Shown one piece after another: positions 1 to 64,000 of a stretch of DNA of 64,000 nt. The position numbers were made by a program, and so were the translations under genes. The notes beneath the pieces are model-generated. The model was not told the DNA's origin. It saw nothing but the letters and a program-made list of their open reading frames with translations, and made no database searches. The stretch spans positions 3,239,001 through 3,303,000 of the forward strand of contig BSQZ01000036.1 of NCBI GenBank assembly GCA_033239005.1. Direction: 5' to 3'. Every line of letters starts with the position of its first letter. Position 1 is the stretch's first letter. This DNA comes from Lamellibrachia satsuma (taxonomy: Eukaryota; Annelida; Polychaeta; Sabellida; Siboglinidae).

Positions 1-334
1 GTCATCTGGTCGAATATTATTGGCTGAAACAAAACACAGAGGACTTTATTAATTATGGGAGGCAAATAAAATATTAATAATATTTATTTTGTATAGTTCC
101 ACATCCAATAAAGTTCACAGTGCTTTACAGAGAATCTGATTAAAATTGCACATTGTGAAAAAAGAATACTTGTAATACTTTCCCCCAATTTTTTCAGAGC
201 TGGTTGAACTGGGGAAATTAGGCCCAAATGCTAAGATCACTGAATCTCGACTTGGTTGACAGTTTGACACTCACTACAGTGCCGCTGAGCCCCACTCAGT
301 TAACAGACATTTGCATTTTTGGTGTAATTAACTT

Positions 335-785
335 GACGATATACTTAACAAGATTTGCCATCCAAGGCAAAAATCCAGATGGCAAGTGGACAAGGAAGCC
401 ACTGGCTTATCAAGAGTCCAACAACTTTTTATCTATGTGTAACCCGCCCTTCTGAGATATTTGTCAATTTTGTTTTTAAACATATTCACACTGCTAGCAT
501 TTACACAATCTGTTCCATTGATTTATTGTCCTCTGTGAGAATGAGTTCTGATATCCAATCTACACTGATCCTTCACTAATGACACCTTGTGTCCTCTGGT
601 TCTACTATCTTTCTTAAGTGAGAACAAATATTTCCATCAATATTTTCATACCCATTCAATATCTAAAAAAATCAGTTTGTTCTCCTCTTAATATCCTTGT
701 TTCTAGGGTTGTTAAACCACATTCGTTTAGGCGTTCTTCGCTAAGGTCTCTCAATTCTGGAATAATTTTAGCTCTCTTCTGAAGT
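335..785 (-). mobile_element. CR1-like LINE fragment, 3' end
   Basis: A degraded minus-strand copy of the same element as 40560-41095. It shares the 3' tail that starts with ttgccatccaaggc and the coding stretch for the C-terminal part of the reverse transcriptase region. The frame is broken by indels. It lies head-to-head with the plus-strand copy at 835-1200. No complete element is present. Confidence 0.7.
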
Positions 786-834
786 CATGCATTCTAGTGT
801 ATCTATATACTTACAATATGGTCTCCAAGCTTGG

Positions 835-1200
835 ATACAGATTGGAGATCAGATTGAAGTTTTTAAGATATTGAATGGGTATGAAAATATTGATAGAAAT
901 ATGTTTTTCTCACTCAAGAAAGATAACAAAACTAGAGGACATGAGGTAAAATTAGGATCAGTGTAGATTGGATATCAGGAAGTACTCGTTCTCACAGAGG
1001 AAAAAAAATGAATGGAACAAATTGTCTACAGATTGTGTAACTGCTAGCAGCATGGATATGTTTAAAAACAAGGTTGACACATATCTCAGGAGGGCGGGTT
1101 ACACGTAGAAGAACATTGTTGGACTCTCGATAATCCAATGGCTTCCTTGTCCACTTGCCATCTATCTGGGCGTTTGGCTTGGATGGCAAATCTTGTTAAA
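835..1200 (+). mobile_element. CR1-like LINE fragment, 3' end
   Basis: Plus-strand copy of the LINE 3' end. It reads the degraded equivalent of DQIEAFKILNGYEN and ends with the shared tail (cttccttgtccacttgccat ... ggatggcaaatcttgttaaa). It is 5'-truncated and has frameshifts. Confidence 0.7.
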
Positions 1201-1344
1201 TCTTGTCACAGTAAATGAGACGTAACTATTGCTTTGTAGAGAGTATAATTAGTTCTTTTTTCTGATGCAATATTTCTCTATTCAATCCTAGACTTTGATT
1301 ACCTTTTGAAGCTGCAAAACCACACTGCTCTGAAACTTTCATAT

Positions 1345-1470
1345 CAGCACTTTTTGCTACACCAAAATTCCTTTTCTCTTACAGTAATACCCAGAACAGT
1401 TTCTCCTATTTTATAGTTTACATCCAAGTTCCCATGTCCTGTGTGTAGGCATTTACATTTCCCAAAACCG
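1345..1470 (-). mobile_element. LINE reverse-transcriptase fragment
   Basis: The minus-strand frame reads KCKCLHTGHGNLDVNY and then an EKE-W stretch. This resembles the segment before the EKDLGV-like motif in CR1/Jockey-type reverse transcriptases. It lies just inside the intron after the EVA1C exon at 1481-1627, so the open frame through both is fortuitous. Confidence 0.5.
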
Positions 1471-1480
1471 AATAACATAC

Positions 1481-1627
1481 CTTTGGATGACGGCGACATG
1501 GGTGCCGAAGACACTGTCATTGGTACCATTGGTGAGAGCCAGGTGGCGTTACTACCTTGCCCATCATTGCAGAAACTTGTGGGGAACTTTCCTCCATGCT
1601 TCATCTCCCGCAGTATTCGCTTGGGCA
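1481..1627 (-). CDS. EVA1C: EVA1C-like receptor, stalk exon after lectin domain 2
   Basis: Internal exon of an EVA-1 homolog, a type I membrane protein with two SUEL-type (galactose-binding) lectin domains; family members act in axon guidance as Slit co-receptors. The acceptor is cttgtgcttgcag, and the exon opens with two bases that complete a valine left by the exon at 3189-3332. The join reads Y-A-C-V-P-K-R-I-L, and a C-V-P-K-x-I-L junction right after the second lectin domain is a hallmark of EVA1C. The rest is a Ser/Pro/Met-rich extracellular stalk with one NAT glycosylation sequon. It ends AAAG before donor GTATGT, in phase 1. The transmembrane and cytoplasmic exons are not in the remaining 1.48 kb, which is mostly LINE sequence, so the gene continues past the left edge. 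Confidence 0.85.
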
Positions 1628-1754
1628 CTGCAAGCACAAGTAGGTCAAGGTCAAAGGTTAACTTCAACACCAGAAACATGTAGCTTTTGTTGATATGTAG
1701 GTCTGTGTTGTTATACGCAAAACATTAGTTTGCTGTATACAATTTGAAAGGGTA

Positions 1755-1965
1755 AGTTCTTATATAGCGCTGTGTCCAGTCCTTGGACTGTTCAAAGCAA
1801 TTTACACTTTGCCTCCTGTCCTGGTAGACCTTTTCATTCAATCGCCAACTTTACTTCTCTGGGAGGCATTCAGCCACACCACAATTACATCTCAAACTGC
1901 CTGAATATTCTTTTAATATTTCTAAGTCTCTAAACCATAACTTAAAAGTGTAGTCATATTTACAC
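1755..1965 (+). mobile_element. SINE body fragment
   Basis: Shares with 38460-38815 the stretch from tagcgctgtgtccagtcctt through the 'cttctctgggaggcattcag' block to an 'acaattac' end. The tRNA-like head is missing. Lies in an EVA1C intron. Confidence 0.6.
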
Positions 1966-3188
1966 CTGTTCACAACTGCCAACTTGCAGTACTTATTTAG
2001 TTTTGTAAATTTACTTAGTCTGAGCCAGTGAACCTCTCAGTAAAACCTGGGTAAGGACCAGCCTAGCTTGTCCAACCTTTATCCATGTTGCCATAGAAAT
2101 GGTCAAATCTCTTCTGCAGATCGATACCACCCACATTGCAGCTAATTCTAATCGTCAGCAAACTCCTAATGGCTACTGTAAGGTAAATGTTTCGGTCAAA
2201 GATTACCCTCATTGCTGCAATCCTGTGTACAGATTAGACGATAATTTAGCCATATAAAAATTTCAACAATTTAGCAATCAAACCACAAATCACTATGCAC
2301 TGAGAACTGGTACCATGCTTGACTAGTTGTTAAATGTTCATTTGAAATAGTTATGAAAAACCCTTGCTTTCATAACATGAATCTGCAATTTAAATGCGGG
2401 TTACTTTTTAGCTGTGGAGATAAAATTCATGCTATCAGCAAAACCATTCACCGTCTGCCACGCAAGTTGATTCAACTGCGCTGTAGTCCACAAATACGTA
2501 TGCCGGAAAAGCTCACCACCTTAACCACTTTATGTGAGATATTGAGTTACGTGTTGCACACCAGGACACTTTGTTGTAAACCTGCATTTGTTTTTGCCCA
2601 GAATGAAGGAGCATACTCGATGAAAAGCAGTTGCCGTCAACTGCATAGGTACATGTAAAAGTGCATAACCTCTTTGGTTCCTCAGTACGACCAATAAAGT
2701 ACTGAGAATTGGCCAGGAGAATTGCCAAGAAATAATCATATTAATGATTCATATCATTATATGCAATAACATTTTTATAGTAGTTCTTTGTAGTTTTTTT
2801 CATGGATTAAAGGCGCAGTCTTATTTTGTTCATGTTATATATTATATTCCATATATAATCTAACATGTGAACTGCCCAAATCTGCTTTATTTAAAAAATT
2901 TTGTAGTATAAATTGACCATTATCTGGTTATGATAAAGACATTGTCATTTAGTATGCAATGGAATTTTAACATGACGTTTGAGTCGAAGCATTCAAATTA
3001 ATCAGGTAACAATCAAATTACACGAAAATAATTGTGGTCAATTAAAGCACATTTGGTTTGTCAAGGTGTCATAATGGATGTAGCTTACACAATATGACAT
3101 GATTTTTACGATAAAAATAATCACCTTTAAACAGAGAGTAATTTGGTGAATGTTTCAATGGGGTTGTGTTGTAAGAAAGTGTATTTAC

Positions 3189-3332
3189 CACAGGCATAGA
3201 CAACATTGAGGTACTTTGGTGTGTTGGGGGTGCAGGGGTTGCCAAAGGTTTGCTCCGTGGCATCGAGGTTGCAGCGACGATGGCCATGGCACACCCTCAT
3301 GACAATCTGCAGCGCACACTTGGCCTGACAAT
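3189..3332 (-). CDS. EVA1C: EVA1C-like receptor, second half of SUEL lectin domain 2
   Basis: Reads D-C-Q-A-K-C-A-L-Q-I-V-M, then C-H-G-H-R-R-C-N, then F-G-N-P-C and K-Y-L-N-V-V-Y-A-C. This is the canonical C-x-G-x-x-x-C ... PC ... KYLxVxYxC end of an SUEL/rhamnose-binding lectin fold. Two acceptors are possible. ttctctctgcag at 3333-3338 is preferred because its exon enters in phase 1, matching the G left by the exon at 9854-10000 (GAC ACA G + AT TGT). The nearer ctgcag at 3307-3312 would break frame. The donor is GTAAAT at 3188, phase 1, which fits the exon at 1481-1627. A LINE fragment (3340-3650) begins almost at the acceptor. Confidence 0.92.
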
Positions 3333-3339
3333 CTGCAGA

Positions 3340-3650
3340 GAGAACACCTCATTCAATGACGCAAACAGAAAGTGTGATGGGAAAGATTGACTTCTTAAGC
3401 CGGATGATGTGGGCAGGTCCCCTGGTGCGGATGGAGGATGACCGACTACCAAAGAGAGCAGAAGCGGTGAAAGAGCGAGGCCGTAGGAAAGGGAGCAGAC
3501 CACAATGTCATGTAAGATGGGAAGACTGCGTTAAGAGGGATGTGAGAAAAGCAGAGGAAGCGGCTAAGTGGAGGTTGAAGGCTGCAGACAGGGAGAAGTG
3601 GATAGGGATGACAGGGAGAACAACAATTACAAAAAATCACACAAAAATAT
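3340..3650 (+). mobile_element. LINE C-terminal fragment (GHLVRMEDxRLPKRAE type)
   Basis: Plus-strand frame with MMWAGPLVRMEDDRLPKRAE, then a VRWEDCVKRDVRKAEEAAKW stretch and KAADREKW. This is the familiar C-terminal tail of a non-LTR retrotransposon polyprotein. It is the same family as 9105-9515, 6830-7440 and 14870-15085. Only the last ~100 codons remain. Confidence 0.75.
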
Positions 3651-5300
3651 AAATAAAATTTTAAGTGCTAAAATAAAATTTTATTGAACTAATATTGCGT
3701 TTTCTCAAAAAAATTTGTTTTGTGATGTCATTGTAGTATACACCCAACATTCCAAATATAAGTGAACTTTGCAATATATGACAACGCTGTAGTCAATCAC
3801 TAAACACAGGGAATAGCTAGGCCCATTAAATGGCTCATTCAGCTTTTGAGAACCTCCCTTAAAACGTGCTGGTAAAAAGAAAAGAATACTTGACTTGTGG
3901 ATGTCTGGGACTGACGACACGGCTACAACCCGAAACAGCAAAAACATTCATCTAACAGCAGACCTGATTAAAGATCCCTCCTCAATAATATTTTTTCACT
4001 CCTTCTCGTTTGACGATCATTTATCAAAATATCAAACCTATCTAGTATTCACTATGACATTCTAGTTACTTTGTACAAATGTGTTATTTAGGTTTGTGCA
4101 AATGTGTCATTTCCGTTTGTGCAAATGTGTCATTTACATTTGATGAAATCATCGGAAGAACTATTTTTGACTGGATCCGGTCAAAATTAGGCGTAAAAAG
4201 GGTAAAAGTGGTCCAGCTCTATATACTATGACATAAGGCTATTCACACTTTTGCAAGTTACCAGATATAATAATCTAAGTTAATTCTGTCGATTATTTTA
4301 ATCAAAGTACACTCTTTTATTTCACCGACTGCTCATATTATTCACTGAACAAACACTTTACCCGATTCACGATGGGTTAAACAAATTGAAGGAGAGTTTT
4401 CACATCTCTCCACAGTAGAGCAGGTATAAATGATCTTCTGTTAACTGACAAATAACTATTTTACACGAAAGGAACTAAAGATAAAAAATGAACTGTCTAA
4501 CGGCAATCACTATTGTGCATGACAACACATCATTTGAATGAAATGCTATCCAGGGTGCCATGCAAAAACTGCAGACACATGCCAAGCGACATACCGCCCA
4601 CTGATGCCAAGTGACATACCGCCCACTGACAATAGCAGGCTTCATTTCCTTCACAGAGTGGAATAAACAACTGGATGTCTTCTCCAAGTCATGAAGGAGA
4701 CAGGTAATGGAGATTTTTTCTGCTCAAATGATGCACTGTTGTTAGAACAGCACGCAGAAGACAGCACTGAGATTCCGTGACACACATTAACGACGTGGTA
4801 CTGTGCATAATAATCTTCTTCCAGCATTCTTTGAAGCAGCAGGATCATGACTTTGCCTTTCTAAAATTATATTGTTCAACTTTCATTTTAATTTCTGTAT
4901 TTTAATTTTCTGATAGGTAATGTCAATCCTTTCATCTAAAACATTTTTTTTTCTCATACATCCATTCATTTGTGCTACTGTTTTCTGACATTATCATTTT
5001 TAAATACTGCATCTTAATGGCTTTGTTATGTTTTAAATTAAACAAAACTGATAAGAGTTGGGATATTTCATGTGAATGCTGTAGCATATGTGCTGATATC
5101 TTCACAATCAAACTGTCAAGTTAGAAAAATCTTCGAAGGCGTACCCTTTAAAAATCACTAATGTCTGGAACATCATTTGTTAAACATGGTTTTGATAAAA
5201 AAGAGTGGCCTGACCCCAGACACCGATCAAAGAGAATGTGCCGACATAGATGGGATAAGGATTTGATTTGGGCATTCTTCAGTAGCGGTAGTAGTATTTA
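3650..5300. other. Intronic stretch without a gene
   Basis: Within an EVA1C intron. About 3978-4390 is a member of the TTAA-flanked MITE family described at 34441-34944; it shares the agtggtccagct and tatgacataaggctattcac blocks. A short direct repeat (tgccaagygacataccgccc) occurs twice at about 4577-4626. I see no supported coding sequence. Confidence 0.6.
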
Positions 5301-5309
5301 CTTCTTATT

Positions 5310-5605
5310 TTATCCCAACATGATCACGAATGAAGAGTTGCTCCACAAAATAGACATATCCCTTGATAAAGTTAAAGAGACGGAGATGGCTAGGGCATGT
5401 GTGATGAAAGTCCCTTGGCATGCCCAGGAAGGAGACGGGGTTGCTCGGAGGAAACATGGAGAAGGACCATGGAGAAGAAGATGAAAGTATGCAACCTGAT
5501 ATGGGATACCATCACCAAGCAGGCTGCAGACTGACAGCAGCGGGGCTCTCTTGTGGAAGCCTTGTGGATGGATTACTGTTTCACTTCCACGTTCATGGCA
5601 TATAA
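5310..5605 (+). mobile_element. LINE fragment, second family
   Basis: Reads ITNEELLHKIDISLDKVKET and then a disrupted tail (W-D-T-I-T-K-Q-A-A-D). This resembles the region after the reverse transcriptase in LINE polyproteins, where an (I/R)TNExLL motif precedes the zinc-knuckle-like tail. Frameshifted, with an in-frame stop. Confidence 0.5.
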
Positions 5606-6829
5606 ATAGAGTGCCAGCGAATTTGAGATAGAGAATAAAATGACAGAATTTTATGAGTTTTGTCCACCAGGTTGATGAAATGATAAATATTAACATAGTT
5701 GATTTTCAGAATAGTCAAAATATAAATTTGTGAACAGCATTAAAAAACATGAACAATGTGGCCAATGGGAAATAAATAGTGACCTGACCCTACTTATGTG
5801 CCTCCTCTTCTGACATGAACAAAATGTGAAAAGTGGGACCTCTACAGAAAGGTATCAAGGCGATAATGACGATAACAGTAACGACCAAGGGAAGATATCT
5901 GTGTATGAGTTGCGGACAGAAATTGTCAGTTACCATGGCAACGCAGTTATCTACATAGGTCAATGTAAATGAGGTCAAATAAGGGAAACTAAAGGAGATT
6001 CAGTGAACTTGGAATACAGGGAAAACATTACACAGGGTGCATGCGGGTTTGGGCTGATGAGATCTAAGACATTTTTAAGATGAATACTTAAAAATGAAAG
6101 ACCTTTCCCATGACAAATTCAATGTAAACACATTTAATAACAAAAATGTGTTCATATATTCTTTAGAAGCCATTTATTTATTTGGTGATCAAACTGGGTT
6201 AATTTGCTTGAAGAACCATATTGCTCATGCAATCAGTGATGCACAGTACTTCTCGCATATATGACATGAATACTAGATAAAATAACATGTTAGGTTTTTT
6301 AGGACTTCTTTGAAAAATAAAAATTTTTAATGACCTTAAAATGCAAGATCTAATTAGACCTAAGATTCCGCACATCCTGATCACAACAAGTGAAATACAG
6401 AGGGAAAGACTAAACAGGAATAGTGAAACTGATACTGGAGAACAGAGAAACAGGGAGAGAGAGGAAAGTGGCTGTCAGTAATACCCTTGATGGGGAGGGG
6501 GTGATCACCCTCCAGACAGAAGATCAGTTTTCACCCTTACCAAGTTACCCTTGGTGATCAGTTTTCATTGTTACCAAGTTACCCTTGGTGACACTTTGTA
6601 ACCCCTAGCATTTATTTTAAATTCTCCCTTAATTGTTTGTGACATGTTACATCCGAACCCTGGATACCCTTGCAGAAACGCCCTTTTATCCCTGTGCTGT
6701 GGACGACCAAACCTGGTGTGGGACCAGCCTTGTGGGCCATCCAGACTTTCAGCTCCAGATCAAATAAAGACTCTATCATTGTTGTGTGGTTGTTCCTCGT
6801 AGTTCCCTTCAAAGGGGTGAGGCCAACAA

Positions 6830-7440
6830 ACTCTTGTACCGCTGCATTACTTTGGTTGTTGTCATTTTCCGCTGCTCCCTGTCAGCAGCCTTCTCCCTCC
6901 GCTGCTCCCTGTCGACAGCCTTCTCCCTCCGCTGCTCCCTGTCGGCAGCCTTCTCCTTCCACTGCTCCCTGTCGGCAACCTTCTCCTTCCACTGCTCCCT
7001 GTCGGCAGCCTTCTCCCTCCGCTGCTCCCTGTCAGCAGCCTTCTCCCTCCACTGCTCCCTGTCAGCAGCCTTCTCCCTCCACTGCTCCCTGTCAGCAGCC
7101 TTCTCCCTCCACTGCTCCCTGTCAGGAGCCTTCTCCCTCCACTGCTCCCTGTCAGCAGCCTTCTCCCTCTGCTGCTCCCTGTCAGCAGCCTTCTCCCTCC
7201 GCTGCTCCCTGTCAGCAGCCTTCTCCCTCCGCTGCTCCCTGTCAGCAGCCTTCTCCCTCCGCTGCTCCCTGTCAGCAGCCTTCTTCCTCCACTGCTCCCT
7301 GTCAGCAGCCTTCTCCCTCCACTGCTCCCTGTCAGCAGCCTTCTCCCTCCACTTTTCCTTCTCTTCTGCCTTTCTCACACCCCTTTTAACACAGTCATCC
7401 CATCTTAATTGTGGACTACCCCTTTTCCTGTGATCTCACA
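6830..7440 (-). mobile_element. LINE C-terminal fragment carrying a 30-bp minisatellite
   Basis: The minus strand encodes the same tail as 3340-3650. A degraded DDW..RL region (7380-7440) is followed by KAEEKEKWREKAADREQWRE. The ten-residue module WREKAADREQ is then repeated about 16 times because its 30 bp are tandemly amplified. The long open frames on both strands here are repeat artefacts. Confidence 0.7.
6871..7350. repeat. 30-bp minisatellite, 16 copies
   Basis: Exactly 16 units of 30 bp (unit start gctgctccctgtcagcagcc). Point variants recur at a few positions, such as g/a at unit base 1 and cgac/cggc/cagc. Since 30 is a multiple of 3 and the unit lacks stops, frames on both strands stay open. 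Confidence 0.95.
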
Positions 7441-8310
7441 GCTTCACCATCTGCCATTGCACTACAATGTTTATGCATACAATAGTGCAACTGTGAAATT
7501 TACAATCTTTAATTAATATCAATTGTAATTTATTTAAATGTATTCAGAAATGAAAAAATCCACCCAGTTGTTTGTGATAATGCAAGCTGACCCTTGACCC
7601 ACCCACACTTGATTTTTTTATTATTGAATTTTTTAAATATTTATTATAAACCCTTCAGTTTAATAAAATGCAAAATAAACCCTTCCCACTACCTCCACAC
7701 TACCTGGTGGGTAATAATGGAACTTAAAGATTCAGGTAACTCCGAGAACATCACACTCCTTAATGTATATGCCTGTGGTTTGTCTGCCCTAAATCTTTAT
7801 GTTGCATAATAATCCACCAATTAGGTTGGTGGCATAATAGGAAGGATCTAACTAGACTTACAAGATACAGCTATGTACATGTTACCATGACCAGTATCCA
7901 CTTTGTCAGTTTCAATCTTTAAGTATGTTTTCAGTAAATAAATTAAAATACTTTGAAGAAATACAAGAGTAGACCTAGTGATGTTACCCGCACAGGTGAG
8001 GCGGTGTATTCTCAGGTAAATAACACGACTCCACCTGTATCAACAGCCAAGGCGTTGATGCATAACCATGATGCAGTTCATCAAAGTCCTGTGTGCGGTC
8101 AACCGGAATGGAGGTCACAACCGTGTTGCATTTTATTCACATACGAAACAATTAGTGTATCATGAAGGCAGAAACTGTTATGTAGATATTATGTGGGAAT
8201 GAGCTAATTAATGGTTGGTGGGGGGAGAAGTGTCATAGGTGGGGGCATATTTCAGTGGCCTCAACTCTTGGGATGCTTTGTGAATCATTGCAAACTGTCT
8301 TCTGAATGAA
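7440..8310. other. Intronic stretch without a gene
   Basis: AT-rich intron DNA of the EVA1C-like gene. I see no recognisable repeat, splice-framed exon or RNA gene. Confidence 0.5.
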
Positions 8311-8580
8311 CTGCTTTAGATTGGTCGGCAAGCGCACTTTCTAAGTAGCTGCACCAAAAATGTGGAACGGGCGGGCTCCCCATCACTTTGAAATCAAATT
8401 AAACTATTCCGCAAAAAAAGGTCAAGACAATTTCGACCTTAAATCCTTGGCGATCCCTTGTTCCGATGTAGACTTTTGTACCTCCCTGTTTATGATTAAT
8501 CTTGTCTAAAGGTTCTGGTTTGTTGCGCCTCTGCGTTCGCGTTCCTGAGGATTTAGCGCCTTAGAAGTTTTACTTTTTAT
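8310..8580 (+). mobile_element. LINE 3'-end fragment
   Basis: The plus frame reads VAAPKMWNGRAPHHFE, resembling the A-A-P-x-L-W-N-x-L-P motif near the C-terminus of Jockey/CR1-type LINE reverse transcriptases. It is followed by a K-rich stretch, a stop, and a CpG-containing 3' region. Truncated. Confidence 0.55.
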
Positions 8581-9104
8581 TCCTAAAAAACTTAAAAAAC
8601 TGCAACTTCCAGTAAATAAAGTTCTAGCAGTTGTAGGTTTTCCACTGCATATAACAACAACTTTTGAGGCACCCTCTCATGGGGTTTAGTCGGCTGTATA
8701 ATGATACACCCCACATAGATAAAACAGCTGTTCTCATTGATAACACTTTCATCCTTTGTCCTAAACCTGACACGTTTCCTTCATAAACAACATATCATAT
8801 TGATTTTCTTTAAAATTAGAATTTGGAGGTAATTGTTATGGGACACCATAAGAAAGCAGTGTTATTCCATTTTGCATAATCCAAATATTGCAAGAATACA
8901 TCTTGGAAATAAGACCACTCATGAGATTAGTAAAAGTGGTCCTAATTATGAGGTGGTCGTAAACTATCTGTTTGGGGATGCGATTGAAATGTTTAGGGAC
9001 TGCAAAAAGTGGTCATATTTCTGAGGTGGTTGTAACATTGGGAACTGTACTACTGGGACAGTTGTTCTCCTGTAAAGATACTAGTTAATTTTTAATTACA
9101 GTGT

Positions 9105-9515
9105 ACCAGTACTTTCTACAACACTGACACGCTTGTATGGTCTTGAGATGATGGAGCTGGTTAAGGAACAACACCAGACGCTGCAGTTTACAAGTGGGCC
9201 TGGAGAATGACAGGAGCAAAGAGGGCAGAGGAAGGAGGATGAATGACAAGAGGGAAGAAATTGGGAAGCACTTCTGCTTAACGGGAAGAATAGTAAGAAG
9301 CCAGATGATGTGGGCAGGTCACTTGGTGCGGATGGAGGCAGGCCGACTACCAAAGAGAGCGGAGGTGGTGAAACAGGGAGGCCGCAGGAAAAAGGGCAGA
9401 TCACAGTTAAGATGGGAAGACTGCATTAAGAGGGATGTGGAGAAGGAGGATAAAAAAAGTGGAGGGATGAGGCTGTTGCTAGGGAGCAGTGCAGCAGCTT
9501 CAGTAAATAGTTGAA
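9105..9515 (+). mobile_element. LINE C-terminal fragment (GHLVRMEAGRLPKRAE type)
   Basis: The best preserved copy of the family. It has L-Y-G-L-E-M-M-E-L, a broken stretch, then LTGRIVRSQMMWAGHLVRME and GRLPKRAE with a QLRWEDCIKRDVEK tail. The first part needs at least one frameshift. Lies in an EVA1C intron in antisense orientation. Confidence 0.75.
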
Positions 9516-9853
9516 CTTATCCCTGTATAAATGGAACTATATGGGAGAACATAACTGTAGCTACAAATCTCAGATAAGACCATCTGTTATCAGTAATAGC
9601 ATAATTGCATTCACATTGTTATGATAATTATTAGCAAAATTATGTTTTAAATTACTCCTTTGGCCACTAGTGGTGTTAGAAATAATTATCGGTCCTATCT
9701 CAAAAGTGTGGGTGCAGCTTTAAATAAGGTCTTTGCCTGCACCAAATAGCACTGAGTCAAGGCAGGATTTATTTGAAAAGTTGAGGTATGGCTTTAAATA
9801 CAGATGTGGCTATAAATGCAGAATTTATGGTAATAGCAGAAATTGGTGAATAC

Positions 9854-10000
9854 CTGTGTCGGACGAACCATCAGCTGGACATTTTGCATTTATCTTCGGC
9901 GAGCGTCCAAACATGGCCGAATAGATGGCGATTCGTTTCGATCGTTGGCACTGCAGAGCCATCTGTTCCCCTTCGCAACTGTTTCGACTGCGAAACTCAT
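9854..10000 (-). CDS. EVA1C: EVA1C-like receptor, first half of SUEL lectin domain 2
   Basis: Acceptor tcattggttgcag; exon reads N-E-F-R-S-R-N-S-C-E-G-E-Q-M-A-L-Q-C, then R-S-K-R-I-A-I-Y-S-A-M-F-G-R and C-P-A-D-G-S-S-D-T. The C-E-G ... L-x-C ... I-x-I-Y-S-A-x-(F/Y)-G-R series is the diagnostic N-terminal half of an SUEL lectin domain. The leading two bases (AT) join the final A of the exon at 21355-21478 to make asparagine, giving the C-x-P-N-E linker typical of EVA1C between its two lectin domains. It ends ACAG before donor GTATTC, phase 1. The exon keeps several CpGs, unlike the flanking intron. Confidence 0.92.
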
Positions 10001-10408
10001 CTGCAACCAATGAAATAACATTTGTCAGCCTTATTCAAAATAAACCATCAAAGAAACAACATATGGATGATTTCCAATGGAAAAGAATGGTTAAAATGTT
10101 TACCACTAGAAATGTAGGGCCCTGACCCTCAGGTTTTTGCAAAAATTTCAATTAAAACTTGATTTATACAGAACACATGCACCTAATTGTATTGTTATTG
10201 CTAACTGGGCATTTCAACAATAGGTATTAATTGTTTTTACAAACTGTAGTTTTGAGTAAACCCCTCAACCCTAATGCAGTTTCTTTGTCTCTCATTACAA
10301 TATCTTGTTTTGTGCCAAGAACATTGTTTTGATACTGAGTAAACATTCTGCTGTCAAATAGCACTTAGGACTGTCAGGATTTCAAAAACAATTGTTTTCT
10401 CAGTTATA

Positions 10409-10870
10409 TTAAAGTTGCCTCCTCAATTTGATTTTTTGCTCGTCTCATTTCAGACTCTACGAGTTCATCAGATTGGATGAGTAATATTTTTACTTTTTTC
10501 ACAGTCAGATGACTACCGCCAGATGGCTAAGAAGATTGCTGATAGCAGTCGAAATGAAAAGGTAAACTGACTGTGAAATAAGTAAACATATTACCCATTT
10601 CAGACTCATTTTGTGAAAAATTTAATCTACATAGTATCCAAACAGATTCCAGTCAAAATTCTGCGGGAAAGGGGCAAAAGTGGTCCAGCTGTATACACTG
10701 TAATATAAGGCTACTCATGATTTCACAATGTACCCGATCTAATGATTAAAGTCAATTCCTTCAATGATTTTAAAAAGCCTAAAGGTTAACATACTTCTAT
10801 TTGATTAAACTATTCACTCATGACAAAAATGAACATCAACGAACCTGATCTATGAGAGGCTACATGGGGG
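10409..10870. mobile_element. TTAA-flanked MITE copy with nested hairpin insertion
   Basis: Starts ttaaagttgcctcctcaatt, a variant of the terminus at 34441 and 39497, and shares the internal 'agtggtccagct' block. It is interrupted at 10458-10595 by a 138-bp insert flanked by the 12-bp duplication catttcagactc (10446-10457 and 10596-10607). Confidence 0.65.
10458..10595. mobile_element. Small hairpin element inside a MITE
   Basis: A 138-bp insert between perfect 12-bp direct repeats. Its arms pair over about 30 bp (gtaatatttttacttttttc ... reverse-complemented near 10566-10594) around a ~57-bp core. The core is open on the plus strand and bounded by consensus-like splice sites. Confidence 0.6.
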
Positions 10871-11800
10871 AATTCAGACCCTGAAAAAGGGGGTGCCCAG
10901 TTTCCCCAAAAATGACATCAGATGGCAGGACTTCTTGTTATCCAAATTTATATAGGACATATCCAAGCACTCACACATATAGCCCCCTCGCAAAGGTGCA
11001 GTGGCTTTATAAGGGGGGTGGCTCTCCTGAGGGGAAATTATCATAATAAATCCTCATTTACTACAGGTGGCCTCTGGTGAGAAAATGGCCTGTTGCTACA
11101 TGGGCCTTGTAAGAGTGACTATCTAACAGATTATGGGAGTAAGTCAGAACGACTGGGGATAAATGGTGGTACTGGGGGTATTTTGCATGTAGGAATGTCG
11201 TCAACTGAGGAACAAGTGCCAGATGGCGCCACTTCGCTGTGTCTCGACAACTAATTTTGACTTGACAAAAAAATAAAAGTGGGGTGCCCGGCACCTGATG
11301 GACACCACCAGGAACCACCCATGGGCTAAATCAGTTGAGGAATGAGCTTAATCACATATGAAACAACCTGGCATGATTTTCTTGGTTCACATTAAACTGC
11401 CAAGTTGAACTGATTTACGAGAATGACTATAGCAGCAGGAACTGGGCAGCAGATAAGCTCCAGCTGGGAAGTTTTATAGTGCTTATCATAAACAACTGTC
11501 AGGTAAAATGTGGGGTATATCCTGGCATTCAAAAATAGCACATGGTCGGACACATTACTTATCACCCTTCCTGCCCTACCCCACAGGGAGCATGTAGGGA
11601 GGTGGGGCAACAGGCCACATGAAAGACACACCCAAGATACTATGTGAGTTCACATTTATGTAATCATTGTGGGTAAAACTACTTCACTCATGAACTTCTG
11701 CCATATAAAATTCTGGTATTGGGGCAGCATACAAACAAAATATATAAAATCCTAAAAAAGAACCAGACAAGTATTCTGGAAAAGGGATTATTACACTCAT
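10870..11800. other. Intronic stretch without a gene
   Basis: Intron of the EVA1C-like gene between lectin exons. No exon with matching phase and no clear repeat was seen. Confidence 0.45.
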
Positions 11801-11808
11801 AGAATAAT

Positions 11809-11819
11809 TTATATATATA

Positions 11820-11895
<76 letters not shown>

Positions 11896-11928
11896 CATAT
11901 TATACATATATATAAATTATATATATAT

Positions 11929-11963
<35 letters not shown>

Positions 11964-11964
11964 T
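11809..11964. repeat. AT-rich microsatellite
   Basis: (TA)n with interspersed (TATATG)n. Open frames through it are artefacts. Confidence 0.95.
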
Positions 11965-12359
11965 AAACACTTGTTAAAAAAATCCAGAGGAGTATTTACC
12001 TTTAAATACTGTTTGACCAGATTCACGCAATATCTCTGTTGTAGATCCTAAGTTGTAGTACCAAATAAACATGTTGCATGATACTAACACATTAACAGAA
12101 TTCTGCAAATCCAAAGCATTCCTGCATAAACACCTTACCTACACTATCAAATTTTATCTTACCACGGAAAAATATCGCAACTACCAATGCCTTCTGGTGT
12201 TTATCTAACACAGCACACATGTCCATGCCTTTATCCCCAGTATGGTGGGTAAGGTCACATTCTCTGTTCCGGCATTCCCTATAAATTGAGCACCAGAATT
12301 TCGTTATGAGATAAACATAACCATTAATACGTACTACATAGTGGCTTACTGCCAACAAA

Positions 12360-13190
12360 TGCAGAGAGGAGGGCATCCTACCTTATTATAGTCGACCTAG
12401 AGTATGTATGTATATTTGTATGTACCGGGTATGTTATGTTAATCCTCTTGGGCGTCTTGGGCGTCAAACTTTCAGGGGTTCATCTATGACCTCATGGTCA
12501 GGTTGCCAGTTTTATTTATTTGTTCTCAAAATTAACCCCGCTATCAACTTTTCTATGAACAATCGAATTACCTTTTGTTGTTGTTACGTACAATTATCTG
12601 CAATGCTATGGGAAAAATTATATACAATTGTTCACGTCATGTTCCACAAGGGCAAGGCGTCACTAGACATTACTGTAACTGGCAGTGTTATGTCGCAATT
12701 TTGAGACTTGGATTCCCAGAAGCCACCAAGATATTGACTGGCAGCACCAAGTACTAAGGAATAGATGGATATTTCCGTGAAACTGTCAATATTGTTATCA
12801 TGACGGTAACTTAAAAACGGCCAAGTTATCCCATCCACAGGATGGATATTTTTGCTAGTTCCTATAATTAAGACCTAACATTAATCATTAAAGGCATACA
12901 TTTAAACCTTCAACTGAAAATATCTCAGCATTTGAGGTGAAGCTAAGACCCTAGACACAGCCAAACTTGTGCGCTAGTTTTATGCCATCAAAGAAGGTTT
13001 ATCAACTTCCTGGCTCTATCAGCTTCCTTTCTGGGGAAACTGTTTATCATATCTACTAGGAAGGCTTATCTACAGAACTGCTGTGGTATGCTGTATCAGC
13101 CAGTTGCCTTGTTCTTGTGAGGTTAACTTTGGAAGCTGGTAATTACACGGTCTCGCTGGAGATAATGAAGGGGGTTACCAAAATAGGTTC
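12360..13190. other. Intronic stretch without a gene
   Basis: No convincing coding sequence or repeat family seen. Confidence 0.4.
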
Positions 13191-13267
13191 ACAAAATGAG
13201 GATTGGCAGAAAAGCTGGAAAAACTCAGATGCCCAAAAACGCTGTATTTATGCACAGGGGCATATCT

Positions 13268-13393
13268 AGGATCTCACAAAGGGGGGAGGCCAAAGGGGGA
13301 GGCCAAAGGGGGGAGGTCAAAGGAGGAGGCCAAGGGGGGCAAGGGGGTAGCCAAGGGGGGAAGCCAAGGGGGGAGGCCAAAGGGGGGCCAAGC
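13268..13393. repeat. G-rich short tandem repeat (gggggaggccaaag type)
   Basis: About eight imperfect units near 15-16 bp with runs of four to six G on the plus strand. The spacing could form G-quadruplexes. Confidence 0.85.
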
Positions 13394-14079
13394 CTAGTCA
13401 CCGGGTACTTTTACATGTAGCGCAACAAGTTATATAAAAAAACATATATACAAGCCAAGCCCCCCAAAATACACTACTGCTTATGCATCACGTATTCATG
13501 GTCCAGATGTGAATGTTAGTTAAAAAAATTTAATGTTACTGTAATGTCACCATATCATTACCGTATCGTTATGGCATCATTACTGTATCACTAGTGTATT
13601 GTTACTGTATCGCTAGAGTATCATTACAGTATTATTACCATATCGTTATTGTATTGTTAGTGCGGTCTATACCACATTCCTCCACACATCCAACAAACCT
13701 TCATTTAAGAATGTAAAGTATTTTTATTTTTAGTGCATTTGACAAAGCATAAACATTTGGTTTAACACTAATTCATGTTTTAAGTAACATGTCAAAGAGG
13801 ATGTTTTGCATGGCTTCAGACAAGTTATTCAGACTTTTTTCGGCTCCACTTTAAACAAGTGCACTTTTCAATGAGCACTCTCCGTACACAATTCCCTTTC
13901 TGCCACACTTATCCCAACTGCTCCCTGGCAATCTAGGGGTGGAGGAAACGGCAGGTGCTGCACAACCTCCCATCAGAGTCAATATTTCTTTAAAAAGATC
14001 ATAAATAAACGTTCTCATAAGGATGCTGGCCTATTCATAAGTGCAAATCCATTAATGTCAATCTGTCCGGTTCAGTTAA

Positions 14080-14145
14080 ACGTGTGTGTGTGTGCGCGTG
14101 TGAGGGTGGGTGTGTGTGTGTTTGTGTGTGGGTGTGTGTGTGTTA
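14080..14145. repeat. (TG)n-like microsatellite
   Basis: Imperfect gt/gtgg run. Confidence 0.9.
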
Positions 14146-14869
14146 GTTTAATTTGCCAGCGAATGATTCCAAGACATTGCACGGTGACTTGACCAGAACA
14201 ATGGTTGTTGACAGTGGAGGCTAATCACATGATATTAAAACTACTGCCACAGCTCTGGGGAATGTTCAGAGATTGCCATATATGTGTTGATAGGGCTCCT
14301 ATGGTTGGCTGGTCACTAGCTGAATGGATAGGTCGATGTAGGAACATCACATCCTCAGTATACAGGTATATTTTTATATAAAATATATAATTTCCATTTC
14401 TTTGTAAACAAAAGACAAGAACTAAACTAGCATATTTAGGACTGGACTATTCAGTTATTGCCTTTGGGCTCTCTTGTAGTTGTTTGGCCAGCATACATAG
14501 TAGACACAGTGGTCACTATTTGGTAATGACGACTACACATTCAAGTAATGTACACTCCCAGAGGTCATAAGGCCACGATATCTAGGTCGGTTTATTATGC
14601 AGGTCATTTAGTGCACTGGCTGAATGATACTTGGTAACTTTATTATTAGATTAGTTTGTTCAAATTGATTGAAGCATCATATTAATTGCACATTCTCTTT
14701 TGAATACCATTCCTACACAGTATACCACTGGTAGTCACACTGGTAGCTAAAAAAAAATTAACTAGACAAAAAATTAATAGGAATTAGTCCTGACTATAAT
14801 ATGTTCTGACTCAAAGTTCCCTTTATATAAAGGGGTGAAGTCAACTAATTTGTATACTGTTGCACTGCC

Positions 14870-15085
14870 TTAGCTGGTTTTTTACTACTCCCCGTCAACA
14901 GCTTTCTCCCTCCACTTTTCCTCGTCCTCCACCTTTCTCACATCCCTCTTTACGCAGTCTTCCCATCTTAACTGTATTCTTCCTCTTTTCCCACAGCCTC
15001 GCTGTTTCACTGTTTCTGCTCTCTCTTGTAGTCGGCCCAATCTCTCTCCTCGGGTCACTCAGCCTACCTCTATACATCCTCCTTG
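14870..15085 (-). mobile_element. LINE C-terminal fragment
   Basis: The minus strand has the degraded LRWEDCVKRDV- and KWREKAADREQ-like tail of the family at 3340-3650 and 9105-9515. It retains one copy of the 30-bp module that is amplified at 6871-7350. Confidence 0.6.
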
Positions 15086-15089
15086 CTGG

Positions 15090-16290
15090 CCACTACTATG
15101 CTGGTATTTACATTTAAGTAATTAAAATTTGTTTCTTTACAGAAGAACAACCACCATGATACTAGAACTAGAACCTCAGAAATACATCCACTTTTTGATA
15201 TCCTTAAATGTTTATATTGCAGCCCTAAACAGACAATTTACATTTACGATCACGTCAGAAATAGGACCACATTTAACTAATGGTATAATTTCCAAGGTTT
15301 ATTCTTGCAGTATTTGGACAACATAAAATAAAATATAACTGGATTGTTAAGGTGTCCCCACAGTAATGTATAAAAGAACAATACACTACAAACTAAAAGG
15401 TGCACAAACTGTATTTTAGTCATACATGGCGTGTCCAACTGTTCGCCTGTAGTGTTATTTTAACAAATTAATGTCGATAAGCACACTTACTGGAGGGCAG
15501 CGAAGTGCACAACTGTTTATGTAGGCGGCTACCATTTCCTGTATATGGCAATCAAACTTTGACTTTTATTCCATCTGACATCTGTGCCTTGCAGACGTCC
15601 AGTGCCACAGGTTCCAAGCGGGTGGCTAAGATAAATATTTTCTTTGCATAATTATACTGTTTTCTTTCAAGGTTCGTGATCTTTCTGTCTGACCCATTCC
15701 TCCGTGCACAATCCTACAAAGTGTTCCGCCCTTTCAGAGATTGTCAGTGGGGTTTTTTAATGCGTTGCATCAGGCGAAAACTATTCATGTATCTTATCTA
15801 AACATCCCAGTAGCTATAACATTGTAACTTTATCAGTGCATCAAAGTCAAATCATCAGAAAGTAGTCGCAGCTAAAATCTGCTGGAGTAAAAATATACGT
15901 CTGGTACGAAGACGAAATGAGAAATGTTGTAATTAAAATAGGGTATAGTACATTAATATCAACTGTTTGGCTAGTTAAAAAAAATTACTTTTTGTCATAC
16001 CAGCTGTTGAAAATAAAAATGTTGTGTTATTCGTTGAATTTTTATTTTACTGTACGTGACCCTTGGTTATATTCTGTCCCATTTTAAAGGTAACTATAAA
16101 ACTGTGCATGTGACACTGTGCGTGTGACACTGTGCGTGCGTGTGCGTGCGTGCATGCGTGCATGCATAGATATGTGGGTATATGTGTCTGTATGTGTGTA
16201 TACATGCATGCATGTGTAAGCACGCACATACACAAGCATGCACATACCCACAGTTTTATTCCTTCTATTTTGTTTACAAGCAAGTCAATA
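15090..16290. other. Intronic stretch without a supported gene
   Basis: Mostly unannotated intron DNA; 16110-16250 is (TGCG/TGCA)n simple sequence. A cysteine-bearing minus-strand segment ending at donor GTAAGTG (about 15491) is discussed among the rejected items. Confidence 0.4.
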
Positions 16291-16297
16291 TTTTTCC

Positions 16298-18563
16298 TCC
16301 CTCTATCTCCAACTCTCTCTCTGTACCTCCCTCTGTCTCCAACTCTCTCTGTACCTCCCTCTGTCTCCAACTCTCTCTGTACCTTCCTCTGTCTCCAACT
16401 CTCTCTGTATGTCCCTCTGTCTCCAACTCTCTCTGTACCTCCCTCTGTCTCCAACTCTCTCTGTACCTCCCTCTCTCTCCAACTCTCTCTGTATGTCCCT
16501 CTGTCTCCAACTCTCTCTGTACCTCCCTCTGTCTCAAACTCTCTCTGCACCTCCCTCTGTCTCCAACTCTCTCTGTACCTCCCTCTGTCTCCAACTCTCT
16601 CTCTGTACCTCCCTCTGTCTCCAACTCTCTCTGTACCTCCCTCTGTCTCCAACTCTCTCTCTCTCTCTGTACCTCCCTCTGTCTCCAACTCTCTCTGTAC
16701 CTCCCTCTCTCTCCAACTCTCTCTCTGTACGTCCCTCTGTCTCCAACTCTCTCTGTACCTCCTTCTGTCTCCAACTCTCTCTGCACCTCCCTCTGTCTCC
16801 AACTCTCTCTGTACCTCCCTCTGTCTCCAACTCTCTCTCTCTGTACCTCCCTCTGTCTCCAACTCTCTCTGTACCTCCCTCTGTCTCCAACTCTCTCTGT
16901 ACCTTCCTCTGTCTCCAACTCTCTCTGTACCTCCCTCTGTCTCCAACTCTCTCTGTACCTCCCTCTGTCTCCAACTCTCTCTCTCTCTCTCTCTCTGTAC
17001 CTCCCTCTGTCTCCAACTCTCTCTGTACCTCCTCTCTCTCCAACTCTCTCTCTCTGTACGTCCCTCTGTGTACCTCCTTCTGTCTCCAACTCTCTCTGCA
17101 CCTCCCTCTGTCTCCAACTCTCTCTGTACCTCCCTCTGTCTCCAACTCTCTCTCTCTGTACCTCCCTCTGTCTCCAACTCTCTCTGTACCTTCCTCTGTC
17201 TCCAACTCTCTCTGTACCTCCCTCTGTCTCCAACTCTCTCTGTACCTCCCTCTGTCTCCAACTCTCTCTGTACCTCCCTCTCTCTCCAACTCTCTCTGTA
17301 CGTCCCTCTGTCTCCAACTCTCTCTGTACCTCCTTCTGTCTCCAACTCTCTCTGCACCTCCCTCTGTCTCCAACTCTCTCTGTACCTCCCTCTGTCTCCA
17401 ACTCTCTCTCTGTACCTCCCTCTGTCTCCAACTCTCTCTGTACCTCCCTCTGTCTCCAACTCTCTCTCTCTCTCTGTCTCCAACTCTCTCTGTACCTTCC
17501 TCTCTCTCCAACTCTCTTTGTACGTCCCTCTGTCTCCAACTCTCTCTGTACCTCCCTCTGTCTCCAACTCTCTCTGTACCTCCCTCTGTCTCCAACTCTC
17601 TCTCTGTACTTCCCTCTGTCTCCAACTCTCTCTGTACCTCCCTCTGTATCCAACTCTCTCTCTCTCTGTACCTCCCTCTGTCTCCACCTCTCTCTGTACC
17701 TCCCTCTGTCTCCAAATCTCTCTGTACCTCCCTCTGTATCCAACTCTCTCTGTACCTCCCTCTGTCTCCAACTCCCTCTGTACCTCCCTCTGTCTCCACC
17801 TCTCTCTGTACCTCCCTCTGTCTCCAACTCTCTCTGTACCTCCCTCTGTCTCCAACTCTCTCTGTACCTCCCTCTGTCTCAAACTCTCTCTGTACCTCCC
17901 TCTGTCTCAAACTCTCTCTGTACCTCCCTCTGTCTCCAACTCTCTCTGTACCTCCCTCTGTCTCCAACTCTCTCTGTACCTCCCTCTGTCTCAAACTCTC
18001 TCTGTACCTCCCTGTCTCCAACTCTCTCTGTATCTCCCTCTGTGTCCAACTCCCTCTGTACCTCCCTCTGTCTCCAACTCTCTCTGTACCTCCCTCTGTC
18101 TCCAACTCTCTCTGTACCTCCCTCTGTCTCCAACTCTCTCTGTACCTCCCTCTTTCTCCAACTCTCTCTGTACCTCCCTCTGTCTCCAACTCCCTCTGTA
18201 CCTCCCTCTGTCTCCAACTCTCTCTGTACCTCCCTCTGTCTCCAACTCTCTCTGTACCTCCCTCTGTCTCCAACTCTCTCTGTACCTCCCTCTGTCTCCA
18301 ACTCTCTCTGTACCTCCCTCTGTCTCCAACTCTCTCTGTACCTCCCTCTGTCTCCAACTCTCTCTGTACCTCCCTCTGTCTCCAACTCTCTCTGTACCTC
18401 CCTCTGTCTCCAACTCTCTCTGTACCTCCCTCTGTCTCCAACTCTCTCTGTACCTCCCTCTGTCTCCAACTCTCTCTGTACCTCCCTCTGTCTCCAACTC
18501 TCTATGTACCTCCCTTTATCTCCAACTGTCTCTGTACCTCCCTGTCTCCAACTCTCTGTGCTT
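16298..18563. repeat. 28-bp satellite array, about 80 copies
   Basis: Unit acctccctctgtctccaact plus ctctctgt, 28 bp, repeated for 2.27 kb. The left half is irregular (extra CT pairs, truncated units) and the right half (17.8-18.5 kb) is almost perfect. Because 28 = 1 mod 3 and the unit lacks stops, several frames on both strands run open for 500-840 codons. These are not genes. Lies in the intron between exons 9854-10000 and 21355-21478. Confidence 0.97.
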
Positions 18564-18875
18564 TCCTCTATTGATGATCACAACAGTATCAACTGAGCTT
18601 CATCTTACCATACATATTCCTCCCGCTACCCAGCCCTACTTTCCTTGAGTGGATGGAAGTGGGGAGGGCTATTTTTACCCAGACCCAGACCCAAGGAAAC
18701 TGGAGTCACCTGTGGGGAATTACCTGTAATCAGAGAAGTGAATCCCAGATTGACTGCAGCTGCCAACAGGCCCACTCAGCCCTGTTCTATCTCACTGATT
18801 GCAGGCATAAATCAAGCTACTTTGGCTACTTTCTGCTAAGATGTAGTTGTCTTCTGACGTGTCAGCTTCCCACAG

Positions 18876-19047
18876 ACCAGAGTGGGGTATCCAATGACAC
18901 AGATCAGAGTGGGGGTATCCAACGACACAGACCAGAGTGGGGGTATCCAACGACACAGATCAGAGTGGGGGTATCCAACGACACAGATCAGAGTGGGGAT
19001 ATCCAACGACACAGATCAGAATGGGGGTATCCAACGACACAGATCAG
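18876..19047. repeat. 28-bp minisatellite, 6 copies
   Basis: Unit cagagtgggggtatccaacg plus acacagat, near-perfect. It is unrelated in sequence to the neighbouring 28-bp array. Confidence 0.92.
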
Positions 19048-19295
19048 AGCTGGACTGACGTAAATTCCACAGCCGTGTAAACTGACAGTAGTGACCAGAT
19101 GTGAGATTGACTGGCATTCCTAACCTCTGTCAGTCCTTATGTGCGTGCCTGCATGCATGCCCATGCATGCTTGTTCGCTGGTATGCATACATGCTGATAA
19201 TTAATGCCTGCCTGAATGCATGCATGCGTATGTCTGTCTGTCTGTCTCTGCCTACGTTTGTCTGTCGGTCTATCGGTTTGTCAGTCTGTGTCGGG

Positions 19296-19301
19296 TCTGT
19301 G

Positions 19302-19353
<52 letters not shown>

Positions 19354-19354
19354 C
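19296..19354. repeat. (CCTG)n microsatellite
   Basis: Twelve or more cctg units, with a degenerate relative at 19680-19757. Confidence 0.95.
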
Positions 19355-19759
19355 ATGTACATTAGGTTGCTTTAACATATTCCATTCCCATCCACTAAGA
19401 TCAGAGTAAAGTGAAAACCAAAGTTTTTCTGGATTAATTTCGATTTTATTAGCTGGGTTATTTGACCGCAGTCATTAACTTTAAAAGTCTACACTCTGCT
19501 GTTGAACAGTTGCTAGGCAACGAGAGTAATCAAGTGCCTGTGGTTTGACAGTGGGCAGGTGCCCCCACACTTCCTCTAGTATTAGTAAGCCATCCAGCTT
19601 TCCTCGGCCCTGCAATATGGCACTCCTCATGCATGCAACATCTCAATAGTTCCTTGTTTGTCCACGTTTGGGTTAGAATACCTGACTGCCTACCTGCCTG
19701 ACTACCTGAATGCCTGCCTGACCACCTGCTGGCCTGACCACCTGCCTGCCTGACTGACA

Positions 19760-21350
19760 CACTGTTATTTTAAAATCTGTACATTGTCAGTTTTTAAATT
19801 AAAACACTAACGTCAACACACATTTGTATGACGTCAATTTACTGGGAGTTATTTGGTTTACTCAGTACTACTGAGAACTCTTAAAAGCTGTATAACATTT
19901 AAACCTTAAAATAACAACTTGTCCCGTCCTTTATGTGTATTACGATGCAAGACAGAGAGAATGAGAACCACTGTATTGCTTTTGCAAACATGATCATTTG
20001 AAATGCCATCCAAAGGCTCACCGAACTCTTGAGAAACAATCCCCATTTCTACTCCAGCTGATTCCATATCAAAATACAGACAGCAGTCACAGAGATTAAA
20101 TTCCGTACTGGCGTCGATAGGAACTACCTTACAAATCTATTCGGCAGATAGAATCATAATATTTCTAATTACCAAACCAAGGACGTGTCCTCGTGAAATG
20201 TTACCTCACAACTAATGGGAAGAAGCACAAGAGGAAGTGTGCTCTTTTTTGCTGAGATGTTTGTTAATTAGAGGCCAGGTTGCTTGCAGTGCGGGAACTT
20301 GAAAGGGTTTATGCCCTTGGAAGAATGCTGTTTGGCCAGGATTTCACATGAACTTTTCGCGACCCAAACCTTCAGCTGTCTGTGTGTTCAACTGAAGAAT
20401 GCGTAAAACAAGACATTGAGTAAATACGGCTGTTTGCTTTACTCAGGTTCCATTGAAGTGTTGGCAAATCTCAGGCAAGTTAGCTGGCATATTTTGTAGA
20501 GATATTGTGACAAAATGTAAAAAAAACATTATTTGTGAAAAGTGAAAACATGCCACTGGCCATTTCTATACTGCTAGCATATCACCACCTCCTCTTGTTA
20601 ATGCGAACTCACAGAAAATAAAATTGCACCAACCACCATCAAGGTCAAATTCCTTTAAAAATTGGCTGCTAGGTATCCTTCTGTGCGATTGTCAATTATA
20701 TCTTAATTAAGCAGAGAAACTTCTAAAATCACATTCTGTGTAGATATTGAAGCACCTTTATCAAACATGAGACTACATTGACATCAGCCACTTCCCAGAT
20801 CAATATCTAAGTCGCCAAATGCAACAATAATGATCTACATTGATTTAATTAAATTACATATCTACAAGATGACAAACCACCACTAGCCCACATGATGCAG
20901 TCCATACATTATAGCAGCCAATAATCCAAAAGTCTATGTTTCCTGTATTAAAAATTATTACATATACCATCAAAAAATTTAATAACATCCAATTTATGTT
21001 AGTCAATTTTATCAAACTAATGCAAAGGTGGAAACAAATTGAAGATTTGCCACTCAAATTTAACTTGTCTAATTTTAAAATGATGAGATTGGAGACAATT
21101 TTGACACACTTGACTTGGTCAGGCAGATGATAAAACACATTCAGCCATAGTGATAACATGTTTAGGCAAACTTTACGTTCTCATTAAGACACTATTTTCA
21201 TAGAGATTATGTTAATATATATGTAATAAGCAAAAATGACACATCCAATGACACATCCAAAATTAATAGTTTTGCTACATCTGTAACAAAGATGTACGTC
21301 GGAAAATTTGGATCAACATAGGATAAGTATATTTGCAAATATATTTCCAC
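19760..21350. other. Intronic stretch without a gene
   Basis: Intron immediately downstream (minus strand) of exon 21355-21478. No repeat family or exon recognised. Confidence 0.4.
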
Positions 21351-21354
21351 TTAC

Positions 21355-21478
21355 TTGGTCGACACTTGTATGCCACATCGAGGTATTTACTTGTTCCTGG
21401 GCACGCATCTTCTCTGAAGGTCCTCAAGTTGGCCAATACATCGCAGTGTCGTTTATCCTGACAATGATGCATTACAAT
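21355..21478 (-). CDS. EVA1C: EVA1C-like receptor, second half of SUEL lectin domain 1
   Basis: Acceptor tttatttgtttcag, phase 0. Reads I-V-M-H-H-C-Q-D-K-R-H-C, then E-D-A-C-P-G-T-S-K-Y-L-D-V-A-Y-K-C-R-P, the C-x-x-x-x-x-C ... CPGTxKYLxVxYxC end of an SUEL domain. Donor GTAAGT follows CGACCAA, phase 1, and the leftover A joins AT of exon 9854-10000 to give asparagine. The phase-0 entry differs from the phase-1 entry of the equivalent exon of domain 2, so the intron position moved by 26 bases. The exon for the first half of this domain should lie at 21.5-29.4 kb, but I could not identify it. Confidence 0.9.
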
Positions 21479-21779
21479 CTGAAACAAATAAATTAAAATG
21501 GGTTATAAATATTGTAATTGACATCTTGCTAGTTTGTTCTGTCATAAAATTGTTTTGATGATATACCAAATGTTTCGCCAATATTCATTTAATAGCGTTA
21601 CATTGCAATAAAATTCCCCCACATTGCTGTGTATTAAAATATGAGCAATGTTTTCTTAAAAGCGAATCTTTTAGAATAATCTTAAGAATAAGAACTACCA
21701 GGTTAGGAAGAGAAATACATAAACCACCTATTATCTGCAACTTGTCAACTTGCGTTTCTAACTTAGCAGTTGAGATGGA

Positions 21780-21905
21780 GATAAGCTTGACAAATCACGA
21801 CTGCTCGAGAGGATTTACAGCGAAAGCGGAACTGCTGTAGCAAGGAAATTAACCAGAGTGACGACAATTATAAAATGTCGAGCGAAATGGAAGGAGGCAG
21901 CTGCC
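21780..21905 (+). other. Unassigned coding-like segment
   Basis: A plus-strand frame is open from 21785 to a stop near 21921. It reads K-L-D-K-S-R-L-L-E-R-I-Y-S-E-S-G and is relatively CpG-rich against the AT-rich flank. It has no obvious splice frame. It may be a transposon coding fragment; I do not recognise it. Confidence 0.2.
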
Positions 21906-22512
21906 AGAATCATTAATTCATGAGATCAATAATACAATAAAAAAATAACTACTACAGTTGAAAAAATATCAATATTTGTAGTAAACTGTTGGTGGCTTTG
22001 GGAGAGAACCAGCCCCTGGTCGAGATGTAAACGTGCATGATTTTCTGCAATTATGTACAAACTCTAGAATGTTGATCAATAAAGGTAGATATATTATTTC
22101 ACATGGGTCTTGGACTCGTAAACACATTCATTTTATTTTACAGTCTTGAGTTACAATGTGACTGACACTCTAGCCTTTGCTGTGGAACATGACATACACT
22201 CTAGCCTTTGAGGTGGAACATGCAAACAGGATCTAAAAACAAATGAGAAATAGTTTCTGCATCGTTGTGCATCAGTCTATATTTCATTTAACAATCTTAT
22301 TCTTGACTCCTGACAGGAAATTGGCTTTGGATTACACATCCAGCACTTACATTATCCAAGTGATTAGCATAAACACACGTTAGTGTTCTTGAGAAAACCC
22401 CTTTGTATGTGAGTGTCTAACCTACACCTATGTTGTAACAAATTTAAATTGGGGAGTTGGCCTAACATGGACTTGTGATGTAAATGCCTTGGTCATCCAT
22501 AAGAGATAATGC

Positions 22513-22860
22513 TGTCCTGGTTGAATAGGAAACATGGTGACAGATTAGCCAGCAAACGACAAGGCCAACTAGTGATATGAGGTAATACTGTGTCCTGGTT
22601 GAATAGGAAACATGGTGACAGATTAGCCAGCAAACGACAAGGCCAACTAGTGATATGAGGTAATACTGTGTCCAGGTTGAATAGGAAACATGGTGACAGA
22701 TTAGCCAGTAAACGACAAGGCCAACTAGTGATATGAGGTAATACTGTGTCCAGGTTGAATAGGAAACATGGTGACAGATTAGCCAGCAAACGACAAGGCC
22801 AACTAGTGATATGAGGTAATACTGTGTCCTGGTTGAATAGGAAACATAGTAAAAGAATGG
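22513..22860. repeat. 78-bp minisatellite, about 4.4 copies
   Basis: Unit tgtcctggttgaataggaaa ... ggtaatac of 78 bp, nearly identical copies (tcctgg/tccagg variant). 78 is divisible by 3, which explains the repetitive 123-150 codon minus-strand frames. Confidence 0.95.
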
Positions 22861-23184
22861 CCACTGTAGCCTACTGATATGAAAGGTGCATGATATCTGA
22901 TCAACCAAAACCAAAACAAACTTAATTAATTAACAAATGTCACGGCCATGCGTAACTACCGAATCCCTCAAAAACCTCGATCCTACATCCTAGATCATTA
23001 AAGGTACATAGATAATGAACAATTATAGGACTCCATAAGCCAGTGGCTACATTGTCGACTTGTCCTCTGAATCTGATTGTCTTAGATGGCAATCTTGCTA
23101 AATCTTATTTTTTTTTAAATCAATATAACAAACACCCCCCCACACACACACAGCCTTGCTGAACATTTTCAGAAACTGCTCAGA

Positions 23185-23430
23185 ATGAAGTGGTAGGTGG
23201 TCACTGTAAGGGGTGGGTGGTCATTGTATGGGGTGGGTGGTCATTGTAAGGGGTGGGTGGTCACTGTAAGGGGTGGGTGGTCATTGTAAGGGGTGGGTGG
23301 TCATTGTAAGGGGTGGGTGGTCACTGTAAGGGGTGGGTGGTCATTGTAACGGGTGGGTGGTCACTGTAAGGGGTGGGTGGTCATTGTAAAGGGTGGGTGG
23401 TCATTGTAAGGGGTGGCTGGTCATTGTAAG
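23185..23430. repeat. 20-bp minisatellite, about 12 copies
   Basis: Unit ggtcattgtaaggggtgggt with tcact/tcatt variants; G-rich on the plus strand. Confidence 0.95.
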
Positions 23431-23577
23431 TGGTTACCCACATCTTTATGTCATTAAGAGCTGTAAGACATCACCAGAAAGGAATCCCATGAACTGAACA
23501 TAACTGCCATGTGGCTGACTGCGGACGTTGACCATCCGAATATAGCCAAATCTAAACCATATGAAACTTGAACAGAT

Positions 23578-23608
<31 letters not shown>

Positions 23609-23639
23609 CTTTGGAGCTGAGGACAATACAGGTTTATTT

Positions 23640-23950
23640 GATGACAATAACAACATAAATTGAGGGGTATGGGTGTGATGTGTAGGACAGTTCGCAGGAA
23701 GGAGAACAGACTTCAGCCTTTTTGGTGAGCTGCTGGACAGGAATAGAACAGTAGACAGACCACATCTTCAATGATGTTCTAAAACGAGATCTGAAAACTC
23801 AGACATGGACGGACTGCTGCTGCTTTGGACTGACCATGCTTAACAATGGCTATGACATTGACACTGAGAAACATCTAACAACGACAAGACTATGGTGCCA
23901 TAGTGCCACAAACTTGTTGGAACTGGACAAGAAACCCTCATAATTTACTC
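23640..23950 (+). mobile_element. Possible LINE tail fragment
   Basis: Contains N-D-V-L-K-R-D-L-K-T, resembling the (F/Y)KDVxKRDLK segment of LINE polyprotein tails, after a G-rich upstream region. Short and degraded; a tentative call. Confidence 0.35.
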
Positions 23951-24349
23951 GCTGCGATATAATACCCAGTTTTATTTGTGAATTTACCTAACCTCTGGTG
24001 CCTTGCGGCCTCGTGTTACACTCAAGAAAGATGAACATTAATCACTCCAGTTTTGACACAACTGTGAAACATCTTGGACATCCCACTTAAGCAGCTTCCA
24101 CCTTGCATAAGTGTAATAATGATGATTGATGACAGGTTCTTGTGGATGACACCTGCCACATGTCTTACACTGACCACACTGACCGACCACACTGACCCCA
24201 ATGTCTCACATACAAGATACCTCAGTCTGGCTACAGTGTAGCTAGGCTCACTCTAACATATTTTATCATTTAGCCACTTGACTGATCTGATTATTTTTTT
24301 CTTAGCCAACTTACTTTTTCTCTGCAAAATTGGCGAATGGTTAGCATGA

Positions 24350-24480
24350 GCATAGTGTGTGCGTGTGTGCGAGTGTGTTAGTGAAAGTGTGTGTGAGTGA
24401 GTGTGTGTGCAAGTGAGTGAGCATGCAGGTATGTGTGTGAGTGTGTGTGTGTGACTGTGTGTGTGTGAGTGTATGTATGA
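24350..24480. repeat. (TG)n-rich simple sequence
   Basis: Imperfect tg/gtga dinucleotide-rich run; open frames here are artefacts. Confidence 0.85.
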
Positions 24481-27400
24481 TGCATATTTCTATAGCACAA
24501 TATTTTGTTTTAATTGGGCCACCCACACACACACTTCGGTTTTATCCTTAAAGAAATATTCTCCCTGCAGTGAGTGGCGCGTACGACCAATCATACCTCG
24601 CAGAAACCATCCAATTTTGAGAAAGGCAAATTTGTGACTTAGATATATGCAGCATACAAATTAACATTCATGGAAACTCTTCTGGTAGGATTTGTATCCA
24701 AATTTCCATGTATGTACCAAGCAAGCATCGACTTCAATAATACCTGCAGCGTAAGGCTATGTTCACTTTATAAAATAACATATTAACGTGTCAGCTACGT
24801 TTGATGTCTAACCAGCAATGGCAAATAACACATGCCAGTTGCTGTGAGGATCTTTCACCAATGTGTATACCAGGCTGTGGAATATGCTGGTGTGATGAAT
24901 GTCACTCTGTTGAGCGCCAACACATGCTGAGATTCTGTTGGCAACCAGCTGGGTCTAGAGATTGCTGTTAACATAATGTTAACTTGAGATCCAGCTGCCA
25001 CATTGTGGGAACACTTACGCAACCAACGTCTTGACTGACCCACTTGGCTAGAAAAAAACACTTTGTAATGCGTCATGATATAAAAACACACACACATTGA
25101 TGTACTGCTTTGCACCGGTCTGCATTGAAAGGTTCCTCATAAAAAACATCCTGATGTGGCACGAGTTGGGTATAAATCATAAGTTCCATAGTTGACTAGG
25201 TTAAGCATTGTTTGAAAAAATGAAAATGTTTGTCCAAACTGTAGTTGTGTACTGCAAAGCAACTAGAAATGTCTTCAAATATGCCCATTTTTCTTTCCCA
25301 CTTTTTTTCACATTCAAACTAATTCGTTAAGGGATGTATTCCTTGTAATCAATAACATTAATCTGCATGTGAAGAACACATATTCCATGACTGGCTATTG
25401 CATTGCCTCCAGTTTTATAACAACTCAATATTTAGGTCTACTCTGTCTTCTAGAACACATCTTGCAATTGGTATCAAATTCCGCCCCCCCCAAAAAAAAA
25501 TACTGCTTATACATTTTAATTTAAATAAATATAGGGGAAAATGTTTATAAAGTTGACATAACAAAACAGAACAGCAAGTGCACTTTAAGAACACATGCTC
25601 TAATCAGTGCAAATGTTGTGCCAGTAATCACAATTATCTGCAATTATTCTGCAGAATTGCAGCCATAATTCCCATACAAAGCACTTATCGAGTACGCCAA
25701 ATTAATAAAAATAAAAATAAAATCCATTAAAAAGTTTGGTGTGGTAGTGTTTTCAAAGATATAAATAAATCTACTTATTCAGGTATTCAAATGTGATGCT
25801 GTTTAGTTTAACTCCATGTTGAATCCTAGTGATTCACAAATAATTGTGTGACAACATAATTAAGAAATTATATATGGATTGGACTGATATGTAACACATT
25901 AATTTATTTTAATAATACTCTCATTAATAAAAACCACTTCCAATTTTTTTTTCTCGAATTTCATTATTTTTTATTGGACTTTAGGGTGGGCTGGTGTGGG
26001 TTAATGCTAAACAAAATATAATTGAATTCTTAGAATATTTTAATATTTGTAAACCCACTTAGCCACAATGTCAGTCTACTGGCACCAGTAGGCAGAAAAC
26101 TTGCCCTAACCACTCAGGGTTATATGTCACTTGTCAGAAAAGATGGACTGTCACTCACAAGATAGTCCATGACGCACACGGTCAATTAGTTAAAAGCTGC
26201 TTTATTGGCGAACAATGCTTTTGAGGAATCCCTGCTTGGGCATTGAATAATTTGACCATCATTCAACCTGTCTTTGTGCCCGTCACTCTTAAGTTGACCA
26301 CTCCAAAGTCTTCTATTGTGCGCCCATGCATAACTGTCTACCCCTAAGTATGCCATCTGCCCTACAAACCCTCAATAAGGTTGCACCCCCTATGCTGAGG
26401 TCACATCCATTTTATTGAGTTGCTCTCTTTTGAAATGTTGATTCGACAAGAAAGTATGGCTTTCATATAGTGCAGTAGATTGCATCTGGAAATAATCAAA
26501 ACACTTAACACTATGTTCATTCTGACATTGGCTGGACACCTATGGGAAATATTCAGCCACATTGCTGCTGTTACATTTCATGAACCAAAAGCAAACTTAC
26601 TTGGCAAACTTTATTCGGAAACCATTTACGCACATGATTAGTCTTAAATGTCATATAACAATTTTATATTAATTTTAACAACGCCAACCATTGAGGAGAC
26701 AGTCTCATTGCTCAAAAAGTAACTATTGACGGTGCTTAAGGTATGTACTTAAGGTATGTACTTTATATTTTTAATTTATGCGTCATTTTATATGTATGTT
26801 AATACATGGCTATAGATAAAGGAATGGGCAGTCTTTATGTTTTAATTGCTGCATGGTTGAATAATTCCCATGGAAGTTGAGATGGTGTTCGAATGAACAG
26901 TGACCAGTGTGTGTGAACTTCATAAATCTGAATTCATCCAAGCGTAATCATGTCCATTAAATATAAATACAGAGAAGGTGAGAATAACCCTGAGTAGGCA
27001 CATTATTATATTACACAATCTCCATCCATAAATTACCTCCACTCTCAGCACTAAAAGCTGTGGCTTCAAGTTGCACTTAATTGCCAAAATAGTTTACTGA
27101 GTGAGGAAAATGAAATCTGGCATAGACAGGGGTCTACTCAAGTCCAGCTGCTGGCTGACCTCCTGAAGCCCCCCCCAAGAGATGTAAGTATTAAGTAGAC
27201 CCACAATAACAGCAGTGATTGCGTGGCCTTAGGCCCAGAAAACAGATAAACTAGATACCCTCGGTCTGTATTCATTTCAACGTGAGTTCTGTGCACGGGA
27301 TTCATAATGAAACACATTACATGAAAACACACTCGGTTATCGGTCCAATCTGCAGCAACTTGTAAGATTCCAATCAGGAGACTTAAATTGGTGGTTCTGT

Positions 27401-28050
27401 CTAAGTTAATGACATGTTATGAAATAAGTCTGACTTGACACACTGTAGCCAATGATGTATTGCACACACATAGGTAAAATACCGAAATTCCAAACAAGAC
27501 AAGTTCTGCTAACGCAGTACGTTTATTCTGACCCACATCTGAATTAAAATACCGAGTCTACAGTGTATCTAACTTGGTTTGTACTTGAAAAAGCTTCATT
27601 TAATCTCCAGATGGGCAATTTGATAGTAATCTTGTAACAGCTGTGTGCACCCTGGGTTTCCTGTGTTTTAGATATCTGAACTGCCCACAGTCAAATACCA
27701 AGGTATCAAATACTGTCTAATGGCTTTATAAAGGTGGTCACCAGCAGCCAATTTATATCTAGAAAACATAAACCTTTGAATGGAACATTAATGCAACTTA
27801 ACAGTCAGTGGAACTGGTACCACCACCATGGCAGCCTAATTTGTAAAGGTATGGAATGCATATGTTTATGTGTGCATGAGTGTGCTTGCGAGCATGCATG
27901 CATGCATGCAAGTATGTGATCGATGGGAACAAGTTTCCGGCCCTTATGCCATGCAAATATTTGATAACTGCCTACATCTTTCCGATTTGCCTAAAGTTAT
28001 GCACACACAAACACAAGGATGTAAAACACAAATCCTTTGAAAAGGAAAAA
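24480..28050. other. Intronic stretch, expected to contain a missing lectin exon
   Basis: Part of the intron region between the signal-peptide exon (29458-29493) and lectin exon 21355-21478. A phase-0-to-phase-0 exon coding for the first half of lectin domain 1 is expected here or in the flanks. I searched for a C-x-G ... L-x-C ... A-x-Y-G-(R/Q) pattern and did not find one. Confidence 0.35.
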
Positions 28051-28079
28051 TACAAAATGTGTAGTTTTCCAAAGATGCC

Positions 28080-28250
28080 ACTGTGCTGGCCAAAGAGGAC
28101 AACTTCTGGCGCAGAAAGGTCAATGAAGCAATCAAAATCCTGGAGAGGCACCCAGCTATTAACAACATTCCACCAATTTTTATGGATCGCCTGTCATGTG
28201 ACAACCACAAACTTGGTCACATGACACTGGAGAGCACCTGAGAATGACTG
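28080..28250 (+). mobile_element. Possible Penelope-like element C-terminal fragment
   Basis: The plus frame reads V-L-A-K-E-D-N-F-W-R-R-K-V-N-E-A-I-K-I-L-E-R, then a stop after LGHMTLEST. A (A/D)xVLxxExxxxxRKxxEAIxI segment is typical of the GIY-YIG endonuclease end of Penelope-like elements. A more diverged relative lies at 42290-42475 (shared catgtga ... ggtcacatgaca and 'gagcataaaaactctgaa'). Confidence 0.45.
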
Positions 28251-29457
28251 TGAAGCTGAAACTGGTAGGGTCTTGAAGGCTCCATTGAGCAAAAATCTCT
28301 GAAAGATTGCTGAAAGGTACAACCTTTAATAAGTGATGTTCTTATATGTCACCTCGACATAGATTAATATGGAAACCTGGGGATGTAGCACACATTCAGT
28401 GCAAGAGATCTGACATCCCTGAAGACGAACACAGCAGGGAGCTAGCAGAGGATGGGACACTGACTCCTCTATCTCCACAGCCCTCCTGATTTAACACAAG
28501 ACTAACTTACTTGTAAGTTGAGAATCACACTTGTAGGCCTGTCATATCCTACTGAATAACCCACCCACTTACTAGACCTCCCATGCTCTTTATTTCACCC
28601 CATAACAGAGCTCCCTCAGTAGACTTCACAGGGAGTCCACCCCTGTCATTACCTACCTCCAGACTGGAGTCAAATGACAGTCTTTGATTGGGGACAAATG
28701 GTGCCTCGGGAATTCTACCAAAACTCAACACCTCGAACAACACACAGTCTTTAGGGAAACCACACAGCAACACCTGATAAAATCTTCCTCGGAGATTCTT
28801 TACAATACCCAGAACCAATTACGAACATCTCTCTGTGAGTATTTTATATTTAAAATAATAGTGACAGCATTTTGATGGTAATGCCCTGCCACTTTCAGGT
28901 CTCGATTTCTGTAGTTTGCGCCACAAAATATTCTCGCAGAAGGGCTGTGAAACTATGTAGTCTACGACAACACTGGACCAATTTTTAATGATTACCATGT
29001 TAGACAGAGGTACACAGCTAACAGGAGAAGCCCTCCTGTAAGAAAAGAAAGGGGTGCCCAACATCCAATATGTATCTGCCATGTAATCAATAGATGCCTC
29101 ATTGAAATTAGATTAGGGACAACCTGCATGTCTTCATATTAAATTCGACTTCAACAGATTTCCTGCAAATCCAACGAAGTTGTCCAAATTGTTGTCGTGT
29201 CACTGATTTGTGACATAACACCCCACAGCAGGTACATCTGTCACTTCTGGCGTACATGGTCACCTTTAGTTGTATGATCTCATCAAGATACCTATTAACC
29301 ATTCATACAGTCAGTGGACCTCCTGAAATACAGTAGGAGTAATATTATTCTATAGCACTCACACCTACACATGGCAAAGTGTGGCCAACTATGCAGCAAA
29401 GGGGTATAATCCAATCAAAGGTATACAAATCACCCCTGAATAAGATGTAATACTTAC

Positions 29458-29493
29458 AATGGTGAGTATGTATATCCACAACTTGCGAGCCAT
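29458..29493 (-). CDS. EVA1C: Probable signal-peptide first exon of the EVA1C-like gene
   Basis: ATG at 29493 starts M-A-R-K-L-W-I-Y-I-L-T-I, followed directly by consensus donor GTAAGT at 29457, phase 0. A positively charged start with a hydrophobic run is what a secreted or type I membrane protein needs. It has the right strand, and its phase agrees with an intermediate phase-0 exon feeding exon 21355-21478. No in-frame upstream ATG is obvious. The link to EVA1C is inference from position and phase; it could be the first exon of another secreted protein. Confidence 0.55.
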
Positions 29494-29499
29494 GTGTGT

Positions 29500-30210
29500 G
29501 TCTGTACCCAGCCTGCACAATCCACTGATATCACTTCAAGCCTATGCACCACATCAATAGCATTTACAGCAACTGCCCACCGTGTTTGGCTGCACAACTT
29601 GGCTGCTTCTGATTTTACTGTGGCTTGAGCAAGAGTGTCTAATCACTGTAGCCTTTCATCAGGGTCTTGACTAATGTTCCCTGCCGCTCGCTCACTGGAG
29701 GTGGCAATCAAGTCCGTCAAGGCGGTCCATATCCACTGTGGTCTCTTGAAACCTGCCTGGTTTATCACTGGGTCTGACTGAATGTGAACTCCACCAAACA
29801 TTGCACCCATGTAAGATCAGATCTGCTACAGAACATGATAGCCACTGGCTACGGCCTCTTCACACCTGAACAAGCAGTTCTGCTTATAGAATAAACACAC
29901 ACGTGCTACCAACAGATCCCGCCAAAGACCGGCGAATTACAATATCAGAGCACTGCACTGGTGTACCAGTACCAAACCACATCACAGGTATGCAGACACA
30001 ATGTTTGCTGCAGATGTCACATACTCAGATAGGGTGATCTGTCTTACCCCTCATGGGTTAACTGCAAGTGGGTGGGGCCAGTCAGAGCCCTCCTGCTACT
30101 CTATCAGTGATGGGCAAGATAATATCTGTGGGCAGGCAGCCAATCAGCTGGCCTGCTGCTAGCCTGGCATTAAGGCCAAGGCATCTATATGTTTGCTGGT
30201 GAGTGCAACT
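29500..30210. promoter_or_regulatory. 5' flank of the minus-strand gene
   Basis: Sequence upstream of the putative EVA1C start. It is more GC-rich than the surrounding DNA and has no long open frame. No clear TATA box or CpG island is seen. Any promoter or 5' UTR should lie here. Confidence 0.3.
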
Positions 30211-30213
30211 ACA

Positions 30214-30480
30214 ATTAAAACTCCTAACTCAATTGATTCAGCCCATCACAAATCAGGTCCATTGGTGTTCAAATCTGTAGTGCGCGAATAGTTAAAGTAA
30301 TCATTTTGCACAGTTGGTTTAATAAAAAAGTGCGCACTTTTGTTAAAATCATCGAAAGAATTTACTTTGATCGTTATATCTGGTAACTTGCAAAGGTGTG
30401 AGTAGCCATATGTCATAATATATAGAGCTGGACTACTTTTGCCCTTTTCCATAACATTTTGACTGGAATTGTAAAAAATC
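30214..30480. mobile_element. TTAA MITE copy, truncated
   Basis: Starts ttaaaactcctaactcaatt and shares with 34441-34944 the gaatagtt ... aatcat(c)gaaagaatttact block. It belongs to the subfamily with agagctggactacttttgcc, as at about 4200 and 10680. Confidence 0.65.
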
Positions 30481-30659
30481 CACAGTAGATTGCAAAAATG
30501 TACATTTTAATGTGGAGTTTCACATAACCTGGTAACCAACCCCCTCAAAGTATGCAACATTTATTTTTAAAAGGACAATTCAGTAATATTTATTTCATAC
30601 ATCCACATTCAAAATTCAAAGTCTTTAAAGGACTCTTCAGTGATTTATGAGGACTTTTC

Positions 30660-31020
30660 AAGAAATTGACCAAATCTCCTTTCTAGGTAACACACAAATC
30701 CAGGAAAGAGCAGCAGGACGAATGTGCAGCCAACAGGGTCCAATTGGTCTTAATATACCACAGTGATTAAATAAGCAGAAGATGTTTATCCAGTGCATCA
30801 TAGGAGGAGTTGGTTGGTCCATTCCAAGAGCAATATCATTTCTCCCAAGGCAGGTGTGCCTTGGGGCATTCTTCCCAGGGGATCTATGCCTAATCAAAGG
30901 CAGCTTCCCTGGTAGTTAACTTGTCTGCAGGAAGATGGGAGATAGGGAGGTGATGTGAGGTTGGAGAGAACTCCCCACAGTCTGTTCTTCCTGTTTCTCA
31001 TCCAGGTTTCTCATCCCTCT
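30660..31020. other. No gene seen
   Basis: Short open frames only; none has splice or family support. Confidence 0.4.
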
Positions 31021-31033
31021 ACTCATCTTTGTC

Positions 31034-31300
31034 ATGACCATTTGGGCTCAGATCACCATTCTGTCACAACCATTTGGACCCAATCGACAATTCTGTCACA
31101 ATCATTTTGGGCTCAGACCACAATTCTGTCACAACCATTTGGGCTCAGACCACACTTCTGTCACAGCCATTTGGGCTGAGACCACCATTTTGTCACAACC
31201 ATTTGGCCTCAGACAACAATTCTGTCACAACCATTTGGGCTGAGACCACCATTTTGTCATAACCATTTGGGTTCAGACCACAAATCCGTCACAATTACAC
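31034..31300. repeat. About 32-bp minisatellite, about 8 copies
   Basis: Unit ccatttgggctcagaccaca plus attctgtcacaa, with unit-length variation near 32-34 bp. Confidence 0.9.
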
Positions 31301-32789
31301 TTACTGGTGGTTTCAGGTAGATACAGTATGGTGCAGGGTATACAGGGTGTACTTTCAAAAGGTGACATGAAGATAATGGTAAACAGGGGTAGAAATCAAC
31401 TTTTCTGGACTTTTCTACTGCACAATTCCTATGGAGTTTGGAAGCCATGCTGACACTGTATGGCGAGACGCAATAGGCTAATTAAATAAAGCATTTTTAT
31501 GTAAAACGTGTAATCACTAATTTGTGTGTTTCGATATAAATCACGTATTTTATTGCAAATAGTTAATCGAGAGATAGAAAAAAGTTATTTCATCAGTCAT
31601 CGTGGCATATATATATCGCGTTTTGCAAAACACTTTTACCTCCACCACTATTAACTAGATGGCAGCACAAAATTAGTTTTAACTCAGTTGATGTGATTTT
31701 GGCGCATACACGCTTTAAATGTGTAAACATATTGGGGCTTTTGCCTGTCGATATCTTTCCTGTGGTGATTATTACGATTGGTTGCGTACTTGTTCGTTCA
31801 ATGCAGTGAAATGTGTTGTATGTTTAAATTACATCAATAATAACAGCGCTCTCTCCACAGAGCCTCGCTTCTGGCAACAAGGCAAGCTGTCCCCATATGT
31901 CTAACGTGAGATCAGAGCTCTGACGCGAGATCAAGCAATATTTCAACATTAAGTTTTTATCAGTCAACTGGCACATTTTCCATGTCATATTACATCATGA
32001 CTGATGGCAGCAAGTCAGTGGCGCAAGTGCGTTGGTCGATGTTTCTTCATATAGAATATCTCTTGTGTTTTATCAGTCAATATAAAGACCGTCGGGCATT
32101 TTTTTTCGCACTGGCGCATGGGTGAACATGGTCTAAAAATGGCTCATTTCTAGTGGCCCACTGAACCACCGGACCACCACACATGAGTGGTATGGTGGTC
32201 CGACTGCATTTTTGGTAGACACGGGCCACCAGACCACCGTTAATTTCGAACCCTGGTAAAGGTAAACGATGGTAGACCAATTTACCAATCATTAAAAAAA
32301 GATGACTGGTCACAGTGAAATCCAGCTACACATTCATTACAGAACAACACGAACAACTTTCTACATAACATGTGCTCAAATTGGAAGTGACAATAGAAAC
32401 ATGACTTAAACATGACCGGGCGGATCTGTTGCCTTCTGCACGCAGCACTAATCAGTACAACCAAACTGAGTGGATATGAACCGAGCCACGATGGCACATG
32501 AATCTACATTTGAATACGTCGTAAAACAGACTACCAAACAAACCAGCGATGAATAAAGTGAAGCCATGACAGACATGACAAAACGTACAACATGTCTCAC
32601 CATCCTGAAAGCAATCATCTTCACACAATAAATCTTTTATGTTGTGCCGGTGTTTTCCACGCTGCTGCGGCACAGGAAATTGTTTCACTTCCCCCAACAC
32701 GCAATGTCTTATGTTACACAATTAGCAGTTTTTTCCAAAGCAGTAGCGACAGAGAGTGCCACTCCCTCAACGAATTGTTACACCTGCTT

Positions 32790-32838
32790 ACCATCATTTG
32801 CATGAGGTATAATTATACCTCATGCATATGATGGTACA
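32790..32838. repeat. Perfect hairpin next to a (TA)n tract
   Basis: The palindrome tgcatgaggtataattatac plus ctcatgca, extended outward by catcat/atgatg. It stands immediately before the 200-bp (TA)n at 32853-33050. Confidence 0.85.
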
Positions 32839-32852
32839 ATAAGCTAAACAAA

Positions 32853-33053
<201 letters not shown>

Positions 33054-33354
33054 ATACGCTTGTTTTGCACACCACTAGTTAAAGCTATTTATCTCGTAGA
33101 CTTTTATAACTCAGCACAAACTAAACTAGCTCAACTGTTGTGATTTGTTAAAAGCAGGCCTGAGGAGGGATTTTTTTTAGAATTAATGGTTCAGTTGTAG
33201 TTTAATTTTGTCAGCATGCTATCCAGCTAGTAGTGTTATTTTGTGTTAAACAAAGTATTTGCTTGGTTTATACACAACATGATCTTGTGCATGTTTTGTT
33301 ATATTTACAACTGGTGGATGTGTGAACGTAGTTGTGTCAACCATTTTTATATAT

Positions 33355-33480
33355 TTCTTAGTACTTTTGTGTTTACTTCAAATACAATTTTGCTTAAAGT
33401 ACTTTTACTTCAAATAAAAAATTTTCATGTACTTTTTTTAAGTATTTTTTGTAGTTACTAGTACTTTTACTGAAGTACAA
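33355..33480. repeat. AGTACTTTTACT-rich repeat
   Basis: Several spaced copies of agtacttttact/aagtactt, resembling the end of a small DNA transposon seen in many animals. Family not assigned. Confidence 0.4.
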
Positions 33481-33539
33481 AATTAATATTGTTGAACCAG
33501 CTCTCTCTCTCTCTCCCCTCTCCTCCGCTCCTCCTCCTC

Positions 33540-33626
33540 CTCCCTCCCTCCGTCCCTCCCTCCCTCCCTCCCTCCCTCCCTCCCTCCCTCCCTCCCTCCC
33601 TCCCTCCCTCCCTCCCTCCCTCCCTC
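33540..33626. repeat. (TCCC)n microsatellite
   Basis: About 20 tccc units. Confidence 0.96.
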
Positions 33627-34189
33627 TCTCTATAACTTTGTAGTTTCATTCCCATGAATGATCTGTATCAAGTGCTATAAAAAGGGGAATATGGGAAGAC
33701 TTAAAAAGAACTTCAAAGGGTAAAACATTGCTAATTTATACTGGGAAGGGTGAGATGCCATGCTAATTAGGGGCATCATAGTGTTTAGCCAGGGTGTTGG
33801 CATGCGTGCTGTTGACTTTGAAGTAAATCAACACCATGGTGTTGTTTGGCGTGGGTGTTGTATCACGAGAACTCAACTACAAAGAAAAAAAGGAAAGAAA
33901 AAACCTGTCTGAAAACAGTGGAAACATGCAGTAATATTGGATCCAGTACACTATTTTTTCCCCACTGAAACCAGTGCTAATAGTCAGTCAGGCAATTCCA
34001 AAATTTGCCCAAAAAGTTACGATTCAGGGTTAATAAAAACTCTACTCTTTCATTGTGGTCAACATGGAAGACGGCTCTTCATCATTTGTCACCCAAACAA
34101 ACTGGATTCTGTCTTTGTACACCAGTGAACCCAGAAGTAAATTAATGATCTGGCACCTGTTATCCTGTGTGACTATAGAAAACGAATCT

Positions 34190-35130
34190 AATGAATCCAG
34201 GACATAACCCCTCTGGCAAAATCCCTTCGGACATAACCCCCTCCGAACAAAGCACCCTCTGGACATAACCCCATCCAGACAAAACATCATCTAGACATAA
34301 CCCCGCTCTGAACAAACCCCTCTCACTTTAACATAAATACAGGCAAAACCCCCTCCGGACAAAACCCCATCATTTTAATATTATAAATAAGGACAAGACC
34401 ACACCCATTATGGTGAAATAAAATGTTATGAACCGTTGTATTAAAACTACTTCCTCAACTGATTTAGCCTATCACAAATTTGGTTCACTGGTTTCCAAGT
34501 ATGTAGTGTGTGAATAGTTTATGTAACATCTGCAATCGATTTAATAAAAAAATGCCCATTTTTGTTCAAATCATCAAAAGAATTTACTTTAGTCATTAGA
34601 TCTGGTATGGATCAAAATAGTGGATATCCAAAATGGTAAACACTGTGTGGGTCAAGGCTGATCACGGGCGTGACCTCCATCCTCTTGCCAATCACATGAC
34701 AAAGTTACAAAATTTCACACAAGGAACAAAATCGTGATTTTTCAGCATTTTGATTTTCACTTAAGTAAATGCTTGAACAAGCATTAACTAATTTAATAGT
34801 TTGTCTGATATGTTCACAAAAACTATATACAAAAGTTACACAAACAAACTAGCATGTTGTAGTGGATACTGGGTAGGTTTGGTCTTTCACATACTTAATT
34901 TGAAATGAGACTAACAAACAATTGAATTGATTAAGCACCTTTAATCATTCTAAATCATGCTAAATGCTGGGTTTTGTCCATCCCAGAAATAATCGTTTTG
35001 AATTCAGGGGTTTTGTCTGTATTTTATTAAGGTGAGGGGGTTTTGTCCATAGGGGGTTAGTCCAGAGGGAGCCTCTGGAGGTGGTTATGTCTGAGGGGTT
35101 TTTTCCTGGAAGGGATTATATCTGGTTACT
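34190..35130. mobile_element. Palindromic G/C-tract element split by a MITE
   Basis: Left arm (34190-34370) carries repeats such as gacataaccccctccgaac and aacccctct. Right arm (34965-35130) carries the complementary ggggttttgtccat and gggttatgtct type. Together they form one large inverted repeat, with the MITE at 34441-34944 sitting between the arms. Confidence 0.6.
34441..34944. mobile_element. Full-length TTAA-flanked MITE, about 500 bp
   Basis: Bounded by TTAA on both sides, with imperfect terminal inverted repeats (ttaaaactacttcctcaact against ttaaaggtgcttaatcaatt). It is near-identical, in opposite orientation, to 39497-39987. It has no coding capacity. TTAA targets are typical of piggyBac-type transposases, so it is probably mobilised in trans by one. 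Confidence 0.75.
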
Positions 35131-37270
35131 ACTGAAGACACACAGTTCACTCATGCGATATCAACTAAGCATACAAGAAAATTATGTACCTATTTCTTAA
35201 AACTTTCTGACAATTTTTTGAAAGCAGTTAGCAATTTTCATCAGTGAATACAAGATATAGCCTGACCTGTGGGGACTTGAGATGACTGACTGACCATCAT
35301 ATATCAATACAAGTTATGTCAATGTAAAGGCCTATAGGTGTTGATGTGCTATCATCGCTCCGGGTGACTAGTAAACAGTGATATAAATTAGCTCATTTAA
35401 TTAGCACGTGTAATCATTCAGAGATGATATCAGATGGAGTATAGGAGACAATAACACATGTAAACTGAAGAAGCTGGATGAAGACCGGGAGATATGACAC
35501 AAGGTCTGGTCTAAAAGATGGAATTGGATCTGTCAACTGGTAGAGTATTCGAAGAATAATAATTACCTAGTGGTTTTGTAAATATATAACAATTCCAATA
35601 GTAAAAATGAAATTGGGTGTTTGTCTAGAGTCCACTTGGGTCATAAAAAATTTGAAAAGCATATTTTTGTTAGTTTAAATTTTTTTTTACAATTGGCTTT
35701 ATATTCACTGTATTGGCAATGCAATTACAGGCCAGCATTTTTTTTAATAGGGCAGTCGGTAGGTGCGGTCAATCCTATCCATATTTGGATTACTTTATTT
35801 TTTTATATTTACAAAGCAGTCAGTAATGTCTGAACATTTTCTGAACAATGTAAAAGCATGGAAAGATGGGAAGGAACGCATCATCAAGGAATCACTGTTT
35901 CTTACTGACATGGTATTCCCACAAATACTAACAGAGTATTTCACCTGGATCCGACTTCTGTACCCCTAGACAGAACAAAATATGAAACAACCTCCTGAGC
36001 AATCATAGCCATGTTGAATGTAAATACATGGGTGGAGCTAGTTTTGATTGACAGCTGTCCAACAAATATGTTCACTTAGCCAGATGGGGTGCACATGCAC
36101 TTACAGTGAATGGTTGCTGACTTTATCCCTGATGTCACCGGGGTTGGTATCCTACCAGTGGACTGTACAGTAAAGGTCAATATCCCTTTTGAAATAGAGG
36201 ACTTAATGGGTGGCCTAATGAACTGTTTACCAAACATGCCCTCTCAGACTCTTTTTCTAAGTGTAGACTCTGAAACTTCATTCAGGACTGTGTTTAGGTA
36301 GGTGGCCAGAGCTATGTAAACATGGAAAGCAGGCATTGAGTGGACATGAGATCCAGGAGCTGCGTAAGCATGGAAAGCAATGGGAGAGATTGGATATTCA
36401 TCACAACCATGTTAGGTAAATCAAGATAATGAAGGTACAAATGAATACCAAACTGTACACTTTATTTGATAATCACAAATGTAAAAACTGTGGTGGTATT
36501 CTGCAAACTCAACTGCCGATGTGTAAGATACGTATTTGTATAATATGTATTGGCGTATTCTTTCCCTCTCTGCAGAGAGGCAGTATAGGGATGTGCAAAT
36601 AGAACTGGCACGATAGAATGACAAACCATTCATTGCTGAGCATATATTCCACACAATTTATGTGGATCGAACAAACACGACGGTAAAATTCATAGTGTAA
36701 TTCACAAAGTAGTATAGTAGTGGAAAGGTAGATGAATATAACTACTGTATGTGTTAAGAGAATTGTTGAATAGTTCTCTGTAGACGGAGAGTCCAGATAG
36801 ATCTAGTGACGCTCTACGTTGCTGTCCAGTACAGATAAAATTACTGTTTCTCTCCATGTGTTCAATCCTAAAAAGACCACGATAGAGATGGGAGGACCGT
36901 GTGAAGAGATTTGGCGAGAGTGGGAGGGGAGTGGAGAACGGGAGCAAGGGAAAGGGGGAGTGGAGACAGTTGGTGAAACAGGATCAGTGACAGAAGGAGA
37001 AGGAAAACAGAAATCACAACGGACTTCAGGGACATAGAAGATTCTCCCAGGCAAATTGCAACCCTAGAACCAACAAAATGGAGAAATGTGTTTAATTCCC
37101 GTTCCGTAACTAGATATTGATAAACACTGACTATGATCTAGGTGCTGTAGTCACAGAAAAAACATGTTTGCCCATTGATCACTTCCCTCTTTCATTAACT
37201 GATTCAACACGCCATCAATAATGTCTAGCCAGTCTCTCCCTAAAGCCGTAGTGTATGTAGTGATAAGCGA
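35130..37270. other. No gene seen
   Basis: Low-complexity and unique AT-rich DNA. The short open frames lack splice or family support. Confidence 0.4.
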
Positions 37271-37324
37271 ATTCAGACAAAGTCGTTGTTAACGGATCAA
37301 AGGCAAATCCCAATAGCATGTCTG

Positions 37325-37600
37325 TTATGGTATCCAGAAATAATCCCCTATGCACAAAATCCCACAATGAGAAAAGTGACAAAATCCTACAGTACAGTAT
37401 TTATTATTAATTCTTTAAGTTTGGTTTTTAATTTGACAGACATTTTGCAAGGTAAATATGTTTTCTTAGGGTTCAATATTGCAGTTTTTGTACACAGGTA
37501 TAATAAATACTGTATTGTGTGATTCTGTTCACTTTTCACATTGTGGGATTTTTGTCCACTTTCACATTGTTGTATCTTGTCCATAGGGATTACGCTCTGT
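37325..37600. mobile_element. Fold-back (palindromic) element
   Basis: Arms at about 37325-37410 and 37495-37600 are reverse complements. The shared core is ccctatg..acaa, aatcccacaatg, agaaaagtg and cagtatttatta, around a ~100-bp loop. This fits a MITE-like hairpin element. Confidence 0.7.
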
Positions 37601-38459
37601 GAGATTTTGTTATGCGAGATTATGTCTTGGATTTGTCTGTTATAAATTTTTCACTGGCCTCGTAACATTTTGATCAGAATCAAAAAATTAAGCATCACCA
37701 AGTTCATTTATGACATGCGAGCCTACTATTTGATGCTTTAATTGAAACTAATTCTTGCAGATTGGCATGCTTTTCTTCATAACTATCTTTTGCAGAAAGT
37801 TGTGAAGGTAAAACTGACATTGACTCATAAGCATTCATGAAAAGAATATTAATAAATAGTTTAATGATAATAATAATGATAACAATATTAGTTGTAAATT
37901 ACTTACCTAAGTAAATAAAATTTTAAATAAAAGTACAATTTATGAGTTTGATAAACCTTGGTTATCATGAAGTGATGAATACCTAACAGTTCACAAGACT
38001 TGCTTGTTTGAGAGACAGAAAGAAGAAAATACAAGTGACCTTACTAACTTATTAGACACCCACACAGTACTGCCAAAACAAGTTCCCTAATTTAATCCAA
38101 CAGCTGCACCCCAAGGGGAATTAATTTAGAAAAACTTTCTTCCTTCACTCCGTCTAAGTGGGTAATCTTCAGTATCCTCCCCTTACTAACCACCCTAGAT
38201 TAAAAAACCATGGGTGTTGATCTGGTCACTTCCTCCCTTTTGAAAATGAGATGACCTCCAAATTGTTGTAACAATTTCCTGGACCACCCCTGAGGACCCC
38301 CCAGATGGGCACTTGGAATAAATTAGCACTCCCTTCAACACATGATATCCTTTCCCCAATCCTGGCATCTGTTTGGATTTCATTCTAATAAAAAATACCC
38401 CATGTTGCACCTGGTGAATACCTTAATTTGACAATCACTTGCAGACCAATTCTTTGTAA

Positions 38460-38815
38460 AACAATCATGTACCCACAACTAAAAGGTACATTGTTACATA
38501 GCGTGGTATCCAGTCCTTGGGAATGCTCAAAGCATTTTACACTTCTCCCAATGGCAGACCTGTTCATTCCAACACCAACTCGACTTCTCTGGGAAGTATT
38601 CAGCCATGCTGCAATTACTGCACAAAGACTATTCATTCAGTTATCCACCACTGTCTGTAGCCAGGTACTCATTTATACAGCTGAGTGAACTGTGGCAACG
38701 TGGGGTTAATGAAATTGTCCAAGCTTCAAAATGGCAGCAGGAGAAATCCAAACTGGGTTCTCTGGATTGAGAGTCAGATATCTTAACTACACTGCCACCG
38801 TGCCCCACGCCTCAC
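38460..38815 (-). mobile_element. tRNA-derived SINE
   Basis: The minus strand begins ggggcacggtggcagtgtag ttaaga, an A-box-like tRNA head, followed by a B-box-like segment and a body ending near 'gcgtggtatccagtccttgg'. The body is shared with 1755-1965. Confidence 0.7.
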
Positions 38816-38934
38816 GCCTCACGCCCCACGCTTCACGCTTAGCACTCTGTTTACAACTAGTGATGAATCTAATCCAAATGCAGTAAAAAAAAATTCACGT
38901 CAACAAAAACTACTAAATAAAGATAGTCAAAGTT

Positions 38935-39060
38935 GTAGCTTGAAGAAGGTTTGAAGCCATTCACAGTTCCTTCACAAGCATCCCACCGAGTTGGCCTCAG
39001 TGGGATGCTGACGAAGGAACCACGAAAACCTCAAAATCTCCTTCAAGGTACAATTAAAAC
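38935..39060. repeat. Hairpin element
   Basis: Arms gttccttcacaagcatccca and gtgggatgctgacgaaggaa are near-perfect reverse complements around a short loop, with further pairing outward (gaagaaggttt / aatctccttc). Confidence 0.7.
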
Positions 39061-39496
39061 TCTGGGAGCTCCTCTATCCTTGGATATTTAACGCTGACCT
39101 GCACCAACTTACGTGCTGTTAACCAGAACTACAACGTGCTGCCAATAATGCTTCCTGGTGATTAACAGAACTCACAATGCAGTGTACTAGCATTAAGACA
39201 CAAAATAGGTCAATATAATATTTCAAAATTTTATGGTAGAAAAGGTAGTAAAAAAAATAACCTGCACTGGCCACATACACGTGATTCCGTTGCAATTAAT
39301 TTTGAGTGTTGTCCCACTCATTTCCACCCACTCACTCACCCACCCACCCACCCACGTTCTCTTTTGCACTGAAATGTGTATATGTATGTGTGTGCATGTG
39401 CGTGTGTGCGCATTATCTAAAGAATAATGTAGATATGAATTGGATATGAGAAATACTAAATGAATGGAACAAATTATCTAATGATTGTGTTATTGT

Positions 39497-39987
39497 TTAA
39501 AGATGCTTAATCAATTTGATTTTTTGCTAGTCTTATTTCAAATTAAGTTTGCGAAAAAACCAAACCTACCTAGTATCCGCTACAACATGCTAGCTCATTT
39601 GTACAACCTTTGTATGTAGTTTCTGTGAAATCATTGGACAAACTATTAAATTAGTTAATGCTTGTTCAAGCGTTTATTGAAGTGAAAATCAAAATGCTGA
39701 AAAATCATGATTTTGTTCCTTGGTGAAATTTCGTAACTTCGTCATGTGATTGGTGAGAGGATGGAAGTCACGCCCATGATCAGCATTGACCCACACAGTG
39801 TTTACCATTTTGGATATCCACTATTTTGATCCTTACCAGAACTACCAGAACAAAAGTAAATTCTTTCGATGATTTGAAAAAAATAGGCAATTTTATTAGT
39901 AAATCGACTGCGGATGTTACATAAACTATTCACACACCAATGAACTGGATTTGCGATAGGCTAAATCAGTTGAGGAAGCAGTTTTAA
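39497..39987. mobile_element. Full-length TTAA-flanked MITE, about 490 bp
   Basis: Reverse-oriented copy of 34441-34944, TTAA at both ends, similar along its whole length (for example the atttcgtaacttcgtcatgt / ttttgatccttaccag blocks). Confidence 0.75.
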
Positions 39988-40559
39988 ATATGTTTGAAAA
40001 GAAAACTGACAGTTATCTGATAAGGGTGGGCCATACATCGATTAAAATTGTTGCATTCTAAATAAGCCAAAGGATTCCTGCCCAGAGTCCTAACTTATAA
40101 GATATACACCATGTTTCATATTATTATTTACAACAGAAGGAAGACATACAACTCTCTTTATCATACATATTCTTGCTGTGATTCTTCCAGTATGCGTATG
40201 CACTACAGATTGGTGGTATATCATTTTAACAATCTAGCTCCTCTGTTCATATCAACTAAACAAAATGTCCTTGAAAGAACTGAATGTGAATCAGATAATA
40301 TCAGGTACTTTTAAGAAAAAAAAACTTATTAAGCTTAATAAGTTAACTTTTATTGGTTCCAAGATAGAAACAAACTCTTTCCTACTAATACGTGGACATG
40401 GAAAATAAATGTTCATTTAGACCTGAGTAGTCTGCTGTGCACATGTTAAGGTGAACATCAGGTAATTTGAAACTGAGCAGATAGTTTAAAAACAGGTTAA
40501 TTTTACAACTGTGCTGCCATCTGGTGAATCAACTACAAGGCAATTTGGCTAACTCATCA

Positions 40560-41095
40560 AAATTAACAAGATTTAACAAGATTTGCCATCCAAGCCAAAG
40601 GCCCAGATGGCAAGTAGACAAGGAAGCCATTGGCTTATCGAGAGTCCATCAATGTTCATCTACTTATAACCCGCCCTGCTGAGATATGTGTCAACCTTGT
40701 TTTTAAACATATTCACGCTGCTAGCAGTTACACAATCTGTAGACAATTTGTTCCATTCATTTATTGTCCTCTGTGAGAACGAGTGCTTCCTGATGTCCAA
40801 TCTACATTGATCCTTAACTAATTTTACCTCATGTCCTCTAGTTCTGCTATCCTTCTTGAGTGAGAAAAACATATTTTTATCAATATTTTCATACCCATTC
40901 AATATCTTAAAAGCTTCAATCTGATCTCCTCTTAACCTCCTTGTCTCTAGAGTTGTTAAACCACATTCCGTCAGGCGTTCTTCATAACTAAGGTCTCTCA
41001 GTTCTGGAATCATTTTAGTTGCTCTCCTTTGTATGCGTTCAAATAAATAATAGTGACCTTTTATCAGTTTATATGATGCAATTCGAATCAACTTT
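40560..41095 (-). mobile_element. CR1-like LINE, C-terminal open fragment
   Basis: An intact 143-codon minus-strand frame reading LFERIQRRATKMIPELRDLS, then YEERLTECGLTTLETRRLRG and GDQIEAFKILNGYEN, ending in AGYK and a stop. This is the terminal domain that follows the reverse transcriptase in CR1/Jockey-type LINEs. The 3' tail continues to about 40560. It is the best preserved copy of the family in the window, and it is 5'-truncated. Confidence 0.85.
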
Positions 41096-41926
41096 GATCA
41101 TATTAACACAACTGTCACTGTGAAAAGTTAAATCATGCAAAATAATTTTATAGTGTAGAATCTTGATAATGATGCTGATTGGCTGTTGCCATTTCATGGC
41201 AATGCCCACACAAAATGGAGTGGTGACCGTCAAACCATGCCTTCGGAGCCAGAGTCTCTTCTCAGCGAGTTCACGAATGTGGGCTGGATAAGCGAGACTA
41301 ATATCCCACCAGTGATTTATGTACATTATCCGGGGAAAGATCACTATTTCACATTCGTGTTCATGGTAGACGAAAAAAGTACCAGTGTTTTGAAATGGTA
41401 CCCCTTCCAGTATTTCTGGTACAGACCACAAACAACATAATGTTGTGGAAAGACCTGAATTTCTATTGTTGTAATTTCTACTAGGTGGCAGCAAATGTAC
41501 AGGTCTGAAGAATATGTAGTTTCTGTGTTAATTCTTTCAAATATGAAATTGAAGGATTTTATGAAAACAAGCTGCAGGGTGGCACCATGACAGAAAGCAG
41601 AGAATGTGCTGTATTGATAAAAACAGAATCATATCTTTGCACAAAGAATCAATTTTAGTATGGATTCAATGGGTAGACTAATAGTATACTGAACCCACCC
41701 CCTAGTGGACACCCCGAACAACACTTAAGTAATTTACGGTGTTGTACAAACACTTTCTGGCATTTCAAGTGACACTTCAATTGACACTTCAAATGATGCA
41801 TCAAATGGCACTTAAATTAACACACCTCAGTGAGTGCCACCATTCATATTGCTTTCATCGCATTCAGCATATGCAGCTATTACAGTGGATGATTTCTGGA
41901 GAAGAATCTGAGATTATCATCAGAAT

Positions 41927-41941
41927 ATGAAGAATTACACG
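41927..41941 (+). CDS. Cys-rich secreted peptide A, exon 1
   Basis: ATG AAG AAT TAC ACG, then donor GTATGT at 41942, phase 0. The five-codon first exon with M-K start and GTATGT donor recurs at 45378, 49394, 57301 and (GTACGT) 63880. That recurrence, together with a phase-0 acceptor in exon 2 at the homologous position, is why I accept such a short exon. The intron is 1284 bp. Confidence 0.75.
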
Positions 41942-42289
41942 GTATGTGTGACTCTGTGTTCAGGCATAACACATAAAGGTTGCAGTAAACTGTGCATGCC
42001 ATAGAAAACATTGTTGAAAGATGCAAATTTGGCACAAAAACCACGTCCTAGATGAGGTGAACACCGGGAATGTTCTTCAGTGATTTCATTGTAACATGTA
42101 AACTGTTTAATAGAAAACGTCTCTCTTGATATTGCGAGTCAAGAATATCTGGAAGATTTGCAAGGTTGTTATATCAGGAATAATTTACTGTTTTGACATT
42201 AAATGAAGATATATTATCATCAACTATGGCTACCAACACGCAAGTTGGTACAGGACTGAGGCATTCGTATTGAAGAGAGTCAAAGATAC

Positions 42290-42475
42290 CTTTCAGAGTA
42301 TCTTGGTATGCTCAACAGAGCTTTTGTGACCTTCGTGGTATCACTAAAGATGCAACCTTCGTGGAACTGTTGTCATGTGACCATCAACATGGTCACATGA
42401 CACCGGCGAAAGGTTCAGTTTGACCCTAAAGAAGTGACCTAGAGGGTCATGAAAGCTCTGTTGAGCATAAAAACT
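42290..42475 (+). mobile_element. Diverged relative of the 28080-28250 element
   Basis: Shares scattered blocks with the Penelope-like fragment. The reading frame is lost. Lies in the intron of peptide gene A. Confidence 0.35.
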
Positions 42476-42507
42476 CTGAACCTTAAACTTTTAACTAATT
42501 TAAATAT

Positions 42508-42714
42508 TTTCATCCACATCCACATTCTTATGCCACATTCATCCACATCCACATTCTTATGCCATATTCATCCACATCCACATTCTTATGCCACATTCAT
42601 CCACATCCACATTCTTATGCCACATTCATCCACATCCACATTCTTATGCCACATTCATCCACATCCACATTCTTATGCCATATTCATCCACATCCACGTT
42701 CTTATGCCACATTA
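42508..42714. repeat. 29-bp minisatellite, about 7 copies
   Basis: Unit tccacatccacattcttatg plus ccacattca; near-perfect. Confidence 0.95.
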
Positions 42715-42844
42715 ATGTATTAACTATTTATATATACATACATTCTTGGTCTTACATTTTATTTTTAATCATACTATCATAGACATTTATTTTATACATT
42801 ACTCGCAATTTTATCATTAATTAATTATGTAAAGCGCTTTGAGC

Positions 42845-42919
42845 TTTATAAGGCTATTGCACTCTATAATAATTATACATATATATATATATATATATAA
42901 TTATTATAGAGTGCAACAG

Positions 42920-42967
<48 letters not shown>

Positions 42968-43095
42968 TCATCGAATTTAGTGTGTTGGACTAATCGAGTA
43001 TATATATATATATTCGATTAGTCCAACACACTAAATTCAATGATGATAATATATATATATATATATATACACTCAGTCTTGTACCAACTTGTATG

Positions 43096-43168
<73 letters not shown>
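42845..43168. repeat. (TA)n cruciform cluster
   Basis: Two consecutive long palindromes around (TA)n. The first is tgcactctataataattata with its complement ataattattatagagtgca; the second has arms cgaatttagtgtgttggact and agtccaacacactaaattca. A further ~75-bp (TA)n follows at about 43098-43168. Ends 57 bp before exon 2 of peptide gene A. Confidence 0.9.
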
Positions 43169-43170
<2 letters not shown>

Positions 43171-43225
43171 TCAGTTCTGGATGACAAACGAGTTTCTCAA
43201 AAGAAATAACCTTTCCACACTCCAG

Positions 43226-43447
43226 TGTGCCGTTGCGACTTTGCTGCTACTACTCTTCACTGCGGTGTCAACTACGGAAGGTGCAAGTACAGAACTTTGC
43301 GTCTGCATTGAGAGGTGCCGGTGGGATGACATTAAGTGTCAAGGAGACAATTGGAAGTTATTCTCCCTGCGTTTCTCCGAGCCAGAAGTCTGTTCTAATG
43401 CCTACAGATGGTGCTTGAAAGGATGCCATGAGAAATACAAGTACTGA
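43226..43447 (+). CDS. Cys-rich secreted peptide A, exon 2
   Basis: Acceptor ccacactccag, phase 0. With exon 1 it gives a 78-residue precursor. It has a strong signal peptide (A-T-L-L-L-L-L-F core, residues 6-22, likely cleaved near STTEG-A) and a mature part of about 54 residues. Cysteines at precursor positions 30, 32, 36, 43, 61, 68 and 72 give C-x-C-x3-C-x6-C-x17-C-x6-C-x3-C. That is two short segments with mirror-image spacing, as expected for a disulfide-stapled helical hairpin. The cysteine number is odd (7 in the mature part). I do not recognise a named family. Secreted host-defence, venom-type or signalling peptides are all possible; the function is unknown. Confidence 0.8.
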   Translation, partial: CAVATLLLLLFTAVSTTEGASTELCVCIERCRWDDIKCQGDNWKLFSLRFSEPEVCSNAYRWCLKGCHEKYKY

Positions 43448-43844
43448 TGACGCCGATATGTATTGGCTTGAGAGAAGGTCGGCCTAGGTCACCTTACAGC
43501 CATCAGAAGAGATGCATACTGAAATGTCATTTCTCAAAAAAAAAAAAAAAAATTCTATTTCATTATTACAAAAAACAACATGATTTCAGCTGTGTAGTTC
43601 ATGATCGTAGTTCATGATTGTATTCATACTCGTTCTCACAGAGAAAAATAAATGATTATCTACTATAAATAAAAATATTTTCATCCATGTTTCTTATGCT
43701 ACATCAACGCATTTAAATATACATATTTTGTTTTGATCTAGTACTTTATTTTGAATCAAAAATATTTATTTTATACATTACTCACAATTTTATAATTAAT
43801 TATTTTATCAGAAATTCTTTTATTACAGACATTTATTTTATGGA

Positions 43845-44045
43845 ACAGATTATTTACAGATGTTCTACAAATTGTGCAAATGCTAGCAGTGTGAATATGT
43901 TTAAAACAAAACTGACAAACATCTCAGAAGGGCGTGTTACACACAGATGAAAAATTGTTGGACTCTCGATAAACCAATGGCTTCCTTGTCCACTTGCCAT
44001 CTGGGCCTTTGTCTTGGATGGCAAATCTTGTTAAATCTCTTGTTA
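43845..44045 (+). mobile_element. CR1-like LINE 3' fragment
   Basis: Same tail as 335-785 and 40560-41095 (ggacaagg.. / atggcaaatcttgttaaatc), plus strand, frame broken. Confidence 0.65.
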
Positions 44046-44279
44046 AATGGTGTGTAGAGCAATATTTGTATTGTACTACTGAATGAAAACATGAAGAATT
44101 TAACTAGACTTATATGCCAAGTGAACCTGAAATGTTGCTGATACGTGATGTTAATAACGATATCAATCTATTTGTGCAAATGTAGATATGTTAATAAATG
44201 TATAATATTGCATCAAGTATAAATATATAAAGATGGTTTGGAATTTTTTTAAATACTTACAATTAACAAATTGTGGAGT

Positions 44280-44325
44280 GATGACTGAACACGTGCACGC
44301 ACGCACGCACGCACGCACACATGCA
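44280..44325. repeat. (CGCA)n microsatellite
   Basis: acgc/cacg run. Confidence 0.9.
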
Positions 44326-44329
44326 CACC

Positions 44330-45370
44330 CACATAATACATAGTCAGAGTTGTATTTTCTACCATTTTTTGGGTTGTCTTTTGTTGGGAGGATGGAAATT
44401 TAACGTCTCAAATAATTATGAGCATGCCTTTTATTCTAGGGTGGAAATTTTCCACGCAACCATTCATGAAGGAATCATATTATACTATAGCTTATTTGTT
44501 TATCTAAACTAAATATACCTGTGTTTTGTAACAAACAACAAATATATGTGGATTGTTACACAACACTAACAACAACTTAATCTAGACCTGTTTCATTACC
44601 CTAATCCTTAGAAATACCCATGATGCTTCAGTGACTAGATTTTATATTACCCCCCACTATTAAAGTCACCTTGACACATTGGTGATCTTAACAGCGATGT
44701 TTGACTATACTTAATAACCAATGATCTTAAACTGAAATGACTCATTTATCTAGCACTCATAAGTAAGTAGCACTTAATCCTACAGACCAGTGACATGATC
44801 ATGGCAAAGTCAAACTGTTCACATGATACATAGATGGCAGGCACTTGACTGACTTGAGCCGAGTGGCCAAGGTGGGAGGAGCAAGATTAATGATAGAAAC
44901 TCATTATGCTTCCTGCTAACTTAAAACTAATTCTTAAGACTGAATTCCATACAGTTGGTGCAGTAACCAAGAAAACCATACTGCCAAAGTTCGTCTGTTA
45001 AATTGTTTCTTGTGACAGTTATTGTAACCTTTCAATATAATGGACAGAGTGAATGTGCGTGCATACGTGCATGCGATCGATGTGTTGAGTTGGATATGTA
45101 AATTGAAGTCAAAGATGTCAACATTGCTGGAGTAGTCCTCACAAGGACACAGGCTAGTAATAACAACAGGTCAAGTTCACATTGACCTTAAAGGGATACA
45201 CTTCTAGTGACCACTCTTGTGTCATAGCGAACCACTGTCAAGAGCATTCAACATACCAGAATCACACCTGATTTAAGCAAGGTAAACATCCAATTTGTCT
45301 CAAGTTGTATATAACAAGTCTGGCAGTGTGACGATAGCTCTGGTTTTGCTTAACAAGCAGAAGATTTACT
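44330..45370. other. Intergenic between peptide genes A and B
   Basis: No repeat family or gene recognised. The promoter of gene B should lie just before 45378. Confidence 0.4.
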
Positions 45371-45377
45371 GGCCCAG

Positions 45378-45392
45378 TATGAAGAGCATTAT
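45378..45392 (+). CDS. Cys-rich secreted peptide B, exon 1
   Basis: ATG AAG AGC ATT ATG, then donor GTATGT at 45393, phase 0. Same design as exon 1 of gene A. The intron is 866 bp and includes a (TG)n tract close to the donor. Confidence 0.72.
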
Positions 45393-46258
45393 GGTATGTA
45401 CACCTATGCATGTGTGCGTGTGCGTGTGTGTGTGTGCACGCTTGTGCGCATGTAAGAATCTTCCTGGTACTAAATAAATCCCTTATTAAATGCTTCAGTT
45501 GACGTCCTGGAAAATGTGTAATAAAATTAAAAACTGAACAGCTTGAAAAATGCATCGATGAAATACCAAATGTAAATGTAATCATTTTGTTCTGTTGTTC
45601 ATGTCCTCTTTTCACCAGTAGTTTGTGTTTATATCAACCACTGGTTGATGCTCAAAGTAATTTATATATCTTATATTCGTATAAATACATGACAGCAATA
45701 TGTATGCATTTTAATTCTTTATCAAATTTGCATGTTTTGATGATATAAATAAGTCACAGTCTGACATATATGTGTCCAAAGCATAACTGATTTATTACTT
45801 ACTTACTACACCATAACTAGTGCAAAAGACCACTTGATATTTGTTTATAAAAGATAGATAATATGTTACGCATTTGTGATTCGAAAGCAAGCTACAATTG
45901 TCCAACTTTACTTCCCAGGATTTAACGAATCCTTTTACTGGATGAAGCAAAATGGACACAAAGTAAAATTTCATGCCTTGTTAAAATAATTTTTACATGC
46001 AATAGACGATGTTTGCGATGCATGCGCATTAGCATTATAGTTTCTTACGTCCCACAACCAATTTCCAAAAGTACCAGTTTCAGACATTGCAGTGACTTCA
46101 CAAACATATCGCAATGACGTCACAAACATATCGCATCGATGCCACAAACATATGGCAATGAAGTCACAAAGACGACCCATGACTGTAGTTTTATTTTTAG
46201 CCAATAGGTGGCATCGTATGTGCTGTGAATGTTGTCTATTTATTTGTTTCGATTTCAG

Positions 46259-46489
46259 TATGTCATTGCGGCCTTGCTGCTACTATTCAGCACTGTGACG
46301 TCAGCTGTACCAGTGGGACGCAGAAGCTATGACGAGAAGCCTTGTCCCTGTGTAGATGACTGTCGCCAGACTATGAGGACGTGTATGGAAGACAACACGA
46401 GTATGGTTGACTCCTTGAAACTCCACATGCCCGAAAAATGCTACGAATTCATCAACAGGTGCCTGGAAAACTGTCTTCAGCAGAAGTGA
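46259..46489 (+). CDS. Cys-rich secreted peptide B, exon 2
   Basis: Acceptor ttgtttcgatttcag, phase 0. With exon 1 it gives an 81-residue precursor. The signal core is A-A-L-L-L-L-F (residues 9-15), with cleavage probable after T-S-A (residue 21). A dibasic R-R at 26-27 could be a propeptide cleavage site. Cysteines at 34, 36, 40, 47, 66, 73 and 77 give C-x-C-x3-C-x6-C-x18-C-x6-C-x3-C, the same framework as gene A with one more loop residue. The mature part is acidic at its start and ends L-Q-Q-K. Genes A and B share the extra cysteine two residues before the core (seven in total), which genes C-E lack. Confidence 0.82.
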   Translation, partial: YVIAALLLLFSTVTSAVPVGRRSYDEKPCPCVDDCRQTMRTCMEDNTSMVDSLKLHMPEKCYEFINRCLENCLQQK

Positions 46490-47124
46490 CATTACCAGCA
46501 TGCCCCAACTGAACTCGGAGCACTGGAATTACCAACACATGCCAAATTCAACTCATCTGTCATCAAAGACAGTAACATACTACATTTAGCTTCATAGTTG
46601 ACAATATATCAAAGCAGACCAAACTAAGAGTCCTCAAGTGCCAAGAACCTGAATATTGGATAAATAAGCAGCAGCAGCAGAATCATGGTTCCTCAGGAGA
46701 ACATAAAACATTTCTTGGGCACAACACATTACAATTGAAGGTTCCACAAAGAGCAGAACAAAGACAATTACTGGAAATGACAACATAGGACCAGTCAATG
46801 ACATTCAGCTGCTGACACCTACAAATGACAGATTAGTGCGGAGGGTCATGATCGCCAACGTCACCAGACTTGGCACCTGAAGTAGAAGTTGACATTGATA
46901 ATTTTCTATGTTAAACATATTAATGGTACTGCATAATTATTTTCAACAAACTGAATACTGTTCTATTCTAGAATACGTGGTTTCCTGAATATATGCAGAC
47001 TAATATTTGTATTGCATTAATAATTGCCAGTAGCAAACAGCATTGTATACAGCTGGAATCACATATAAAAGTAGCAAAACATTATTAAACCAAAAGTAGA
47101 CTTAGTGCTGTAAGATATGATGGC

Positions 47125-47130
47125 AATAAA
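47125..47130 (+). promoter_or_regulatory. Candidate poly(A) signal of gene B
   Basis: AATAAA about 640 bp after the stop codon of gene B; the first canonical hexamer downstream. Confidence 0.35.
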
Positions 47131-47284
47131 ATAATTATTCACTAATGCTGAAATATGGTATGGATACTGTGATTGTTTTTCTGCATCTATCTGTCTGTGT
47201 GTGTGTGCCTTTTTGACAAAGGGTAACAATCAAATTTGGCTAACACGTTCATGCTGCGAATGTGCAGGAACAGTTCAAGTTTGA

Positions 47285-47372
47285 ACTGAAAGGTTTCTCC
47301 TCAGTGAAAGGTTTCTCCTCAGTGAAAGGTTTCTCCTCAGTTAAAGGTTTCTCCTCAGTGAAAGGATCCTCC
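47285..47372. repeat. 18-bp minisatellite (gtgaaaggtttctcctca)
   Basis: Five tandem units. It is followed by the left end of a TTAA-family MITE at about 47368-47430 (gattttttcgctagtctcat). Confidence 0.9.
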
Positions 47373-47435
47373 TCAATTCGATTTTTTCGCTAGTCTCATT
47401 TCAAATTCATTTTGCGAAAAATCAAACCTATCGTG

Positions 47436-47562
47436 CGACAATGTTCCACAGTGCGACAATGTTCCACAGTGCGACAATGTTCCACATGTTATAATGTTCC
47501 ATAATGTGACAATGTTCCAAAGTGTGATAATGTTCCACAGTATGACAATGTTCCACAGTGGG
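47436..47562. repeat. 18-bp minisatellite (cacagtgcgacaatgttc)
   Basis: About seven units, the later ones degenerate. Confidence 0.9.
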
Positions 47563-47984
47563 ATTATGCACCTAAAGGAAGAGGAAAACATGAAATAATC
47601 TGCTTTAATTGTGCGATATGTAAACTGTAGTGTGCAGAGATTTTTCTAGATGTTCAGCGGCATGAGCATGCAACTCCCTCCAGTAACACATGTGTATGCT
47701 ATATAATGCACTTCTCTGTCAGTAGGGGGCAGTTCACAATTTTGACATGTACCTATTTGTGCAAAGGGTTCTAATGGGGGAGGGGGGATAAAGGCACGTG
47801 TGCTAATTTTTTATTTCAGTCGCATGCAAAACATGACCATAACTACATTATGCAGAGTCATGCGGTGAGCTGTTACGGAACTACAATCCAAAAGTTTTAA
47901 ATCTCCCAACTGGTCACTGTGCAGCGTTGTAATACGTAAGAAGGACATAGACAAGCGGGAAAGTATACAATGAACTAAAAATGA

Positions 47985-48340
47985 TTCCAGAATTTAGACC
48001 TTAGTTATGAAAGCCGCTTATTACAATGTGATCTGACAACACTAGAGAACAGGAGACTAAGAGGAGACTAAATAGAAGCGTTTAAAATAGTGAACGCTTA
48101 TGAGGATGTTGATAGGAATACATTCTTCAAACTTAAAGAAGGTAGTAGAACCAGAGGACACAAAGCAGCATATGGTCTTTAATTAACCTTTCTAATAATT
48201 TATAAATTACTGATATTAAATTCTCCGACTTATTTCTCGAACCCTTTTTAAATAATGCTATGATGTTTGCTTCATTCCATTCAAAATGAACCACTCCCTC
48301 TTTAATGAAAAATTTAACACTCTTCCAAGTGGTATACTAT
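47985..48340. mobile_element. Two CR1-like LINE fragments in opposite orientation
   Basis: Plus strand 47985-48170 has N-A-Y-E-D-V-D-R-N-T-F-F-K-L-K-E-G-S-R, matching the C-terminal domain of 40560-41095. Minus strand 48180-48340 has I-K-E-G-V-V-H-F-E-W-N-E-A-N-I-I-A-L-F-K-K-G, the start of a reverse transcriptase domain. Together they suggest an inversion on insertion. Confidence 0.6.
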
Positions 48341-48716
48341 ACTACTATACTTGTTACAGTGATTGATATCGTGGACAACATAGAAGCAAGCAAAATCAAA
48401 GAAGGATATTTCAACATGTTTGAACACCTTCAGGATGAAGAAACGGGACATGGAAAAATTCTCATTCAGTGTGATCTGTATCAATGTTCTGCATGTAAAC
48501 TAAATTAATGTCGTACCTGGCTTTGCATGAAAGAAGACATCCGCGTCTCCTTATCCAAAACTGTTCCCCGAATTGAGGCCTGGTTTTAACAATATTGAAT
48601 GGTGTTTTGTCTGTAATTCTATGACACTATGATGGGTACCTGGTTGATCGTTTCAGGACACAGGGGGTATGCAGGGAAAAAAAGGTTGGGAACCGCTGGT
48701 TTAGTTTATAGAGCAA

Positions 48717-49393
48717 GCCACATTCATTGGAGTCTCCTTATGCCAAACAGGTGTTTGTGAGTCAGACATGGGTGTATGTGAGTCAGACACAGGTGTTTGT
48801 GACTCAGACATGGGTGCTTGTGAGTCAGTCACAGTTCACAGGATTTGCCTGTCCTCAGGGGGAGTTAAGGGGGTCTGAACGAACCCCCCTCTTGAGAGAA
48901 TTTTGTTTAACTGTAAAAATTTTCAGAAATCATCCCAGAAATCCCCAGTTGATTGCATACGCTCGAACCCCCCTTTTCAAAACCCTCAGGCCAGGTCTGC
49001 TGGACACGGACACTTTCACTTGTTTGTGTCCTTCAATAAAGTTCAAGTAAACATACTTATTCTTACTTATTCGAAGCATCCATTGACACACTCCTGTGGC
49101 TTCCAGAAGCACCACAAGGAAGAGACTAACTTGAGACACAAAGACTAAAGTAAACACTTATTATTATTTATCAACAACAAGTGTTTGTTACCAACATTGA
49201 AACATTGTGGGAGACATCTGAATTGCCTTTCCTTGACAAGGTCTCATGAGTTGGCGAGGCCACTGATCTGACACGTGACAATATACTCGTACTTCATTCC
49301 ACTGTTAGTGTGCACGCCTCATCTACCTACGTGTACACACACGCACATATTTCACTAGCGATAAACTAACCCAGCGACAGACAAACTCCAAAT
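48717..49393 (+). promoter_or_regulatory. Duplicated 5' flank of peptide gene C
   Basis: Homologous along its length to 56630-57300 and 63120-63879. It contains a 21-bp repeat (gtgtttgtgagtcagacatg), a G-run (ggggga...ggggg), the segment cttcaataaagttcaagtaa, and ends with actccaaat just before ATG. A similar segment precedes each duplicated exon 1, so it probably contains the promoter. No TATA box stands out. Confidence 0.5.
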
Positions 49394-49408
49394 ATGAAGA
49401 CCACTGGG
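49394..49408 (+). CDS. Cys-rich secreted peptide C, exon 1
   Basis: ATG AAG ACC ACT GGG, donor GTATGT at 49409, phase 0. The duplicate at 57301 differs by one base (AGT for ACT). The intron to 53328 is 3919 bp and carries a transposon-end pair, a relic exon, a MITE, a LINE and a satellite. The short distal partial copy at 54703 could be an alternative second exon for this start. Confidence 0.75.
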
Positions 49409-49763
49409 GTATGTAACCAGATATATTATTGCAGAACATAAGGTTTGCATTATTAATAATGTGCTAAATATGTTAATTTTATACAGTTGAGCCTCGATAT
49501 TACGCGCCTGTTACTGAGTGGATTGTGTCCTGAATGCGGTTGGTCGTGGACCCCGATTTTCTGCCGTCAGGGGGGAAATGGGAATAGCTGTCTTTCAGAG
49601 TGTTTTGCCCGCGTTCGATCACCGCACCAATCTATTTCCTAACTAGCGCTTCTTTTGCAAGATGTACTCCCTGTGTTTGTCAAACCTACTTAGTCTTAGA
49701 ATTGCTTTAATGGTTCTCAATGTGAACAATAAATGAATGGCGAGGTGTTGTTTCAATGTTTAG

Positions 49764-49901
49764 TCTGTTTCATCAATCAATCAATCAATCAATATTATGC
49801 TGCTGGCTTCACCTTCGCCTCTGTGGTTTGTAAAATTGCAATTCACATTCAGAAATATGCCTTGTGTAAGAACCAGTAAAATAGTCTTAAATGCAACTTA
49901 G
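49764..49901 (+). pseudogene. Relic signal-peptide exon in gene C intron
   Basis: After acceptor-like tttcaatgtttag an open frame runs in phase 0 to TAG at 49899. It is homologous to 57681-57737, but a (TCAA)n expansion has replaced much of the hydrophobic core (S-V-S-S-I-N-Q-S-I-N-I-M-L-L-A-S-P). Probably a dead second exon of an older family member. Confidence 0.45.
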
Positions 49902-50123
49902 TAGCCAACACCAGTATAAAACGGGTGAAATGGCATACTCAGAACTCAGAAACAGTTTATTTGACCTGTTTAGACATAATATACACTGTTAATTTAAATA
50001 ATAAGTAAGGTCGGGAGATTCCCATTAAGACATATAATGCCGCTAGCATGGGAGCCACCCCATAAATGTAAACAACAAAATTAACTTAATATGATCTGAT
50101 TAGTAAATTACTTATATTGATGG

Positions 50124-50357
50124 TTAAAGGTGCTTAATCAATTAAATTTTTTTACTAGTCTCATTTCTAATAAATTTAAAAAAAAAACAACCCTAGTATC
50201 CACTGCAACATGCTAGTCTGTGCAACTTCTGTATGTAGTTTTTGTGAAATCATCAGACAAACTATTACATTAGTTTATGCTTTTCCAAGCATTAACTGAA
50301 GTGAAAATCTAAACACTAAAAATCACAATTTTCTTCCCTGGTGAAATTTTGTAACTT
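50124..50357. mobile_element. Truncated TTAA MITE
   Basis: Starts ttaaaggtgcttaatcaatt and matches 39497 onward to ttttgtaactttgtc, where it is cut by the 35-bp array. Confidence 0.65.
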
Positions 50358-51715
50358 TGTCTCTACTATGTTATGTCTAATGTATTGTTAGCTGTCTCTA
50401 CTATGTTATGTCTAATGTATTGTTAGCTGTCTCTACTATGTTATGTCTAATGTATTGTTAACTGTCTCTACTATGTTATGTCTAATGTATTGTTAACTGT
50501 CTCTACTATGTTATGTCTAATGTATTGTTAACTGTCTCTACTATGTTATGTCTAATGTATTGTTAGCTGTCTCTACTATGTTATGTCTAATGTATTGTTA
50601 ACTGCCTCTACTATGTTATGTCTAATGTATTGTTAGCTGTCTCTACTATGTTATGTCTAATGTATTGTTAGCTGTCTCTACTATGTTATGTCTAATGTAT
50701 TGTTAACTGCCTCTACTATGTTATGTCTAATGTATTGTTAGCTGTCTCTACTATGTTATGTCTAATGTATTGTTAGCTGTCTCTACTATGTTATGTCTAA
50801 TGTATTGTTAACTGCCTCTACTATGTTATGTCTAATGTATTGTTAGCTGTCTCTACTATGTTATGTCTAAAGTATTGTTAACTGTCTCTACTATGTTATG
50901 TCTAATGTATTGTTAACTGTCTCTACTATGTTATGTCTAATGTATTGTTAACTGTCTCTACTATGTTATGTCTAATGTATTGTTAGCTGTCTCTACTATG
51001 TTATGTCTAATGTATTGTTAACTGCCTCTACTATGTTATGTCTAATGTATTGTTAGCTGTCTCTACTATGTTATGTCTAAAGTATTGTTAACTGTCTCTA
51101 CTATGTTATGTCTAATGTATTGTTAACTGTCTCTACTATGTTATGTCTAATGTATTGTTAGCTGTCTCTACTATGTTATGTTTAATGTATTGTTAACTGT
51201 CTCTATTATGTTATGTCTAATGTATTGTTAACTGTCTCTACTATGTTATGTCTAATGTATTGTTAGCTGTCTCTACTATGTTATGTTTAATGTATTGTTA
51301 ACTGTCTCTATTATGTTATGTCTAATGTATTGTTAACTGCCTCTACTATGTTATGTCTAATGTATTGTTAGCTGTCTCTACTATGTTATGTCTAAAGTAT
51401 TGTTAACTGTCTCTACTATGTTATGTCTAATGTATTGTTAACTGTCTCTACTATGTTATGTCTAATGTATTGTTAGCTGTCTCTACTATGTTATGTCTAA
51501 TGTATTGTTAACTGTCTCTACTATGTTATGTCTAATGTATTGTTAGCTGTCTCTACTATGTTATGTTTAATGTATTGTTAACTGTCTCTATTATGTTATG
51601 TCTAATGTATTGTTAACTGTCTCTACTATGTTATGTCTAATGTATTGTTAACTGCCTCTACTATGTTATGTCTAATGTATTGTTAACTGTCTCTACTATG
51701 TTATGTCTAATGTAT
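50357..51715. repeat. 35-bp satellite, about 39 copies
   Basis: Unit ctactatgttatgtctaatg plus tattgtta(g/a)ctgtct, 35 bp. Higher-order pattern of g/a and t/c variants (agctgtct, aactgcct, aactgtct). It abuts the 3' end of the minus-strand LINE at 51716, so it lies in the position of that LINE's 3' tail. Confidence 0.97.
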
Positions 51716-52570
51716 TTTTTGCATATTCATGTTTGACTGTGGAAATGAACAGATTATTTCTTTCACACATGTAGTGTCGACGAATTTCATAGTTGTGTGT
51801 GTAGGGAATATCATTGAAATATTTGGGTAATTGATTATTAACTAATTTGTAGTAAAATTTTAGTAGTTGGAGTTTATAAATGTCATCCAACTTCAGTAAC
51901 TGGAGTTTCTTATAAATAGGCCCTTTATGGGCATTATATTTACTTAAGGATATTATTCGTATTGCTTTTTTCTGTAGTTTGAAGATTCAATTTGCCTGAT
52001 CACCCCATAACAGTATACCTTAAATTAATTAATATGAGGGAGGATAAGGGAATTGTACATAATAGATAATATATTTAGTGGAAAATATTGCTTAAGTTTA
52101 TTTTTAAAATTCCAATTGTTTGAGTGATTTTGTTAGGTATTTTGTTTGTATGACTGCCAGTTTAAATGGTTATTTATTTTGATGCCCAATAAATCAAAAT
52201 CATTCACACATTCAATGTTTGTTCTATCTGTATGTAACACAGGGTATTCTACTTTCTTTTGAAGCATATAAAAAATCATGAATTTAGTTTTTTGGCATTA
52301 AGTGAAAGTTTATTAGCTTTCAACCAATTACTAATCTTTGCAAGTTCTTTATTAATATTTTCATTTTGGGTTTGGCCTTCTGAATCTTAAAAAAATCTTT
52401 AGTGTACTAGTTAGGGTGGTATCGTCAGCATAAGTTATGAAATTAAAAAGGTCAATGGAAAGTGCTATGTCATTGATGTATATAATAAGTAAGAGTGGTC
52501 CATACTTACGTTGCATCATAAATCTAAGTTTTCGCGGTGCCAAACCAAATACAAATGGGTGCACAAAAAT
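51716..52570 (-). mobile_element. LINE with reverse-transcriptase YADD motif, 5'-truncated
   Basis: Minus-strand pieces read GPLLLIIYINDIALS and FNFITYADDTTLTSTLK (catalytic YADD). They continue to a K-T-K-F-M-I-F motif, N-D-F-D-L-L-G-I-K-I-N-N-H-L-N-W, and MDDIYKLQLLKFYYKLVNNQ near the C-terminus. At least three frameshifts or stops are present. A non-LTR element of CR1/Rex-like type; duplicated at 59670-60545. Confidence 0.85.
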
Positions 52571-53327
52571 ACGACTTTGTCATGTGCACATGAAACGGTG
52601 AATCAGTGGTACGGGAGATGTGCATCATGAATTTATTCTTCGAGATCGGTTGAAAGACAAAGTGAAGTAATTATTGATGAAACCTATAATTGTTTTCAAT
52701 GTTTAATCAACTTTCACACTGCATGTGTCAACTCATATACGTGTTCGGTTACTTAGATCCAGGTTATTACTTTCGAATCTCATTAGTTGATGAATCTGTA
52801 CCAGCTCATCATAGTCAATCTATTCCATAACTGTACATACATGTATTTTATCCTATTAAAAATTGTGATATTAAAAAACATGTTAGCTATATTAACCACG
52901 TACAAAATGCACAGTGACAGTGGCTTTGACGGCGTTCTTGGTACTGCGGACGCAGATCGCTGTTGTTTAGTATACGGGAACACCTAGATACGAGAACACC
53001 TAACATGCCTCGCTTACAACGCGGTCTGAAATCATGGACCCAGACAACCGCGTTATATATCGAGGCTCGACTGTACTGTGGTTATTGATAAATCATATTT
53101 TATTAACAAATACATAAATACGCATGCATGTTGTTTATTATATTGCTAGATATGATCTGGTAAATTATAAAACGCAATATTAAAAACACATATACCAAGA
53201 TACATGCAATGTTGGAGACTAAATATGTCAGTAATACGTGATTTATCAATAAAATTTGATTTTAAGTCATCATGACTAGAACTATCTGCATATTCTGCAC
53301 ACCTGTATTCTGGTGACATAATTTCAG

Positions 53328-53543
53328 TATGCCACTGCGGCCGTGCTGCTGCTATTCGCCATAATGGTGTCAACTATGACCACCCAGAAATCGGCATCAG
53401 ACATCAGATCCTGCAAAATACGATGCCAGTGGAAACACATGCTGTGTACTACTGGAATCAAATTCACAACCATGTCTCATCCCTGCAATGCGTTATCAAG
53501 AGAGTGTGTGGCACGGTGTCATAGAGAATACACACTGCACTGA
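53328..53543 (+). CDS. Cys-rich secreted peptide C, exon 2
   Basis: Acceptor gacataatttcag, phase 0. With exon 1 it gives a 76-residue precursor. Signal core A-A-V-L-L-L-F-A-I-M-V, cleavage probable near S-T-M-T-T-Q (residues 20-25). Cysteines at 34, 38, 45, 58, 65 and 69 give C-x3-C-x6-C-x12-C-x6-C-x3-C with even number (6). The mature part is basic (K-I-R, Q-W-K-H, A-R-C-H-R). Compared with copies at 54703 and 61253, the signal region and cysteines are kept while the residues between the cysteines differ more, for example x6 = QWKHML, QRNHLL and QRKHLL. Function unknown. Confidence 0.8.
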   Translation, partial: YATAAVLLLFAIMVSTMTTQKSASDIRSCKIRCQWKHMLCTTGIKFTTMSHPCNALSRECVARCHREYTLH

Positions 53544-53924
53544 ACTAGCACACGACAGGGGACACAAGTTTTGTCAGCCGCCATATTGGTTTTATGCAAA
53601 TTTACCCATAAATGCTCACTTCCGGTCCCCAACGACACGCTGCCCACTAACGCATTTCAAACAAACACATTTGGAATTAAAACAGAGACAACAAACAATA
53701 ACACATTTACTTCTATTATTTATTAAAACTAGCATTCAAATGTGATAATACTAATGGTTTATTGTATAACAACATACTTATTTATATATATTTAACATGT
53801 TATGATGTGCACAACAACTATCGCCTCAAAATGAGAATTCCTACTGTAGAAATTAACTGGCTACAAATTGGATCAGATCTCTCTATGGCACGGACAGCAT
53901 CCTTGTTAACAAATGGCGATGTTG

Positions 53925-53995
53925 TACCACAAATGGCGATGTTGTACCACAAATGGCGTTGTTGTTGTACCACAAATGGCGATGTTGTAACACCA
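53925..53995. repeat. 20-bp minisatellite, short allele
   Basis: Four units of aaatggcgatgttgtaccac in the 3' flank of gene C; expanded to about 30 units at 61868-62470. Confidence 0.9.
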
Positions 53996-54014
53996 TCCTG
54001 GGTACATCCACAAA

Positions 54015-54020
54015 AATAAA
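54015..54020 (+). promoter_or_regulatory. Candidate poly(A) signal, gene C
   Basis: AATAAA 472 bp past the stop, kept at the homologous position in all three duplicated 3' flanks (55399 and 62494). Confidence 0.5.
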
Positions 54021-54087
54021 CAAGGACTTGAATGTTACCCTGCAACTATATTAACCAATGACATTTAGCGCTGGAAAATCCGTTAGA

Positions 54088-54345
54088 CTGGTAGTTTATT
54101 CAGTCACGCATCAGTTAGACCGGTAGTTTATTCAGTCATGTATCAGTTAGACCAGTAGTTTATTCAGTCATGTATCAGTTAGACCAGTAGTTTATTCAGT
54201 CATGTATCAGTTAGACCAGTAGTTTATTCAGTCATGTATCAGTTAGACCAGTAGTTTATTCAGTCATGTATCAATTAGACCGGTAGTTTATTCAGTCATG
54301 TATCAGTTAGACCAGTAGTTTATTCAGTCATGTATCAGTTGCAGG
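54088..54345. repeat. 32-bp minisatellite, about 8 copies
   Basis: Unit agttagaccagtagtttatt plus cagtcatgtatc. Short versions (3-4 and 2 copies) lie at 55465-55590 and 62555-62630. Confidence 0.95.
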
Positions 54346-54409
54346 TGATCTAAGTACTAGGGTTAGATCAATGTTATATATTCTACCTGCTAAACCAAAT
54401 ATAGACTAC

Positions 54410-54489
54410 ACAGCCACCTAACGCGTCTCGCTTACAATATGGTCTGAAATCGAGAACCCCAACAACCGCATTATATCGAGGCTCGACTG
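54410..54489. mobile_element. Solo right end of the Tigger-like element
   Basis: The segment cgcttacaatatggtctgaa ... tatcgaggctcgactg followed by TA, with no left end nearby. It marks the left limit of a partial duplication that carries exon 2 without exon 1. Confidence 0.6.
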
Positions 54490-54702
54490 TACTGTGGTTA
54501 TTGATAAATCATATTGTATTGATTGATGTGATCTGATAAAATATAAAAGGCAATATTAAGAACACATATACCAAGACACATGCAACATTGGAGACTATTA
54601 TGTCAGTAATATGTGATTCATCAATAAAATTTAATTTTGAACCATCATGACTTGAACTACCTGCATATTCTGCACACCTGTATTCTGGTGATATAATTTC
54701 AG

Positions 54703-54912
54703 GGTGCCGCTACAGCCCTGCTTCTGCTATTTGCCATAATTGTGTCAACTACATCCACCCAGACTTCGATATATGACATCTGCATACTACGCTGCCAAAG
54801 GAATCACCTGCTGTGCATTCAAGGAAATGAATTCACAACCATGCCCCATCCCTGCATTGTGTTGTCAAGAGAGTGTATGGCGTGGTGCTATAGAGATTAC
54901 ATACTGCCTTGA
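54703..54912 (+). CDS. Cys-rich secreted peptide D, exon 2 only
   Basis: Acceptor atataatttcag, phase 0, open to TGA at 54910. Encodes G-A-A-T-A-L-L-L-L-F-A-I-I-V and the full framework C-x3-C-x6-C-x12-C-x6-C-x3-C (D-I-C-I-L-R-C; S-R-E-C-M-A-W-C-Y-R). No ATGAA/GTATGT exon 1 is visible between 53544 and 54702, and the solo transposon end shows that the duplication began inside the intron. It is therefore either an alternative second exon for the start at 49394, or an orphan exon on its way to a pseudogene. The open frame and intact cysteines favour use. Confidence 0.6.
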   Translation, partial: GAATALLLLFAIIVSTTSTQTSIYDICILRCQRNHLLCIQGNEFTTMPHPCIVLSRECMAWCYRDYILP

Positions 54913-55398
54913 ACTAGCACATTATAGGGACACAAGTCTCGTCAGCCGCCATGTTGGTTTTATGCAAATTTGCCCATTGACACAAAACGCATTTCACACA
55001 TAAACACATTTGAATTAAGAGTGAACAAACAATAACACATTTACTTCTGTTAATTATTAAAACTAACATTTAAATGTGATAATACTAATGGTTTATTTTA
55101 TAGTGACAGGTATGTTTAATGTGTTATGATGTGCATAACTTTGGGGCTGGAAGTGCATTATTTCATCAACTATCGCCTCGAAACGAGAATCACTTGTGTT
55201 CCCTACTGTACTCTGTAGAAATTAAATGGCTACAAATTGGAGCAGAACTCTACAGAACGGACAGCATCCTTGTGAACAAATGGCAATGTTGTACCATAAA
55301 TGGCGATGTTGTATCACAAATAGTGATGTTGTACCATAGATGCCGATGCTGTACCACAAATGGCGATGTTGTAACACCATCCTGAGTACATCCGCAAG

Positions 55399-55404
55399 AA
55401 TAAA
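55399..55404 (+). promoter_or_regulatory. Candidate poly(A) signal, exon D
   Basis: AATAAA at the position homologous to 54015 and 62494. Confidence 0.45.
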
Positions 55405-55694
55405 CAAGGACTTGAACGTTACCATGTGACTATATTAACCAATAACATTTAGCGCTAGAAAATCAGTTAGACAGGTTTATTCAGTCTTGTATCAGTTAGA
55501 CTGGTAGTTTATTCAGTAATGTATCAGGTAGTTTATTTAGTCATGTATCAGTTAGACCGGTAGTTTATTCAGTCACGTATCAATTGCAACTGATCTAAAT
55601 ACTAGGGTTCAGTCAATGTCATATGTTCTACCTTGATTCGTAACCACAAATACATGAAACGTGTTATTTTTAACATGTTTCATGTGCCTGTAAG

Positions 55695-55970
55695 TGCAAG
55701 TGGAGCACGGTGGTTGTGTGGTAGAGTGTCAGACTATCAGTCAAGTGGACCGGAGTTCAAAACCACATTCAAAACATGGGCAATTTCATTCACCCCACTT
55801 TGCCTGTGTCTTTCGGAAGATGCAGTGAAAACCATTAGTCCATTCTGCCTGGTGTCTGTTTCAGGGAACGTAAAACACAACACAAAGAAAAATGGAAAAA
55901 AATCTACTGTGGACTCACTAACTCTAGATAAGGAAAACTCAAATAAACATAAACTTAAATGAACCACTCA
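55695..55970 (+). mobile_element. tRNA-derived SINE
   Basis: Head with A-box-like tggttgtgtggtagagtg and B-box-like ggagttcaaaacc, body with tctgcctggtgtctgtttca and tail aactctagataaggaaaact followed by aaataaac. A second copy is at 62735-63020 within the duplicated block. Confidence 0.75.
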
Positions 55971-55974
55971 TGTG

Positions 55975-56630
55975 GAGTTAATTCCTCGATGCTCAGGGTA
56001 TCTACTATGATATGAAGAAAGAAAGTGCTAAGTTGAAATTCAGATGAGGTTTGTGCATAATGCGTGGTCTGCTACCATCTAACTCAGAGATTCTCAACCT
56101 GGGGTACGCGTACCCTTTGGGGTACAGTGTATGCCAGATGTTTTCCAGGGGGTACACAGAGGGTTGGATGAAGCTAAGGCTTCATCCAGCAATGGTGCAA
56201 AAATTTTTTCACTTTATGTGGTCCACGAAGGAGGAAATGTGTTCCTGTAATACAATCAAATTCACACAAAACGTATTCCTGTCTAGCAAACATTCAACGC
56301 TATTACAAAATGTCATGAGCCAAATCGATTAATTGCTAGTCTCAATAGACCTACAGTTTTCCCAGTTAAGATAATAATAATAATAAAATACGATATTTAA
56401 TAGCGCCATAATCACATAGTGCTCCATGGTGCTTTACAATAGTCTAAAAATGAATATCATACATCAAATTAAACAGTTAAAAATACAAATACAATTTAAA
56501 TTTAAGGGCATTACAACTTACGTCTGTAATTCTATGACACTATGATTATTTCAGGACACGAAGGGAAAAAAAGGTTGGAAACTGCTGGTTTAGCTCATAC
56601 AGTAAACCACATTTATTGATTTAGCTCATA
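55975..56630. other. Intergenic, no gene seen
   Basis: Includes a segment at 56360-56520 beginning ataataataataaaatacga with 'gtgctccatggtgctttaca', which looks like another SINE or small repeat. Confidence 0.4.
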
Positions 56631-57300
56631 GAGCAAACCACATTCATTGGAGTCTCCTTATCCAAAACAGGTGTTTGTGAGACAGACATGGGTGTTTGTG
56701 ACTCAGACACGGGTGTTTGTGAGTCAGACACAGTTCACTGGACTTGCACATCCTCAGGGGGGGTTAAGGGGGTCTGAAAGAACCCCCCCTTTTTGAGAGA
56801 ATTTTGTTTAACTGTAAAAATGTTAAGAAATCATCCCAGAAATCCCCAGCTGATTGCATACGCTTGAACCCCCCTTTTCAAAACCCTCAGGCCAGGTTTG
56901 CTGGACACGGACACTTTCACTTGTTTGTGTCCTTCAATAAAGTTCAAGTAAACATACTTATTATTACTTATTTGAAGCATCCATTGACACACTCCTGTGG
57001 CTTCCAGAAGCACCACAAGGAAGAAACTAACACGAGACACAAAGACTAAAGTAAACACACTTTTTATTTATCAACAACAAGTGTTTGTGACCAACATTGA
57101 AGCTTTGTGGGAGACATCTGAATTGCACTTCCTTGACAAGGTCTTACGAGATGGTGAGGCACTGGACCACTGATCTAACACGTGGCAATATACTCATTCT
57201 TCATTCCACTGTTAGTGAGCACGCCTCGTCTACCTACGCGTACACACACGCACACAGTTCACTAGCGATAAACTAACCCAACGACAGCCAAACTCCAAAT
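56630..57300 (+). promoter_or_regulatory. Duplicated 5' flank of peptide gene E
   Basis: Second copy of the block at 48717-49393, with fewer 21-bp units and a few indels. Ends immediately at the ATG of gene E. Confidence 0.5.
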
Positions 57301-57315
57301 ATGAAGACCAGTGGG
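57301..57315 (+). CDS. Cys-rich secreted peptide E, exon 1
   Basis: ATG AAG ACC AGT GGG, donor GTATGT at 57316, phase 0. The intron to 61253 is 3937 bp, nearly the same length as in gene C although its internal repeats were rearranged. Confidence 0.75.
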
Positions 57316-57680
57316 GTATGTAACCAGATATATTATTGCAGAACATAAGGTTTGCATTATCAATACTGTGCTAAACATGTCGATAGTGTACAGTTGAGCC
57401 TCGATATTACGCGCCTGTTACTGCGCGGATTGTATCCTGAACGCGGTTGGTCGTGGACCCCGATTTTCTGCTGCCAGGTGGGAAATGGGAATAGCTGTCT
57501 TTCTGAGGGTGTTTCACCTGCTTTTGTGTGCCAACGCTACAATCATCGCACCAATCTATTTCCTAACTAGTGCTTGTTATGCACGATATACTCCCCATGT
57601 TTGTCAAACCTACTTATCTTGCTTTGACAGTTCTCAATTTGAACAATGAATGAGTGGCCAGGTGTTGTCTCAATGTTCAG

Positions 57681-57737
57681 TCTGTGGCTGTGTTAACATC
57701 AATCCTATTACTACTGCTGGCTTCACCCTGGCCTCAG
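57681..57737 (+). pseudogene. Signal-peptide-like relic exon in gene E intron
   Basis: After acceptor ctcaatgttcag the phase-0 frame reads S-V-A-V-L-T-S-I-L-L-L-L-L-A-S-P-W-P-Q and meets GTAAAG. A SINE begins exactly here, and its (ggtaaa) tail supplies the apparent donor. Homologous to 49764-49901. It could be a dead exon 2 of another family member or, less likely, a usable signal-peptide cassette. Confidence 0.45.
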
Positions 57738-58027
57738 GTAAAGGTAAAGTCATCCCCCAGGCATTACGCCTTAGGAAGCCATGAAGGCTTATATGGCCAG
57801 TGCTTAAACCTGGTTTCTGTAGTGCGAAGCAACTTAGAGTGCAGTTATACTGACTCTCCTGGACGGGACACTAGTCCATCACAGGTACCTTCCAAACAGT
57901 GTTTGTACTCATTTGCAGCTGAGTAGACTGAGGCAAAGTAGGGTAAACGAAATTGCCTAAGCTTCTTGAACTCACAACCCTCGAATTTAGAGTCCGACAC
58001 CTTAAACACTAGGCCACGGCTGCCCCC
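57738..58027 (-). mobile_element. tRNA-derived SINE
   Basis: The minus strand starts ggggcagccgtggcctagtg tttaaggtg (A box) and ggttgtgagttcaag (B box). The body contains the complement of ggacgggacactagtccatc, and the tail is (acctttacctt) at 57738. Confidence 0.85.
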
Positions 58028-58035
58028 CTACATTG

Positions 58036-59316
58036 ATGGAACTATGAAATTTATCGACACTACATGTGTCAAAGAAATAATCTGTTCATTTCCAGAATCA
58101 AAAATGAATATGCCAAAAAAAAATATTAGACATAACATAGTAGAGACATTTAACAATACAGTAGACATAACATAGTAGAGACAGTTAACAATACATTAGA
58201 CATAACATAGTAGAGACATTTAACAATACATTAGACATAACATAGTAGAGACAGTTAACATTACATTAGACATAACATAGTAGAGACAGTTAACAATACA
58301 TTAGACATAACATAGTAGAGACAGTTAACAATAAATTAGACATAACATAGTAGAGACAGTTAACAATACATTAGACATAACATAGTAGAGACAGTTAACA
58401 ATACATTAGACATAACATAGTAGAGACAGTTAACAATACATTAGACATAACATAGTAGAGACATTTAACAATACATTAGACATAACATAGTAGAGACAGT
58501 TAACAATACATTAGACATAACATAGTAGAGACAGTTAACAATACATTAGACATAACATAGTAGAGACAGTTAACAATAAATTAGACATAACATAGTAGAG
58601 ACAGTTAACAATACATTAGACATAACATAGTAGAGACAGTTAACAATACATTAGACATAACATAGTAGAGACAGTTAACAATACATTAGACATAACATAG
58701 TAGAGACAGTTAACAATACATTAGACATAACATAGTAGAGACATTTAACAATACATTAGACATAACATAGTAGAGACAGTTAACAAGACATTAGACATAA
58801 CATAGTAGAGACATTTAACAATACATTAGACATAACATAGTAGAGACATTTAACAATACATTAGACATAACATAGTAGAGACAGTTAACAATACATTAGA
58901 CATAACATAGTAGAGACAGTTAACAATACATTAGACATAACATAGTAGAGACAGTTAACAATACATTAGACATAACATAGTAGAGACAGTTAACAATACA
59001 TTAGACATAACATAGTAGAGACAGTTAACAATACATTAGACATAACATAGTAGAGACAGTTAACAATACATTAGACATAACATAGTAGAGACAGTTAACA
59101 ATACATTAGACATAACATAGTAGAGACAGTTAACAATACATTAGACATAACATAGTAGAGACAGTTAACAATACATTAGACATAACATAGTAGAGACAGT
59201 TAACAATACATTAGACATAACATAGTAGAGACAGTTAACAATACATTAGACATAACATAGTAGAGACAGTTAACAATACATTAGACATAACATAGTAGAG
59301 ACAGTTAACAATACAT
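58036..59316 (+). mobile_element. LINE 3' stub plus 35-bp tail satellite
   Basis: 58036-58124 is the reverse-oriented match of the LINE 3' end at 51716-51800 and 59670-59720. It is followed by about 34 units of the 35-bp repeat (acataacatagtagagacag plus ttaacaatacattag), the reverse complement of the array at 50357-51715. Read along the LINE, order is the same as there: 3' end, then 35-bp repeats. It is an independent, heavily 5'-truncated insertion. Confidence 0.8.
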
Positions 59317-59409
59317 CAAACATTATAATAAATAAAACTTCCACACACAGATTTCTCCACTTACATGAAAAACTACTTCATTGTAAATTATGAATTCTGC
59401 TGCTTTACA

Positions 59410-59669
59410 CATAATTGTTATATTTGTAATTCTTAAAGCAATAATTACATTTTGTATATAATGCATAATGTACACTGCATTGCACACAAACACACACACA
59501 CACAGCCACACACACAGCCACCCACACACAAACCCACCCACCCACGCACGCACGCATGCACGCACGCATGCACGCACACACACACACATATATATGCAAT
59601 GCAGTGTACATGATGCATTACATACAAAATGTAATCATTGCTTTAAGAATTACAAATATAACAATTATG
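59410..59669. mobile_element. Long inverted-repeat MITE with (CA)n loop
   Basis: Two ~75-bp arms (cataattgttatatttgtaa ... tgcattgca) are near-perfect reverse complements around a (CA)n/(CACG)n centre. It separates the LINE at 59670 from the array. Confidence 0.9.
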
Positions 59670-60545
59670 AACAGATTATTTCTTTGACATGTGTAGTGTC
59701 GATGAATTTCATAGTTGTGTGTGTAGGGAATATCATTGAAATATTTGGATAATGGATTATTAACTAATTTGTAGTAAAGTTTTAGTTGTTGGAGTTTATA
59801 AATGTCATCCAACTTCAGTAATTGAAGTTTCTTATAAATAGAAAAGGCATTATATTTACTTAAGGATATTATTCGTATTGCTTTTTTCTGTAGTTTGAAG
59901 ATTCAATGTGCCTGATCACCCCATAACAGTATACCTTAAATTAATTAATATGAGGGAGGATAAGGGAATTGTACATAATAAATAATATACTAAGCACTAA
60001 ATAGTGTTTAAGTTTATTTTGAAAATTCCAATTGTTTGAGTGATTTTGTTAGCTATTTTGTTTGTATGACTCTGCCAGTTTAAATGGTTATTTATTTTGA
60101 TGCCCAATAAATCAAAATCATTCACACATTCAATGTTTGTTCCATCTGTTTGTAACAGAGGGTATTCTACTTTCTTTTGAGGCATATGAAAAATCATGAA
60201 TTTAGTTTTTTGGGCATTCAGTGAAAGTTTATTAGCTTTCAACCAATTACTAATCTTTGTAAGTTCTTTATTAATATTTTAATTTTGGGTTTGGCCTTCT
60301 GAATCTTTAAAAATCTTTAGTGTACTAGTTAGGGTGGTATCGTCAGCATAAGTTATGAATTTAAAAAGGTCAATGGAGTGCTGTCATTGATGTATATAAT
60401 AAGTAAGAGTGGTCCATACTTCCGTTGCATCATAAATCTAAGTTTTCGCGGTGCAAACCAAATACAAGTGGGTGCACAAAAATACGAATTCATCATCTGC
60501 ATATGAAACGGTGAATCAGTGGTACGGGAGATGTGCGTCATGAAT
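59670..60545 (-). mobile_element. LINE with reverse transcriptase, second copy
   Basis: Closely related to 51716-52570. Reads MKANKLSLNAQKTKFMIFHM and N-D-F-D-L-L-G-I-K-I-N-N-H-L-N-W intact over 81 codons, then MDDIYKLQQLKLYYKLVNNP. The YADD region is disrupted by a deletion near 60375. Confidence 0.85.
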
Positions 60546-61252
60546 TTATTCTTCGAGATCGGTTGAAAGACAAAGTGAAGTAATTACTGATGGAAAATAT
60601 AATTGTTTTCAATGTTTAATCAGCTTTCACCCTGCGTATGTCAACTCATATACGTGTTCGGTTACTTAGATCCAGGTTATTACTTTCGAATCGCATTAGT
60701 CGATGAATCTGTACCAGTTCATCATAGTAAATCTATTCCATAACTCTACATACATGTATTTTATTCAGTTAAAAATTCAACAGTGTGATATTTAAAAATA
60801 ATACACATTACCTATATTAACCGTGTATAAACTGCATGGCCAGCGCACAGTGGCAGTGGCTTTGACAGCGTTCTTGGTACTGGGGACAGAGATTGCCATT
60901 GTTTAGTAGTCCCTGGTGGCAGATATAGGAACACCTAACGCATCTCGCTTACAATGCGGTCCGAAATCGTGGACCCGACAACAGCGTTATATCGAGGCTC
61001 AACTGTACTGTGGTTATTGATCAATCATATTTTATTAACAAATACATAAATATACACGCATCTTGTTTATTGTATTGATAGATTTGATGTGATAAAATAT
61101 AAAATTATGGACACATATACCAAGATACATGCAATGTTGGAGACTAAATATGTCAGTAATATGTGATTCATCAATAAAATTTGATTTTGAATCATCATGA
61201 CTAGAACTATCTGCATATTCTGCACACCTGTATTCTGGTGACATAATTTCAG

Positions 61253-61477
61253 TATGCCGCTGCGGCCATGCTGCTGCTGTTCATCATAATGGTGTCAACT
61301 ACGTCCACCCAGACTTCGAAATCTGACATCTGCAAAAGACACTGCCAAAGGAAACACCTGCTATGCATTCACGGAAACGAATTCACAACCACGCCTCATC
61401 CCTGCTTTGTGTTGTCAAGAGAGTGTATGGGGTGGTGCTATAGACATTTCGCACTGCCTTTAACCAACACACAATAG
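61253..61477 (+). CDS. Cys-rich secreted peptide E, exon 2
   Basis: Acceptor gacataatttcag, phase 0. With exon 1 it gives a 79-residue precursor. Signal core A-A-A-A-M-L-L-L-F-I-I-M-V; mature part with C-K-R-H-C-Q-R-K-H-L-L-C, a 12-residue loop ending T-P-H-P-C, then S-R-E-C-M-G-W-C-Y-R. Same six-cysteine framework as C and D, rich in His/Arg/Lys. The C-terminus is seven residues longer than in D because the stop has shifted (A-L-P-L-T-N-T-Q). Confidence 0.82.
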   Translation, partial: YAAAAMLLLFIIMVSTTSTQTSKSDICKRHCQRKHLLCIHGNEFTTTPHPCFVLSRECMGWCYRHFALPLTNTQ

Positions 61478-61867
61478 GGAGCACAAGTCTCGTCAGCCGC
61501 CATGTTGGTTTCATGCAAATTTGCCCATAAATGGTCACTTTCGGTCCCCAACAACACGCTGCCCGCTAACGCATTTCACACATAAACACATTTGGAATTA
61601 AGAGAGAACAAACAATAACACATTTACTTCTATTATTTATTAAAACTAGCATTTAAATGTGAAATTACTAATACTAATGGTTTAATTTATAATGACATAG
61701 GTACATTTAAAGTATCATGGTGTGTGCAACTTGGGGGGCCAGAAGTGCATTATCTCGTTAACTATCGCCTCGAAACGAGAATCACTTGTGTTCCCTATTG
61801 TAGAAATTAACTGGCTACAAATTGGAACAGAACTCTACAGAACGGACAGCATCCTTGTGAACAAATG

Positions 61868-62470
61868 TACCACACATGGTGATGTTTACCCAAATGGTGA
61901 TGTATCACAAATGGTGGTGTTTACCACAAATGGCGATGTTGTATCACAAATGGTGATGTTCACCACAAATGGTGATGTTTTCCACAAATGGTGATGTTGT
62001 ACCACATCGCGATGTTGTACCACATGGCGATGTTGTACCACAAATGGCGATGTTGTTCCACAAATGGCGATGTTGTTCCACAAATGGCGATGTTGTACCA
62101 CATGGCGATGTTGTACCACATGGCGATGTTGTTCCACAAATGGCGATGTTGTACCACATGGCGATGTTGTACTACAAATGGCGATGTTGTACCACAAACG
62201 GCGATGTTGTTCCACAAATGGTGATGTTGTACCACAAATGGTGATGTTGTACCACATGGCGATGTTGTACCACAAATGGCGATGTTGTACCACAAATGGC
62301 GATGTTGTACCACAAATGGCGATGTTGTTCCACAAATGGTGATGCTGTATCACAAATGGCAATGTTCTACCACAAGTGCGATGTTGTACCACAAATGACG
62401 ATGTTGTACCACAAATGGCAATTTTGTACAACAAATCGGGATGTTGTATCACAAATGGCAATGTTGTAAC
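61868..62470. repeat. 20-bp minisatellite, about 30 copies
   Basis: Unit aaatggcgatgttgtaccac with some 17-bp units (lacking aaa) and ttcc/tacc variants. It lies between the stop of gene E and its poly(A) signal, so it would be in the 3' UTR. Confidence 0.95.
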
Positions 62471-62493
62471 ACCATCCCTGGTACATCCGCAAG

Positions 62494-62499
62494 AATAAA
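62494..62499 (+). promoter_or_regulatory. Candidate poly(A) signal, gene E
   Basis: AATAAA about 1.0 kb after the stop; homologous to 54015 and 55399. Confidence 0.5.
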
Positions 62500-62734
62500 C
62501 AGACTTGAACGTCACCATGTGACTATATTAACCAATGACATTTAGTGCTAGAAAATCAGTTAGACAGGTAGTTTATTCAGTTATGTATTAATTAGACTGG
62601 ATAGTTTATTCAGTCACGTATCAGTTGCAACTGATCTAAATACTAGGGTTCAGTCAATGTCATATGTTCTACCTTGATTTGTAACCACAAATACATGAAA
62701 TATGTGTTATTTATAACATGTTTAATGTGCCTGT

Positions 62735-63020
62735 AAGTGCAAGTGGAGCACGTGGTTGTGTGGTAGAGTGTCGGACTTTGAGTCATGTGGATCGCAGTTC
62801 TAAACCACCTATTGGTACTGTCGTTTCGAAACATGGGCAATTTTGTTCACCCCACTTTGTGTGTGACATTCGGAAGAGACACTAAAAGCTGTTGATCTTT
62901 TCTGCCTGGTGTCTATTTCAGGGGATGTAAAACACACCACACAGGGAAATGGAAAAAATCTACTGTGGACTCACTAACTCTAGATAAGGAAAACTCAAAT
63001 AAACATAAACTTAAATGAAC
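62735..63020 (+). mobile_element. tRNA-derived SINE, duplicated copy
   Basis: Same head, body and tail as 55695-55970, and its flanks also match (tactagggttcagtcaatgt), so it came with the segmental duplication. Confidence 0.75.
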
Positions 63021-63119
63021 TCATGTGGAGCTAATTCCTCGATGCTCAGGGTATCTACAATGATATGAAGAAAGAAAGTGCTAAGTTGAAATTCAGTTGA
63101 GGTTTGTGCATGTTGCGTC

Positions 63120-63879
63120 ATCAGCTACCATCTAACTTGTACAACAAGCCACATTCACTAGGGAGACATCAAATGTGTGTTTGTTACTCAGAAACGGGTG
63201 TTTGTGGGTCAGACATGGGTGCCTGTGAGTCAGACAGGGGTGTTTGTGAGTCAGACAAGGGTGTTTGTGAGTCAGACAAGGGTGCTTGTGAGTCAGACAT
63301 GGGTGTTTGTGAGTCAGACATGGGTGTTTGTGAATCAGACAGGGGTGTTTGTGAGGCAGACACAGTTCACTGGACATGCCCGTACTCACTGGGGTTAAGG
63401 GGGTTCAAATGAAACCCCGTTTTTGACAGAATTTTGCTTAACTGTAAATTTTTTTAGAAATCACGCTCGAACCCCCCTTTTCAAAACCTTGAGGCCAGGT
63501 CTGCTGGAAACAGAGACCTTTTGTGCCTTCAATAAAGTTATGTAAACATACTTATTACAACTTATTTGAAGCATTCACTGACACACACACCTGTGGTTTA
63601 TAGAAGCACCACAAGGAAGAGACTAACACAAGGTGCAACGACTAAAGTAAATGCACTTATCATTATTTATCAACGACAAGTGTTTGTGACTTATACAGAA
63701 GCAGTTTGGGAGGTTTCCGAATTGCTCTTCCTGACAAGATGGACAGGCCACTAGAGCACTGATCGTGACAATATACCTGTCGTGCACTCCGCTGTTAGTG
63801 TGCACGTATCGTACTCAAGATATCACACGCACATAGTTCACTTGAGAGAAACCAGCTTAGCGACAGATTACTTCCAAAT
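63120..63879 (+). promoter_or_regulatory. Duplicated 5' flank of peptide gene F
   Basis: Third copy of the flank. It contains an expanded 21-bp minisatellite at about 63177-63365 (eight or so units of gtgtttgtgagtcagacatg). Confidence 0.5.
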
Positions 63880-63894
63880 ATGAACACTACTGGG
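63880..63894 (+). CDS. Cys-rich secreted peptide F, exon 1 (gene cut by window end)
   Basis: ATG AAC ACT ACT GGG, then GTACGT, phase 0, preceded by the same caaat as in genes C and E. By analogy exon 2 should lie 1-4 kb beyond the right edge. The cluster therefore continues. Confidence 0.65.
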
Positions 63895-64000
63895 GTACGT
63901 AACTTACTATGCTACCGCAGAAACTTTGCATTATCAACAATGTGCTCATTTTATTAACACACACACATGCACGCACGCACATGCATGCGTACAAGTTGCT

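Follow-up and report, generated by a model that had tools for sequence, protein, structure and literature searches.

A tandem array of predicted two-exon genes for small, putatively secreted six-cysteine peptides in the tubeworm Lamellibrachia satsuma

What is encoded by the repeated tiny reading frames in this 64,000-nucleotide stretch of the Lamellibrachia satsuma genome (hereafter, the window), and what might their products do in a tubeworm, a gutless animal that depends on its symbionts? A first-pass annotation had described them as a tandem set of genes, each with two exons and each encoding a secreted peptide whose cysteines are symmetrically spaced. This description gained support from the extension of the array past the window, from the statistics of alignment gaps, and from homologues on a second contig and in another record. 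The array spans 41 kb on a single strand and comprises 10 exon 1s and 11 exon 2s; 5 exon 1s and 5 exon 2s lie inside the window, and 5 and 6, respectively, lie beyond it, with the array ending at 83205. A profile search of the region gave 12 matches above the threshold, namely, 11 copies with the same frame and 1 truncated, signal-only relic at 84779. Using a relaxed pattern for the exon-1 motif plus donor, we found 10 occurrences on the plus strand and 1 on the minus strand between 40000 and 86000 (window coordinates), and none on either strand in the remaining ~148 kb examined. The features are as follows.

41927..41941, plus strand: gene 1 exon 1 (MKNYT), donor GTATGT; NCBI model P0001 also starts with MKNYT
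43226..43447, plus strand: gene 1 exon 2 with stop; signal core and peptide with seven mature cysteines, frame 3-6-17-6-3
45379..45393, plus strand: gene 2 exon 1 (MKSIM), donor GTATGT
46259..46489, plus strand: gene 2 exon 2 with stop; frame 3-6-18-6-3, extra N-terminal cysteine; two-helix model
48771..56084, no strand: tandem duplication unit of ~7.9 kb; the matching unit begins near 56670
49394..49408, plus strand: gene 3 exon 1 (MKTTG), donor GTATGT
53328..53543, plus strand: gene 3 exon 2 with stop; frame 3-6-12-6-3
54703..54912, plus strand: extra exon 2 (copy 4) with stop; frame 3-6-12-6-3
57301..57315, plus strand: gene 5 exon 1 (MKTSG), donor GTATGT; NCBI model P0003 also starts with MKTSG
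61253..61477, plus strand: gene 5 exon 2 with stop; frame 3-6-12-6-3; identical to P0003 from residue 6
63880..63894, plus strand: gene 6 exon 1 (MNTTG), donor GTACGT
66130-66363 (C36:3305130-3305363), plus strand: gene 6 exon 2, beyond the window

The five exon-2 starts given by the annotation were exact, as were its exon-1 starts at 41927, 49394, 57301, and 63880; the fifth, given as 45378, was off by one base and should read 45379. Its five-codon exon 1 with a phase-0 GTAYGT donor was also seen: each exon 1 consists of ATG and four further codons, followed in phase 0 by GTATGT (GTACGT at 63880). All five exon 2s in the window are immediately preceded by CAG and are open up to their stop codons. 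The splice between the two exons is a prediction from genomic sequence. Exon 1s and exon 2s alternate strictly along the array, with copy 4 (54703) as the sole exception. Their numbers in the window are equal, but they do not pair one to one, since 54703 is without an exon 1 of its own and the exon 1 at 63880 pairs with 66130. No exon 1 was found between 53328 and 54703, and the closest upstream exon 1 for both is the one at 49394. Copy 4 is possibly an alternative last exon of gene 3; NCBI model P0002 joins MKTTG to a version of copy 4 with 64 of 69 residues identical. Another model, P0001, merges gene 2 exon 2 with gene 1. A further protein, P0004, is 79% identical to gene 1 exon 2 and has a 99% match on contig C35.

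That the copies are coding is supported by their alignment gaps, by the paralogue on contig C35, and by a relative in another record. Only 2 alignment gaps (both of 6 nt) fell in the coding parts, where 16.5 were expected, versus 71 in the flanks. This relative retains the same cysteines, with 40 of 72 residues identical (56%). Values of dN/dS over exon 2 ranged from 0.53 to 1.05 in five close pairs, which points to change that is loosely constrained or diversifying while the cysteines stay fixed. In the c3-c5 pair, coding divergence (21.4%) exceeded that of the flanks (13.3%; p=0.005). Overall, coding divergence was above that of both flanks combined in one of the five pairs and above that of the 3' flank in two, with no significant excess elsewhere.

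The frame C-x3-C-x6-C-x(9-19)-C-x6-C-x3-C is present in all 11 copies. The central loop of 12 to 18 residues proposed earlier holds for the window copies (17, 18, and three times 12), but the range widens to 9 to 19 over the whole array. In copies 1 and 2, the mature peptide has one cysteine more, a seventh, placed directly N-terminal to the frame (C-x-C). The suggestion of two helices stapled back to back gained support in two ways. On a helix, each cysteine triplet falls within a 40 degree arc, which only 6 of 121 spacing pairs achieve, and an AlphaFold2 model of copy 2, a prediction of the kind the annotation had suggested, is a two-helix hairpin (mean pLDDT, 72.7). Nested disulfides (C1-C6, C2-C5, and C3-C4) would hold such a hairpin together.

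The annotation, which assigned the peptides no role, could not place them in a named family, and our searches gave the same result. No Pfam family matched above its cut-off in the 9 of 11 copies scanned, and the 5 of 11 copies scanned against NCBIfam gave a weak match to Lepto_8Cys in one (E=0.0023). Big defensin (PF14862) was rejected, having reached 14.9 bits against a cut-off of 25 in one of the nine copies, over residues 6 to 29, which are mostly signal sequence. None of the passages retrieved by term searches of the genome papers on Riftia, Paraescarpia, and Ridgeia mentions a peptide family of this kind.

The two half-frames are found together at no fewer than 47 loci, spread over 16 contigs of the tubeworm genome. 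The frame at these dispersed loci was partly selected for, because BLAST favours aligned cysteines. Sequence likeness was evaluated using shuffles that keep the cysteines fixed. Against the array profile, the C35 paralogue beat all 300 of its shuffles; it has the same exon layout, with exon 1 at C35:1069068 and donor GTATGT. Among 14 loci compared in this way, 10 had between 26 and 262 shuffles out of 300 that scored as high or higher, and the standouts were the C35 paralogue (0 shuffles scoring as high), L037 (1), an eight-cysteine locus on contig C39 (2), and L040 (3). L037 and L040 belong to a nine-cysteine family on C39 of which two further members scored less well (L043, 26; L039, 262), as did L047, a member on C20 (79). 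In a separate comparison, 12 of 14 nine-cysteine members beat all 300 cysteine-fixed shuffles. The array probably represents a branch of a wider family of tubeworm peptides, with 6 to 11 cysteines and loci on many contigs; with most of the dispersed loci it shares the cysteines, and we infer common descent.

Taken together, these data lead us to a tentative reading, to which we assign a probability of roughly 0.4: the array consists of working tandem genes for secreted helical hairpins with three disulfides, likeliest effectors on microbes, and forms a branch of the larger family. Exon 1 would supply the start codon and four residues, and exon 2 the remaining signal sequence and the mature peptide; the products are putatively secreted. 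They may act on microbes, whether those met at the surface of the body or the symbiotic bacteria of the trophosome. The stapled scaffold would stay fixed while the displayed surfaces are free to vary, and tandem duplication would widen the peptide repertoire. An antimicrobial or symbiont-directed action would fit these features, but the mature net charges, from -3 to +5, speak against it in that several copies are not cationic.

Alternatively, the products would be secreted structural or enzyme-inhibiting peptides of tube, mucus, or blood, unconnected with either defence or signalling. Tubeworms do make tubes and have much extracellular protein, but the loose constraint between cysteines and the repeated duplication would better fit changing targets, and we consider such a role rather unlikely.

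Toxins from the same genes and with the same fold, released at the surface or in mucus against predators or grazers, are likewise unlikely. The comparison here is with neurotoxin B-IV of the nemertean Cerebratulus lacteus, which is neurotoxic to crustaceans. B-IV (PDB 1vib) is a helical hairpin according to the title of Barnham 1997, as cited in PMC4986456. In the profile alignment its eight cysteines read 3-6-2-10-3-6-3, and the outer six (3-6-...-6-3) are spaced as in the array. Three dispersed loci, on C39, C8, and C14, come close to the eight-cysteine layout (3-6-3-13-3-6-3, 3-6-4-13-3-6-3, and 3-6-3-12-3-6-3). B-IV was also the sole PDB match of the window-copy profile, but at E=2.7, and no similarity beyond the cysteines was detected, with 175 of 300 of its own cysteine-fixed shuffles scoring as high. 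Its inner cysteine pair is absent from all 11 array copies, whose frame has six cysteines (a further mature cysteine is present in two copies). PDB searches gave no match at E<=10 with query A3 and one match, other than 1vib, with A4. In the structure comparison of the two-helix model, 1vib was absent among the matches listed (50 of 76 aligned chains). Tubeworms are sessile and are not known to have a venom apparatus, which counts against animal targets.

Waterborne or reproductive pheromones, or hormones, again from the same genes and fold, are a distinctly improbable third possibility. A diverging tandem family whose members are small, helical, and secreted would suit signalling, as would the acidity of several copies, the N-glycosylation sequons in the mature parts of copies 2, 8, and 9, and the dibasic stretches upstream of the frame in copies 2 (GRR) and 7 (RK). 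Molluscan attractin pheromones have six cysteines in a helical hairpin with nested bonds, but their spacing is unlike that of the array, and many copies with variable loop length are unusual in a hormone. Finally, chance open frames or a decayed noncoding repeat family, which the relic at 84779 and the exon 2 without an exon 1 might recall, can be set aside as most improbable given that 11 of 12 profile matches are intact with all six frame cysteines, that coding gaps are so few, and that the relative in another record keeps its cysteines.

If the peptides do act on microbes, the family offers dozens of concrete candidates for the means by which tubeworms keep their symbionts under control. 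A proteome study of Riftia put forward the speculation that division of the symbiont is inhibited by antimicrobial peptides from the host (PMC6918071). As described there, its peptide search retained only hits with >75% identity to known peptides, and histones were named (PMC6918071); unknown cysteine-rich peptides would thus have been missed. A bolder version, which we regard as speculative and unlikely as it stands, is a large, genome-wide tubeworm arsenal, evolved independently of legume NCR and aphid BCR peptides, in which stapled hairpins would enter the vacuoles of bacteriocytes and govern how the sulfur-oxidising symbiont grows and divides, the window holding one six-cysteine array.

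Among published peptides, aphid BCR3 has a similar spacing, given as CX3CX6CX21-25CX6CX3C in Table 3 of PMC9604261. Both of its half-frames (CX3CX6C and CX6CX3C) are present in all 11 array copies, whereas its loop is longer (21 to 25 residues versus 9 to 19). BCR3 is also small, with a signal peptide and six cysteines, in a host that relies on intracellular bacteria. It is listed as bacteriocyte specific in Table 1 of PMC3574423, and its effects on Escherichia coli are given in PMC6594739 as killing, elongation, and permeabilisation; PMC9604261 reports BCRs from aphids only. The likeness to the array is one of cysteine spacing; for BCR3 the disulfide pattern is listed as unknown. In a third system, an animal or plant that hosts intracellular bacteria likewise makes secreted cysteine-rich peptides belonging to large families. 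These peptides have other cysteine frames and belong to another fold class. Because the frame follows from helix geometry, BCR3 and the array may have converged on it without having a function in common. The comparisons suggest that annelids, nemerteans, and insects arrived at the same arrangement of cysteines because few alternatives are compatible with the geometry of a helix.

Searching by regular expression for the spacing of the six cysteines recovered the five second exons proposed in the first-pass annotation, and its remaining matches were cysteine-rich simple repeats. We built a profile from these copies and searched the window together with the 50 kb before it and the 80 kb after it (13 flanking stretches of 10 kb each) in the 735-Mb, 279-contig assembly of the siboglinid annelid Lamellibrachia satsuma (window, C36:3239001-3303000). 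The 12 above-threshold matches, all on the + strand, were the five window copies, six further second exons, and one truncated relic; no profile match lay upstream of the window copies, with the 50 kb upstream of the window covered. In the window and the 80 kb downstream, the array totals 11 second exons and 10 first exons.

Array copies, numbered by exon 2 (window coordinates, continued beyond its end; n, loop length)
Copy 1, + strand: exon 1 start 41927, exon 2 start 43226, n=17
Copy 2, + strand: exon 1 start 45379, exon 2 start 46259, n=18
Copy 3, + strand: exon 1 start 49394, exon 2 start 53328, n=12
Copy 4, + strand: without exon 1, exon 2 start 54703, n=12
Copy 5, + strand: exon 1 start 57301, exon 2 start 61253, n=12
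Copy 6, + strand: exon 1 start 63880, exon 2 start 66130, n=19
Copy 7, + strand: exon 1 start 67600, exon 2 start 69115, n=10
Copy 8, + strand: exon 1 start 70994, exon 2 start 72186, n=15
Copy 9, + strand: exon 1 start 73197, exon 2 start 74199, n=9
Copy 10, + strand: exon 1 start 78793, exon 2 start 81043, n=15
Copy 11, + strand: exon 1 start 82003, exon 2 start 83002, n=9
84779-84904 (C36:3323779-3323904), + strand: exon 2 relic with signal core, then a stop; cysteine part absent

All 11 copies carry the 3-6-n-6-3 cysteine frame. The loop range of 12 to 18 proposed earlier fits the window copies (12, 17, and 18) but is too narrow for the whole array (n=9-19). Predicted introns span 865 to 3937 bases (copy 4 excluded), the donor is GTATGT at all first exons but one (GTACGT), junctions are in phase 0, and CAG precedes every second exon.

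Among five close copy pairs, coding sequence held 2 gaps (both of 6 nt, probably one event), compared with 71 in the 500-base flanks and 16.5 expected at the flank rate; three independent pairs alone gave 1 versus 8.8 expected. Exon 2 dN/dS in close pairs was 0.53 to 1.05 (Nei-Gojobori). Coding change exceeded that of the 3' flank for copies 3 and 4 (p=0.007) and copies 3 and 5 (p=0.024), the latter being the sole pair of the five to exceed both flanks together (p=0.005); no significant excess appeared in the remaining close pairs. Together, these patterns indicate that the cysteines and frame are conserved, and that the rest drifts or diversifies.

Genes 3 and 5 belong to a tandem duplication whose unit is 7.9 kb long, and copies 8 and 9 are matched, as a pair, by copies 10 and 11. 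The unit includes a 35-bp minisatellite, located in the intron of gene 3 (50218-51719) and, in the opposite orientation, in that of gene 5 (58125-59323), and an approximately 20-bp unit (GATGTTGTACCACAAATGGC-like) is arrayed behind the second exons of the duplicated unit (53903-53993 and 61860-62480). Copy 4 is homologous to the 7.9-kb unit from shortly before exon 2, as if a deletion had taken off its front. It could serve as an alternative last exon from exon 1 at 49394; in P0002, an NCBI model, MKTTG is linked to a variant form of copy 4 (64/69 identical). Another model, LSAT2_025211 (P0001; 41927-46489), fuses genes 1 and 2: it holds part of copy 1 (54/54 residues) and all of copy 2 exon 2, cutting gene 1 before the fourth frame cysteine and losing its last part. 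P0003 (L. satsuma, NCBI) is identical to copy 5 across 74 residues. By eye, open frames at 40663-41097, 51699-51986, 59621-59902, and 60000-60278 (- strand) resemble LINE-type reverse-transcriptase remnants, and a long tandem repeat at 16050-18650 produces artifactual open frames as long as 844 aa.

Relatives extend beyond the array. Contig C35 holds a close paralogue with its own exon 1, and P0005 (from an ENA record) shares 40/72 residues with copy 1, all seven cysteines of the mature part being retained. The seventh cysteine (C-x-C, at the frame start) is common to genes 1 (43298-43300) and 2 (46343-46345), the C35 paralogue (~1070032), and P0005; an odd count points to a dimer or to a free thiol. 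As queries against the assembly, an eight-cysteine match from contig C39 gave 26 places (E<=10) and a nine-cysteine match gave 30 (E<=1). Both half-frames (CX3CX6C and CX6CX3C) occurred in 13 of 20 pieces examined from the former search and 19 of 20 from the latter, with the precise spacing 3-6-3-5-6-3-6-3 in 14 of those 19. In all, at least 47 loci, spread over 16 contigs, carry both half-frames (11 array copies, 1 on C35, the C39 query locus, 1 each on C19 and C25, and the 13 and 19 pieces), a frame partly selected for in the dispersed matches because BLAST favors aligned cysteines. In shuffles keeping cysteine positions, 12 of 14 nine-cysteine members stood at 0/300 and the remaining pair at 20 and 28, which shows this set to be a true family. 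C39 carries a large nine-cysteine group at 0.39-1.88 Mb; these relatives have hydrophobic leaders and the frame 3-6-3-5-6-3-6-3. Of 14 tubeworm loci tested likewise against the array profile, the C35 paralogue matched firmly (0/300) and three loci on C39 gave weak matches (1, 2, and 3 of 300); the remaining ten were not reached (26 to 262 of 300). When the eight- and nine-cysteine set was searched against proteins, ten were returned: P0006, which is the C39 query locus; five others from L. satsuma; three ENA entries; and P0015 of Ridgeia piscesae. P0015 and L. satsuma P0012 represent a nine-cysteine peptide (3-6-3-7-6-3-6-3) with 56/77 residues conserved between the two species.

The two-helix arrangement first suggested from the cysteine spacing is supported by geometry and prediction. 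On a helix, positions i, i+4, and i+11 (and the mirror) fall inside 40 degrees; among 121 spacing pairs (1 to 11), only 6 behave in this way: (3,6), (6,3), (6,6), (6,10), (10,6), and (10,10). With 13 sequences, AlphaFold2 predicted helices at 10-27 and 39-55 (mean pLDDT, 72.7; pTM, 0.48; 86-87 in the best ten-residue blocks). For an eight-cysteine relative, two long helices were predicted (26-55 and 57-84; blocks of 84-92).

The initial failure to place the peptides in a named family stands, with no above-cutoff Pfam match in any of the nine copies scanned (of 11). NCBIfam gave a single weak match among five copies, no solved structure was a relative better than E=1, and all 11 NCBI-named matches are called "hypothetical protein." Scaffolds of this type are already known; in the literature passages and database entries consulted, the family, along with its size and host, appears to be undescribed. 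Given duplication of a repertoire-like kind, surfaces that vary, and the biology of the host, we put first a reading of the array peptides as putative microbe-directed effectors, ahead of toxins, signals, or structural roles. Mature net charge ranges from -3 to +5, a range that does not favor reading all copies as plain cationic membrane peptides.

The outer cysteines of B-IV, an eight-cysteine neurotoxin of the nemertean Cerebratulus lacteus, match those of the array, with no similarity beyond cysteines by profile match and cysteine-fixed shuffles. The half-frames are those tabulated for aphid BCR3 (PMC9604261, Table 3); loop lengths differ, and this likeness, known from cysteine spacing, can be explained by helix geometry. 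BCR3 is described as a bacteriocyte-specific peptide (PMC3574423) and is reported to kill and elongate E. coli (PMC6594739). Its aphid host and the tubeworm both depend on intracellular bacteria.
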